Part shown: positions 1 through 64,000 of the stretch, piece by piece
Layout of the letters: each line of letters opens with the position of its first letter
How positions within the stretch are numbered: the stretch's first letter is position 1
Notes under the pieces: generated by a model
Databases searched by the model: none
What the model saw: the letters and a program-made list of their open reading frames with translations, nothing else
What the model was told of the DNA's origin: nothing
From: Notolepis coatsorum
Lineage: Eukaryota > Chordata > Actinopteri > Aulopiformes > Paralepididae
Direction: 5' to 3'
Assembly (NCBI GenBank): GCA_963971535.1
Contig: OZ020585.1
Span: 152,274,103 to 152,338,102, forward strand
DNA length: 64,000 nucleotides
Made by a program: the position numbers and the translations under genes

Positions 1-107
1 TAAACTATATCTTAAATTATGGCTATGTGTCTAATATGGCTGTCGCTTATCAATGACTTCGCGACAGCCATATTAGACACATCGCCATAATTTAAGATAT
101 AGTTTAT
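1..107. repeat. Fold-back (palindromic) MITE-like repeat
   Basis: Positions 1-46 and about 60-107 are near-perfect reverse complements separated by a loop of about 13 bases; one base differs (TATGTG against GATGTG). The transcript or single strand would form a long hairpin. The left edge is the window edge, so the unit may extend further and no target duplication can be checked. A related half-copy (GACACATAGCCATAATTTAA) lies at 47717-47736, which shows it is dispersed. Confidence 0.75.
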
Positions 108-626
108 GCATTCGCAAATATGAGAGCTCTGTCATTGAAGTGGGTGGTGGCAGTTACTAACAGTAGCGATTTTTATTGTTTTGTCATGACCAAACATAAT
201 CCCAACATAGATAGGAGGTGTACTGTATGCAGTGTTGGGAAAGTTCACTTTCTACATGAACTAGTTCAGTTCACAGTTAATTTTTTTTTAAACAAACTAG
301 TTCAGTTCATAGTTCATAATTCAAAATGTTGAACTAAAGTTCATGGTTTCAAAAAAGAACTAATTTATAGTTTATAGTTCTTTTTTCAATACGTTGCTGC
401 GAGCTATTATTTGTCAAAATTATTGCCACAACCCATATAGAACCACAGACAGCAATCAGAATACTGGCATTTCCATAACGCTTTGCTGCCGCCCATTCAG
501 TCCACACTAGTAGCAGCTGCAGCTTTCATCTCTACAGTATATTTTCAAAAACATGAGGAAAAACGTGCTGCTTGAATGGTCTTTATTAAGTATAATAATC
601 TAAATACTTAAAGTACCAAAAGTGAG

Positions 627-2034
627 CCCATAGACAGCTATTACCTTCTGTCCAGTGTGAGTGAAAATACTGAGTGAAGATCTGTCACCACTGGTTACAG
701 TTCAAATAAATTCAGTTCACCAAAAGTGAAAGTAGTCATATAACATTACATTACAGTAGCAAACATATAACATATAAACATGTGCCAACATAACTCTGTA
801 CTAACACAACACGAGGTAGGAACCAGGCTGAGGTATGAAACTAAGGTTGTACCTCAAAGTTCAACATTCAAAGTGCAAAACATTTAAACATTAATTCTAT
901 TTTCATTAAGTCAGTCGCATTCTTTTTTGTCCTGACTTGTTTGCCCAAAGAACAAAAAGTTCTATAACTTGGGTCATAACTTGGGTGCAATATTCAGCCC
1001 AATTGAATGAGGTAAAAAAGGTAAAAAATAAAATATAAAAACTTAAAGAGTCAGTCAGAGTCCAAGGCCCATAGACAGCTATTACCTTCTGTCCAGTGTG
1101 AGTGAAAATACTGAGTGAAGATCTGTCACCACTGGTTACAGTTCAAATAAATTCAGTTCACCAAAAGTGAAAGTAGTCATATAACATTACATTACAGTAG
1201 CAAACATATAACATATAAACATGTGCCAACATAACTCTGTACTAACACAACACGAGGTAGGAACCAGGCTGAGGTATGAAACTAAGGTTGTACCTCAAAG
1301 TTCAATATTCAAAGTGCAAAACATTTAAACATTAATTCTATTTTCATTAAGTCAGTCGCATTCTTTTTTGTCCTGACTTGTTTGCCCAAAGAACAAAAAG
1401 TTCTATAACTTGGGTCATAACTTGGGTGCAATATTCAGCCCAATTGAATGAGGTAAAAAAGGTAAAAAAAAAAATATAAAAACTTAAAGAGTCAGTCAGA
1501 GTCCAAGGCCCATAGACAGCTATTACCTTCTGTCCAGTGTGAGTGAAAATACTGAGTGAAGATCTGTCACCACTGGTTACAGTTCAAATAAATTCAGTTC
1601 ACCAAAAGTGAAAGTAGTCATATAACATTACATTACAGTAGCAAACATATAACATATAAACATGTGCCAACATAACTCTGTACTAACACAACACGAGGTA
1701 GGAACCAGGCTGAGGTATGAAACTAAGGTTGTACCTCAAAGTTCAATATTCAAAGTGCAAAACATTTAAACATTAATTCTATTTTCATTAAGTCAGTCGC
1801 ATTGTTTTTTTTCCTGACTTGTTTGCCCAAAGAACAAAAAGTTCTATAACATGGGTCATAACTTGGGTGCAATATTCAGCCCAATTGAATGAGGTAAAAA
1901 AGGTAAAAAATAAAATATAAAAACTTAAAGAGTCAGTCAGAGTCCAAGGCCCATAGACCGCTATTACCTTCTGTCCAGTGTGAGTGAAAATACTGAGTGA
2001 AGATCTGTCACCACTGGTTACAGTTCAAATAAAT
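627..2034. repeat. 441-bp tandem repeat, 3.2 copies
   Basis: The phrase CCCATAGACAGCTATTACC starts at 627, 1068, 1509 and (with one change) 1950, giving an exact 441-bp period. Three complete units and an 85-bp partial unit are present, with only a handful of differences between units (for example AACATTCAAA/AATATTCAAA near 864 and 1305, and a homopolymer change near 1468). The array sits inside the hAT element, on its 3' side relative to the transposase gene. No reading frame is conserved in it. Confidence 0.95.
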
Positions 2035-2120
2035 AACTAAAATAACTAAATCACAAAAAAATTATTTGTGAAAATAAAGAAAAAAGTGTCAAAGTGAGCT
2101 TTCTGTCCATCCTGAAAATG

Positions 2121-2237
<117 letters not shown>

Positions 2238-2580
2238 ATATGAATGAAGATTCTCTGGCACTGGTCAAAGTGGTCTGGTCTCTCCCTGGTGGATCTGCTG
2301 TTTCGGTCACAGTGGTCTAGTCACTCCTAGTGGATCTGCTGTTTCTTGCTTCCTGTAAAAACAAAAACAAGATATGTTCTGACTGTTATTTTTATGCAGC
2401 TCACCTCTGCACACCAATATACTCATCTCCATTGACAATACATTGTACTTCTATAGCCCAAAAAACTGGTCACAACAATAATATATATACCTTCAAATAT
2501 TTTTGTTGGCATTCAAGATCAGCTGCTTCTCAAAGTTGTCATCTCCCAGCCGGTTTCTCCTGGGCCTGAATTAGATGAAA

Positions 2581-2700
2581 GAAGAAAAAAGAAGAAAAAA
2601 GAAGAAGAAGAAGAAGAAGAAGAAGAAGAAGAAGAAGAAGAAGAAGAAGAAGAAGAAGAAGAAGAAGAAGAAGAAGAAGAAGAAGAAGAAGAAGAAGAAG
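2581..2700. repeat. (GAA)n microsatellite at LINE 3' end
   Basis: About 120 bases of GAA/AAG repeat. It abuts the 3' terminus of the L2-like LINE, and a second GAA array abuts the LINE's 5' end at 5109-5206. The LINE therefore appears to have landed inside one pre-existing GAA tract. Confidence 0.95.
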
Positions 2701-3077
2701 ATGAATGAATGAATGAATGAAAACTTTATTTAACAGATTGCAGAATGGGTACAATACAGTACGGCTCAATACATACAATTGTTAAGGGGATGCAGACCTG
2801 AGAAAGACGTTTGTCTTGTTTCCATCAGGGTCCCCCATTTTCAATTCATATAGACATATATGACATACATGACATACAGATAGTCAGTACTGCTACATCT
2901 ATACATTTATGACATACCAGATTTGCAAATACAGTACTTTTTGTGATACAGAAGGAGTCAGGAAAAGGGAGTATATACATTTGACGTAGAAACTGTACAT
3001 TGGAGGAGGTTGGGTGGGGGGGGGTTGGGTACATTGGGATATTGACAACCATACTGGGTAATTTACATTGGAGGTGG

Positions 3078-3114
<37 letters not shown>

Positions 3115-5108
3115 CTGTATAAACAAGTAACACTGTACATTGAGGGGGGGGGGGAGGAGACACTGTACAAACAAACACAATTGTACATTGAACTATTGAC
3201 AAAACCATACTAGGTAAATGACTGTACATTGGAGGGGGTTGGGTTAGGATATTTACAGGGGCCAGTGTTGAATTGCAGTCTCCCGTAGGTGTCCCTTGAG
3301 AGAGGTTTTGAAAGTGGGTAGTGATCCACATTCCTTTACAGCTTTGGGTAGGGCGTTCCACATTGATGTGGCATAATTGCGAAACGTGTTTAGTCCCTTA
3401 TTTGAGCCGAATCTGGGTTTAACATGATTTGTGGAGCTCCCTCTGGTGTTGTGATCGTGGTATTCACTGACCTTTGGGAAGTATTTTGACATGTACATGG
3501 GTACCTTGGTCGTGTAGTGTATCTTGTAGACCAGGCCCATTGCAAGTTGTTGTACTCTGTCGTCTACTCTAAGCCATCCTAGGTTGTCAAAGTGGGCAGG
3601 GGTGAGGTGGGTTCTAGGAGTAAGGTCAAGCAGTAGTCTGACCAGTTTGTTTTGAGATGTTTGTAATTTTGTTTTTAGCGCCTTTGAGGTGCTTTGGTAC
3701 CATGAGGTGCAAGCATAGTCGTAGTACCCCTGAATGAGTGCTCCTGCCAGAGTCTTCAGGGTGTTCTTGTTTACCAGAGAGGAGATCCGGTACAAGAATC
3801 GAGTTCGTTGGTTGACTTTTTTTATTACATTGGATGCCATTTTGTCACAGGAGAGATTAGCCTCTAGGATGGAACCCAGGTAGGTAATTTCATCTTTCCT
3901 TGTGACAATATTGTCACCCACTGTAACTGAGAAGCCGTCGGTCTTGCTGAGTTTGTTATTTGAACCGAAGAGAATGGACTCTGTTTTGCCCATGTGTAAT
4001 GATAGTTTGTTATCAGCGAGCCATATGCAGATTCTGCCTAGTTCCGAGCTGAGGGTTTTTTCAACCTGTAACTTGTTCTTGTCAGAGACCAGCAGGGCTG
4101 AGTCGTCCGCAAACAGGAACAAGTTGCAGTCACAAGCTGACGACATGTCATTTGCATAAATTAGGAACAGTAGCGGTCCTAGTATGCTTCCTTGTGGAAC
4201 ACCACAGCTCACTGTGAGGGGGGGGGATAGAGTACCGTTTACCTCCACCATCTGTTCCCTCCCCTCGAGGTAGGATTGCATCCAGCTCACTGATAGACTA
4301 TCAAAACCAATTGCTTTTAGCTTGTCAATCAGAATGGAGTGATTGACCGTGTCAAAGGCCTTTTGTAGGTCCAGCATGACCATGCCGCAGTATTTGCCTG
4401 CGTCCACCTCTTGTTTGATGTGGTCATTCAAATAGAGAAGGCATGTGTCAGTGGAGTGGGATGTTCTGAAGCCAGATTGGAATTCGTAGATTAGATTTTT
4501 TTCCGCTAGGTACTTTTCGACCTGTTCGTAGACTATTTTTTCCATGACTTTCGAGATGGAGGTGAGAATAGAAACAGGGCGGTAGTTGCCTGGGTCTAAT
4601 TTGCTGCCCTTTTTGTGCAGAGGGGTCACCCTCGCAATTTTGAAGTCCTTGGGGATGTGTCCCTGTTTTATGGAGAGGTTTATTATGTGTGTGATGATTG
4701 GTGTGATGGCGGCTGCTGAGTCTCTGAGGAATTTGGAGGGGATGTTGTCATGGCCAGTGGCCTTGTTAGGTTGGAGGGCGCTCAGTTTATTGAGTACCTC
4801 ATCTGTTGTTACCATTTCCAGCTTGAAGTCGTCCTTGCGGACCCCTAGGTTTTTGTAGTAAGCTACTATGTGTTCTACCCCATAAAGCCCTGAGTGGGAG
4901 GGTAGTTTGTTTACCAGTGTTGTGGCTATGTTTGTGAAGAAAATGTTTAAGTAATTGGCTACATCCAGCTTGTCTGTGATGAGCGTGTTGTCCGTTTTTA
5001 TGTTTATGTTTGAGAATCTGGTTTTAAGTTTTTTACTGCATCCTAGTTGATTATTGAGTAATTTCCAAAGTTCACGTGGTTTGTTTTTGTTTTCCTCAGT
5101 TTTGTCAT
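2701..5108 (-). mobile_element. L2/CR1-type LINE, 5'-truncated
   Basis: On the minus strand the unit runs from a partial reverse-transcriptase ORF (5108 to 3253) through a ~550-bp 3' UTR to a short (TTCA)n tail at 2701-2720. A short simple-repeat tail in place of poly(A) is typical of L2/CR1-like LINEs. The endonuclease-coding half is absent, consistent with 5' truncation during target-primed reverse transcription. The same 3' UTR sequence recurs at 18303-18430, 21282-21445, 33951-34096, 57425-57571 and 59356-59494, so the family is dispersed here. G-runs at about 3079-3110 and 3145-3153 lie in the UTR. Confidence 0.85.
3253..5108 (-). CDS. LINE reverse transcriptase, partial (no endonuclease)
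   Basis: An uninterrupted frame of about 618 codons encodes the linker and reverse-transcriptase domain of a non-LTR retrotransposon. Visible motifs in order are an early PRELWKLLN segment, a fingers segment (LQPNKATGHDNIPSKFL), VTPLHKKG and NYRPVSILTSISKVMEKI, QSGFR, the first catalytic aspartate in DLQKAFDTVNH, GVPQGSILGP, the FADD catalytic box (about 4107-4118), and a C-terminal region ending at the stop at 3253. The frame stays open upstream to 5277, but that part is only poly-Phe from the GAA tract and is not LINE sequence. There is no start codon of its own and no APE-type endonuclease domain, so it is a 5'-truncated copy. The intact frame suggests a fairly young insertion. Confidence 0.88.
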
Positions 5109-5206
5109 TGAAGAAGAAGAAGAAGAAGAAGAAGAAGAAGAAGAAGAAGAAGAAGAAGAAGAAGAAGAAGAAGAAGAAGAAGAAGAAGAAGAAGAAGAGA
5201 AGGCAT
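5109..5206. repeat. (GAA)n microsatellite at LINE 5' junction
   Basis: About 98 bases of AAG/GAA repeat at the 5' junction of the L2-like LINE. It matches the tract at 2581-2700 and probably is the other half of the target site. Confidence 0.95.
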
Positions 5207-5330
5207 TTTAACATCATGATTATTGTGGCAAACATTGTAACAGTAATCTGTATTAAAGGAATTGTGTACTGAGGCAAATGGCAATTACTGAAATAATTAG
5301 ATTAGGAATATAATCACAGCTCATCCCTAC

Positions 5331-6988
5331 CTGAATATTTGACCACCGATGCTGAAGAGCCTCTCTACTGGAGCGCTTGAGGGCAGTGCTGTGTTGTGTT
5401 TTATGAACAGCCTTTTGAGTTTTGGAAACGGCATGTACTCATCAAACCCATCTGTGGTTGGGGCGTCCAAATAAGTGTCCACTTCAGATTTTTGAGGAAC
5501 CTGAGGGTTTCTGTTAAATCTGAAGAATGAAGCTGCAGGATCTTTCTTCTTACTTTCGCCACTAGACTGGGTTTGACCTGAGTCTCTTGCATCCGAGTCA
5601 TCAGAGTTGGTTTGCAATTCTCTTTTCAGCATCAATCTGTACTGCACATGTTTCTCCTCATCTTGGACCCAGTCAAGCTTGAATCTTGGCACCAGCATAG
5701 CGGACAGTATGTGCTCCCTCTTCTCCAGAAGACCTGCCAGCCTTGTGCTCAGTGACTGCAAGATGCTCTTTATGAGGGGACGGCATGTAATGAGACCCCC
5801 TGCAGCAGTGGGTTTTGTGCTCTCATCCAACAGGTCATTCATATGACATTGCAGTTGCACAATGGTTGGAGCCAGGTACCCAAGAAAGATGTTCTTCTCT
5901 GCTTGGAGGATGTTTAGTGCAAGTGCCAAAGGCCTCATCACATCCACAAACTTGTGTATGAAGTTGACTTCATCTGGCGAGAATCGACGAAAGCCAAACT
6001 CATCACTCACATCGTGCAGGAGCAGCTTGTCATGTATGGGAGTGGCATCATTTGCAGAGGTGACCTCATCCACATTCATTTCTGCCTTGGTAGTTAGTGT
6101 TGCAATGCGAGACAGTCGCTCCATGGAAAGAAATACAGAGTTCCATCTTGTATCATTTGGTGCAACAAAGCTAATCCCAAGCTTTTCCTCCACACTATCA
6201 GAAGCCTTTGAACTCCGCTTAACCTTGTTCCACAGAGCAGATGCTTTTGCAAAAACAGCCCTCGACATTGCTTTGTAGGATTTTTCAGTTATCTTTTCTG
6301 TATCCTTGGCCACTAGATTCAAGGTGTGAGCCATGCACCTTCTGTGAGGGGGGAGAGAGGGATGATCCAAATCTGAGAGAGGCTCAGGCTCCATCTGGTC
6401 ATCTTCATCTGAGCTCTCACTGGCGGCAGCAAAGGCTGAATCTGGTTCATTGGCATCTTCACTTTCAGCTTCATCAAAGTTGACCACTGTCTCTGGCTCT
6501 TTGGCATCAATAGCCATGTCCATCCCAAAACAGTTGAATGCCTTGACAAAGTTTGAAGCGTTGTCTGTTACTGTACACACAATCTTGTTCTGGATCTTGA
6601 ATTCCTTGTTCACATCTGACAATACTTTTGCCAATACATTGTGTGTATGTGATCCTTTAATCCGCCGGCATGCCAGTACTGCAGAGTGTCTCTCAGAAAC
6701 ATGAGTTTTGTTTAGCCAGTGTATTGTGATGCCTATAAATGACTTATTGACAGCTGTCCAGCAATCTGCTGTTGTGCACACAGTATCGACGTCAGATAGT
6801 ACAGATTTAAGTTCACATATGTTTTCTTGAAATTGCTTGTTTAGCAGTGTCTGTACTCTTTTTCTTGATGGCACCTTTTTGGATGGCTGCAACCCTTTAA
6901 TTAGGTTTATGAAAGCTGGCCTTTCCACTTTACTCAAAGGCTGCAGGTCTCCAGTGATGTACTGCAAAACCAGGTTGTCTAGCTGCGG
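5331..6988 (-). pseudogene. hAT transposase, main catalytic exon
   Basis: This exon of about 550 codons encodes the body of a BED/hAT transposase. It starts after a splice acceptor (CTCTCTCCCAG, AG at 6989-6990) and ends at a GT donor (CAG/GTAGGG at 5331/5330). Visible features are the RNase H-like start ([13 protein letters not shown]), the second strand ([15 protein letters not shown]), an acidic insertion, [12 protein letters not shown], the NDTRWNSVF motif (around 6140-6160), and the C-terminal dimerisation motif [16 protein letters not shown] (5334-5381). The last few tens of residues of the family should lie in a further exon, which I cannot find; the LINE and tandem array occupy that side. 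The enzyme would cut at the CAGTG termini. It is non-functional because of the missing end and the break in exon 1. Confidence 0.87.
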
Positions 6989-7090
6989 CTGGGAGAGAGT
7001 GAAAACAGGGCCGCTCCTGTACGATGTTATGGGATTTGGGTGGTAGAGGATCTGTTTTGGCTCTCTTTTTTATTCGCCACTCGCACATAC

Positions 7091-7309
7091 CTTGAAAGGC
7101 TAGTCGTGTGCTTACTCTCAATGTGCCGCTTGAGGTTCGCTGTCGACGTCGTCGATGTGCGGACTTGTTTTTTTAAACCGGGCGGACACAGTTTACACGC
7201 AACCGTCTGCGTCAGTACTGACTTTGACATAAAACTCTTTTAAATGCTCATATGCCGTAGAGTCTGACTCTGAGCGAGTGGTGCTACAGCTGCTCTCTGC
7301 TCCGTCCAT
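7091..7309 (-). pseudogene. hAT transposase N-terminal exon with BED zinc finger
   Basis: This is the first coding exon of the same hAT transposase. ATG at 7309 opens [27 protein letters not shown]; the BED-finger cysteines and histidines (CKLCPPG, then [10 protein letters not shown]) follow in a different frame. One base has therefore been gained or lost near 7195-7205, between DADGC and CKLC. The exon ends at a good donor (CTTTCAAG/GTATGT, last base 7091), and a 102-base intron separates it from the main exon. A start at 7230 (MSKSVL) would stay in the zinc-finger frame but lose the N-terminus. The BED finger would bind transposon ends. Confidence 0.78.
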
Positions 7310-7676
7310 GATAGGAATGCTCACCGGTTCCACATTATTTGTTGTGATGACGTATATTTTTGTGCGACAGCCAGGCGTGTTGCCAGATTCGGTGCGTTTC
7401 CGCATTATTATGTAGCCCGTTTACAGTGTGTTCTAACATGGTTTTCGGCTGAAAAACATATGAAATCTGGCACACCTTTTAACGCCGTTATAATACAAAT
7501 ATTGCTGAGAAAGAAAGCACGTTTGAACGCCGTTATACAGCGCTGAGAATGAACGCGTTCTCAATTGCGTTCATTTAGCGGATATGCAGTACGTTCAGTT
7601 CTCGTTCGCCCAAAATACGAACGCGTTCACGAACGATCGTTCATTGAACGTGTTCAGGTACATCACTGACTGTATG

Positions 7677-7884
7677 TCAAATATCGGTCATGTGGTGGAA
7701 GAGTTTAGTACAGTCACACAACAGAACACCAGTGTTTCTAGTAGATATGTTTATTAATATAAATAAACACCTGTCTGAACTGGTTCGACCAGCGCGTTGG
7801 TTCGACCAGCGCTTCTGCCGCGTCTCTCAGCGGAAAAGGGCGTGTGCTAGGGCGGTCACGTGGCCGTGTGGCCAATCAGAGAAA
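7677..7884. other. Short unexplained stretch between hAT and RTE-like LINE
   Basis: No gene seen. Near 7785-7815 GGTTCGACCAGCGC is repeated directly. GGCCAATCAGAGAAACGCTG at 7863-7882 recurs at 51966-51985 inside the minisatellite-bearing insert, so this may be the edge of a related repeat. Confidence 0.5.
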
Positions 7885-8890
7885 CGCTGAACGAAAAGCT
7901 GAACACAATAGTCGCACAAGAGCTGCAAAAGTAAAAGCACAACAAGACTACACCACGGCAGACAAGCGGGTAAAAAGGAGCATCAAGAACGACAAAAAAC
8001 AATTCATCAACAACCTGGCAACTCAAGCAGAAGAAGCAGCAGCTCAACACAACATGAAGGAACTCTACGACATCACAAGGAAACTGGCTAATAAACGCAA
8101 AACTCCGGACAGACCAATATTAGACAAAGAAGGAAAAACACTCACAAAGCAAGAGGCTCAGCTGAAGAGATGGGCAGAACATTTCAGAGACATACTGAAC
8201 AGACCCAAACCGACAGCGCTAGCCAACATCCATCCAGCGGTACACTCCCTACCGGTCAACACCAACAAGCCCAATAAACAAGAAATAAAAAAGGCCATTC
8301 AAAAACTGAAAAACAATAAAGCACCAGGACCTGACGGAATACCCCCAGAGGCCATAAAAGCAGACCCAGAAATGGCAACAACACTACTCCACAAACTCTT
8401 TGGACAGATCTGGGATGAAGAAAAGGTGCCAAGCGACTGGGCAGAGGGATACCTGGTGAAGCTCCCCAAAAAAGGCAACCTGAAGGACTGTAACAACTAC
8501 AGGGGCATCATGCTCACATCTGTGCCAGGGAAGATTTTGAGCAGGATCATCCTGGAAAGACTGTCCAAAGAAGTGGACAAAGAATTCCGAGAAGAACAAG
8601 CAGGTTTCCGACAGGACAGATGATGTACAGATCACATTGCCACCCTCCGCATTATCATAGAACAGACCCTGGAATGGAACACATCTCTCCAGCCTTAACC
8701 TGGAACCCACAGGGGAAGAGAAAGCCAGGAAGACCCAGAAACAGCTGGAGAAGGTCTGTCGAGGCGGATCTCAAGGAAGAAAGAACATCATGGAAGGAAG
8801 CAGAGAAAATCGCCCAACACCGAACCAGCTGGAGAGATTTCATGAATGACCTATGCTCCCCAAGAGGAAAAGGGTTTAAGTCAAGTAAGT
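7885..8890 (+). pseudogene. RTE-like reverse transcriptase, catalytic core deleted
   Basis: The frame reads from a basic linker (KRVKRSIKNDKKQFINNLA) into the fingers of a LINE reverse transcriptase: NKAPGPDGIPPEAIK, VKLPKKGNLKDCNNYRGI, EEQAGFRQDR, with a stop at 8621-8623. A one-base shift there continues the family sequence (CTDHIATLRIIIEQTLEWN). Around 8690 it jumps to the C-terminal part (KRKPGRPRNSWRRSVEADL, then SWRDFMNDLCSPRGKG), ending at 8890. About 350-400 residues of palm and thumb, with the AFDS and FxDD motifs, are missing. The assignment to RTE rather than another clade is from motif style only. Confidence 0.72.
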
Positions 8891-8898
8891 AAGTAAGT
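7885..8898 (+). mobile_element. RTE-like LINE remnant with internal deletion
   Basis: This plus-strand non-LTR retrotransposon fragment ends in a short TAAG/AGTA simple-repeat tail (8881-8898), as RTE-like LINEs do. It keeps the start of the reverse transcriptase and the extreme C-terminus but has lost everything between them, including the catalytic aspartate box. The upstream junction near 7885 is not sharply defined. Confidence 0.72.
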
Positions 8899-9114
8899 CC
8901 TCACACTTCCAGGGAAAACCACCCCTGGCCCCACACACACACACGCGTTCCTAACGCAATACACAGCAATCTTTTAAAAACCACAGTGTCTGGAACTCCT
9001 GTTTTCGCTCCGCAGCACATGGCTGGCTGATATTTCGGAGCTCAGCAACCGGACCACATTATCCCTGAATACGTTTAATTTTTTATACCATTTGTTTTTC
9101 CAGAAGTTGGAATT

Positions 9115-9702
9115 ATGTCTAAACAAACGCAGAGCAAGCTGGGATCCGTGACCGAGTTGGATAAGGATATCATCAGGGCGATATTCCGGGAAGAAATGGA
9201 TGCTATCTTGGCTAAACTAGCGGGCAGGGTGGATGCATTGCAGAAGGAGGTGGCTGGAATAGGCACTCGTTTAACCGTGGCGGAGGAAGATATGTCCGCG
9301 GTCATGCAGGCGGCTGAAACCAACGTCGCGGGAATACTAAACTTGGAGGACAGGCTACGTGATTGTGAGATAAAGGCGGCAGACCTGGAGGACCGTGGCA
9401 GGAGATGCAATGTGAGAATTTATGGACTGCCTGATGAAACGGAGGATGACGACCCGATTGGGTTCCTTGTGGAAATGGTCCCAACATGGTTTCCAAAGAT
9501 AGCTCGGCCTGAGATTGAAAGAGCGCATAGGATCTTTAGGCCCGATACCCAGGCGAAGGGCGGACGTGCAATCCCCCGCACATACATTTTCTGCTGCCTG
9601 AGATTCCAGAAGAGACAGCATATACTGAGAGAGGCAAGACTGAAACCTCCGGTTGTGAATGGATGTACATTGAGATTCACGCGTGGCCTGCTAACATGCT
9701 AG
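9115..9702 (+). CDS. L1-type ORF1p fragment (coiled coil + RRM-like)
   Basis: 195 codons beginning MSKQTQSKLGS. Residues ~15-95 are a heptad-rich coiled coil (EMDAILAKLAGRVDALQKEV and onward), expected to trimerise. From about residue 98 the RRM-like L1 ORF1 core is recognisable (RRCNVRIYGLPDETEDDDP, then IERAHRI). L1 ORF1p binds the LINE RNA as a chaperone in the RNP. The frame ends early at TLRFTRGLLTC*, where family members usually continue through a C-terminal domain of some tens of residues, so this copy is truncated. The ATG at 9115 is the natural start. Confidence 0.82.
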   Translation: MSKQTQSKLGSVTELDKDIIRAIFREEMDAILAKLAGRVDALQKEVAGIGTRLTVAEEDMSAVMQAAETNVAGILNLEDRLRDCEIKAADLEDRGRRCNVRIYGLPDETEDDDPIGFLVEMVPTWFPKIARPEIERAHRIFRPDTQAKGGRAIPRTYIFCCLRFQKRQHILREARLKPPVVNGCTLRFTRGLLTC

Positions 9703-9961
9703 CTATCCAGGCTGGCATCCCTATAGGAGCAATGATGATTCCACGTGTGGGCGGCTAGCATACAAGCTAACCAAGCTACCGTCCTAACTGCACGAGTGCT
9801 TTTAGCACACCGGCTAGCTAGCCAGCCCAGCATTTTGGTATTCACTTTCGATCGCTGCTTATTCAATCTTCAAGACGATAATACCTGACTTCTCTATACG
9901 GTACTGTTTCAATCACGAACATGATTACGGACTAATTGAATGTAATTCAGACGCCCTATAC

Positions 9962-11155
9962 CAGTGGCGGCCGGTGTGAACTACATTTGGGTGGGCGCGG
10001 GGGGGGGTGAAGGGGGGGGGGGGGCAAGCGGACAGCTGACCAAGCGAATACTGACTCGACATAACGTTACCCCGTTTCCAATGTTAAGTCGAGTTCATTC
10101 ATACTACACTAGTACACGTATGATCAATCCAATAATGAACACATATATATATCTTGTCATTTTAAACAAGTTACCATTAATTCATTCATCCATTATGCGT
10201 CACCCGCGGCAAAATTAAATGTTATAATTCAACAACAACACGCTGTGTTGAGAGAGAGAGAGAGCGAGAGAGAGAGCGAGAGAGAGAGAGAGTGAGAGAG
10301 AGAGAGAGACCGCATTAACTCACTTTGTTTAGTTGAAACGTGGTCCAGGAGGGCTTGATAAAGTGTATATTTCCACTGTCCCACAGTCCCAGACTGTTGA
10401 TGTATATCCACTGTCCAGACTGCATCCAGCTAGCCAAATAGCTTTTTGTTAGCCAAGTTAGTTAGGCACCACAACACAAGTACTGTGATGAGCTGTGTCT
10501 TTGCCCATTTCCGCGTCGAACAGCCTGCAAACTACCTGGCGTTCTATCGCCCTGCTCTAAGACAAACTCTAACCTTAACCAACTTTGAAAGAGTGCCTAA
10601 GCTTAACCGTCGAAAGAACTTGCCGTCATGCTCTAAGACAAACTCTAACCTTAACCAACTTCGAAGAGTAACTAAGCCTAACCAGTGTAGAAACTAACGT
10701 CGGCCAATCAGAGAGCGTCTCCGAAAAATGGGGCTACGGAAAGTATAGACGCTGCTTGCTTAGATGATATAGATCGCTTGAAAACGTGCCCGGCTTCCAT
10801 CATATTTCAACGCACAGTGCATTACGTGCGTTGACCTATTTGATTGGCTGCGAGGATACAGCGATGAAACCAGTGCACGCCCTGCCGTGCGCGATATGTC
10901 TCGCCCCGGCCTGAGAGGTAGTTACTAGTGACTTCCTGTGAATGAAAAACTATTATTTATATTTGATATATTAACGTTATATTGTGCATTGGAAACACAA
11001 ACATACTTAAAATTAGTAAATATTATTCATTTTAAACATGTTTATTTTATTTCTAGGGCTCTAAAAAAAATATAATAATAATAATTTTCTTCTTCTTCTC
11101 TCTTTTAACCAGGGAGGGCGGCGCTCTAGCGCCCACTATGGACGAACCGCCACTG
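9962..11155. mobile_element. Non-autonomous hAT (CAGTGGCGG family), copy 1
   Basis: Ends are CAGTGGCGGCCGG on the left and, read inverted, CAGTGGCGGTTCG on the right, with a perfect 8-bp TSD CCCTATAC at 9954-9961 and 11156-11163. The interior has no transposase. It holds a (GA)n tract, GTTTAGTTGAAACG, and a partly duplicated segment with CTAACCTTAACCAACTT (10567 and 10645). The same interior recurs in 58898-60698 and in 50770-52480. It splits the ORF1-ORF2 spacer of LINE copy 1, so it is younger than that LINE. Confidence 0.92.
10250..10309. repeat. (GA)n microsatellite
   Basis: An interrupted GA tract of about 60 bases inside the CAGTGGCGG-family hAT. An equivalent tract is present in the sister copy at 59776-59834. 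Confidence 0.92.
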
Positions 11156-11991
11156 CCCTATACTCTTATCAGTTTTTTCATTATTATTTATCTCTTGCCC
11201 TTTTTACCATCCAGCACTTGCGCTATCCAGTAAACGGTGCGAGGACTTGTTACGGTTGTTTATTATCTTTATTCAACTCTAACCGGGCGGGATGAAGATT
11301 ACAGTCTTCACTCAAACAGACTGAATATGTTTATGGTCGGTCCATTCGAGGGGGTTATTCCCCCTTGCAAAGAACTGTATGCGTGTGGCAGGTCGAAGCT
11401 ATCATGCCGCAGTGGACAATGTTGGTTGCATTTAACTCTCCTTGTCATAACAGAATACAAGTATGCCGCCGGCGCTGCGCAACTTCAACGTGGACAGCAC
11501 GGTAATGATCGGGGTTTGTTTCCACAATGGTGCTATTTCGACATGTGTTAAGAGTATGTCACTTTAATCAAGTTCAGTTTGGACAAACTATGTTTCATGT
11601 GCCTTTTTCGTGTGAATAATGTTCTATGCACTGATTTCTATATAGACAGATTGATACTCTCTGTTGAGAGACGGGGGAGTCCCCCTAGTCCTAGTTTGTT
11701 ACAATTTACAATATACAATTCTGGGTAGAATGGTAAAGTTACATAGTGTGGTCCTGGTTGCTGTGACCCGGGCACAGTTCCAGGTGATGTTTGATCGACA
11801 TCGGACAATATTTTTGAGGGGGACACACACACACACACACACACACAGGTTTTTTTGTTTTTTATTTCTTTTCGCTCGCTCTATTGTATGTCTGATCTCG
11901 CCCAACAGGTCCTTAGCGTGGGGTTGTGTATATATTGTGGTACTCTATTTCAGGGGAGTCACGTCCAATCATACTGCAACCTGGGTGGACT

Positions 11992-14900
11992 ATGGCTAAC
12001 TTAAACATCTTGATCTGGAATTCAGGGGGGCTTAACATGCAACATAAGCGCACAAGTGTTCTTACATGGATGAAAAGACAGGAGGTCGATGTGGCTTTGC
12101 TGAGTGAAACGCATCTTTTAAAGGCTGACAGTGCTAAACTTGCAAACAAATTGTATCATAGTATAGGCTCCTCCTCTTTTAGCACTAGATCCCGGGGGGT
12201 AGCCATAGTGGCTAAGCGGAGGCTGAATATTAAACTAGTAGACGTGTGGTCGGATGCTGAAGGACGAATCACTATAGCGAAATTGGAATACAGGGAAATT
12301 GCTCTTATAGCTGCATACGCCCCTAATGTGTATGACGCACAATTTTATACTGCACTCACTACAGAGATGCTGAAACTGCCTGAGTACTCATTCATAGTGG
12401 GTGCTGATTTCAATGCCATGTGGGATCCATTGATTGATAAATCCGGAGATGCTGTAACCCACGATCAAAAGCAGGCGTCCGCGGCCCTACGTGGCTGGTC
12501 TAGAGACACGGGGTTATGGATATGTGGCGGGTACTCAACCCAACCTCACGAGACTACTCTTTCTTCTCCGCGAGACATAACACTTTCTCCAGAATTGATT
12601 ATGTCTTCTCCTCCCCTAGGCTATTCGATAGTTTTGACGTTGACTTGAAGCCCATTGCACTGTCAGACCACAAATTCATCCTCCTTAAGGGTTCACTTAG
12701 CAAAATGACGTCTCGTGCCCCTAGATGGCGCTTTAACTCAAGGAATTTAATCTACAATTTAAGGAGAAGCTCATTGAATTTGTGCAGTTTAATGCTGGCT
12801 CGGTACAGGACCCCAGAACTCTGTGGAATGCGGTCAAGGGGTTTATTAGGAGTAATACCACGCTATTTGCTTCCAATCTCCGCAAGGGGCGTCTCTCCAA
12901 GTTGGTGGAATTGGAGGAGCTGCATAAAGCATTGATGTCTTCTATGCAGCGCAAATATTCTGACCGACTGGAGCTCCAAATTAAAGTAGTGAAAAGGGAG
13001 ATTAACTCCATTTTAAGACAACAGTCTGAATTTCAAATGCACAGAACAAGACAACACTATTACTTTCATGGCTCTAGACCAAGTCACCTACTGGCTATGA
13101 GGATACGGGCGATCAATTTGCGGATATCCCTGCCATTAAGAACCAACAGGGGGAGATAACCACCAACCCCAAAAAAATCAATGATACATTTAGCTCATTT
13201 TACTCCAACCTGTACGAGTCGGGGGTGGTCTTTGATCACGCCAAGCTGGAGGACTATCTTAGTCAAATGAACCTACCACAAATCTCAGAGGTGGACGCAA
13301 AGTGGTTAGCTGAACCTATCACACTAGATGAACTCATGGAAGCAATTGTGGACATGCAGCGGGGCAAGGCTCCTGGTTGGGATGGCATTCCACCGGAACT
13401 CTATACTGCGTTTTGGGATATACTTGGTCCCTTATTACTTTTAATGATTTTACACTCAATCGAGGAGGGCAACTTCTCCAGGGATGTCAATATGGCACTT
13501 ATATCTGTTCTACTCAAGAAAGATAAGGACCCCACAGAATGTGGCAGCTATAGACCCTTAAGTCTCCTCGGAGCCGATCTCAAGCTATATGCTAAGGTGC
13601 TAGCTATCCGACTTCAAAAGCACATGATGTTTCTGGTCAACCCCGATCAAACTGGCTTTATAAGAGGACGTCTGGTCACGGATAATATCAGACGGTTACT
13701 ACACGTGATTGACGCCAGTAAGGATGTTGCAACCCCTACGGCCGTCATGTCCTTAGACGCAATGAAGGCCTTTGACAGATTGGAGTGGTCGTATTTATGG
13801 GCAGTACTAAGAAGGATGGAATTGGGCGAGGGTTTCATTCACATGATCAAGGTTCTCTAGTCTACACAGGCCCGTCTGCCATGATCTTGACAGGGAAGCT
13901 TTGCTCACCACTATTCGCTGTTTCGCGCTCTTCTAGACAGGGTTGTCCTCTTAGCCCAGGACTCTTTTACTCTTCACTCGAACCCCTAGCGCAGTACATA
14001 AGGCAATCACGAGTTATATCCCCTGTGTCAATTAAGGGCATACATTACCATATCAGCTTATACGTGGATGACGTACTGCTATTTATGCAGAACCCGACCA
14101 TCTCTCTGCCCCACCTTCTCCAAGTAATAGATGACTTTGGCAGCCTATCTGGATTTAAGATCAACTGGCCAAAATCAGCCTTCCTTCCACTCAACGAGGC
14201 TGCGAAGGCAACCCTCCTTCCGGCAAATATTCTCATGGTAGATCACTTTAAATACCTTGGGGTTGAAATATTCCCGACTGTTAACCAGACTGTAAAGTAT
14301 AACTACTCCAGCTTGGGTGACAGGATTGCGAAGGATTTTGACAGGTGGTACAAATGAAAGAACTCACTACAGGCCCGCGCCTCAATAATTAAGATGAATG
14401 TCTTACCTAGAATTAATTTTATTAGCTCCATGCTTCCGTTATCTCCTCCTGTTGGTTACTGGCAAAAACTACACTCTGCTGCATATAAATTCGTCTGGAA
14501 TAACAAACGCCCACGCTTAAAGATAACCACTGCACAGAGGAGTAAATTGGACGGGGGTTTCGCATTTCCGGACTTCAAATATTATTTCCAAGCATACTCT
14601 CTAAGACCTCTATCACGTGGTTTGACGCTCAATCGGCTGTTTCCTGGCGTCCATTGGAGGAGGAGATGGTGTCCCCACACAGACTTCAAGATATCGTGTA
14701 TACCAACATCTCAATTAAGCAATGCAAATTACGATTTGGCCCCCTGATCACACATGTGATTCAGATTTGGCGTGACACCCAGAGAACTCGCACTAACCGC
14801 CATAAATGGCACACGTACTCCCCACTGTTTAATAACAATTTGCTCCTTATTGGACAACGACCCATTAGATTCCCCAGATGGGAGGGGAAAGGCATCCATG

Positions 14901-15721
14901 TATTGAGGGATGTTTTCAATGACTCTGGTATCCGGTCTTTTCAGGACCTATCCAACGAATTTGATCTCCCCGGTAGTTCCTTTTTCTTCTATTTACAAAT
15001 GAGGGCAGCTCTAAAGGCTCACGGAGTCCCATGGGACACTCCACTAGAACGACACCGGTTTCACAAATTCTTCTATGACAGAGAGACATCGAGAGGCTTC
15101 ATCTCTGACTTTTATCGGCACTTACTTACGGCCTCATATAGAGACCTACCCTTAGATATGATTTGGAGAAAGGATATCCCTGAGTTGGATATAGATTTTG
15201 ACTGGGATGCGGTATGGGAAAATATTAGGCTATCATCATGCAACCCAGATCACAACAGATCCATCTAAATTTTGTTCATAGGACTTATTTGACCGCCAGG
15301 CGATTGAACCTAATGGGTCTCAGGCCTGACTCTCGATGTAACTTGTGTCCAGACGGTGCCATTGGAACATATATGCATATGTATTGGGAATGCCCTCCTG
15401 TTGAGTTCTTCTGGGAAAATGTCACCACTCAGTTATCAGAGATTTTCTCTCTAACCATACCGGCCTTGCCTTCTGTTGTGTTGTTAAATGATGTTTCTCA
15501 GCTGCCGACCTCTATACAAGTAAAGAAGCTAATTTTGGCTGTTTCTGACCGCTGCCAAAAAGCTGATTGCCTCACGCTGGATACAACCAGATAAGTTATG
15601 TCCGAAGGTATGGATTCTCACCTATCTTGATGTTATTTATTTGGAGATTTCCACTGCACGTGTCATAGGTGTTATCGCGGTCTGGTGGGCTGTGGTAGAA
15701 AAACTAAAAGAACGCATATGA
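11992..15721 (+). pseudogene. L1/Tx1-like ORF2 (endonuclease-RT), broken
   Basis: About 1,240 codons aligned by eye to the better copy at 41763-45528. The APE-type endonuclease comes first (NILIWNSGGLNMQHKR, LLSETHLL, IVGADFNAMWDP, then SRIDYVFSS and ALSDHKFI in another frame). The reverse transcriptase follows (GKAPGWDGIPPELY, CGSYRPLSLLGADLKLYAKV, SLDAMKAFDRLEW, RQGCPLSPGLF). The catalytic box reads YVDD (14060-14071), where copy 2 has YADD. A C-terminal Cys/His knuckle (CNLCPDGAIGTYMHMYWECP) is at about 15338-15397. Frame changes occur near 12,510, 12,780, 13,120-13,220, 13,800-13,860, 14,620, 15,250 and 15,540, and a TGA replaces a sense codon at 14355-14357. It cannot make an active enzyme. 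Confidence 0.88.
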
Positions 15722-16314
15722 CTCTGGAAATTGAGTACTGAATAAGGTATTATATTGATGTCTCACATTGGGGTCCTGGGGCGAGAGGGGGGAAGAACGA
15801 GCGAATTTTCATGTATGTTGATGGTTATGGTGTTTTTGTATTTTTATTTTGTTTATTATTTTTCATTCAATGTTGGTCCTATGTATATTTTCTGACCCCC
15901 TTCTGATCTGGGTCTGGTGATCGTGGGCTCTGGCTGGGGGGGGGGGGGGGGGGGGGGCGCGGTTCGGGATCTCTGCGGGTCGAGGCACTAAAGAGGCGTG
16001 GTGCTTTGGCTCGCAGGGGGGCCGGGCTGTGGGTCCTCCGGGACTGTGGCTTGTGGTTGCTGGAGGTGGAGGGGGCTCGGTAAGCACTTTTTATAGTAAA
16101 GATTTTATTTTGTTATCCTTTTTCTTTGTGACAACTTGTATTGACTGGTTGTGTATCCGATATATAATAGGTCTAATTTATTGTCTAGTCATTGTTGTGT
16201 TAGTTTGTGTTCTTGGATGTCTGTTATGTATTATTGTCATTATTGTGCTGTGTTGTTTCTTGTTTGAAAATATGAAAATAAAAAATGTTTGTCAAAAAAA
16301 TGAACACAGTGTCT

Positions 16315-16839
16315 TTCATTCAGCCATTCATTAATTTCCCATTCAACAGAGGACACGCAAGCATTAGCCACCCACAACATTCGACACACACACACCCATA
16401 CATCTACACAAAGCCAATCGTATCTCAAACATTACATCCATCATCACAGACTCGTCACACCGCTCGACAGCAACTGTGAAGGTTTCGGCGTGGGTATAGG
16501 AGAGGAGACCCCAAATGAAAGAACACAAGCTGAGAGAGTAAAAGGCAGAGGCGACGGATGAAAGTGAACAGGCTTTTACTTGAACAGTTGCGACAAGGAT
16601 ACATGTTACAAAACGGTAGCAAAACAAAAGCGAACTGTAAACCCGAAAACCAACAATACACAGCAGAGCTGGAAGGATAAGGAACGGACTCACGGGGAAA
16701 TACAGGTGAACAGGCAGGTCTAAATAGTGCCCGTGATTAACAATTACTAATGAGTGCCAGCTCGTATGGGCCAGGCATGGCCAAGACAGGTGACACAAGG
16801 TATTTAGTAAAAGAAAACTCACATCATTATTAAAAGCAT
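16315..16839. other. Unassigned stretch
   Basis: No gene, RNA or clear element boundary seen. The open frames on the minus strand here have no recognisable domain. It leads directly into the 150-bp tandem repeat. Confidence 0.4.
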
Positions 16840-16857
16840 GTGTAAAGGGAATATCTT

Positions 16858-17700
16858 AAAGGAAAACATATATAAAAAGAACAACCCTTAAGGAAACATA
16901 TGTAAAGATGTTTAACACTATAAAGACATGTGTAAAGGGTGAACCTTAAAGGAACACAAGTAAAGTTAAACACTTACAAAAACATATGTAAAGGGGATGA
17001 ACCTTTTAAAGGAACACATATATAAAAAGAACAACCCTTAAGGAAACATATGTAAAAATGTTTAACACTATAAAGACATGTGGGCGGCTACGTGGCGTAT
17101 TGGGCAAGGCACTCGCCACGAAATGCTGGAGACGCTGGGCTCGTCAGTTCGAGCCCAGAGCTCCACATTTGCTTTCAGTCTAGCTGGTCGTCCGTACTAA
17201 TACACATTGGCCGTATTAGGGGGTGGGAAACTGATGGGTGGGGATCGGGCGTTGTGGACAGCGACTCCTACAGGTCGGTTGGTGCGCCTGCGCAGTAGAA
17301 TCAGGAAGTGTCGGGGGCAGCGTGAGCCTCCCACGCGTTACTCCTCGCCACTGAGAGATCGAGCTGCGCAGGTGAAAAGATGCGACTGCTGTTACCTCAA
17401 GTACCGGAGGGGACTTGTGCTATGTATGACTTAGTCCACATTGCAGCCGGCTTGTGGGAGGCAAGAAACAGCGTCCGTGACAGGGGAGGGTTGAATTGGA
17501 TAATACGAAATTGGGATGGGAGAAAATATAGAAAATGGGAGAAAAAGTGGATAAAAAAAAAAAACACTATAAAGATATGTGAAAAGGGGTGAACCTTAAA
17601 GGAACATGTGTAAAGTTAAACACTTACAAAAACATATGTAAAGGAGATGAACCTTTAAAAGGAAACATATGAAAAGATAAACCTAAAGACAAGCTAAAAC
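16858..17700. repeat. 150-bp tandem repeat interrupted by a SINE
   Basis: The segment CATATATAAAAAGAACAACC occurs at 16867 and 17017, a 150-bp period, with units built from variants of CATATGTAAAGG...ACCTTAAAGGAA. The second unit is broken at about 17082 by a 480-bp SINE and resumes at 17563, running on to about 17700 as a partial third unit. Confidence 0.75.
17083..17562 (+). mobile_element. tRNA-derived SINE
   Basis: The unit has an A-box-like TGGCGTATTGGGC (17093-17105) and a B-box-like AGTTCGAGCCC (17146-17156), the internal RNA polymerase III promoter of a tRNA-type SINE head. It has a unique body and an A-rich 3' end (17554-17564). It is flanked by a 19-bp duplication with one mismatch: AACACTATAAAGACATGTG at 17064-17082 and AACACTATAAAGATATGTG at 17563-17581. 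That shows retroposition by a LINE machinery. Confidence 0.82.
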
Positions 17701-17770
17701 GCACCACACATGAACAGATAAAACACAGCATTAAAGGAATCCAGCAAACCTAGACTAACATGCCATAGAG

Positions 17771-18911
17771 CATAGGTGTCAAACTCACGGCCCGCGGGCC
17801 AAATCCGGCCCGCCACGTCATTTGATGTGGCCCCCCAAGAGCTCAGGTAAAAAAAAAAAAAATTGGGTTAAAAAATAGCAGTGTTAAAATAATTGTGGGT
17901 TAATGCGTTAATAAAGCTTTAACTTTGACAGCCTTAGTTATTACACATTCTTACACATACATGTATGTTGAACATCTGAGGTAACAAAGGAAAAAAGCCA
18001 AAAGCACTTACTCCTCATACATTCTTTGACAATTTTACAGCCCAAAATACAAAAAAGATCCAGGCGGAATAGGTAACAAAGGGTTGAAGAAATATTGTCT
18101 GAACTGTCAGATGCAAACTGGCTGTGTGACATAACCGAGCATCTCGCTCAATTGAATAAGAAGCTGTAGGGACGCAAACAAGTCCCACCCAAAACTTGAC
18201 CAATATAGTTGTGAACTGAGACAACCCTTATTTTGTTATTTTTGAGTACAGTTACAGTTGTGTGTTCATGCAGACACATAATAGCAATTTCATTACGAAT
18301 TTAAAATGGGGGACCCTGATGTAAACAAGTCGAAAGTCTTTCTCTGGTCTGCATCCCCTTAACAATTGTGTGTATTGAGCTGTACTGTACTGTACCCATT
18401 CTGCAATCTGTTAATTAAAGTTAATTAAACTATCTTCCATTAGTTGGATGTATGGCCTCTGCAAGGTTGTGTGCAGCGATTTGTTTTTGTAACATCTGCT
18501 ACATCTGTCCCACGTGTTCTTTGCAGCTCACAGTTGTTAGTTCTGCCCCTCTTGACTGTGACAAAAAGGTTTTGAACAAACTTAATGTCATAGCTTGTAT
18601 TTGATGATATTCTTCTTTGAAATGTACTTGAATGGTTTGATCATTGATTGGTGGAGTAATATGGGGTTCTGATAAACTAAAATTATTTGTTAAAATAACA
18701 TAAGCTAACATATATTTTTACATTTATGCAAATGAATATGCAATATGTATAACTTGAATAAGTAATAAATACAGAAACACCATGTTTAACAATATGTAAA
18801 TGTGTAGCTACATTTATTTTACATTACATTAACATTTATATGGTCTTTGGCCCTTTGAGGGCAACCATAATGCTGATGTGGCCCTCTGTGAAAATGAGTT
18901 TGACACCCCTG
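17771..18911. mobile_element. Non-autonomous hAT (GGTGTCAAACTCA termini)
   Basis: The left end CATAGGTGTCAAACTCACGG and the inverted right end CAGGGGTGTCAAACTCATTT are imperfect TIRs, flanked by a perfect 8-bp TSD CCATAGAG (17763-17770 and 18912-18919). No transposase remains. An L2-like LINE 3' end is nested at 18303-18430. The remaining interior is AT-rich and shows nothing else. Confidence 0.9.
18303..18430 (+). mobile_element. L2-like LINE 3'-end fragment
   Basis: Matches the 3' UTR of the LINE at 2701-5108 in the opposite orientation: GGGGGACCCTGATGTAAACA through CATTCTGCAATCTGTTAATT. Only the last ~130 bases are present, so it is an extreme 5' truncation nested in the surrounding hAT. 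Confidence 0.82.
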
Positions 18912-18919
18912 CCATAGAG

Positions 18920-20833
18920 AGTCCAGTATCTGAAGTTGCTGTGTTTGGCCACCAGAGGGCGGCCGAAAACCACTGTTCATATTGTTCGGGCATGATCCCT
19001 GGCTGGGACCATGACAGCAACATTACACAAGTCTTCCAACACAGCTAACCTTCAATACACTGCAATATTTATCTTACCAAAAATAGTAGCCGAGGCTAGC
19101 CTGCTTAGCAACGCTACCCGAAGTACTTTCTTTACCTGTTCGCCAAGCTCCTCAGCACTATGTGCACCTCGGCGCCATCATGTAATCGAACCCCTATTTA
19201 ATAAGTGCTTAATCCACCGTCCAAAACAAATATAAACTTAACGTCTCGCCCCGTACCCATATCGGTTTGTTCAATAATAAATAATAAAAACCTATTCTCA
19301 TCCAGCCTACGTCATCAGCCGGCGACTCCCAGCAACCGTGTTTACAAACCTAGTGTGCTCCCGGAAAACAAGTCCCCCAGAGCACCAAACGTCACTAGTT
19401 TCGCAGTAATACATGGAATATAAACCTACATTAGCCCGACCTACTTTAACCTTCATATCGCCCATATTCCTCTACTTACCCCGACATAAAACATCCTATT
19501 CATATTTTACATCGCCGCTCCAGTTCCTCACTACTTTACTCAAAGCCATCACACCAGCGCGCACAGCTATCGTCGCTTAGCCTAGCCACCGCTCTCAACC
19601 GGTCTAATATAGCACAGATTATCATTATTACTGCATGTAATTACGCCAGAATTGTTGCATCAATTTGTGAACGAACTCCACGTTTGCTTACAATTAATCA
19701 TAACTCCCACCACCTATAATCATAACTTTGCACGGTTCCTCCATCCTATATATATTAGCATGGCTAGTTTCATAGCTAACCCGTTAGCCAACCCCGTGCC
19801 TGGGTCTATGCGGGGTCAAAACGTCCCCAGTTTAAAAAAAGTCCAGAACAAATGTATCGTTTAACCCCTATATCTATAACTCAGGGGCCGGCCGGACCCC
19901 CTCTTTTCTACACATAACATTAGGCATTTTCTTAACATTCGGGTTGCCTGAACGTGCCGTCTTCCTTCCCAACAAAAAACACGGCGTAGGTGAATCTCGC
20001 GACCGTCATCACTCAAAATCCCAGTGTATTGCCTAATTTAATAATGTGCCCGATTTGCAGCCGTTCAAGCCTCCCGTTGCACGCAATCTCCAGTTAATAA
20101 ACAGACTAAATATTGGATCCTTTTAACCTGCTCCTCACGATGTGAAAATCTACATAAAACTGTATGCCTAGTGTACATGGAATATTGCTCCCCTCAGGAA
20201 GAGAGAAAGAGAGAGTGAGAGAGAGAGAGAGGTAGAGTGGATAGAGAGAGAGAGAGAGAGAGCGAGAAAGAGAAGTCGCATATTCCCGGTACCTAAGCAC
20301 ACCTACCGACCTCAGGGAATGTATTAATCTCATCCTGGGGCCAGTATCGACTCTAAAAGGTGGAACCGGTTAAAAGGATAATCTTTCTCCCCACCAAACG
20401 CGACGACCTGCCCGCGAATTACCTTTTTAGTTTTCTGATCCGTACTCCTGTCCCTAATCTTAGTCCCTACGTCTCCATATCAAAACGCGGCATCTTGCTC
20501 AATCTTTTGGCAGTCCGTGAATTAATTTATCGCCTCTATTCCCTTAGCTGTCCCTATGGCACAAACTGGATCACAAATGTTGATCACGCACGTTCTATAT
20601 GACCAACTGAACCCCGCCATCAACCTAGGCTTGGAGCAGGGACTTCCCACCGAGTCTGTCCCCTGACAGCGTCGGTGCGACCCTGCCCCCCACCCTGGTC
20701 GGGCGGCCGGCTCTCGCCCCCATTGCTCTACTCACTGCATACTCATGCTACGTTGCCTGCCTCCCCGGTCCTTTACATCCGCGCGACAGTGCCCACCGCG
20801 GCTGGCCTCCAACCCCAGGCATCTCCTACTCAC
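18920..20833. other. Unassigned, no gene recognised
   Basis: About 1.9 kb with no convincing coding sequence, RNA gene or element boundary. It contains an imperfect GA tract (20203-20275). GC content rises towards 20640-20830 just downstream (on the minus strand) of the exon-like segment at 20834-20902. Confidence 0.4.
20203..20275. repeat. (GA)n microsatellite, imperfect
   Basis: GA-rich tract with scattered interruptions. Confidence 0.85.
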
Positions 20834-21281
20834 CTGAGTTGATGATCTTCTGGCCAGCTTGCAAGGGTCTCCGTCGTGTTCAAAGAAGTCGTCGGTCACA
20901 AGCAGTGTTGGGCAAGTTACTTTTAAAAAGTAACTAGTTACCGTTACTTCTTCCAAAAAGTAACTAAATTACTTACTCAGTTACAAATTATAAAAGTAAC
21001 TAGTTACTTCAGAAAGTAACTATTGCGTTACTTTCAAAATACTTTTTTTTACATAAACAACATACACAAATCGAAACTATTTTAATGTTGCTGTGGGACA
21101 AAGTGAGACTAGCCTCCAATCAAATGCCATGTATGTAGATATTATAATTACTATGTTTATATAGTGGATCATCCAAGTTTTGGAACTTTTGATATGTATT
21201 GCCCCTCAACAGGCCACAACTGGGCAACATTAAATTATGCTTGTTAAGCACTATACCAAAAATAAATAACAAATATATACT

Positions 21282-21445
21282 GATTGATTGAACATTTTAA
21301 TTAACAGATTGCAGAATGGGTACAGCAGTACGGCTCAATACACACAATTGTTAAGGGGATGCAGATCAGAGAAAGACTTTCGTCTTGTTTACATCAGGGT
21401 CCCCCATTTTTTATTCATGACATTTATGACATACACAACATACAG
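21282..21445 (-). mobile_element. L2-like LINE 3'-end fragment
   Basis: Minus-strand copy of the 3' UTR seen at 2701-3250: ACAGATTGCAGAATGGGTAC, then AAGGGGATGCAGA and GTTTACATCAGGGTCCCCCA, ending at a GATTGATTG tail. Nested in the hAT at 20903-22484. Confidence 0.82.
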
Positions 21446-21476
21446 ATATAAGAATCTAATCTAATCATTCTAAACC

Positions 21477-21960
21477 AGGGGTCTCTAACTCAATTTACCT
21501 GGGGGCCACTGGAGGTAGAGTCTGGGTGAGGCTGGGCCGCATCAAATATTCCACAAAAAAAGGCTTTAAAGTATTAAAAAAAAAAGGTACAACTGATCCA
21601 ATCTTCTCACAAACAAACTCACTAAAACCTCACAAACACCAGCAACTGAGCATTCTCAGTGGTGTCAGTGGACTCATCCACAGCTATGGAAATGCATGTG
21701 CATTTTTTTAACAATAATTCTGCTTGCAGCTTGATATGATTTCATTCCATTTTTTTTTTGGTTCTTAGCACTGAATTCTGAGGAAAGGCTGCATCAAAAT
21801 AACTGTGTTTTGTTTCATAGTGGCTTCAAATTGCCACTCTTCACAAGAGCTACCGTTTCTTGGTGCTGGGAGGATGCACGCATATTTTTTAGTCCATGCA
21901 CCATTGAATTGCAGCATTTTCACTGTCGACTTTTCTTTTACTTTCTTTGAACATGCCACA
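21477..21960. mobile_element. Fragment of a second hAT family, one end only
   Basis: Starts CAGGGGTCTCTAACTCAATT and continues GGGGGCCACTGGAGGTAGAG, a hAT-type terminus. No matching opposite end or TSD was found, so only one side survives. The inner limit is a guess. Confidence 0.45.
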
Positions 21961-22875
21961 TTTTTCTACTAACTGCCTGCTGGCGAAACTAGGCTACTAG
22001 CTACATTTATCTCACGGGGATACAACTGGGAATGAGGTTACTAGCTACAGTACCTGCAGATTAGACTACCTGTCGATGCGCTGTCAACTCGCTCTGACTC
22101 GGCCCCGCTGAAAGACAACATGCATTCCGTGAAGACCCGCCCTACTCTGCTCTGATTCGCAGACTGTGGGTGGGGGGGAGACACGCTGACGGGATGCTGA
22201 ATGTGATTGAACCAGAGTAGACAGACAGAGACAGTGGAGCAGTGCTTGCAGAGGAGATGAGTGGAGAATTTGCGCACTAAACAAGGAAGAACATATTGCC
22301 CCTCAGCGCAGATATCTGTCTGATGAAAGAAACAGGTTCATTCATAGTAACGCGCCGCATTTATTTGCAGTAACGGTAACGGCGTTATTGAGATTGGAAG
22401 AGTAATCCGTTAGATTACTCGTTACTGAAAAAACGAATGCCGTTAGTAACGTTGTTACTTATAGCGCCGTTATTCCCATCACTGGTCACAAGGCACCATT
22501 TGTCGTATATCTGGCTGGTACTCTGATCTTCTCTCGCTACGTGTATGAGCGACCACCGGTCTGTGCAGGTGTATGGTGCAGAAGAACTGAGTCCACACAG
22601 GTGCAATTTGGAGTGGTACTCTAGGAGCTTTCTTTAAGGCGTCCTGGTGATATCCGTCTCAAAGCACTCTGAATATCATAAAACACACTCTTTCTGGATT
22701 TCCCATTGTTACAAAAGCATTTCAGTTGGTTCTGGTCTTCTTAATCAGCATGGAGCAGTAATTCAGCAACAGGAACTGGCAGCCTTCATCAACGTCCAAT
22801 TCTGGTCTCGTCTCGTTCTGTCCATCTTGTGTGTTCTCCTCCTCCTGGGAGCGGGCATTTAAATCTCCTAGGCAC

Positions 22876-23422
22876 TAGGGATGTGCATCTCCTCACTGAG
22901 GCCGATGCGATGCGCATCTCGATACGGTGCCAACGATACGATACATTAACGATACATTTGAAGGACCGGGCGATGCGATACGATTCACCCCCTGTTGAGA
23001 TACGATACGATACGATTCTATACGATTTGATTCAACATAATGCGATTCGGGGCGATACGATGCGATTCAACACGATGCAAAATAATGATACAATTTTATG
23101 GTATGACAGAGGATTTGGTTGTATTCCTTATATGCAGCTTATATTATTATTAAAAATAAAATAATCTACTGTAAGACAATTTATATAAAAACTCTTGGGT
23201 GCCTAAGAAGACTTTTGCATAAACTGTCTTTTCTATCCACTTTAGCTAAAAACACACACACACGATGTACTACTGTGAGACAATAATAATCATACACAAA
23301 GGGATAATGGCTTATAGCAGACTTAAATGATTTTATAATATTTCAGATAATGAAATTAAATGTTTATCATCAACTATCCAATTAGTATTTATATTGTAAC
23401 GTTTGGCCACGTTAAATCATTG

Positions 23423-23488
<66 letters not shown>

Positions 23489-24059
23489 GTCTGAGTCGCG
23501 TAGTGGATGATGTCACACACTAGGCTAGGATCGGATGTCAACAGAACACACGGAGCCTGGATAGCCTGCTGCATGAAGCGATATAAAGAAACCAATAGCC
23601 AATAAATGTGAAGTTATCTTTGAACCTGTTGTCAAGCGTCTTCAATATACCCCCCCCCCTCCTCACTAATGGAACTGGTGTTGCGTTAGTTAGTTAGTTA
23701 GACACTGTAGTTTAGTTTAGCGTTAGCTGAACGGCTAACTGGCGTTAGCCAGAGGAAGCCCAATTCTATTCATGTCCTCGACTTCCACTGTTTGTTGTTG
23801 TTAACTGTGACGCGGCTCTCGCCTTCTGTATTAGTAGTATAGTATCAGCTGTGTGCAGTCACAGTGCACTGCTGACAGAAGTGGATGAGAGGAAATTATA
23901 TTAATGCATCGGTTTTGACCGACGCAAAGACGCTACAACAAGATGCATCGCGAGTTCAACCTGAGTTCTAGCCGGTGCGCACGTATTCCACCAGTGCACG
24001 CGCATCGTGAACGTGTATGCCGGCGCACCGATGCAAATCGATGAATCGTCACATCACTA
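22876..24059. mobile_element. Non-autonomous hAT (TAGGGATGTGCA termini)
   Basis: The left end TAGGGATGTGCATCTC and the inverted right end TAGTGATGTGACGATTC are flanked by a perfect 8-bp TSD CTAGGCAC (22868-22875 and 24060-24067). The left part is full of overlapping GATACGATAC/GATGCGAT words; a (GA)n tract is at 23425-23485. No transposase is present. Confidence 0.9.
23425..23485. repeat. (GA)n microsatellite
   Basis: About 60 bases of uninterrupted GA inside the hAT at 22876-24059. Confidence 0.95.
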
Positions 24060-24067
24060 CTAGGCAC

Positions 24068-24899
24068 GCCCCCCCTGCTAGTCGTGTCATCAAGATGGAC
24101 ACACACCCAGCCAACCAGAACAAGCCTGAGGCCGTCTCTGGAATGTGAGTCAGAGAGGAAAACCTCCCTCTCCTTATGCGACTGTTTGTCCCACAATTTC
24201 TTGATTTGATAAAAAATACACTTGTTGCATTAAATCATGTTATTTATTATTACACATGTATCCCTAGTCTGGTCATATTGGACTTCCCCGTGAAATCCCA
24301 GATCAGATCCGACTATCAGATAAGCAGTTGGACTATAACAGCATTTTTACAGAGGTTCCAATATTCCAATAACACTTAATTTATTATGAAATTATGAAAC
24401 ATTACTGGAGTAATGCTTCAGCCCTTATTATTTACTGAATCATATGATACTAAATGATCTACTTAATAATTCCAGTTATGGTTATAGTGTGAACCAAGTG
24501 TTTGATATTTTTCCATTCAGATGGACAAGCTAAAGTTTCCTCCACTATTTATTAGTGTTCTTATTGTTTAATTTTAACTAGATATCCTGCTTTTAATCAA
24601 AACGCTCTCTGTCCTTGGTAGGCAGACCCTCTGAGAGTAACTGTTTTGCCACAGCTGCTCTAGGACAATAAACACAAGGTTAGACCTCTTTGTCTTCCGT
24701 TCCTGGCTGTTGGCTATTTGTGGTCAGCTCACCAGGGTAATACTTTCGTGTTGCAACGTTGACCTAAGGCCGTATTCTCGGAGGTAATCTACTGACCTCC
24801 ATCACAGCTGAGTTCAGTTGAGTTTCTTTATGGTTTATAACTTCCCTATCTGACAAAACCATCTGTTCTAGCTCTGCAGACAAAAGGCTTGCCCTTCGG
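24068..24899. other. Unassigned stretch
   Basis: AT-rich, no gene seen. It may be host intergenic DNA or the 5' part of the LTR-like region that follows. Confidence 0.4.
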
Positions 24900-25600
24900 T
24901 GCTGTCTACAGCTATTTATTACTATTAGCGATAAGCCACGCCTACATTTTCAAACTGAAAACTAACTGTTTGTGGATTGGAGGAAAACCTGTTATGATGT
25001 CACTAGCTGTGATGTCATCAGCTGGACCCAGGCCTGCTATAAATAGAGGGCCATCAAGACACTAGAGCAGAGATGAAAGAGATGAAGACGAGGAACGATA
25101 CGTCGAACGGACTGCCCCATCGATGAAGAATAAGCTATATCCACGTTGCAGAAGGCGGGATATGTTCAGCGGGAAATTTTTGTTAGATTAGTTTGGAGAA
25201 CGCCGATTCAGAACTTGAATTGTTGTATACATCCAATGTTTTTGAATGACAGCAAGTGTTTTTAAGAAGCAGCCATTGTTTTGCTGCTGGCGGGACAAAA
25301 CCTCATAACTCCAAAAACCCAACTTTTCAGCAGATGAAAAAAACGAACACAGATTTGAGGGCAAATAGAGTTACGAGGTTTAGACAGATGATTGGTTTAA
25401 TGCTTTCCCATTGTTTAAACTTTGTAAAACCCACACACACATATGGAGGATGATCTACGGAGTTGATTTATAATTTAAAAGAAATATTAAAAAAATTGAG
25501 TTATGAGGTTTTGTTAATAAACTTGCAAGAAACGTCAGGAGCGCCTGTCTGGACATCCCACTCTTAACAAGAGTATACTTCTGGTTTGACAACAACGCGG
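24900..25600 (+). promoter_or_regulatory. Promoter/LTR-like segment (TATA box, CRE-like sites, AATAAA)
   Basis: Two CRE/ATF-like TGATGTCA words (24995 and 25011), a GATTGG inverted CCAAT (24975) and a TATAAATA box (25038-25045) are spaced like a polymerase II promoter. AATAAA follows at 25516-25521. A promoter and a polyadenylation signal within ~0.5 kb and no coding sequence is the organisation of a solo LTR. I could not find a TG...CA boundary or a target duplication, so LTR status is unproved. Confidence 0.35.
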
Positions 25601-26718
25601 GTACCTAGTATCTTTAACAGATACAACACAACAAAATACATTAAATAATTAAATACAGTATGCATTTCAAATACATGTAATGGAAATGCTGCTAATCACT
25701 GATCACCACAACGGTTCAGACTAGTGTCGTCTGATGCTGGCAATAAGCCTGTATCTGAGGGGAAATTATAGTGGTTTTATCTTTTAAACAGATGGCAATA
25801 CCCCTGATACTATGCTAAAATAACTGTATTTGATTCATAAGGTTTCATTCATTATGGGAATACAAAAAAATCAAATGATCATTCCTTGTGTGCTTTTATG
25901 CTAATGATGTGTATTGGATGTTGAACAGCAATTCCTTCTTGGGGTAATAATCAGAGCTGGAGAAGAAAAGAAAAGAGTGCCATATGACCTTCCTACTCAT
26001 ATCTCTTCCCAATGGGTCCCCAAATTAAGTATCATATGAAGCCAAAGTCAGATCAAGTCCATTGTAGAATATACAGTAAAGGTTGGATAAAACACTGTAG
26101 GTTGGCAGTTGTGGCGTTTATCTGATAATATTCAACAATGAAAGGTAGAAAACATCTTTCAGAGGTTGATTCAAAAGTGAATCAAGCAATAGTTACCAAC
26201 AGGAAAATAAATACGTTGCAAGGAAAAAGGTATATTGCAACGGGCAGAATATACTGTATTAATGTGCCAAGACATCTACCCAGAACAGAAAGAAACAAGT
26301 TACTTATATCTCGTGGAATGGAAATGCTTCAGAAAATCTTATAAAACCAAACAAGGAAATAGCTATTGGTTCTTCTATAATAGGATTACAGCTTAGCTCA
26401 ACCGTTGTATAGGTCCACAGGAATGTATGACATTCCCTGCTGTGAGCACAAATTGAATGTGCCAGCTTTAACACAGTAAATAACAGTTCATTGTAGACAC
26501 TGTTTTTATGTAATTTACAATAGATATAATTATAGACGGATAGATATGGTAGATTTATAGATAGATAGATTCATCGATATTCGTACATTAGCAAAAAACT
26601 GCCAACGCCTGACATAGTTAAAAGCATTATATGTTATCCTACTAGCCTCCCTGCTGTCTGATAGGGAGACCGGTGCAGGAACCGTCAGGAGAAATATGGA
26701 GCAGCAGGGACTTTCATA
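25601..26718. other. Unassigned stretch
   Basis: AT-rich sequence with only short, domain-free open frames (for example a 68-codon frame at 26138-26344). Nothing recognisable. Confidence 0.4.
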
Positions 26719-26875
<157 letters not shown>

Positions 26876-27214
26876 ACATATGTCAAAATATGCCATGTAT
26901 CCCTTCGACAGAACACCTGTATGGGCATACGCTGCACAAGGGGTATTTGAAACGGCCACCGTACCCACTAGGGGTGGAACCAGACCAGGCTGCAGAAACA
27001 AATTAGTGGGGGGGCATAAAATGTTTTTCGGGGGGGCACGATGGTTTTTCAACAAAAGTTCCCTTTTATACGTTTCAGCTGGGACAACGGCACTGTGGCT
27101 TGCTTGGCGCTGCCCACAGTGCTGAACTAAACAGCAGAGAGGCAATTGAAAAATCTAATTTCTCTCTATCTTAAGAACATTCACTTATACAAAAACAGTC
27201 TGAACGGATATATA

Positions 27215-27545
27215 TAACAGACCTGCTGGGGCAGCGGACTGAGAGCAGGGGACACAAACAGGTTGGATAAGATGGTCAGGAAGGCCAGTAGTGTGGTTGG
27301 GGTGGAGCTGGACTCTAGCGAGGGTGGCGGAGAGGAGGAACCTTGCTAAGCTCCAGGCCATCAGGGAAAACCCCTCCCACCCACTATACACAGACTTGGC
27401 TGACAGGAGGAGCATGTTATAGGCTCACCCTACCTAAATGCAGCACTGAACGGCACAGGAAGTCCTTCATTCTGACAGCCATCAGACTATACAATGCATC
27501 ACTGTGCCTCACTGCATCACTGAGTACAGAGTGACAGTTACCATC
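27215..27545 (+). pseudogene. LINE C-terminal remnant (CR1/Rex-like)
   Basis: The plus strand reads, with frame changes, segments such as LDKMVRKASSVVGVELDS, ERRTLAKLQAIRENPSHPL and LPKCSTERHRKSFILTAIRL. These are typical of the last ~100 residues after the reverse transcriptase in CR1/Rex-like LINEs. A T-rich tail with repeated TTTTATTCTA follows at about 27636-27676. No catalytic motif is left. Confidence 0.6.
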
Positions 27546-27839
27546 TTCCTGGACTCTTACTTTTTAAACAGCACTGTGCAATATTACACCTACTGTAGAC
27601 TTCAGTATATTTTTACTGTATTTATTTACTGTATCTTTTATTCTATTTTTATTCTATTTAATTTTATTCTATTCTTAGGCCATTTGTTTTGTTATTCTTA
27701 TTCGTGACTTGTTCTGTCTAAATGTTTAATGTTGAGTGATTTGCATTTATTCAACACTTCTGAATTCACTGACAAACTGAACTGACAAAAATAAGGTGCA
27801 TAAAAAAGCAAACAAAATTCCTCCACAGGCTACTCACCA

Positions 27840-28084
27840 TCATTAGTAGAGCGGCAAGCGGCGTTTGGGGACAGAGTGAAATCTTCTTAAAACACTGCCC
27901 CTCTCCACTCATTCCTGAACTTTTTTGTTAAGTCCTTCTCAAATGCCAACTGAATTAAATTGGCCTTGTGTCGATGAAGCATACTAAGGCGATGTTCTGT
28001 AAAGACGTTCTTGAGGGTAGAAAACAAATTCTCACAGAGTGCCGTGCTAGCTTCAGTAGTGTTGTTGTTGACATCAGTGCCCAC
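27840..28084 (-). pseudogene. hAT transposase C-terminal fragment (ZMYM1-like)
   Basis: The minus strand encodes ASTALCENLFSTLKNVFTEH, SMLHRHKANLIQLAFEKDLT and NEWRGAVF, then a stop. A shifted frame gives the usual end KRRLPLY and a stop codon near 27849. This matches the C-terminal dimerisation region of ZMYM1-like hAT transposases. The N-terminal and catalytic parts are gone. Confidence 0.68.
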
Positions 28085-28845
28085 TAGGGCTGTCCCCGAC
28101 TAAGGATTTGGATAGTTGACTTTGATTGAGAAAAAAAATCCAGGATGGGCACAGCTGACTCAGTGGGCGGGCCCGGCCCCCTAATGCCCGCCCATGGCGC
28201 CGGGTCTGGGTGGAACGGTACGCATTCGAACAGTACACCGTTCGGCACAACCTCCACGGTTCGGGGCGTTTGTGTATTGTACGTTCAGGGGATGCGAAAA
28301 AAGAAAAAAACATAATTTAGCAGGGAGGTGATGCGCTGGCAGGTGCTACTCAGTTTGTGGAAATGGCAAGCGCTATATAAATCAATCTTCATTACGACTT
28401 AAAAAACATAGCCATTAAGTTATGATTACATAGGCCTACACACAACTTGCCATAACGTTAGCACGGTTTGTACAACGCACTATCGTAGCCCGCCAGCTCT
28501 AATACAGCCAATGTTACCATAGCTAGTAGCTACTAGCTAGCAGAGGAGAAAATGGGAGTATGAGAGGCGGGGTGTTGAAAGACAATGATGCGTTTATTCA
28601 ACATCCAAGAAGGCTAACATACAACTGTGTTTACTAACTCCAACCGGGACTATTGCCGCTTTTCCACTGCATGTTATCAACTCGATTCAACTCCGGTAAC
28701 GTTAGAGTTGAGAAGGTCTGAAGGTAGTGGTACCACACGCTAAATTGTATGTGCGGTCCCCCAACCGGGATCATCCCTATGCTTAGGTCCTCTTTCGAAG
28801 TTGGTTAAGGTTAGAGTTTGGAATCAGGGCTGGTGGTCTAAAATG

Positions 28846-28848
<3 letters not shown>

Positions 28849-28876
<28 letters not shown>
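28849..28876. repeat. (TCAA)n microsatellite
   Basis: Seven copies of TCAA. Confidence 0.9.
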
Positions 28877-29362
28877 TGGGAATATAGGACCCGGGGAACA
28901 TAGACATGCTCCCCCCAACCCATAGATAGTTCCAACTCACCGAATTACGTTAATCCACCACAGTTGCATTCAATATTTAAATAATGTTAGTCTAAATAAA
29001 TGTAGACAGATAATGTACGTATTTTAAAAATAGAATTAACAGAGCAGTGTTGTTTTGAAACAGTACAGTGTGTGTGTTAGTTTGATGTATGCTGCATTTT
29101 ATATTGATGGCCTCATAATTTGTTTATTTATTTATTTTAAATAACAGTGACACTTTTCCTTTTGATAAGAAATCCAGCCATATTCCTTTCATTGTATTTC
29201 AAATACTGCACTTTAATTTCAAGGGGAAAACGAATCTTACCATTAAGAACTGACAATCAGGGAATTTAAACATTGTTGACATTGTTTTTTTGTGTGTTTA
29301 TTTTAAAGAAAGGAAAGTCTAGTGCTGGCTGAGCATATTGTTTGTTTGCACTTAATACTTAA

Positions 29363-30522
29363 CACATTGACCGCCGGGGGTTGTGCCCATTTTATACCAC
29401 TCTGCCACCGTTAAAAAGCCTATGGATATGTTTACCTTCTTTGCAGGGCTATTACTTTTTAAATTGTATTGCTATATTGACATTACTATGGCCCATTCAA
29501 CATCGATTATCTATCGTTCAGGATGTGGGAACGTTATACTTTTTCATTCATACATTGTTGTGTTAATACCTTCGAGAATATAAGTATGTTTTTAATCTTG
29601 ACCGCCGGGGGTTGTGCCCATTTTATACCACTCTGCCACCGTTAAAAAGCCTATGGAGATGTTTACCTTCTTTGCAGGGCTATTACTTTTTAAATTGTAT
29701 TGCTATATTGACATTACTATGGCCCATTCAACATCGATTATCTATCGTTCAGGATGTGGGAACGTTATACTTTTTCATTCATACATTGTTGTGTTAATAC
29801 CTTCGAGAATATAAGTATGTTTTTAATCTTTTCTGCTGTAATTCCAAAAACAGTAGTTATAGGCCCTGACGCATATGATAGATTATCGATTGGCGTTTCT
29901 TTCCCATACATGCTATATTAAAAAATTCAAATGTATATGATCGGTATACATTATGCTTCATCATACATGGAGGAAAGGGGGTGGGGGTCGTTTATAATTC
30001 CTTGATCATCAGTAACAGCTTTATGTAGTATGGGTGGATCAGACTGTTTACAAACAAGGAAAGGCACAATCGGGTTGAAAATAACGTTACTGTTCTCTTA
30101 CCGTGGGCCGATGAGACTGGCGGAGAAAGATCCCAATTATTCGACGCTGATCACCTAGATCCATTTCCGGTTTGTATGGCGCAATAAACGCCGAAATCAT
30201 ATAGATTATTGCGTTATGGCAGCGATCCATATGTACTATAGTGTCTGTCAGGAGTCCCGTAGTGAGATGAGACTGCCGGAGGACGCACCGATGACACTTC
30301 CGGTTTTTGAGTGTGTAACTCGCCCGACCATCCACCAGGCGGCGGTATTGAGCCGTTGCAGTCCCATCTAGGGTCCCGCTAGGGCACCGGGGGTTGGGTG
30401 GATGAATTATGAATGCCATGGCGAAAAAATTAAATATTGATCTCAAAAACGCTGTACAGCGATGTTGGCGGTCAACGCATGGCGGGCAATAACGCTGGAA
30501 AGCGATTTTGGCGACCAATGTG
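29363..30522. mobile_element. TTAA-target (piggyBac-type) non-autonomous element
   Basis: The left end CACATTGACCGCCGGGGG and the inverted right end CACATTGGTCGCCAAAATCG are each bordered by TTAA (29359-29362 and 30523-30526), the piggyBac target duplication. The left half contains a 231-bp direct tandem duplication. A 143-codon minus-strand frame (30087-30518) has no recognisable domain and is probably chance. Confidence 0.72.
29368..29829. repeat. 231-bp tandem duplication
   Basis: GACCGCCGGGGGTTGTGCCC begins at 29368 and 29599. The two 231-bp units differ at about one position (GGATATG/GGAGATG). The duplication lies at the left end of the TTAA element and repeats its terminus. Confidence 0.93.
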
Positions 30523-30576
30523 TTAAGTTACTTAAGCAAGTTAATACTTTGACATATGTAGCCTATATTTTTTGTA

Positions 30577-30834
30577 TAGTGTATTGCAAGGTCTGACATT
30601 GACCAACCTTGATATGCATGACCTTGGTGGGCTCTAGGTCAACTCCTGAAAAGGGGGTCAATGTCAGACTTTGCAATCAAAAGTTAGGGGGCTAATAACC
30701 CTTGCCATAATTTCAGTGCGCTCCTAACTTTTGATTGCAAGGTCTGACATTGACCCCCTTTTCAGGAGTTGACCTAGAGCCCACCAAGGTCATGCATATC
30801 AAGGTTGGTCAATGTCAGACCTTGCAATACACTG
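30577..30834. repeat. 258-bp fold-back (near-perfect inverted repeat)
   Basis: Arms of about 112 bases (30577-30690 and 30720-30834) are almost perfect reverse complements around a ~30-base spacer; the outer arm starts AGTGTATTGCAAGGTCTGAC. It is a fold-back MITE-like unit inside the 26969-31190 hAT. Each arm also carries a local direct/inverted echo (GGTCTGACATTGACC). Confidence 0.9.
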
Positions 30835-31282
30835 TAAGGCACTGTAAGGCTACTGTCCTGCCTCACTTCCAGTGATGAAGATAAGCTATGCTAACGGAGC
30901 GTCTATTCCCAAAGCTAAAATGCACGCACAGAGACAAAAAAGGTATGCATCTTCTTGTCTAACTCCAGGGAAGATGTTAAATAAGCTAATTTCCAAAAAA
31001 AGTGGAGTTCCCCTTTAACAAGGGTTAAGGCAAACCACTGTAAACTTTTTTTATTTTTTTATAAATGTAAATTGTGTTAATTTTTTATATAAAAAAAAAC
31101 AACGTATATCGATCGAACCGAACCGAAAACAATTAGCCCAAAACCGTGATACGAACCGAACCGTCGATTTTGTGAACCGTTCCACCCCTAGTACCCACAC
31201 ACAAATCCTGCAATGACAGCATAAACCCTTGCATGTTCCACGTCAGAGAGAGAATAGGGATACACCACCTGTCACACCATAT

Positions 31283-31520
31283 TTGGAAAGTTTGATTGAT
31301 TGTAGCCACGCCCCCTTTTAAACTCTGATTGGTCGAGATGTTTAAGGGGCGGGACTTAGGGGCATGTCATACCTTATAAGGGCATATAGCCAAGTTTGAT
31401 GGATTGTAACCACGCCCCCTTTTTGAGATGATTTATGACCCCCTAGGGCTTCTCTGATTGGTCTATAGGTTCAAGGAGGCGGGACATCCGGTTTAGGAGG
31501 CGGGCCATCCGGTTACGGAA
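31283..31520 (+). promoter_or_regulatory. Subterminal GC-box / inverted-CCAAT repeats of the giant element
   Basis: Two copies of a ~104-bp unit carry CCACGCCCCCTTTT (31306 and 31410). GATTGGTC inverted CCAAT boxes lie at 31327 and 31456, and repeated GGCGGGAC and CATCCGGTTT words follow. The mirror image is in the right arm (about 62740-62990). Clustered GC and CCAAT boxes near a terminus suggest promoter or transposase-binding repeats; neither role is shown directly. Confidence 0.4.
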
Positions 31521-32544
31521 GGGGAGGGGTTGTAAGGGCGGGGACTTCCGTTTTTAGATTTTTTTTTCAAAATAATTTTTTTTTTCAAAATAAAAGTTTT
31601 TCAAAATAAAAGATTCAAAAATAAGTTTTTTTTATTGTCAGAAATAAAAGATTCAAAAAGTCTTTTTTATTTTCAATTTTCAGAATGTGTGTATTCCAAG
31701 GTCTTCACAATATGTATAAATGTATTCCAAGGTTTTCAGAATAAACATTTCACAATATGTATTTGTGTATCTTAAGAAAAATACAATATCTTCAGAATGT
31801 ATTTTGTGTATTTGTGTATCTTCACAATATGTATATGTGTATTCCAAGGTTTTCAGAATAAACATTTCAAATGTGTGTATCTTAAGAATAAGTGTATATC
31901 TTCAGAATAAATGTGTGTGTGTGGTTTAAGTTACAGAATTAAGAATAAAATACATTTTGTGTATTCCAAATGCCAAATGTAAAATACAATGTATTATTCT
32001 TCAGAAATGTTCAATAGCCGTTCTGTCAGTATGCTGTTTGTGAGTGTGTGTAGATTTGTTTGAGTAGAAAGAAAATGTGTGTGTGTGTAGAAAGAATTCT
32101 CCCTCTCAGTAGACTGTCTCCACTCCGTAGGCTGAAATGACGCTCTGGAGGTTCACTGCAGTTCTGAAACTGTCACGATTCTGAAAGTGACACCCCCTTA
32201 GCTGTCATATAGGAGGGGTGTATGGATAGCGAATAGGGAAGCCTAAAACTAGTGTATGCAGCTTCTGTCAAGTCTAATAGATTTATGACCCTCCGACTTC
32301 CCCCTTTCTGCAGAAAAAAACTCGAGGCCCCCAAGGTGTGGCTGTGCGTGTATGTGCATGTTTGTGTCTATTCTTGGATAAAGCCAAATGTAATGTGTCT
32401 ATATTTTTTAGTTTTCATATGGAAGAGTGTGTTTAAGCAAAAGTCTAAATAAAAGAAAATACAAATGTAAGTGAATAATAGGCTGATGTTGTTTGAAAAA
32501 AAAAGTGATAACTTGTAAACAGGGGTTCTAACTAACCACAATAA

Positions 32545-32647
32545 GTATGTATGTATGTATGTATGTATGTATGTATGTATGTATGTATGTATGTATGTAT
32601 GTATGTATGTATGTATGTATGTATGTATGTATGTATCTATGTATGTA
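32545..32647. repeat. (TATG)n microsatellite
   Basis: About 100 bases of GTAT tetranucleotide in the left arm. Its mirror, (CATA)n, is at 61598-61690 in the right arm. Confidence 0.96.
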
Positions 32648-33159
32648 ATATGTAGTGTTTGTGTGTGTGTCTGTGTATGTGTGTGTGTGGAGGATTGTTT
32701 TTTTTTAAAGAAAAATACAGTGTGTCTATAAAATGGTTTCTTGGATAAAGACATAATCTTTAGACATTTGTGTTTAAGCAAAAGAAAATTACAAATGTGT
32801 CTATAAAGTGTAGAATATCATAATCTTTAGACATTTGTGTTTAAGCAAAAGAAAATTACAAATGTGTCTATAAAGTGTAGAATATCACAATCTTTAGACA
32901 CTTGTGTTCGGAAAATATAAGTGTAGATAAAATATATGGGTGTTACAGCATGGTGTAATGCCAACGGGAGGCTAAGTTGGAGGCTAAGTTCTGCAAGATG
33001 GTTGCCTCTCAAGGGTGGGGGGCTGATTACAAACACTGTTGTAAAACCGGTGAAGCGTTAGAAAGGCTGCATTACAGTGTTTTTTGTATTATTCACATTA
33101 ATTATTACACCTATATTACACTATATATGATAGCTTAAAGAGAGTTGTGCTGAAATGTC

Positions 33160-35700
33160 TGTGTGGGTCTGTGTGTGAGGGGTGTGAATAGGCTCCTCTT
33201 AGGTGTTAAAACACCGCATGGGGGCGTGAAGATTAGGCAACATGCAAACTCAGAGTAAAACTGTAGAACATTATAGTCACATTTACAGTCATCATTCAAA
33301 TACAAATGGTTTATATCTTTGTAACATGAAAGTTAGTGTAGAACATTATACTCATAGCATATTTTTTGTTCACACAATGGATGGGTTCACATGAACACAA
33401 TTTAAAACAGGTACTAGAATTAACGGATCAGATCCCAAATCCACTGTAACCTCACGCCTACTCACAAAGGCTATGGTTAATAAAACGTTCTATTATTCTA
33501 ACCTATATGGGCACATGTACAATGGACATTCAATTCCATCCATTTAATTCACACAACATAGATATCTGAGTTAGGGGGCTAGGGGTTAACGTTTATGAAT
33601 GTAGCATAAAATCATTAGAATTGTTATCGTGTAGCAATTAAACACAAAGTAGGTTCATGAGAACATGAAGATTATTTATTAATTTCAGATTATTTGACTT
33701 GTTCCAAGACCAGATGACATTTGAAGGAAATTCAAGATATTATATGAGATGTTTTTAAAAGGGGAAGGAACTAATTTACTAGATTGAGTCAGACCGGGCT
33801 CTGAAGATGTCCAGGGCTATGGTGTCTGTCTGCTGACAGTTTGGGACACGGTGCTTACAGAGAAGTTGTAGTTATTATTTCTTATTTCGTAAAACTAATA
33901 CAATGTTGACTGGAAAATTAGTCTTTGACAAGGTTAAGAGGTAACAGATCAGAGAAAGTCTTTTGTCTTGTTTACATCAGAGTCCCCCATTTTCAATTAA
34001 TCAGGGCCTATATGGCATACTGATAGACAGCAATGCTACATCCAGACATTTAGTACATAGCAGATTACAAATACAGCAGTGTTTGTGATAACCTGTAAGG
34101 GTGTGTCTGTCCAAGCTGTTTTAACTGTTTCAATAGGGTATTTCATATGTCTTAAATTAACAAATTAAGACTTATTTCTGGATATAGATCACTTCAAAGC
34201 CTGAATGTCCATATACTGTTTAGGCCTACATTTTTAGGTCAACTTCCCCTTTTTAGCACGGTTCAAACCGTACCAACACATCTAACCCCCATTTATGTCA
34301 CAGCACCACTGAAAATTAGGACAGAGTTTGGGTAAAAGGCGTTCTATGCTAGCTAGACCTTCTGTGATAGCTATGTCTGTAATGGACTTTCAAAAACGTT
34401 GAAACTGTAGATCATTCACCACCCTATCTGATTTTAAAGTTCCAAATTAAGGGGATTTAAAGAATGAGAAGGGCTAATGTCCCTGCATCATTGTATAACG
34501 TGGTGTTATATTTTATATTTATGACCTGACCATCTCTCCCATACCAACCTCCTGCAGATCAATAACTTCCATCCTCTTTTTTACCCTGAAAAACCCCATT
34601 CAATATAGTTTGCGATACCTCAAATGTAATGTTCAGAAAAATATGTATTTTTAGGTATTTTGTTGTTGCAGTCAATTGGGACCAGGTCTAGCTAAAAAAA
34701 AAAGGGGGGTCAATGATCTCAAATGACTACATGGTAAAAAAGGTTTAGCATCTTTCATGCATGAATTGTAACTATATTGTGGTACACACGAGTAAAACAG
34801 CCATAATATTTGCAAACAGCATTGTTCTAAACAGTGTATTACAAAATCTTTGTATCTAATGTAGACAATATGCAATTATATAATTGTCACCTGAAAACAT
34901 ATTGCAGGATATTTAGCAGAAACTATGGTAAATGTACTTTGGTGCATGTAAAAACATGAGTTTCTTTAATAGTTGGGTCTGTGTGTGTGTGTGTGTGTGG
35001 GGGTGTGAAATGGGTCCCCTTAGGTGTTAAAACGCCCTACATGGGGGTGAGAAGTTTAGCAGTTTAGAGGACATGCCGACTTAGAGCAGAACTATGGAAC
35101 GGTTCACATAACATAATTACCTATCTACTGGATTATGTAATAATAATGCACAAAGTAGATTCAAGAGAACATGCAAACTATTTATTAATTTCAGCTTACA
35201 TGTCTGAAAATTTGACTTGTTCCAAGACCAGATGACATACGAAGGAAACTCAAGATATTGTATGAGGTGTTTTTAAAAGGGGCGAATGAACTATTTTTTT
35301 AGTAGATTGAATCATTAGTCAGAAGGATAATGATATTTTGTCAAGGGGGTGGTATATATCACCCCCATGACACATCCCTACTTTGTAAGACAAACAGCTT
35401 TGATGTTGTAATTACAGTGATTAGGCTCGTTTGCCTGTCTACATTTTTTTATCAATCTGCTTATTGTGTATTTTTAGGTGTTTGTTTATGTTTTATCTGT
35501 CATTTGGACCAGATCTAGCTAAAAGAGGGGTCTATGATCTCAATTGACTACCTGGTAAAGAACTTTTGTGAAAGAATTGGAACTATATTGTGGTACACAC
35601 GAGTAATTCAGCCATAATATTTGCAAACAGCATTGTTCTAAACAATGCAAGGCATACATTGTATCTACTAGACAGTTTGTATTTATATCTTTGTTATATG
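33160..35700. repeat. Directly repeated module within the left arm
   Basis: Two modules share, in order, GTGTGGGTCTGTGTGTG / TTAGGTGTTAAAAC, then CTTGTTCCAAGACCAGATGA (33699 and 35217), then TATTGTGGTACACACGAGTA (34773 and 35587). The second module (34973-35700) is a shortened version of the first (33160-34900). The right arm mirrors both, so the duplication predates or was copied with the arms. Confidence 0.75.
33951..34096 (-). mobile_element. L2-like LINE 3'-end fragment (left arm)
   Basis: Contains AGAGAAAGTCTTTTGTCTTG and CCCCCATTTTCAATTAATCA, matching the LINE 3' UTR at 2790-2960. The mirror copy is at 57425-57571, so it was in the arm before the arms became inverted copies. Confidence 0.75.
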
Positions 35701-35810
35701 AAAAACATGTACTTTGGTAAAAACATGATAACATAATCCTATTGAATTCTGAATTTGTTGTTTATTGGTTGAGTGTCAAGGATACACAAATTATAAACAT
35801 CTAAAACGAT

Positions 35811-36095
35811 AGGTTATGACTATAACCAAGTTCTGTTAGTTAGGGGCGATGCTTGGCATCACTACTGCACTATCTCGCGTACGTGCACGCGTACTGAATA
35901 AACCACAAATGTACCTCTAATACCAGTATTAGTCTGACCACACCCCTCATCAGCTTACCTTCATAAGCAGGTGTGTGGTCACCTGCTCTCCTCCTTCCCA
36001 AGCTTTCACCACAAGGTGAGGACAAGGGCTGCAGCGGCCGTCTGATGCCAAGCATCGCCCCTAACTAACAGAACTTGGTTATAGTCATAACCTAT
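35811..36095. repeat. 285-bp unit with 51-bp inverted ends
   Basis: ATAGGTTATGACTATAACCA at 35811 is the reverse complement of 36076-36095, and the match extends about 51 bases inward to the CTTGGCATCA word. It forms the outer part of the left end of the 5.3-kb unit. Confidence 0.8.
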
Positions 36096-36624
36096 TGTTC
36101 TGTATCGTTAGTGGCTTAGCTTGGCATCACTACTGCACAAGGGAGGCCAAGCGGAGCCACTTGGCTGACAAATACACCCCGCTGACAGCCCCCCAAAACC
36201 ATCAGAACAGGGAGGGCCGAGCCCCCCCGACCCCCCCTAATGGAGGGTATCCCCCCTATTAGAGGCTTCACGGGAAGGCGACGGACCCGACCATGCGAAG
36301 AGGCACTCAAGCAACTTAACGCACAGGGTGAGCAGACCGTGGCCTGACCCCACGACTACACACACGCACAACCCGCATGCCACCCGGGAACGAACGGAGG
36401 AACAACCTCGTTACTGCCCCCAGAATCACGGGGCCAAGGGCAAACCCAACCCCGTGGCAAGGCCGTAGCAGCGGAGCGCGAAGGAAGACCCAGACCCACC
36501 AAAAGGACTGGACTCCCTGGAATGGGGGCCCGGAGAAGTCCATGATGCCAGCATCAAGACCCCACCAGGTGGGCACGTAGTGCCCCGCCCCCCACATTGC
36601 CAGCGTATTCGGACAAAGGCCCCT

Positions 36625-36743
36625 CAGTTACTGCACCTGGTATTCCCAGGCGGAATCCCATCCAAGTACTAACCAGGCCAGAACCTGCTTAGCTTCCGAG
36701 ATCGGACGAGATTGGGCGTGTTCAGGTTGGCATGGCCGTAAGC
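36625..36743 (-). rRNA. 5S rRNA-like sequence 1 (full length, well conserved)
   Basis: Reading the minus strand from 36743 gives GCTTACGGCCATGCCAACCT, then AACACGCCCAATCTCGT, CGGAAGCTAAGCAGG, TGGTTAGTACTTGGATGGGA and GGGAATACCAGGTGCAGTAA. This is a complete 119-base 5S rRNA, including the internal control region (A box AAGCTAAGCAGG, C box TTGGATGGGA). There are a few differences from usual fish 5S, such as GGTTCTGG after GCAGG and GATTCC for GAGACC. No T-run terminator follows (TGAGGGGCC), so a normal 5S transcript is unlikely. It may be a captured 5S gene or a 5S-derived SINE (SINE3-type) head. Confidence 0.88.
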
Positions 36744-37402
36744 CGAGCGGGCCCCGTCCCCCCAATAGTACACCGCCTGGCACACTGACCCTGCAGAACA
36801 GGCAGTCAGCATGGCCGTAAGCACACAAAAAGGTTAACCAACGGAAGCAGGCAGCGCACCGGGGAAAAACCAGGCAACAGGCTATTAACCCTAGCCTGGA
36901 GACTGCGGACGAGACAGGCGCCAGAGGGGACAGCTGAACACAGCCGCCCCGGCGGAAGGAGCGTAAGCTGGCGGTGTTGCATGACCAAGCCTCCATTTAA
37001 AAACCCCCACCCAGAGGGGTCGAGGCAGAGAAGGCTGACACGATTGGCAGACGTCATGAACGTGCAGGGGCACCCTCAAACGGTGAACCCGGGAGTTGAC
37101 ACTGCTCCAACACACCAGGGAATCAACCACCTCGGTGTTACCCAATGCGGTGGTTGTTCCTATAACCCCTCAAGAAAAAACTCCAAAACACACCTGCGGG
37201 CATACACCGGCTATACCGCAGTACAAGTGTTTCAGTTTCCAAAAAGGGTTAACCCAGGCCTACGGGTCGCAAACATCACTTCGGACCGGGCCTGGCGGTA
37301 CGGGAAGCACAGGGTCACCAGAGGAGGTCAAAAAACCACCCCCACAGGCCCCTCTTCGCCATGCGTGAGAGAGGAGCGAAAAATAATGGAGAACCAGCCC
37401 CT

Positions 37403-37521
37403 AAGCACACCGTACCTGGTTTCCCCCGGCGGTCTCCCAACCAAGCACTAACCAGGACCAACCTGTGTAGCGGCCGAGATCCGACGAGATCGAGCGCGTA
37501 CAGAATGGCATGGCTGTAAGC
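37403..37521 (-). rRNA. 5S rRNA-like sequence 2 (diverged)
   Basis: The minus strand from 37521 reads GCTTACAGCCATGCCATTCT, CGATCTCGTCGGATCTCGG, CTGGTTAGTGCTTGGTTGGG, AGACCGCCGGGGGAAACCAG. The full 5S length is aligned, with far more changes than copy 1, including in the A box (CCGCTACACAGG). It has the same orientation as copy 1 and starts 778 bases away. The sequences between and beyond are not obviously tandem copies, so this is not an ordinary 5S array. Probably non-functional. Confidence 0.82.
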
Positions 37522-38040
37522 CATGACGACAGTGCTGAGTAAAAACATACCCAACCAGGGTCTCCATAGCGCTTAACCCTGTGACACCCAGACCGACCCG
37601 GCTTTTTCCCCCCTGAAAAAAAGCCCAAGTCCCTCAGGGTACCAGAACAGCAGATCTGCATCCCCGGCGGACAACGGGTTCAACTGATCTGGACCAGCGT
37701 GACCAGAACCAGTCCCGTGCCCTAACCACGCCGACATGCCTACTCCAGGAGAAGGGCAGATATGCGTGTTGATCTTAACATGAAAAGAAGGCGCCACCCA
37801 GACGTTCGGACGAACCGCGCCTGGTGGCCCACCCCAAGGGCGTGAGACCCCACTACATATGTTCAGATCCATCCCGTCATCATCCCCCAGACATGAACGA
37901 GAATCCGTCGACAACCCACCCAGGTCATGGGATGTGGTCGTCGGAAGAGGAAAAACCCCCATCTCAGTTGCTTTATAAAAACGCTGTTTCAACCACAAGC
38001 AACCAAGGCGTGCCAGTCAATCGCCTGTTTACAGCGAGCT

Positions 38041-40965
38041 AGCACTATACGTGCGTCGGGACACACCCCCATCAATGAACAGGCTATTTAGACCTGTCAT
38101 TGAATCCCCAAGGCGCCCAGGGGAACGACAAGAGGGGTGTGACACTCCCTAACTCCAACACTTCTGGAATAGAAGAAGGAAGCATCAACAGTATGTATCC
38201 CAGTCTACACAGCCGGGGTAAAAAAATTTCACATTTTTACATCCCACCACCCTCCCATAGGAAAGAGACGGGGATCCCCAGAGAGACTTCCCACGCGAGC
38301 TGTACAGATTGAAAAGAATATATTGCACCTTGAGCCATGTAAAAAACTGGTTTTAGGGCCTCCGGGGAAGAGGCACTGAACCCATACACACTCAATAAAC
38401 GAATTGAATCGAATATACATACAATAGAAAAGGACCCTTCTAGAGGGTCCACTCACTTTGACAATCTGAGGAGGAAGGCTCTGTACTCTGATGGAGGCTT
38501 CCTCACATGGAAGAAGGAGTCCGAACTCACAGAAGGCCTGAATAGGCGCTTGGTGAGGAGGAGCCCTGACCACCCCCCCTGAAAACAGATCCATCACATG
38601 GACCTGAACAGCACACGGAAGTCCTACCAACAGAGACGCGCACGGTGACGTACTCTATGGCGGGGGAATTCCTGCGGTGCACACGCCCAATATACCAGGC
38701 CGTGGGACCAGGAACTCCCTCCCCCCCCCCCCCCCCCCCCCCCCGTAACGTGCCGAACCGCCACGTGACGGGAACCTTGAAGGACAGGGGGTGTACCCCT
38801 GACCGACAGAACAATGGGGAGAGGAAAGGTTACCAGTTCACCCCTTTACGACCCCACACCCATGATACGACGTAACGACAAAAAGAGAATATGACACAGT
38901 CATAGTCAGCTCCATGAAGCGTTTCACAGCTCCACACAGTGCATGAGCTAACCTGCCATCTGATTTTTACTAAGGAAAAACACAGAATAGAGAGGGCTCT
39001 AAGAACCCCGGTCCAACATACACATGTGCTTCTGTGGCCAGTACAACCCAGTTGTAGGTCACATGACACACACAACCCATCATCACCTACAAAAAATGGC
39101 AAAAACACTCAACAGAGGAACGCCGTTTTTTTCACAATGAGAGAATACATCATTCTTGATTAGTATCGACCACAGGCCTTGCTAAGCACACATGACAGCA
39201 ACCAAACCAATTTCCCTTTAGGAAATAAGTTTCTCCAGCAGATTTAGCACAACCTCAGCAATCAAGCTAAGAGTTACATCGTATCCCTACCACACAAAAG
39301 ACACAATTAATGCACAACATGTCTGATAGGAGGTGATAAAGTCCCCAGGGAACCGGGGGGGAAAACACAATCCTCCTATTTTACCCTCAATACGGCCAGT
39401 TAAAACAGGAAAACCTGTTAATGTGTGAACACACTGTTCATTGTCATTACAGTCTGAGAAAGAATATTCCTTTACTCACTTGTCACCAAGCATAGCTTCA
39501 TAGGTTAGTTACCTTAGTTGTGAGTACACGCCGTGTTACTCACACAACAACCAGATCATTACATCCCGTTTGCACGGAGAAGCTAACTGCCAGTGACAAA
39601 AACAGCTCACACATAACCCGCAACGTATCCTAAATGCATTGTGCAACACACGTTTTGGGAAAAACACCGTTATTCACAATACATTTAGCAAAGTAAAACC
39701 AGAAGACGTGTTATGAGGTCTGGCCAACCCCGTACCTACCCGGAACGCAGATCAGCGAAGTGCAGTCACAAGACACCGTAGAACACAGCCGTCCTGTGTT
39801 GTTCGATCCGGGCAGCGTCGCCGCTCCAACCAGTCGCTACAGTCCTCTTTGTTGACGCAATCCCCGTCCAGGCTCAGGGCAGGGTCGACGAACATCCCCT
39901 GTCAAGGATGACGTCGTGGTCAAGAGTGTAAAACATGTTAAAATCAAAGCACGTTCAACAGAATAGCATCAAGCTAACGGCTGCTCCAACCGTTCGGGTG
40001 CTATTGCTTCTGCTCGCGAGACGCCAATCTAACGACGCACGCGATCAGAAGCGAGCTCCCGGCGGCGCGCGAGAAGCTAAGCTACCCCGCGCCAGGAGCA
40101 GGCCATGCAGCGATCCAGCAGGCTAACGCAGCAGTTAACAGCTGACCGGCTAACCGTAAGCTATGAACATGTAAACAATGACATAACACTCACCCAGACA
40201 GGCCGCCGTTCTGAACCTCTCCTCACTTTTTAAGAGAAAAGAGAAAACAAGATGTCCACACCGCTTCACAACGGTGACATTACCACATCCGACGGATCAG
40301 CACAGTACCAAGTGGCCTGTGTAGCTGACATTGAACATGAATCTGCCGCTATCGCACATTACATGCACATATCCCCTCGTGAAGGAATACTCTCATTTGG
40401 ATATGAAAGATGGGGCCTTAACACGGTGACAGAGAGAATCCACTCGTCCAGAACACACAGGGATCACCAGTGTCAATGGTCGCGGCCCACTAGTTAAAAC
40501 TATAATGGTCTCCAGACCAAGGCCTTCTGTCGCCTAGGTGGCTGAACAAAGGACCCTAGTCTGGGGCCGGTTTCCATAAACTTTGTCAAGTAGCCCCCAT
40601 AGCACTAACAGACAAGTGGAGCCCGCCAGCAAACACTACTCACCCAACCTGGAACGCACCGCTTCTCACAACAGCGGCATGTCCGACAGTTCAGCTGTGG
40701 CCTGACAGGTTTCACCCCAACAAACACAGCAAGGAACTGCAGTTGAGAAGCATGCAGCGGCGTGCTCCCAATACGAAAACCGGTGGAGGGTTTTTAGAAT
40801 GATCATCATCTTCCAGACACTCCAGTACGAAGACAATATCGCCGTATTTTCTCGAAAATAGTGAGAGAGAAAATAAAGATATGATGTCAACGTATCCTTG
40901 TTTCCCAAAGCTGTTCCTAATCCAATTTCTTCCATCATGGTGTCAAGTGTGGGGATCTACCGAGG
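38041..40965. other. Interior of the 5.3-kb unit, no gene recognised
   Basis: No domain-bearing frame on either strand. A homopolymer C tract lies at 38720-38744. The 81-codon frame at 40252-40497 and others of similar size have no recognisable family. Confidence 0.45.
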
Positions 40966-41160
40966 CACTTCTTCCTTGTGGTGAAAGCGAGAAGGAGGAG
41001 AGCAGGTGACCACACACCTGCTTATGAAGGTAAGCTGATGAGGGGTGTGGTCAGACTAATACTGGTATTAGAGGTACATTTGTGGTTTATTCAGTACGCG
41101 TGCACGTACGCGAGATAGTGCAGTAGTGATGCCAAGCTAAGCCACTAACGATACAGAACC

Positions 41161-41411
41161 ATGAAACTGACCGATACAGTTAAAAACAGACATATCAACC
41201 TAGTTTGTTTTACCTGTTTACACACTGATGAGGTAAAAAAAACAAAGTGTTTCAATACAGATGTATTTTTTAGAAGTTTAGTACGCTCAAGCCCCAAATG
41301 TATTTTCTTTAACCTGTTCTAAGGTATACAAATAGCACATTTATGAAGGACTTTGCAGAACAGCATCTAGTTTTTTTTAGCCCCCCTGAGTTTTATGCTC
41401 TCAATATTTCG
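41161..41411. other. Core of giant element, no gene seen
   Basis: About 250 bases of AT-rich sequence between the 5.3-kb unit and the LINE. Nothing recognised. Confidence 0.4.
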
Positions 41412-41762
41412 ATATGCATTAAATCCTTTTTTTTTTTTTTTTTTTTTTTTTATTATTGCAAAACAAAACTTATTAAAAGTCAGTACTCAACACACAATGT
41501 ATAATGAAACTTTCAGTAAAGGTGGTTAAAATATATGCAAGTACAGAAACAGGATAAAACAAAAATAGTCAATAATAACATTTTAACCGTATACCGTGTA
41601 TATCCAGCGAAGTTACAATTATATAAATGTTAGTATATAATATACCCCTAATACCTATTTTCTAAAACCCTACACACATATGCTCCAGCTCAAATCCCCC
41701 CCTCCCGGACCCCCTCTTGGATAGTACCTCCATTATCCCTCACTCCTAACCAGACATCACCA

Positions 41763-44700
41763 TTATAGGCTAGCTTTTATTCTCTCCACCACTTCTAACC
41801 ACATTAACATTTTGGATTCATTGAGCCCCAGAATTCTTGCTGTTGATATTTCTTGATATATCACATCAAGATATGTAAGAAACCACACTTTCCGGCACAT
41901 TTTTTCCGGTTGAAACCAACGTGATGCAATCAGTTTTTTAGCTACTGTGATACCCGATAAAACCAATCTTTTTAGTTGTGGGTTCACTGCAAACTCAAAA
42001 ACATCATTCAATAGCAATACCGCGGGGTGTACAGGTATATTCCAAAATACGAGTATTGATAATTGTTGGGACACATCTTTCCAGAATGCCTAAACTGGTG
42101 GGCAGTCCCAATACATGTGCATAAATGTTCCTTCGTCCCCATTTGTACATTGGGAGCATTTGGAGTCTTGTATAAGCCCCATTTTGCACAGCCTTATAGG
42201 AGTCAAGTATGTCCTGTGAATATAGTTCAGATTGATTTGTTGATGATCCGGGTTCCTTGATGTAAGTCGGACATTTGCCCAGGCTCCTTGCCAATCAAAG
42301 TCATTTTCCAGGTCTGGTATATCCCTCCTCCAGACATTGTCTAGTTGAAGGGTTTCGTACGAGGACGCTAGTAATTGATAATAAAAACCTGATACAAAAC
42401 CTCCCAATGTATCTTTCATAGAAAAATTTGTGGTATCTGTGGTGTTCAATTGGTATGTGTAATGGAACACCGTGAGATCTCATACAAAGTCGTAACTGTA
42501 TGTAAAAAAGCCATGTGGACTCGGTGAGGTTAAACTTTATGCATATTTCGACATAACTACAGAGGCCCTTGTTATTAAAAATATCCCCTAATGAGTGTAT
42601 GCCTCTTTCTTCCCATACAGGGAATCTTATAGGTCGTTTTCCCATTAAGAGAGCATTGTTATTGAATATGGGAGTGTGATTATGCCATACTTGATGGTTA
42701 GGAAATTTCCTTTGTGTTTCCCGCCATGTCCTGATTGCATGGGTTATTATTGGGCCAAATTCTCGCTCACAATGCTTGATTGAAAGTTTAGTGTATGCTA
42801 TGTCTTTCAATCTCTGTGGGGCTACTATGTTTTCTTCTAATTTTCTCCAAGATACCAAAGCCTCGGGGTCAAACCATATCTTCTTCAATGGTCTTAATGT
42901 GAAGGCATTAAAATATTGTAAAAAATCTGGGACTGCCATGCCACCGTCTGCTTTACTTCTCTGTGCGGTGGATCTTTTTATGCGAGGTGGTTTGTTATTC
43001 CAAATAAATTTGTATGTGGAGGTTTGTAATCTTTTCCAGTAGCCCTCTGGAGGAGGTAACGGAAGCATTGAGCTGAAGAAATTGATTCTTGGTAATACAT
43101 CCATCTTAACTATTGATACCCTTGCCTGTACTGAGTTTTTAAGTTTTGCCCACCTGTCCAGGTCGTCCTTGATTTTGTTCTGTATTTTTGTGTAATTGTG
43201 CTTCACCGTTTGTCTTATGGTGGGAAATATTTCCACACCCAAGCATCTGAAATGTTTGACCATGGGTATCGCACCTGGGAGGGTTGTCTCTTTTTTTGCA
43301 CTGGTGTTAAGAGGAAGAAAAGCCGACTTAGGCCAATTTATTTTAAATCCCGATAAATCACCAAAGTTCTCTATCAACTTGAGTATAAGCGGCAATGTGT
43401 TGTTGGGGTTTTGCATGAACAATATTACGTCGTCCGCATATAAACTAATTTTATGATGTGTGCCCTTGATTACTATTGGTTCTATGTGTTGGGATTGTCT
43501 TATAAATTGTGCTAAAGGTTCTAATGATAGATTGAATAGTCCGGGACTAAGAGGGCAACCTTGTCTGGCTGAGCGCGATACCGGAAAGATATCGGAGATG
43601 AATGTGCCTGTTGTAATCCTGGCCGATGGGTCCTTGTATAGTACTTTAATCATATCAATGAAACCTTTTCCTAACCCCATCCTTTCCAATACTGCCCATA
43701 GAAACGACCATTCCAACCTGTCAAATGCTTTCATAGCATCCAGGGATAGTATCGCCTTAGGTGTGATGTCCTCTTTGTCTGTATCTAGTACGTGCAGTAT
43801 TCGCCTTATGTTATCATTGATCAGGCGACCTTTTATGAAGCCTGTTTGGTCCGTATGAACTAAAGACGTCATATGCTTTTGCAATCTGATGGCTAATATC
43901 TTAGAGTACAGTTTGACATCGGTTCCGAGGAGGCTTAAAGGACGGTAACTACCGCATTCAGTGGGGTCTTTGTCTTTTTTGTGAAGAACTGAAATGAGTG
44001 CGGTATTTTGGTGTTCAATGAAGCTTCCCTCTTTGACTGAGTATAAGATCATATTTAGTAATAAGGGTCCAAATATGTCCCAGCAAGAAATGTACATTTC
44101 TGATGGGATACCGTCAATTCCCGGAGCTTTGCCGTTTTTCATTCCGGATATGGCCTTCTTGAGTTCTTCTAATGTGATCGGTACTTCTAACTGTTTAGCG
44201 TCTTCATCCGTAAGTTTAGGGAGAGTAATTTGATTAAGATATGTGTCTAATTTGTCTTGATCAAAGGTCGTTTCTGAGTTATATAAATCGGAGTAGAATT
44301 CTTTGAATGTATCGTTTATTATTTTGGGTTCTGTTACTAGAGCTTGTTGTTTCCTAATGGCAGTTATATCTGCAAATTTTGCATTAATTCTTAGTCGCAT
44401 GGCTAATAGGTGACTAGGTTTAGAACCTTGGAAGTACTGCTGTTGTCTAGTGCTGCGTATTTGCAATTCCGATTTTTGTCTGTACATTGCTTTGATCTCT
44501 GTCTTTAGAATGTTAACTTGGTTATCTAGTCTAGTAGAGTTGTTGTATTTTAAAGAATTAAAAAGCGTTGAGTAAAGCGTTTCCATTTCAGACAGTTTTG
44601 TGTTTTGATTTTTGCGCAATATGGAGGTAAATCTATCCGAGAAATCCTTGATCATATTCTTTACCGACATCCATAATATTCTGGGATCTTGCACCGAGTT

Positions 44701-45528
44701 AGCATTATCTTGTAGGAATACTGTGAGAGCTTCTTTAATTTGTGTAATGAATTCCTTGTTGTTAAGCAGCATCGAATTAAAACGCCATCTTGGGGCCCGG
44801 GTAGATAGTGTACCAAATGTTGCTTTCAGGATTAAGTAGCAGTGATCTGATAGCGCATTGGGTGTCATTTCCACTTCGTATTTATCAAATATTCTCGGGG
44901 ATGCAAAGACGTAATCAATTCTGGATAGTGTGTTGTGTCTCGCCGAACGACAGGAGTACTTGCGGGTCATGGGGTTAAGTGAACGCCATAAATCAGTTAC
45001 TCCTGTTGATTTCGACCAATCTTTTAATGCTTTAGATGAATTCTTTTGTTCGCTGGAGAAGGAAAGGTAAGTTTTGTCCATCCTTGGGTTCCAAATGGCA
45101 TTAAAATCCGCACCTATTATATATGAGTACTCGGGATGGTTTAACATTTCTCCTGTTAGTGAAGTGAAGAAACCCACTTCGTACAAATTCGGGGCATATA
45201 CCGCTGCCAATGCAATTTTCCTGTTATTGTGTATAATCCTAGCTATAGTTATGCGCCCCTCAGCATCCGACCATACCCCTTTCAATTCGATATTTAATTT
45301 GCGTCTGACGACTATGGCTACCCCTCTAGTTCTCGTAGCAAAAGAAGAGTGACCAATATTATGGTATATGTTATCCGCTAACGTATTTATGTCTCCCTCT
45401 AAAATGTGCGTTTCGCTTAATAGTGCCACGTCCACATGTTCTTTTTTCATCAGTGTAAGCACGCTTTTGCGCTTGTGTTGTTTGTTTATCCCACCGGTGT
45501 TCCATACCATTATATTCAAACTAGCCAT
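41763..45528 (-). pseudogene. L1/Tx1-like ORF2 (endonuclease-RT), two lesions
   Basis: ATG at 45528 opens MASLNIMVWNTGGINKQHKR. The APE-like endonuclease spans about residues 1-245 (LLSETHIL, YSYIIGADFNAIWNPR, SRIDYVFASPR, ALSDHCYLIL). The reverse transcriptase follows with GKAPGIDGIPSEMY, CGSYRPLSLLGTDVKLY, SLDAMKAFDRLEWS, RQGCPLSPGLF and YADD (about 43431-43442). The frame is open for 1,075 codons until a one-base shift near 42415-42420. The next frame carries the C-terminal Cys/His knuckle (CSQCTNGDEGTFMHMYWDC), then TAG at about 42090, where copy 1 has a Glu codon. It ends at 41763 after KRLVLSGITVAKKLI. Total length of about 1,255 codons is normal for L1-type ORF2. Confidence 0.93.
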
Positions 45529-46000
45529 AGTCTATGCATGTTTTCGTGTAGTTTTTGGTAATGTTTCTGGAGTATGAAGCTACAATAGATGCACATCCAA
45601 TTAATGAGGTCCCGTTGAGAGCTGAGCTTAAAAACATATATATATATACAAATAAAAATCCCCTATTTTCCCCTCTCCCAGAAAGTCGAACATGCCTGTG
45701 TTCCAAGAACACATCCTCCGCGATTGACTTTCTCCCATGGTCCACCGGATTGCCCAACCTGAGCATTGTAATCCTAATTTTCCTATGCTCATTGCCATAG
45801 GATCTAACATTTCCATTCTATTGCAATAGAATGTCGCTTTTGGTCTTGCACCTTCCCTTACTGTAATGAAGTATTGTGATAAATAACCTAAAGATAAAAA
45901 TAAAAAATAAAATAAAAAGAGAATAAACCTTTATCGACATATTCCTTTGAACCCTCCACCAACGTGTGGGGGAAAAAAAAAGGAAAAGATTGTAGATCAA

Positions 46001-46148
46001 TATTGACACCTTAATGTGAAGAACATTGGAAAAGAATAATGTAAGTTACAATATATTTAAAAAATATATAGTAATATTGACACCTTAATGTGAAGAACAT
46101 TGGAAAAGAACAATGTAAGTTAAATTATATTTAAAAAATATAGAGTAA
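46001..46148. repeat. 74-bp tandem duplication in LINE copy 2 5' region
   Basis: TATTGACACCTTAATGTGAA starts at 46001 and 46075. The two 74-base units differ at a few positions. Confidence 0.9.
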
Positions 46149-46203
46149 TGAGAAGAAAAAATTTAATAAAATAAAAATCAATGCATTATATGCATTAAAT
46201 CCT

Positions 46204-46884
46204 ACACACGATAGGAGATATTCAAACAGCTCACAGATGATAATTCTAAGGCAAATACATTTTAACTCACTCACCATAGTTAGTGTATAGTATGGCTAAC
46301 ATGTATGAAAGTTGTTGATACAATATTATAATTCATAATAATTTTGCAGAAAAAAAAGCTAAATGCACTGTATTACCGGCGGAGGTTGTGTGCTCCTTGT
46401 CCCGATGATTGAAGGAAATTCATTTTAAGAACTATTTAGCATGAAACATCTTAATACAAAGATGTATTTTATACATTATAACCATGAAAATAATGCAATG
46501 TTAGGTTTTACCGTGATTATAGTGTTCACAGATAGGAATGTATCCAGGACGGGGTCATTTATCAGTAACCCTGGACAGACTTGTGAAGTCAGAGATAGGA
46601 ATGTATTATTCACATTCAATTATCCAAATGTACTCTGTTTGAGTCAAATTTACTCTGTGAAATGTATTGTGTAGCATAAACAATTCATATTGTTTCAGTG
46701 ATGGCCTGGCTGATAGGTCTATTGTTGACATGTCTTATTTCTACATGAAAGATTTGCTTCATTCACACAATAAATATGCTGTTTGTGAAAAAATTATGTA
46801 TAATATCTGGACTGTGAATCCAGGGGTATAGTGGATCGATTATATTTTGTATGAAGCACCTTAAAACAATGAGGCATTTCATTT
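46204..46884. other. Core of giant element, no gene seen
   Basis: AT-rich. A 77-codon plus-strand frame (46441-46674) has no recognisable domain. Confidence 0.4.
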
Positions 46885-46888
46885 ATAA

Positions 46889-47829
46889 CTCTTTCAGTGC
46901 CACTCACGAGATTTCTCTGTTTTTTTTATAGGTGGTTGCGTGCCACTCACGAGATTTCTCGGAATTATTATTCTTATTTTTTTTTTGCGATCTGAAAAAT
47001 GATTGCATCACCCGAGCCTACCCGAGTATAGCCGAGCTGCGCCGGTGATCACTGTGGAAAAAAGCGCCCCCTGTCGTCTCCCAGATGACATAAGTGATTT
47101 TGGAATGGACTCAATGAAAATGAATGGGGAAAAAAATCCGGTACTCCACATTTTCCAGTTCACTGATCCAGCCGGGGTTACCACAGTTCATTCTGGAGCC
47201 TCAGATCCCCGCGGATCATGGAGATCTACAGTGTCGCGTTGGATCCATACACGTATCGATTTTTTTCGAATGGTGATCAGGAATTGGAATATACCAGTTG
47301 GATACCATCTGATGTCAGGTAAGGACTATATGTTATCAGTGGTAGGATAATCGGAGTAAGTTTGATGAAGTTATAAGCTGTTTTGTGAAATGTCTTCTTT
47401 CGGTTTCACTGTAAAAGTCTGTGAGGAAATCAACGGAGCGATTATCAGTGCGCGGCCGTAATGTGCTTGCGTGCACGTATAATATTGATCATCTAGCGTT
47501 TATTTGAAAATGATTCATAAAAAGGCAGACGAATATCAACGTTGTGGAATATTCCACTAAAAGACGATTTTCATAGAATGCTCCAGAATGAGCTGTTTTT
47601 TATATCAAAACGGGGGCTTTTCTAACTGCTCTGAAACGGAAACGACGCGATAAAAAAACAATCTGCCTTCACAGCACTGACTGGAAAATAGTCTTTGATA
47701 ATGCGATGGGCAGATTAGACACATAGCCATAATTTAAAACATAGATTATTATAGATATTAACGTTAACATTGGCGCCGATGGTGGCATTCAAGCGGTAAA
47801 ACGGAAAACCAGGCGTGGCACTGAAAGAG
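46889..47829. mobile_element. TTAA-type non-autonomous element (CTCTTTCAGTGCCAC ends)
   Basis: The left end CTCTTTCAGTGCCACTCACG and the inverted right end CTCTTTCAGTGCCACGCCTG. The right border is TTAA (47830-47833); the left border now reads ATAA (46885-46888), a one-base change. The left terminus is partly repeated inside (TGCCACTCACGAGATTTCTC at 46898 and 46941). It includes a half-copy of the fold-back repeat from position 1-107 (about 47705-47750). The 115-codon frame at 47003-47350 looks non-coding. Confidence 0.68.
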
Positions 47830-47833
47830 TTAA

Positions 47834-48025
47834 TATCAAAACATGTCTTATGTTCTATAAGATGTTCTTATGTATCTTATAGTTATATAGTAGTCTTATG
47901 TAGAATGATGTAAAAAGAGTTCTACTAATATATTTTACGTTAAAAACGTGTACAGAAAGATAAATATCCGACCCCGGAGCCCTGTCGGAGTGTATACAGG
48001 TTATGTACAGTATACCACATGCAAA
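47834..48025. other. Short spacer, nothing seen
   Basis: AT-rich sequence between the TTAA element and the tRNA-like gene. Confidence 0.4.
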
Positions 48026-48097
48026 TCCCATATGGTCTAGCGGTAAGGATGCCCTGGTTTCAACAGGGAGGCACGGGTTCGACTCCTGCTATGGGAA
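48026..48097 (+). tRNA. tRNA-Glu (TTC)-like gene
   Basis: A 72-base cloverleaf. Acceptor TCCCATA pairs with TATGGGA (discriminator A at 48097). The D-arm contains the A box TGGTCTAGCGGTAAGG. The anticodon stem CCCTG/CAGGG encloses the loop GTTTCAA with anticodon TTC. The B box GGGTTCGACTCC is intact. The T stem has one mismatch and a G-T pair, and there are several differences from the usual vertebrate tRNA-Glu. TTTT at 48105-48108 is a proper polymerase III terminator. It could be a real gene, a decayed copy, or a cargo tRNA of the giant element. Confidence 0.85.
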
Positions 48098-48108
48098 TTA
48101 CACCTTTT

Positions 48109-48595
48109 CTATACAAAACAAATGTGTTGGTATGCTTTATTGTAACTGTTTGAATGTTTGTTTGTTTTAGTGCAAGACTGTCAGCAACATTTAAGAAGGG
48201 TCTAGGGTTATCTCCTCAACACTAGTTCTGAGATGCATTTAAGTCCTATTGATAGGTTTTTCCATACCTTTGCAAGGATATGTATGACAGTGCTGCATTC
48301 ATTTAGTTTAAATTTGGTGGACTTTTTATGGTATTTATAGCTTATTCATGATTTAATGTGATACTTCTTATTGAATTGTTTAAAGAATATGTGTTTAACC
48401 AGAGGGGTCATTAATGTATGTATTGTAGGACCTTACAAATATGATTTGATCCTAACAAATGTTAAAAATGTTTTCATGCATTACATTTAACTGACAGTGG
48501 TGACATTTCGAAGTCTTAAAGGGTTCCAATTCACATAGCTGAAGATAGTTGCACCACTGGATAATATTTGTATTATTACTAGGATGAACTTAGAA
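48109..48595. other. Core of giant element, no gene seen
   Basis: AT-rich, nothing recognised on either strand. Confidence 0.4.
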
Positions 48596-49036
48596 TCATT
48601 CAAAACAATTATTACATCTTGAGGTAGAAAGAAACGCAGTTGTGTATATTATAAAAATATTGCAGATCATGCTGTAACCTTTTTTATCAATAATATAAGC
48701 GTGGATAACATCAACAATGTGATTAATATCTAAAGTTTCTAAACACTTATGATTTGTCAGTTTAAAAGCTGTAACATCCACTATTACAGTGTATAAACAT
48801 AACAGGTGTGCTCTGTTAAAATGACCATTCATATGATCTAAAATAGTAACTAAGCCGTTTTCAGATAGAAGACTTTCATCCTCTGAGAGTGTCTCTATCA
48901 TATATTGCCAATTATTTAGCAAGCCTTTCTCTCTCACCAGCTTCAACATATTTTCAAAAAGCCTTAAGCGCAGGCTATGTAAGTAGATCTCAAAGTAATA
49001 TCCTGCAGGGACCCTCAATGGGGAAAACACGTACAT
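48596..49036 (-). CDS. Unidentified 146-codon ORF, faintly Bcl-2-like
   Basis: ATG at 49036 opens MYVFSPLRVPAGYYFEIYLH. The predicted protein is helix-rich and has no signal peptide. Two stretches recall the Bcl-2 fold: ILDHMNGHFNRAHLLCLYTV sits like the BH1 region (helix 4-5), and DVIHAYIIDKKGYSMI like BH2. The canonical BH1 NWGR is NRAH here, and the BH2 tryptophan is absent, so this is weak. The frame also extends upstream over a possible splice acceptor (TGTGTTCTCAG, first exon base 49046), so it may be an exon. In the core of the giant element, such a gene would be cargo. It could equally be an unrelated or chance ORF. Confidence 0.4.
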   Translation of the reverse strand: MYVFSPLRVPAGYYFEIYLHSLRLRLFENMLKLVREKGLLNNWQYMIETLSEDESLLSENGLVTILDHMNGHFNRAHLLCLYTVIVDVTAFKLTNHKCLETLDINHIVDVIHAYIIDKKGYSMICNIFIIYTTAFLSTSRCNNCFE

Positions 49037-49060
49037 AGGATGACATCTGAGAACACACAC

Positions 49061-49784
49061 TTAACGTTAGATCATACAAGTAATTTTCAACGCCTTGGCC
49101 CGAGACAACAAACACCATGCTATTTTTCAACATGGCATCAAGGATATCAATGATGTTATGCTGCCACCCTCAGTTTACAAAAAGTAACAGCAGTCACGTT
49201 AACAAAACTATAAGCTAAACTAACCTAAACATTTCACATAACTGTACCTGTGAATGGGACACACACAACCAGCAGGTCAAAGAATACAGTCGGTCGCTCG
49301 CTCCAGCTTGCATCAAGCTACAGAACAGAAAAATGCACATTAGCAACTAGCAACATGTGCATAAAAGCAGCGTGCACTTCCGTCACCTCTCAGTCAGTAA
49401 TAAAGGTATTTACACAAATTATCAGCGAACTAATTGTGGTCTACATAAGTTACAGTGAATCATAAAATTATACTGATGATTTTTCCACACTGATCACTTA
49501 AATTATAGTATTAACAGTTTTTCTATACGGAGCGAGGAGCAGAGCATCTTACTCCCAGCTGAAGACATCTTTGCAATGCACCGGTATTATGAATCGCACC
49601 ACAAAAGCCTTGACTTTTTCACACCTGTAGGTGGTGCACTTGTACATTAAATAAAAGGACTTTTATTTACAATGGCTGCTTGACCCAAATTATTCACAAT
49701 TTAACAATACTAAAACGGTATTACTAACATACTGTAGCTGAACATCATTCTTCACACCATTACAAGTGCATACACTACACTCAC
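49061..49784. other. Between the small ORF and the DUF7869-type gene, no gene seen
   Basis: No domain-bearing frame. It may contain the unseen last exon and 3' UTR of the DUF7869-type gene, since exon 5 ends at a possible donor. Confidence 0.4.
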
Positions 49785-50603
49785 TCACTCACACACACCT
49801 GGCCGAGGGACAGAAGGTTGGGGACATGTAATGTCCTTGGTCTCCTCAGTGCAATAGTCTCTTATCTTGTCGAAGAGGTACCATTGCCTTTTGGCATCCA
49901 GTCCTGGCCTCTCCTGCTGACATGGATCTTCCTGTCTCACCATTGCATCAGGGCGCAGTAGCTCAAACTCTTGCTCTGGTGAGTGTTGGAACTCCTTGGC
50001 CAGGACGACCCCAGGCTTTTGGTGTGTGAAGCGGAGGTGGTGAAACCGCTTGATTCCGGGTAGTGGGCGGTAACTGAGGGATAGGAAGGTTTGCCAGTCA
50101 TACGATGGCACCAAACCCTCCCCAGACTCCAACCCAACCAGCTGCGGGATGTTCACACCGCTGACTGTGCTTTGTCTCACTGCCCAGCAGATGTCTTCAA
50201 GGCAGGAGACAGGTGTGCGGCGGAACTTCTGCTTGAAAAGCCCAAAGCACCAGTCAGGGGCAAACTTGGTGTGACCCACCAAGAGGAAGTTCAGTGAGAT
50301 GGTGTCATGCAGGCCCACCATGCAGCGCCAAGCACAGTACCAGAGCAGGTATCTGTTCTTGTTCTGCCCGGAACAATTGTCGCAGTGCAGCTGCAGATGC
50401 CTCTCCCCAAGGCCATAGTGTGCAAAAAAATGGTGGAGGTAGCTGATCACTGCATTAGACCCTTTGCTGCTGCAGTGGGCCTCGTCGATCAGGTAGTTTA
50501 CCTGCTGGGGTACTCCCTCGCAACAAACACCAAATACTCCACACTTTCTTGGCACAAGAAAATATACTGGGCCAGGCTGAAGAGGGTCACTGGGGTAGTG
50601 GAC
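49785..50603 (-). CDS. DUF7869-type gene, exon 5 (conserved domain)
   Basis: Begins after ATGTTGCAG (first base 50603). It encodes the conserved core: VHYPSDPLQPGPVYFLVPRK, CEGVPQQVNYLIDEA, LQLHCDNCSGQNKNRYLLW, LLVGHTKFAPDWCFGLFKQK and LPGIKRFHHLRF, then ERPGLDAKRQWYLFDKIRDY. The aspartates in LIDEA, HCDNCSG and FAPDW are candidate metal ligands (inference). The frame stops at 49785, but CGGCCAG/GTGTGT just before it looks like a donor, so a short last exon may follow downstream. Confidence 0.85.
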   Translation of the reverse strand, partial: VHYPSDPLQPGPVYFLVPRKCGVFGVCCEGVPQQVNYLIDEAHCSSKGSNAVISYLHHFFAHYGLGERHLQLHCDNCSGQNKNRYLLWYCAWRCMVGLHDTISLNFLLVGHTKFAPDWCFGLFKQKFRRTPVSCLEDICWAVRQSTVSGVNIPQLVGLESGEGLVPSYDWQTFLSLSYRPLPGIKRFHHLRFTHQKPGVVLAKEFQHSPEQEFELLRPDAMVRQEDPCQQERPGLDAKRQWYLFDKIRDYCTEETKDITCPQPSVPRPGVCE

Positions 50604-50849
50604 CTGCAACATTAAAGGGGACATGCATTGCTATTCCTAGAACTATTTGGGCAACTTTACACAATTCCTCTGAGTCTATTGAAGACATCTGTAAGGTTTT
50701 TTTCAAATAAAAAAATCATTGTTTTATATTTCTAATCAAGTACTCAAAACCATAATTTTTCAGCCTCAAGATTTCAGGCTGTTATGGCCTGGCTCCGCCC
50801 ATAAGCACTTTGAGTGACAGTCAGTCCACACAGTCTGCGACTGGTAGAC

Positions 50850-50897
<48 letters not shown>

Positions 50898-50921
50898 TGG
50901 GAGAGAGAGAGCGGGGGGGTC

Positions 50922-50950
<29 letters not shown>
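50850..50950. repeat. (GA)n microsatellite, imperfect
   Basis: GA tract with G-run interruptions, in the same relative place as in the CAGTGGCGG-family hATs. Confidence 0.9.
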
Positions 50951-50952
<2 letters not shown>

Positions 50953-51146
50953 CACTGTTTAGTTGAAACGTCCAGGGCAGGAGAGCTTGATAAACGTGTA
51001 TAATCCGTATAATCCTGCCACGCGGCACACCCCCCCGAACGGGAGGCTTAATAATTTTAGGCAACCTGCTTGCGCCTAGCCACGCCCCCGCGGCGGTGGC
51101 GGAGCGCGCGGCATTATGCAGCCGTAATCCCCCCTCTTTTAACATC

Positions 51147-51217
51147 GACGGTTAGCTCAACTGGTTCGCCACCTTGCTGTTGATCCTGCGGTGCGTTGGT
51201 GACAAGTTCGAATCACT
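51147..51217 (+). tRNA. tRNA-like sequence (SINE head or tRNA pseudogene)
   Basis: A-box-like TTAGCTCAACTGG (51152-51164) and B-box-like AAGTTCGAATC (51202-51212) are spaced as in a tRNA, but the acceptor and anticodon stems are not convincing. It is followed by T-rich sequence that could stop polymerase III. Probably a pseudogene or SINE remnant. Confidence 0.35.
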
Positions 51218-51262
51218 TCAATTTCTTTTTTTTTGATTTTTTTTAACGTGCATTCTTTCGCC

Positions 51263-51897
51263 GGTTAAGTTTAGGCATTCTTTCGGGGTTGGTTAAGGTT
51301 AGGGTTAAGTTTAGGCATTGTTTCGGAGTTGGTTAAGGTTAGGGTTAAGTTTAGGCATTCTTTCGGAGTTGGTTAAGGTTAGAGTTTGTTTTAGAGCATG
51401 GCAATATTATTTCGGAGTTGGTTAAGGTTAGGGTTAAGTTTAGGCATTGTTTCGGAGTTGGTTAAGGTTAGGGTTAAGTTTAGGTATTGTTTCGGAGTTG
51501 GTTAAGGTTAGGGTTAAGTTTAGGCATTGTTTCGGAGTTGGTTAAGGTTAGGGTTAAGTTTAGGCATTCTTTCGGAGTTGGTTAAGGTTAGAGTTTGTCT
51601 TAGAGCATGGCAATATTATTTCGGAGTTGGTTAAGGTTAGGGTTACGTTTAGGCATTGTTTCGGAGTTGGTTAAGGTTAGGGTTAAGTTTAGGCATTGTT
51701 TCGGAGTTGGTTAAGGTTAGGGTTAAGTTTAGGCATTGTTTCGGAGTTGGTTAAGGTTAGGGTTAAGTTTAGGCATTGTTTCGGAGTTGGTTAAGGTTAG
51801 GGTTAAGTTTAGGCATTGTTTCGGAGTTGGTTAAGGTTAGGGTTAAGTTTAGGCATTGTTTCGGAGTTGGTTAAGGTTAGAGTTTGTCGCAGAGCAT
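51263..51897. repeat. 40-bp minisatellite with higher-order pattern
   Basis: About 15 copies of a 40-base unit, GGTTAAGGTTAGGGTTAAGT plus TTAGGCATTGTTTCGGAGTT. A variant containing GAGCATGGCAATA interrupts at about 51395, 51605 and 51893, so the array is built from larger blocks of about five or more units. It derives from a sequence present once or twice in the related hATs. Confidence 0.92.
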
Positions 51898-52691
51898 GGC
51901 AATAGAATGCAGCCTATTTCCGCACTGCCGCTCTCTCGCGCTGCCGCGGCCACATGGGCATCGTGGCCAATCAGAGAAACGCTGAACACAAGTTGGTTGC
52001 CTAAAATGTTGACGCGAACGGGAGAGGGAGAGAGTGAAAGAAAGAAAGGAAGAGAGAGGGAGGGAGCACAAGCTCCCCCCCATTCGGGAGCACAAGCTGC
52101 CGCGAGGGAGAGAGTAAAAGAAAGAGAGAGGGAGGGAGGGAGAGAGAGAGGGGGCCTTATCAATAACGGCCTGTCTTTTTCTTTCTTTCTTTCTCTCTTT
52201 CTCTCTCTCTCACTCTCTCTCCCTCTCTCTCTGTCTCTCCCTCCCTCTCTCTCTCCCTCTCTATCTCTCTCTCTCCCTCCAGAGTGCATGCAGAGGTGGG
52301 TTTCACTCTGCCGCAGTATGAGGAGGTGGTTTCCACTCGCTGTGTAGTCAGTCTAGGTAGATTGTGGGCGGGCATTAGCTACAACCACAGAGCCAATCAC
52401 ATCACTGTCCGCTACCCAGAGCCTGAGTGACGTCACTCAGGCCTTCAAATCAGGATGGCCTAATTTACTGGAGCAGGAAATTATCTGAGCTGAATCAGAG
52501 CAATCCGCCAATATGGTATTTAGACACAAAAACACATTGATACTAACTCCTATTACTATAATACAATGCTAGAGACTGAAAAATGACATTTATAATGCAT
52601 GTCACCTTTAAATGAAGAAATGTATCAGCTGAATGAAAGAATATTGTAAATGACAAATGGGTGATAATTCAATTACAGTAATTAAACTAAC

Positions 52692-53026
52692 CTGCTGTGC
52701 AAAGTCAAAACTGTAATGTACAGTTACATCTCTACTGCAGGGTGTGTTAGGGCCAAGCTTAGCAGAGAGATCCTCTACCACCACCTTGCATCTGTCGGTC
52801 ATCCCCCGTAAGATGTCCCGCTCCTTTCCCACCAGGCGTAGGTGTTCCTCCTGCTTCTGAAGTTTGGCAGACTTCACACATTCGGGCAGGTTGGAGCTCC
52901 GATATATGGCCACGTTATGTTTTTGACACTGCCAGCAGAGGTCCGTCATTGGTTTGCCAATTACAATGTATGGCAGAAGTTGGCACCACATCTTCCGGAA
53001 AGTGCTGTTGCCAGCAGCACGATAAC
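52692..53026 (-). CDS. DUF7869-type gene, exon 4
   Basis: Begins after CTGTTCAG (first base 53026) and ends at CAGCAG/GTTAGT (last base 52692). It encodes YRAAGNSTFRKMWCQLLPYI, then TDLCWQCQKHNVAIYRSSNL and DVTVHYSFDFAQQ. The CWQC pair with nearby histidines may bind zinc. The frame is intact and joins in phase to VHYPSDPLQPGPVYF of exon 5. Confidence 0.82.
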
Positions 53027-53559
53027 CTGAACAGTGAACACACAGTGATAAAATAAGACAGGTTCGTAGTAGCAGTAGTCCACTTAAGCAAATCAAGGGC
53101 CTAATTTATAATGAGCCATTAATCATTATTATTGTCAAATAACACTAATTAATCAATCAAATGCAATGAAAGCATTTTGGTCCTTGTCGTCTAGTGTTAG
53201 TCCTTGAATCAAGAGTTCAGTCAGTCGAATAGAGAATAAAAACATCTGCCCATTTCTTTTTTTGGTGGTGGGGCCACCCATTTGTTATAATGTGGATCAT
53301 TGACTGGATCTTTAACAACATAAAAAAAAAAATTATAAACTTTTTATTTATTTATTTTCATTTTGAATCATTTTTATCAACACAAAAAATATACATTCAT
53401 AAAATATTGATAGATGAGTATGTATAATTTATGTGTGTGTTAAATGTAACCTTTCTGGTGTTTCCTTTAATAATAAAAAAAAAATGTGTCACCTGTTTGT
53501 ATGTCTGCAGTCATAATAACAAGTATCTTAAGACAAAGAAAATATTAAGACATACACAC

Positions 53560-53840
53560 CAGTTTCATGCATTGACGCCTTGTACTTCCGCCACACAGAG
53601 GACTTAGTCTCCGTTGTTGGAAGCACACGGATGTCTGCCCTCTTGAAGCCGGGAATACGTCCTGGGAGTGACATGGCACAGTCATCTGCAAAGTTGCTGA
53701 TGAATCTCACGATCCTCCTGATGTCTTCATAATGAAGCACCTTCTTGTTGGCCAAGCGACCCCCACCCCTCTTTATCCTGGGAGCCACACCATATTCCTT
53801 GTAGAATTTGATGGTTGCCGTGAGCTTGTCTTGTGAAATT
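53560..53840 (-). CDS. DUF7869-type gene, exon 3
   Basis: Begins after TGTGTTTCAG (first base 53840) and ends at ACTG/GTGTGT (last base 53560). It encodes ISQDKLTATIKFYKEYGVAP, RIVRFISNFADDCAMSLPGR and SVWRKYKASMHETG. Its frame is intact. Confidence 0.78.
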
Positions 53841-54195
53841 CTGAAACACATAAACACGGACATTAAGCCAAATAAGAACGTGAGAAATAACAATATTTAT
53901 TGTGCAAACACAAAGCAATGAACTGTATAGGATGCAGAGGGGAGTTTGTTATGATCGTTAAGGAAATCTATGAATGACATTGGACTAGTTTTTAACTTTT
54001 GTAAATAGAATATAATGCATTTATTTATCATTGTCACAAGAGTAAGTAATCATTGGTGATTATATTCTAAAACAAAACACTTGTAGCTTTCAGAAAATGT
54101 ATTGTTGGGCAATGTTACAGCATGCTTTTAAAGTTGTGGACCCAGTACCGGGCATTGATTTGTTCCAATGTCTTTAATACAAAAATAATACTTAC

Positions 54196-54360
54196 ACATG
54201 AAGAAACTTGAATGTTGTCTGCATATTTGTTGGCCATCTATGAAATAAGACGTCCTCTGGTGCTTCCTCTCTTTCTGATCTTTCCTTTTGGAACATGCAG
54301 TGTCTTTAGAGAGGTTCATGGTGCTGCTAATCTTTCCTAACAGGAACATGTGTTTTTCAC
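54196..54360 (-). pseudogene. DUF7869-type gene, exon 2
   Basis: Begins after CCCAG at 54360 and ends before GTAAGT (last base 54196). It encodes GEKHMFLLGKISSTMNL and a basic stretch, then SYFIDGQQICR. One base appears lost near 54215-54220, because the frame that joins correctly to exon 3 reads TTFKFLHV up to the donor. Confidence 0.68.
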
Positions 54361-54504
54361 CTGGGACATGACACCAAAATTACCGTTATTCACTGCCATC
54401 AGTTAAAAACATACATGTACATCACACACACAATGTATGCGCAGCATTATCAGTCTACAGTTCTGAAGTTGATCAAGTTCTCTCACTCACTCGCTCTGTT
54501 TCTT

Positions 54505-54505
<1 letters not shown>

Positions 54506-54558
<53 letters not shown>
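54506..54558. repeat. (CA)n microsatellite, intron 1 of the DUF7869-type gene
   Basis: About 53 bases of CA. Confidence 0.95.
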
Positions 54559-54561
<3 letters not shown>

Positions 54562-54702
54562 GCAAATAGAATAATTTGACATCTTTACATGTTATTTCTT
54601 TCACCTAGTAACTATTCAAACCCTGCAGCAACAAGCTGTTATACACCAGAGAGAGAGATAGATAGAGACACACACAGATACAGAGAGAGAGAAAGAGAGA
54701 TA

Positions 54703-54704
<2 letters not shown>

Positions 54705-54748
<44 letters not shown>
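54705..54748. repeat. (CT)n microsatellite, intron 1 of the DUF7869-type gene
   Basis: About 44 bases of CT just downstream of the exon 1 donor on the minus strand; a GA-rich tract (54649-54700) adjoins it. Confidence 0.95.
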
Positions 54749-54749
<1 letters not shown>

Positions 54750-54770
54750 GCGAAGTGGATAAGTTCTTAC

Positions 54771-55252
54771 CAGCAGTCAGCTCTTGAACCTGGTCGCGCA
54801 TTTTCACCATATCTTCAGGAGTAAACCGCGTACAGCAGGCTTGCCCTTTGTTAAGCTTGCAGATACAAGCAAATAAACGAGCCTTTTCGAGATCGCATCC
54901 AACCTCAACACTTGCGTATTCGCCCTGTAGTCTTTGAAGCACTTCAGCTGTTGGGTCTATTAAAAAAAGCGCTTCTCCATCTCGCTCCATCTCGCTCGTC
55001 TCTTCTTCATCACTATCCGAGACAGAGAGCTGCAGGGGTCCCACAGAGTCTGAATCTGAGGTTGTCTCAGTGTCACTGGATGAGTCCGAGTCCGAGTGAT
55101 TTATTAATAGTTTGATCAGGTCCCGGTGCAAAAAAGTAATCACTAATAAGCTGGCGCCATCTATCACCAGACTCTGCAGACAGCACCGCATTGCTGTTTA
55201 ACAGCCGAGCGATTACATCTTCTTCACCCCGGTCCGGATCGCGGGATGCCAT
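54771..55252 (-). pseudogene. DUF7869-type gene, exon 1
   Basis: ATG at 55252 opens MASRDPDRGEEDVIARLLNS, through DRWRQLISDYFF. The family-like acidic stretch (HSDSDSSSDTETTSDSDSVG) and CKLNKGQACCTRFTPEDMVK continue in another frame. The shift lies at or near an A6 run (55130-55135). The exon ends at CTG/GTAAGA (last base 54771). The shift could be a real mutation or a homopolymer error. Confidence 0.7.
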
Positions 55253-55825
55253 TATGAACTAAAATAGAATACAAATCTAAAAAGAAAACAGATGATACAG
55301 ATGTAGAGTGTAGATCCGATCAATACCAGCGTTAACGTGTTGGCTGGGCCAGCATAAGCATAACGTTGACCGTGAGCTCTGACAGAAGTGACAGGTGCGT
55401 CGCCTCCTTCGCGCGACTTGTATAGCAACACTCATTGATTGGACAATCAAGAGACACACAAACAAACAAACAAGCCTATCATTCATAGTTATTCTTGTTG
55501 CCATGCTGTGTCATGTGTCAGAGAAGATTGGCAGGGCGATTGACGAGTCAGTTTTGGGAGGAGACAGTAAACTGACGCTTGAGTAAAACTGCGACCTGAT
55601 TATTATTATTCCCCCCATCTCTCATTGATACACTTCAAAATCATATTTCCCAGTCGAAATGAGAAATAATATATATATATTATGAAAGCCAAGGTGTTGT
55701 TTTATTAGAATAATGTTAAAAAAGAAAGAAAAAAAAGGTGAAAAAAATCCGCGGTTTGACAGAAAAAGGCATTCCTATGTAAATGAGCAATTGCGACATC
55801 CGACTGATTCTGTGAGAGCACGTCA
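55253..55825. other. 5' flank of the DUF7869-type gene, to the right arm
   Basis: About 570 bases with no frame of note. It should contain the promoter of the gene; no clear TATA box is placed ~30 bases upstream. The right inverted arm begins at 55826. Confidence 0.45.
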
Positions 55826-56496
55826 CATATAACAAAGATATAAATACAAACTGTATAGTAGATACAAAGATGTATGCCTTGCATTGTTTAGAACAATGCT
55901 GTTTGCAAATATTATGGCTGAATTACTCGTGTGTACCACAATATAGTTCCAATTATTTCACGAAAGTTGTTTACCAGGTAGTCTGGTCCAAATGACAGAT
56001 AAAACATAAACAAACATCTAAAAATACACAATAAGCAGATTGATAAAAAAAATTTAGACAGGCAAACTAGCCTAATCACTGTAATTACAACATCAAAGCT
56101 GTTTGTCTTACAAAGTAGGGATGTGTCATGGGGGTGATATATGCCACCTCTTGACAAAATATCATTATCCTTCTGACTAATGATTCAATCTACTAAAAAA
56201 ATAGTTCATTCGCCCCTTTTAAAAACACCTCATACAATATCTTGAGTTTCCTTCGTATGTCATCTGGTCTTGGAACAAGTCAAATTTTCAGACATGTAAG
56301 CTGAAATTAATAAATAGTTTGCATGTTCTCTTGAATCTACTTTGTGCATTATTATTACATAATCCAGTAGAGAGGATAATTATGTTATGTGAACCGTTCC
56401 ATAGTTCTGCTCTAAGTCGGCATGTCCTCTAAACTGCTAAACTTCTCACCCCCATGTAGGGCGTTTTAACACCTAAGGGGACCCATTTCACACCCC

Positions 56497-56537
<41 letters not shown>

Positions 56538-57424
56538 CCAACTATTAAAGAAACTCATGTTTTTACATGCATCAAAGTACATTTACCATAGTTTCTGCTA
56601 AATATCCTGCAATATGTTTTCAGGTGACAATTATATAATTGCATATTGTCTACATTAGATACAAAGATTTTGTGATACACTGTTTGGAACAATGCTGTTT
56701 GCAAATATTATGGCTGTTTTACTCGTGTGTACCACAATATAGTTCCAATTCATGCATGAAAGATGCTAAACCTTTTTTACCATGTAGTCATTTGAGATCA
56801 TTGACCCCCTTTTTTTTAAGCTAGACCTGGTCCCAATTGACTGCAACAACAAAAGACCTAAAAATACATACTTTCTGAACATTACATTTGAGGTATCGCA
56901 AACTATATTGAATGGGGTTTTTCAGGTTAAAAAAGAGGATGGAAGTTATTGATCTGCAGGAGGTTGGTATGGGAGAGATGGTCAGGTCATAAATATAAAA
57001 TATAACACCACGTTATACAATGATGCAGGGACATTAGCCCTTCTCATTCTTTAAATCCCCTTAATTTGGAACTTTAAAATCAGATAGGGTGGTGAATGGT
57101 CTACAGTTTCAACGTTTTTGAAAGTCCATTACAGACATAGCTATCACAGAAGGTCTAGCTAGCATAGAACGCCTTTTACCCAAACTCTGTCCTAATTTTC
57201 AGTGGTGCTGTGACATAAATGGGGGTTAGATGTGTTGGTACGGTTTGAACCGTGCTAAAAAGGGGAAGTTGACCTAAAAATGTAGGCCTAAACAGTATAT
57301 GGACATTCAGGCTTTGAAGTGATCTATATCCAGAAATAAGTCTTAATTTATTAATTTAAGACACATGAAATACCCTATTGAAACAGTTAAAACAGCTTGG
57401 ACAGACACACCCTTACAAGTTATC

Positions 57425-57571
57425 ACAAGCACTGCTGTATTTGTAATCTGCTATGTCCTAAATGTCTGGATGTAGCATTGCTGTCTATCAGTATGCCATA
57501 TAGGCCCTGATTAATTGAAAATGGGGGACTCTGATGTAAACAAGACAAAAGACTTTCTCTGATCTATTACC
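57425..57571 (+). mobile_element. L2-like LINE 3'-end fragment (right arm)
   Basis: Mirror of 33951-34096 (CTGATTAATTGAAAATGGGG, GTAAACAAGACAAAAGACTT). Confidence 0.75.
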
Positions 57572-59355
57572 TCTTAACCTTGTCAAAGACTCATTTTCCA
57601 GTCAACATTGTATTCGTTTTACGAAATAAGAAATAATAACTACAACTTCTCTGTAAGCACCGTGTCCCAAACTGTCAGCAGACAGACACCCTAGCCCTGG
57701 ACATCTTCAGAGCCCGGTCTGACTCAATCTAGTAAATTAGTTCCTTCCCCTTTTAAAAACATCTCATATAATATCTTGAATTTCCTTCAAATGTCATCTG
57801 GTCTTGGAACAAGTCAAATAATCTGAAATTAATAAATAATCTGCATGTTCTCATGAACCTACTTTGTGTTTTATTGCTACACGATAACAATTCTAATGAT
57901 TTTATGCTACATTCATAAACGTTAACCCCTAGCCCCCTAACTCAGATATATATGTTGTGTGAATTAAATGGATGGAATTGAATGTCCATTGTGCCCATAT
58001 AGGTTAGAATAATAGAACGTTTTATTAACCATAGCCTTTGTGAGTAGGCGTGAGGTTACAGTGGATTTGGGATCTGATCCGTTAATTCTAGTACCTGTTT
58101 TAAATTGTGTTCATGTGAACCCATCCATTGTGTGAACTAAACATATGCTATGAGTATAATGTTCTACACTAACTTTCATGTTACAAAGATATAAACCATT
58201 TGTATTTGAATGATGACTGTAAATGTGACTATAATGTTCTACAGTTTTACTCTGAGTTTGCATGTCGCCTAATCTTCACGCCCCCATGTGGTGTTTTAAG
58301 AGGAGCCTATTCACACCTCTCACACACAGACCCACACAGACATTTCAGCACAACTCTCTTTAAGCTATCATATATAGTGTAATATAGGTGTAATACTTAA
58401 TGTGAATAATACAAAAAACACTAATGCAGCCTTTTTAAAAGAATCTATTTTTTAAATAAAACCCTTCACCGGTTTTACAACGGTGTTTGTAATCAGCCCC
58501 CCACCCTTGAGAGGCAACCATCTTGCAGAACTTAGCCTCCAAGCATATGACTTAAACACTAGCCCTGTCCCCTGTTGGCATTACACCATGCTGTAACACC
58601 CATATATTTTATCTACACATATATTTTTTCCGAACACAAGTGTCTAAAGATTGTGATCAGGGGCGGGGCTAGGGGGTGGCTACTTGGGCTCAAGCCCCGA
58701 ATGTTTTCTGAAAAGCCCTGAATCTATTTAAAAAAAAAAATAAAAAAATGTTTTTTTTTTTTTTTTGACAATTCATCATTGTTACATGAAAATATGTTTG
58801 CACCAGATTTAGCAGAAGCTAATTTCCATCTGTGGTCTATCCAGCTGCTAACTGTATTTGAGTGAGTTAAGTCTTGGTGTCATGGTAGACTCAGACCCAG
58901 TGGCGGCCGCTGGGTACTTCGCCACTAGGGGCGCTATACCAAATATTTTGCAAACATGTACAGTACAGTACTGTACCACGCAAGACTCATGGCAAGACGT
59001 GAGCGATTCGACTCACGCTCACGGCAATGAATCGGCTCTTATGAACGAGTCGCTCAGCTGTTACTACAACAACACACAACCAGTCAAATAAAGTATAGTC
59101 TAGACTCTAATTCACAACTTGAAACACAATATAAATAGAAAAGTTAGAAACAAAACTCGCCCGTCTCCAAACACAGGCAGATCTCTCCCTCTCTCCTTCT
59201 CTCTCTCACACACAGCGCGACGTGGAATCGATTCGTTACACAATCAGACCTATTATATACCAAGAATAACTTCAGTATGAGTACAGGGCTGTACACATAT
59301 TTTGCATATTGTTAAACGAGCCAAGGCTAGCTATTAAACTATCGATATGAATCGA

Positions 59356-59494
59356 AAATCTGGGACCCTGATGTAAACAAGACAAACGTCTTTCTCTGGT
59401 CTGCATCCCCTTAACAATTGTGTGTATTGAGCCGTACTGTATTGTACCCATTCTGCAATCTGTTAATAAAGTTCTCATTCATTCATTCATTCAA
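59356..59494 (+). mobile_element. L2-like LINE 3'-end fragment
   Basis: GGGACCCTGATGTAAACAAG to TTCTGCAATCTGTTAATAAA, then an ATTC repeat tail identical in type to that of the LINE at 2701. It is nested in the CAGTGGCGG hAT copy 2. Confidence 0.85.
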
Positions 59495-59771
59495 ACATAG
59501 ACGATATTGAACAAGCCATAATCCACGTATTTTCAATCCGAGAGAGCTGCAGTAGTTAAATCAATGAGCCATCGACATAGTCAGTGTGGTAAGTAACGTT
59601 ATTATTGCATCCAAGATTGATACACGGCTGGCTAGGCAGTTGGTAGTCATAGTCTTGTGTTATAAAATAAATAAACAATCAGCAATGTCTCGCTTCATGA
59701 ATGGCCAGCAGTAGCCTGCTGTACTAAACAGTACTGCTCCTAAAAAAAACTATTTACAAACGTTAACGTTA

Positions 59772-59775
<4 letters not shown>

Positions 59776-59834
<59 letters not shown>
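59776..59834. repeat. (GA)n microsatellite
   Basis: About 58 bases of GA with one interruption, equivalent to that at 10250-10309. Confidence 0.93.
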
Positions 59835-59835
<1 letters not shown>

Positions 59836-61595
59836 CTCACTGTTTAGTTGAAACGTCCAGGGCAGGAGAGCTTGATAAACGTGTATAATCCGCCATATAG
59901 CCAAGTGTTAGCTCGTTAGCACAACACTCAACAAGTACATTCCTTTGTCCATTTCCGCTCGAACAGACTGCAAACTACCTGGCGTTCTATCGCCATGCTC
60001 TAAGACAAACTCTAACCTTAACCAACTTTGAAAGAGTGCCTAAGCTTAACAGTCTAAAGAACTTGCAGTCACGGCACGCTCTAAGACAAACAACCTAGAC
60101 CAACCTAGGAGTTACCAACCTAGGAAGCTAGAAGCTAGAATTGGAACATTAGAAATTGGATTCGGCCAATCAGAGATCGTCTCTGTGAAATTCTGCCACG
60201 GAAAAAAATACTGGCGTCGGCCAATCAGAGAGCGTCTCCGCGAAATGCGGCTACAGATATTCTTGACGCTACTGGCTAGACCGCTTCAAATCGCGCCCGG
60301 ATTCCAACATAATAGTCATATTTCAACGCACAACGCGTTATGCACTGATTGGCTGTGACGGATACAGCGATCAAACTGTGACGCGCACTCAGAGCGCTAT
60401 CGCGTATAGCCCGGGCCGAGAAATACGAAAAAAAAAAATAAATAAAAAAAACGTGATGTCACTTCCTGCTCTGGAAAACGAGTGTTTTTTAATTGCGATA
60501 ATAACGTTATATTGTGCATTGGAAATACAAACATACTTAAAATGAGTAAATATTATTCATTTTAAACATGTTTATATTATTTATAGGGCTATAAAACAAA
60601 AAACAAAAAGATACCTTTTCTTGTTCTACTCTCATATAACCAGGCAGGGCCTGAAGGGGGGGCTGCGCCCTAGCGCCCCCCAGTGGCGGCCGCCACTGCT
60701 CAGACCTAAGCTTTAAATCACAATCAACAAGTTGACAAAAACTGAATTCTTCCACCTCAGAAACATAGCTAAAGTACGGCCATTTATAAATCAAAAGGAC
60801 GCTGAAAACCAGATCCATGCCTTTATCTCAAGCCAACTCGACTACTGTAATGCACTCCTTACCGGCCTCCCGAAAAAATACGATGATAACTATTTTATTG
60901 CAATGCACTATTGCATTATTTTATTCTATTTTACTAACTATTTTATTGCACTGCACTATTTTACCTTGTATCAGCGAATCATAGACGCCTGGCCATAAGA
61001 GCATTCGGAGCATCTCTGCTCTCCCACTATTGAACTTGGGGGAGCAAAGGTATGCTCTTGCTCCACCACTTTTTGATCATATGAAAAATATGATATATCC
61101 CCCCCCAATATATAAATCTAACCATAACGGTTAACTGAGTTTTATAGTGAAAAGAGCAGCTTTATTGGTCAAGATTGAAGGCTCTATATTGCAGGAAATT
61201 GCACGTACAGGTTAATTAAATAAAAAAAAAAAACACCCCTTGCCTGCAAAAAAAAAAAAAAAAAAAGGAAAATGAAAAAAATAAAAAAAGGGGGGGGGGG
61301 GGCACCTATCTGGGCTAAGCCCCGGATCTCCTATAATCCTAAATCCGCCCCTGATTGTGATATTCTACACTTTATAGACACATTTGTAATTTTCTTTTGC
61401 TTAAACACAAATGTCTAAAGAGTATGATATTCTACACTTTATAGACACATTTGTAATTGTCTTTTGCTTAAACACAAATGTCTAAAGATTATGTCTTTAT
61501 CCAAGAAACCATTTTATAGACACACTGTATTTTTCTTTAAAAAAAACAATCCTCCACACACACACATACACAGACACACACACAAACACTACATA

Positions 61596-61597
<2 letters not shown>

Positions 61598-61626
<29 letters not shown>

Positions 61627-61690
61627 CATACATACATACATACATACATACATACATACATACATACATACATACATACATACATAGATA
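61598..61690. repeat. (CATA)n microsatellite
   Basis: Mirror of the (TATG)n in the left arm. Confidence 0.96.
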
Positions 61691-63050
61691 CTTATTGTGG
61701 TTAGTTAGAACCCCTGTTTACAAGTAATCACTTTTTTTTCAAACAACATCAGCCTATTATTCACTTACATTTGTATTTTCTTTTATTTAGACTTTTGCTT
61801 AAACACACTCTTACATATGAAAACTAAAAAATATAGACACATTACATTTGGCTTTATCCAAGAATAGACACAAACATGCACGCACAGCCACACCTTGGGG
61901 GCCTCAAGTTTTTTTCTGCAGAAAGGGGGAAGTCGGAGGGTCATAAATCTATTAGACTTGACAGAAGCTGCATATACTAGTTTTAGGCTTCCCTATTCGC
62001 TATCCATACACCCCTCCTATATGACAGCTAAGGGGGTGTCACTTTCAGAATCGTGACAGTTTCAGAACTGCAGTGAACCTCCAGAGCGTCATTTCAGCCT
62101 ACGGAGTGGAGACAGTCTACTGAGAAGGAGAATTCTTTCTACACACACACACACACACACATTTTCTTTCTACTCAAACAAATCTACACACACTCACAAA
62201 CAGCATACTGACAGAACGGCTATTGAACATTTCTGAAGAATAATACATTGTATTTTACATTTGGCATTTGGAATACACAAAATGTATTTTATTCTTAATT
62301 CTGTAACTTAAACCACACACACACACACACACATTTATTCTGAAGATATACACTTATTCTTAAGATACACACATTTGAAATGTTTATTCTGAAAACCTTG
62401 GAATACACATATACATATTGTGAAGATACACAAATACACAAAATACATTCTGAAGATATTGTATTTTTCTCAAGATACACAAATACATATTGTGAAATGT
62501 TTATTCTGAAAACCTTGTAATACACAAATACATATTGTGAAGACCTTGGAATACACACATTCTGAAAATTGAAAATAAAAAAACGTTTTGAATCTTTTAT
62601 TTCTGACAATAAAAAAAAAATATTGAATATTTTATTTTGAAAAATTTTTATGGTGAAAAAAAATTAAAATAAAAAAAAACGTTTATATTGTAAAAAAAAT
62701 CTAAAAACGGAAGTCCCCGCCCTTACAACCCCTCCCCTTCCGTAACCGGATGTCCCGCCTCCTAAACCGGATGTCCCGCCTCCTTGAACCTCTCGACCAA
62801 TCAGAGAAGCCCTAGGGGGTCATAAACCATCTCAAAAAGGGGGCGTGGTTACAATCCATCAAATGTGGCTATATGCCCTTATAAGGTATGGCATACCCAT
62901 AAGTCCCATGGGTATGCCATACCCATAAGTCCCATAAACATCTCGACCAATCAGAGGGCTCCAAAGTTAAAAAGGGGGCGTGGCTACAGTCAATCAAACT
63001 TTCCAAATATGGTGTGACAGGTGGTGTATCCCTATTCTCTCTCTCACGTC

Positions 63051-64000
63051 CAAGAAAGATCCGGGTGTTTGTTGGTGTTTGCGGTGTTTGAATGTGTATT
63101 TCCTCCCGAATGAACAAATGTTTGCTCCGACGGTATCAGCTTTTGCCATATTTCGCGACTCCAAATGGAACCAGAAATCTAGGAGATAAGCTGGCCTCGG
63201 AGCACCATGTGCTGCATCAGTGATACACTCTGTGGAGTGGAATGACTATCAATACAAATGTCTGAGGCTGTTTCGGGGTGACTCGATTACCAGGCATAAA
63301 TATTTGACTCTGTAAAAATGTCCTTGACGAACGTCTATCCCGCTTGACGACACCACTGTGTCCGTCCCTTTCACATCTTTTGAATTTGGCTCGTTGGTGC
63401 TGCTATTCAATCAATTTCTACGTGTGCTTGGAGAAATCTCGGTCCAAGGCTTACGGTACTTTCTGTTACATTCCTATAATAATTGGGTGGTCTTAAAAGC
63501 CTCCTCGTAGTGTCTGGAATATTGCATAGATAGAGAAGTGAGTTTATCTGTTTTAATATGCACCTTTAACACAGTACAACTCCCTTCCCATCCAGGGAAA
63601 CCTTTTTATCCACAGCACAGCCTACGCTGCTTCACCCTCAAGAGGAAATTCATGTGAAAACTCTTCTTGGAGTCATATTCTAATCTGCTCTTCTGGTTAT
63701 ATCTACATCCTCTCCACACAGTCAATCTTAGCTTGACGGGTGCAGCATGTGTGGGGTTCCCATGGGGCCGGTTTATTCCACATGGACTTAAGCCCTCTGA
63801 GTTGTCTCTTACTCAGCCAGGATTTGTCCTTGCATCTCAGGCTATCTGTCATATAAAGCTGCTTCATTGTCCATGAAACAATTTCTGCCTTTCAATATTG
63901 CCCGCTCCCCATATATATTGCTGGCTCCCCATATATCCCTTTTGGTGCTGCACCTAGCATGCAGGAGGTACAGTATGCGTTATATAAGCAAGTTGCTGCA
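63051..64000. other. Right flank of the giant element, no gene recognised
   Basis: About 950 bases with only short frames and no recognisable domain, RNA or element boundary. Near 63905-63940 GCTCCCCATATAT is repeated. If the giant element inserted at CACGTC, this is the sequence once joined to 31199-31244. Confidence 0.45.

Follow-up and report, generated by a model that had tools for sequence, protein, structure and literature searches.

The window analysed here, a 64,000-nucleotide stretch of the Notolepis coatsorum genome, contains a 31.8-kb element with two long inverted arms. The earlier note had described arms at 31245–35700 and 55826–63044 with AGAGAG termini and a CACGTC duplication, and all of this was confirmed. 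Read inward (31245–35700 against 63044–55826), the arms align, with indels, at 97.8% identity (4289 of 4385 columns), both begin with AGAGAGAGAATAGGGATACACCACC, and the AGAGAG termini are flanked by an exact 6-bp CACGTC duplication. The right arm exceeds the left in length because of a 2.7-kb insertion (about 58658–61352). The arms are internally repetitive over their long course and carry no recognised gene. The features of the locus are as follows (positions in the window).

31239..31244, no strand: left target-site duplication, CACGTC
31245..35700, forward strand: left arm, the span alignable to the right arm; terminus AGAGAGAGAATAGGGATACACC
35690..35706, forward strand: empty target site TTTGTTATATGAAAAAC, counterpart of the right-arm site that the DUF7869 transposon entered (left arm compared with the DUF7869 transposon ends)
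35809..41159, no strand: nested inverted-repeat element of ~5.3 kb, a later insertion; repeats with a 147-bp perfect core, 95% over 188 bp
41173..41427, no strand: original element sequence, common to the C13 copy and partly to two more
42301..45531, reverse strand: nested LINE retrotransposon ORF (endonuclease and reverse transcriptase)
46202..46888, no strand: original element core, wholly or partly common to five other copies
46886..47832, no strand: nested MITE-like insertion; inverted ends of 18 bp, TAACTCTTTCAGTGCCAC
47831..48978, reverse strand: original core; ORF C within it is truncated at 48978
48979..55826, reverse strand: nested DUF7869 transposon; 5′ end at 55826 (GTGACGTGCTCTCAC...), with ATAT before it (55830–55827)
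49785..50603, reverse strand: DUF7869 gene, exon 5 (PF25273, E 1.2e-19), with two of the three putative DDD residues
52692..53026, reverse strand: DUF7869 gene, exon 4, with the first putative DDD residue at its end
53560..53840, reverse strand: DUF7869 gene, exon 3
54198..54360, reverse strand: DUF7869 gene, exon 2
54771..55252, reverse strand: DUF7869 gene, exon 1, with one frameshift; N-terminus consistent with P0001
55827..63044, reverse strand: right arm, alignable from 55826
58658..61352, no strand: 2.7-kb right-arm insertion, presumably hAT-like; 8-bp duplication ATTGTGAT, ends CAGGGGCGG
63045..63050, no strand: right target-site duplication, CACGTC

Alignment of the interior between copies, as proposed in the earlier note, showed that the segments at 41173–41427, 46202–46888 and 47831–48978 are common to others, whereas the 5.3-kb inverted-repeat element is not at the corresponding place in the C13 copy and the MITE-like insertion is missing at the same place in all five other copies compared. 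Rather than being original to the element, the arm-to-core boundary at 35700/55826 marks the point at which the DUF7869 transposon inserted in the right arm, and therefore most of what had been taken as ~7 kb of core is later insertion too. In other copies, arm homology reaches further inward than the 35700 limit of the window copy.

The DUF7869 gene is part of an independent transposon nested at ATAT in the right arm and is not a gene of the giant element. This transposon has its own terminal inverted repeats (5′ GTGACGTGCTCTCAC, 3′ complement GTGACTTGCTCT), and its stand-alone copies have GTGAC...GTCAC ends and ATAT flanks. ATAT was present on both sides in all three copies read at both ends (five 3′ pieces were compared, of which L067 stops earlier, and six 5′ pieces, of which L073 and L077 do not reveal the 5′ end). 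The left arm keeps the target site of the insertion, TTATATG, uninterrupted, which suggests that ATAT is a duplicated target rather than part of the terminal inverted repeats, the two being not fully separable. By comparison with four other copies, the window copy has lost ~290 bp of its 3′ end. Forty-six close copies were found elsewhere in the genome (among 68 candidates scored), and the transposon has been recently active in N. coatsorum.

Structure model comparison assigned the DUF7869 product to the RNase H-like (DDE) fold. No match at E ≤ 0.001 was obtained against a viral structure library, the first row being a giant-virus DDE transposase (E 0.016). Foldseek matches beyond DDE enzymes were to NurA, Argonaute and MutS. 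Among 39 proteins, 6 of them bacterial, D393 is conserved in 38 and D472 and D514 in all 39, as are D437 and E438; on the basis of strand order, D393, D472 and D514 are the putative active-site residues. Cysteine residues are conserved N-terminal to the catalytic part. The relatives include bacterial insertion-sequence-like units, and one bacterial relative had a sub-threshold match to ISAzo13 (E 0.018). No named transposase family scored above the cut-off in Pfam or NCBIfam for the DUF7869-group proteins tried, and we found no existing name for the transposon group, no literature on DUF7869, no DUF7869 in IMG/VR and no bacterial relative in plasmids. A search for an empty site of the bacterial unit L002 returned none, the one match besides its own locus being 52 bases inside the unit. 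For the bacterial units, a 4-bp duplication was considered but not accepted as firm, being exact by eye in two of six (AAAT in L001, AATT in L006).

A degenerate terminus pattern, which itself demands AGAGAGAG, had 142 exact matches in the 3.42-Gb genome, and its reversed control had none. The further copies with AGAGAG ends and different 6-bp duplications that the earlier note had suggested looking for were thus found: they share the same termini, with differing flanks and differing duplications, and the family has AGTTTGATTGATTGTAGCCACGCCCC as its subterminal repeat. Two further copies likewise have inverted arms, one on C13 (both termini; arms ~5.5 kb, against 4.5 kb in the window) and one on C9 at 117 Mb (right terminus only). 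A chance origin of the window structure is excluded by the terminus counts against the reversed control, together with these inverted arms.

Pairing and tip counts are based on the 100 listed of the 142 termini, among which at least 18 convergent pairs less than 60 kb apart, that of the window element included, delimit elements of 8 to 41 kb. The 6-bp duplication is exact in 14 of the 18 listed pairs, has one mismatch in two and is missing in two, which supports the claim that a giant element had inserted with a 6-bp duplication. In the 16 pairs that were fetched, 13 duplications were exact and two had one mismatch, against 0 of 240 in a mismatched-pairing control; the remaining two pairs, that of the window element (already known) and C8:67118974 (67.12 Mb, read from L044, no 6-bp duplication), are both included in the tally of 14 out of 18. 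At C1:202.04 Mb, two forward ends are close neighbours, and the outer one was taken. The C13 copy, which is outside the 18 pairs, is flanked by CTATAT/ATATAT, with one mismatch. The 31-bp ends are identical within all 18 listed convergent pairs but in only 18 of 4,925 pairs of unlinked ends, and 67 variants of the 31-bp tip occur among the 100 listed ends. We conclude that the palindrome of 31.8 kb is a genuine mobile element, belonging to a large family in N. coatsorum.

Three unassigned ORFs, A, B and C, are common across other copies and lie at their centre. ORF A is under little constraint (dN/dS 0.63–1.20), ORF B gave 0.60–0.71 in the three pairs that included the diverged C23 copy and 0.83–1.74 in close pairs, and constraint is strongest on ORF C (0.16–0.69, the window copy left out). 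The reading frame of ORF B is intact at ~71% nucleotide identity between copies. Searched against 5.8 billion proteins, ORF B had no homologue, and a homologue search likewise found none for the 154-aa ORF of the window, which is part truncated ORF C and part DUF7869-segment sequence. ORFs A, B and C had no Pfam match reaching the cut-off; against solved structures, ORF B had no match and ORF C a single chance-level row (E 2.1), and no enzyme fold is known for any of the three. The predicted structure of ORF B was discarded (pLDDT 33). The Pfam scan covered 11 of the 17 window-element ORFs of at least 120 aa and, from five other copies, 13 ORFs; in these it detected no polymerase, integrase, capsid, ATPase or protease of Maverick type.

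We favour the reading that the window element is a non-autonomous, palindromic Maverick-type element (probability about 0.6), and we infer a kinship of the whole palindromic family with Mavericks. An integrase would join the AGAGAG...CTCTCT ends to a 6-bp staggered cut, as in Mavericks/Polintons, and the element would replicate as linear DNA, with the matched ends suggesting protein-primed synthesis. In each cycle, the two ends may be re-copied from one another, for instance through panhandle pairing in the course of protein-primed synthesis, so that both tips would be identical within an element and differ between elements. The element is probably non-autonomous, with polymerase and integrase likely supplied in trans and its own ORFs A, B and C at the centre. 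In the order of events that we infer, the hAT-like element, the 5.3-kb inverted-repeat element, the LINE, the MITE and the DUF7869 transposon later inserted into the window copy, which would then have lost ORFs A and B, together with part of ORF C and the end of the DUF7869 transposon, to a deletion. A more tentative extension is that the family may be a class of giant palindromic elements whose tips both bear a ~45-bp hypervariable combinatorial end code. Most rounds of mobilisation would write this code anew and transfer it to both ends, and it might set which ends synapse or replicate together; such elements would have A, B and C as their own genes, without recognised relatives, and would use or mimic the Maverick machinery.

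Several observations do not sit easily with a palindromic Maverick-type element, namely arms of 4.5–5.5 kb or more, the little constraint on ORF A, the high dN/dS of close ORF B pairs, the two listed pairs without a duplication, and the lack of any Maverick gene in the ORFs scanned. The last of these would also be expected of a separate class of giant transposon without Maverick kinship, moved by its central ORFs A, B and C, for which the missing homologues of ORF B and of the window ORF with truncated C, the Pfam scores of all three below the cut-off, the open frame of ORF B at ~71% identity and the constraint on ORF C likewise argue. We consider such a class rather unlikely, however, as the end motif and duplication length match those of vertebrate Mavericks (PMC8097293), no enzyme fold is known for ORFs A, B and C, and the ORF B model reached a pLDDT of only 33. 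A foldback-type element, mobilised by a cut-and-paste transposase in trans and with ends matched through gene conversion between chromosomal arms, is less probable still: it would fit the long, repetitive arms, in which no gene was recognised, and the 8 to 41 kb range of lengths, but the sole transposase gene recognised in the scanned ORFs is that of the nested DUF7869 transposon, and matched tips in every listed pair would require homogenisation as fast as movement.

Assembly errors can produce long palindromes, yet we give a false palindrome hardly any weight here, as 96 of the 4,385 aligned columns distinguish the two arms, an insertion is present in one arm only, the 6-bp duplication is exact, and many independent copies have different flanks. 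The earlier note had offered two readings, of which a gutted relative of an already known giant element agrees with the Maverick-type ends. The other was an undescribed class of giant transposon with a DUF7869-type gene. Taken as a class whose own transposase is the DUF7869 protein, it has the DDE-type fold and the position of the gene between the arms in its favour but is highly improbable: 0 of the 46 close copies lie within the other 17 paired elements, and tblastn with the protein gave no match in the C9 or C13 copies, both read over 30 kb. That the gene is the giant element's own is refuted in this genome by the stand-alone copies, with ends and flanks of their own, and by the target site left intact in the left arm.

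If the Maverick-type reading is right, Maverick-type ends can amplify almost fully palindromic elements without a recognisable Maverick gene, and many palindromic copies persist as paired, datable elements. Tips that are alike within but rarely between elements make the upkeep of end identity testable from sequence alone, and matched tips are a footprint expected of protein-primed replication. PF25273, a domain of 'unknown function' (DUF7869), gains a testable function as the putative transposase of a recently active fish transposon with bacterial insertion-sequence-like relatives.

The nested transposon resembles DDE/DDD transposases and retroviral integrases in its RNase H-like fold, and is distinguished from them by its ATAT flanks, its N-terminal cysteines and the absence of a named-family match. 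As for the giant element, a literature search on giant, long-TIR, non-autonomous or protein-primed elements found nothing matching the Notolepis family among the papers listed. Very long, internally repetitive inverted arms are shared with Galileo (P superfamily, foldback-like, long TIRs), but the 6-bp duplication and AGAGAG ends are not, and no P-type transposase was recognised. Dada elements are likewise found in fish and make 6–7-bp duplications; many of their families target small RNA genes, and their large, multi-exon transposase with zinc fingers (1402 aa for Dada-U6_DR) carries DDE and a DxxH motif (PMC3706591, PMC8869645). On these published descriptions, the Notolepis family would differ from Dada. 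Vertebrate Mavericks, according to PMC8097293, have a 6-bp end motif of (AG)3//(CT)3 or AGT/AC type and 6-bp target-site duplications, and intact ones have TIRs of 46–1,447 bp and lengths of 12.7–24.6 kb. The Notolepis family is like them in its AGAGAG/CTCTCT motif, found at both ends of the window element and family-wide, in its inverted ends and 6-bp duplication, and in its overlapping sizes (8–41 kb). It differs in its arms, which at 4.5–5.5 kb or more are outside the Maverick range, in line with the earlier remark that the 4.5-kb arms are longer than usual Maverick repeats, and in its near-complete palindrome, its ORFs A, B and C, and its variable, matched tips.

Self-comparison of the window placed the inverted arms of the giant element at 31245-35700 and 63044-55826; both start with AGAGAGAGAATAGGGATACACCACC, and CACGTC lies directly outside each. 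Arm against arm, 4289 of 4385 aligned columns were identical (97.8%); the two differ by 96 substitutions and by several indels. The inverted arms with shared termini and the 6-bp CACGTC duplication, both proposed in the earlier note, are thus borne out. The right arm carries an additional 2.7 kb (about 58658-61352) that has CAGGGGCGG at its ends and ATTGTGAT on both flanks; it was inserted later, and we take it to be hAT-like. Between the arms lie the following nested segments:

35809-41159, nested element of 5.3 kb with inverted ends
42301-45531, LINE with a 1,076-aa reading frame
46886-47832, MITE-like piece with 18-bp inverted ends
48979-55826, DUF7869 segment

The inverted ends of the 5.3-kb element have a perfect 147-bp core, and a 53-bp inverted pair (35809-36095) forms part of the left one. 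Its interior is GC-rich (58% at 36-38 kb), and no ORF scanned in it had a family above the cut-off. Near the window start, a 441-bp tandem repeat (3.2 copies, 99% identity) occupies 626-2034.

The window lies on contig C6 (152.27-152.34 Mb) of a 3.42-Gb genome, and searching that genome with the outermost 300 bp of the arm, as the earlier note had proposed, gave at least 41 rows (40 of 1,189 candidates were scored and counts are lower bounds). One degenerate terminus form fits 20 termini in 19 of the 30 loci fetched. Flanks differ in most of the fitting loci, with a common flank at L037, L043 and L047. These three loci (C8:78639590, 78647699 and 78659231) lie within 20 kb of each other and carry same-strand ends that share one terminus and are almost alike in flank, a pattern that a local duplication would leave. 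Genome-wide, the terminus form had 142 exact matches (74 forward, 68 reverse) and its reversed control none. Among 100 ends listed of the 142, 18 neighbouring pairs were convergent within 60 kb and none divergent. Flanks were fetched for 16 of the convergent pairs, the remaining two being the window and a pair at C8:67.12 Mb (L044). The 16 fetched elements are 8.1-40.6 kb long, and the 6-bp duplication was exact in 13, had one mismatch in two and was absent in one, versus 0 of 240 mismatched pairings of ends used as a control; other copies therefore carry duplications of their own, as anticipated earlier. Across all 18 listed pairs, it was exact in 14 (window included), with one mismatch in two and none in two. 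L044 (C8:67118974-67120071), whose facing ends lie 1.1 kb apart with the same 31-mer and without the 6-bp duplication, is perhaps a rearranged remnant.

The tips of these elements are variable between copies and matched within them. The 100 ends listed comprised 67 distinct 31-mers, and the 31-mer was the same at both ends in 18/18 convergent pairs versus 18/4,925 unlinked end pairs. Blocks of the 31-mer were weakly associated with each other (3 of 10 block pairs above shuffles, p 0.013 or less). When the first 61 bases were compared end against end without gaps, 59-61 positions agreed in 13 of the 16 fetched elements; in the other three only 45-54 agreed, so their ends match less fully beyond base 31. 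When 20 ends were aligned (kept columns), the mean minor-allele share was 14-27% in the first three 16-column blocks versus 0-8% in the following blocks, the ends being partly non-independent and some early columns being fixed by the search pattern itself. From the matched tips we infer that each cycle re-copies one end from the other; such re-copying would be an expectation of protein-primed linear replication. The boldest reading, a class of palindromic elements with a hypervariable tip code of ~45 bp copied to both ends, is tentative (probability roughly 0.3).

Copies on contigs C9 and C13, and pieces of copies at C7:80.68 Mb, C7:133.59 Mb and C23:4.83 Mb, all have arm or inner-element parts in common with the window. 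Common segments include window 41173-41427, 46202-46888 and 47831-48978, not all of them in every copy piece. The C13 arms (~5.5 kb) exceed the alignable length of the two window arms, and in the C7:80.68-Mb copy the palindrome takes in part of ORF C, so that the centre, with ORFs A and B, measures ~1.5 kb. The three central reading frames are:

ORF A, stop to stop: 216 aa in C9, 196 aa in C7, 249 aa in C23, 153 aa in C13
ORF B: ~200 aa in C9, C13 and C23, counted from a methionine common to these copies; shortened to 163 aa in C7
ORF C: 154 aa in C9; altered or shorter in other copies

None of the three reached the Pfam cut-off, C giving a chance-level viral row (E 0.047), and neither ORF B nor the window ORF containing truncated C had a relative among about 5.8 billion proteins. 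The dN/dS was 0.63-1.20 for ORF A, 0.16-0.69 for ORF C, and 0.60-0.71 for ORF B in three comparisons against the C23 copy (0.83-1.74 in close B pairs). Among ten further ORFs scanned, reverse transcriptases or endonucleases of retrotransposons account for six; one had a sub-threshold OSK match, and three, ORF B of C23 among them, were without a family. The giant-element family is probably non-autonomous.

The DUF7869-type gene, assigned to the giant element in one of the two readings of the earlier note, proved not to be the element's own, given its separate ends, ATAT flanks and an empty site in the left arm; it belongs to a transposon independent of the giant element. Exon 1 of its five exons contains a frameshift, the only one in the gene, and the best match is from the fish Pagothenia (69% identity over 89% of the query). 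With 68 of 2,571 candidates scored, at least 47 genome places (window included) match the protein P0001 at 74-76% over a stretch that starts at residue 394-396 and ends at 642; more distant matches rank below these. The match contains no stop in 46 of the 47, and the window's alone falls within one of the 18 paired giant elements. On the 3' side, four of five copies fetched end in ...AGAGCAAGTCAC, then ATAT, then differing sequence, and the fifth stops earlier. The 5' start is GTGACGTGCTCTCAC, preceded by ATAT, in the window and in 4/6 copies fetched; ATAT flanks both sides in each of the three copies whose two ends were read. In the giant element, the left arm has the empty site TTTGTTATATGAAAAAC (35690-35706) and the right arm TTTGTTATAT followed by GTGAC, which makes the inner arm end (35700/55826) the DUF7869 insertion point. 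The window copy breaks off at 48979, where the element core with truncated ORF C starts, and we therefore infer a deletion after its insertion. When the 3' parts of five copies were compared, nine of the ten pairs showed differences of 0.5-1.7% and the remaining pair 5.1%. Between the exon 5 match and the 5' end lie 5,217 bases in the window copy versus 3,051-3,155 in four others, a stretch ~2.1 kb longer in the window. Intron 4 contains a 40-bp tandem array of about 15 copies (51263-51884).

PF25273 (DUF7869) has an RNase H-like fold with putative DDD residues and is the apparent transposase of an ATAT-flanked, recently active transposon, and the nested transposon offers this domain a testable function. 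Insertion-sequence-like DUF7869 units of 2.1-2.7 kb were also seen in bacteria (L001, L002, L003, L006, L007 and L009), with Desulfobacterales, Legionellales, Thiomargarita and others as hosts; NCBIfam had no name for the bacterial proteins tried.

Polinton/Maverick core genes, described earlier as absent, were indeed not seen in the ORFs scanned (11 of the 17 of at least 120 aa in the window element, and 13 from other copies). Matched tips are an unusual property of the giant-element family. Vertebrate Mavericks have conserved end motifs, 5'-(AG)3//(CT)3-3' among them, and 6-bp duplications; in intact ones the length is 12,723-24,620 bp and the TIRs measure 46-1,447 bp (PMC8097293). By comparison, the giant-element family has the end motif and the 6-bp duplication, whereas its TIRs exceed the Maverick length (PMC8097293). 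Given these ends and duplications, the overlong TIRs and the lack of a core gene in the scanned ORFs, we call it a Maverick-ended palindromic family rather than a proven Maverick.
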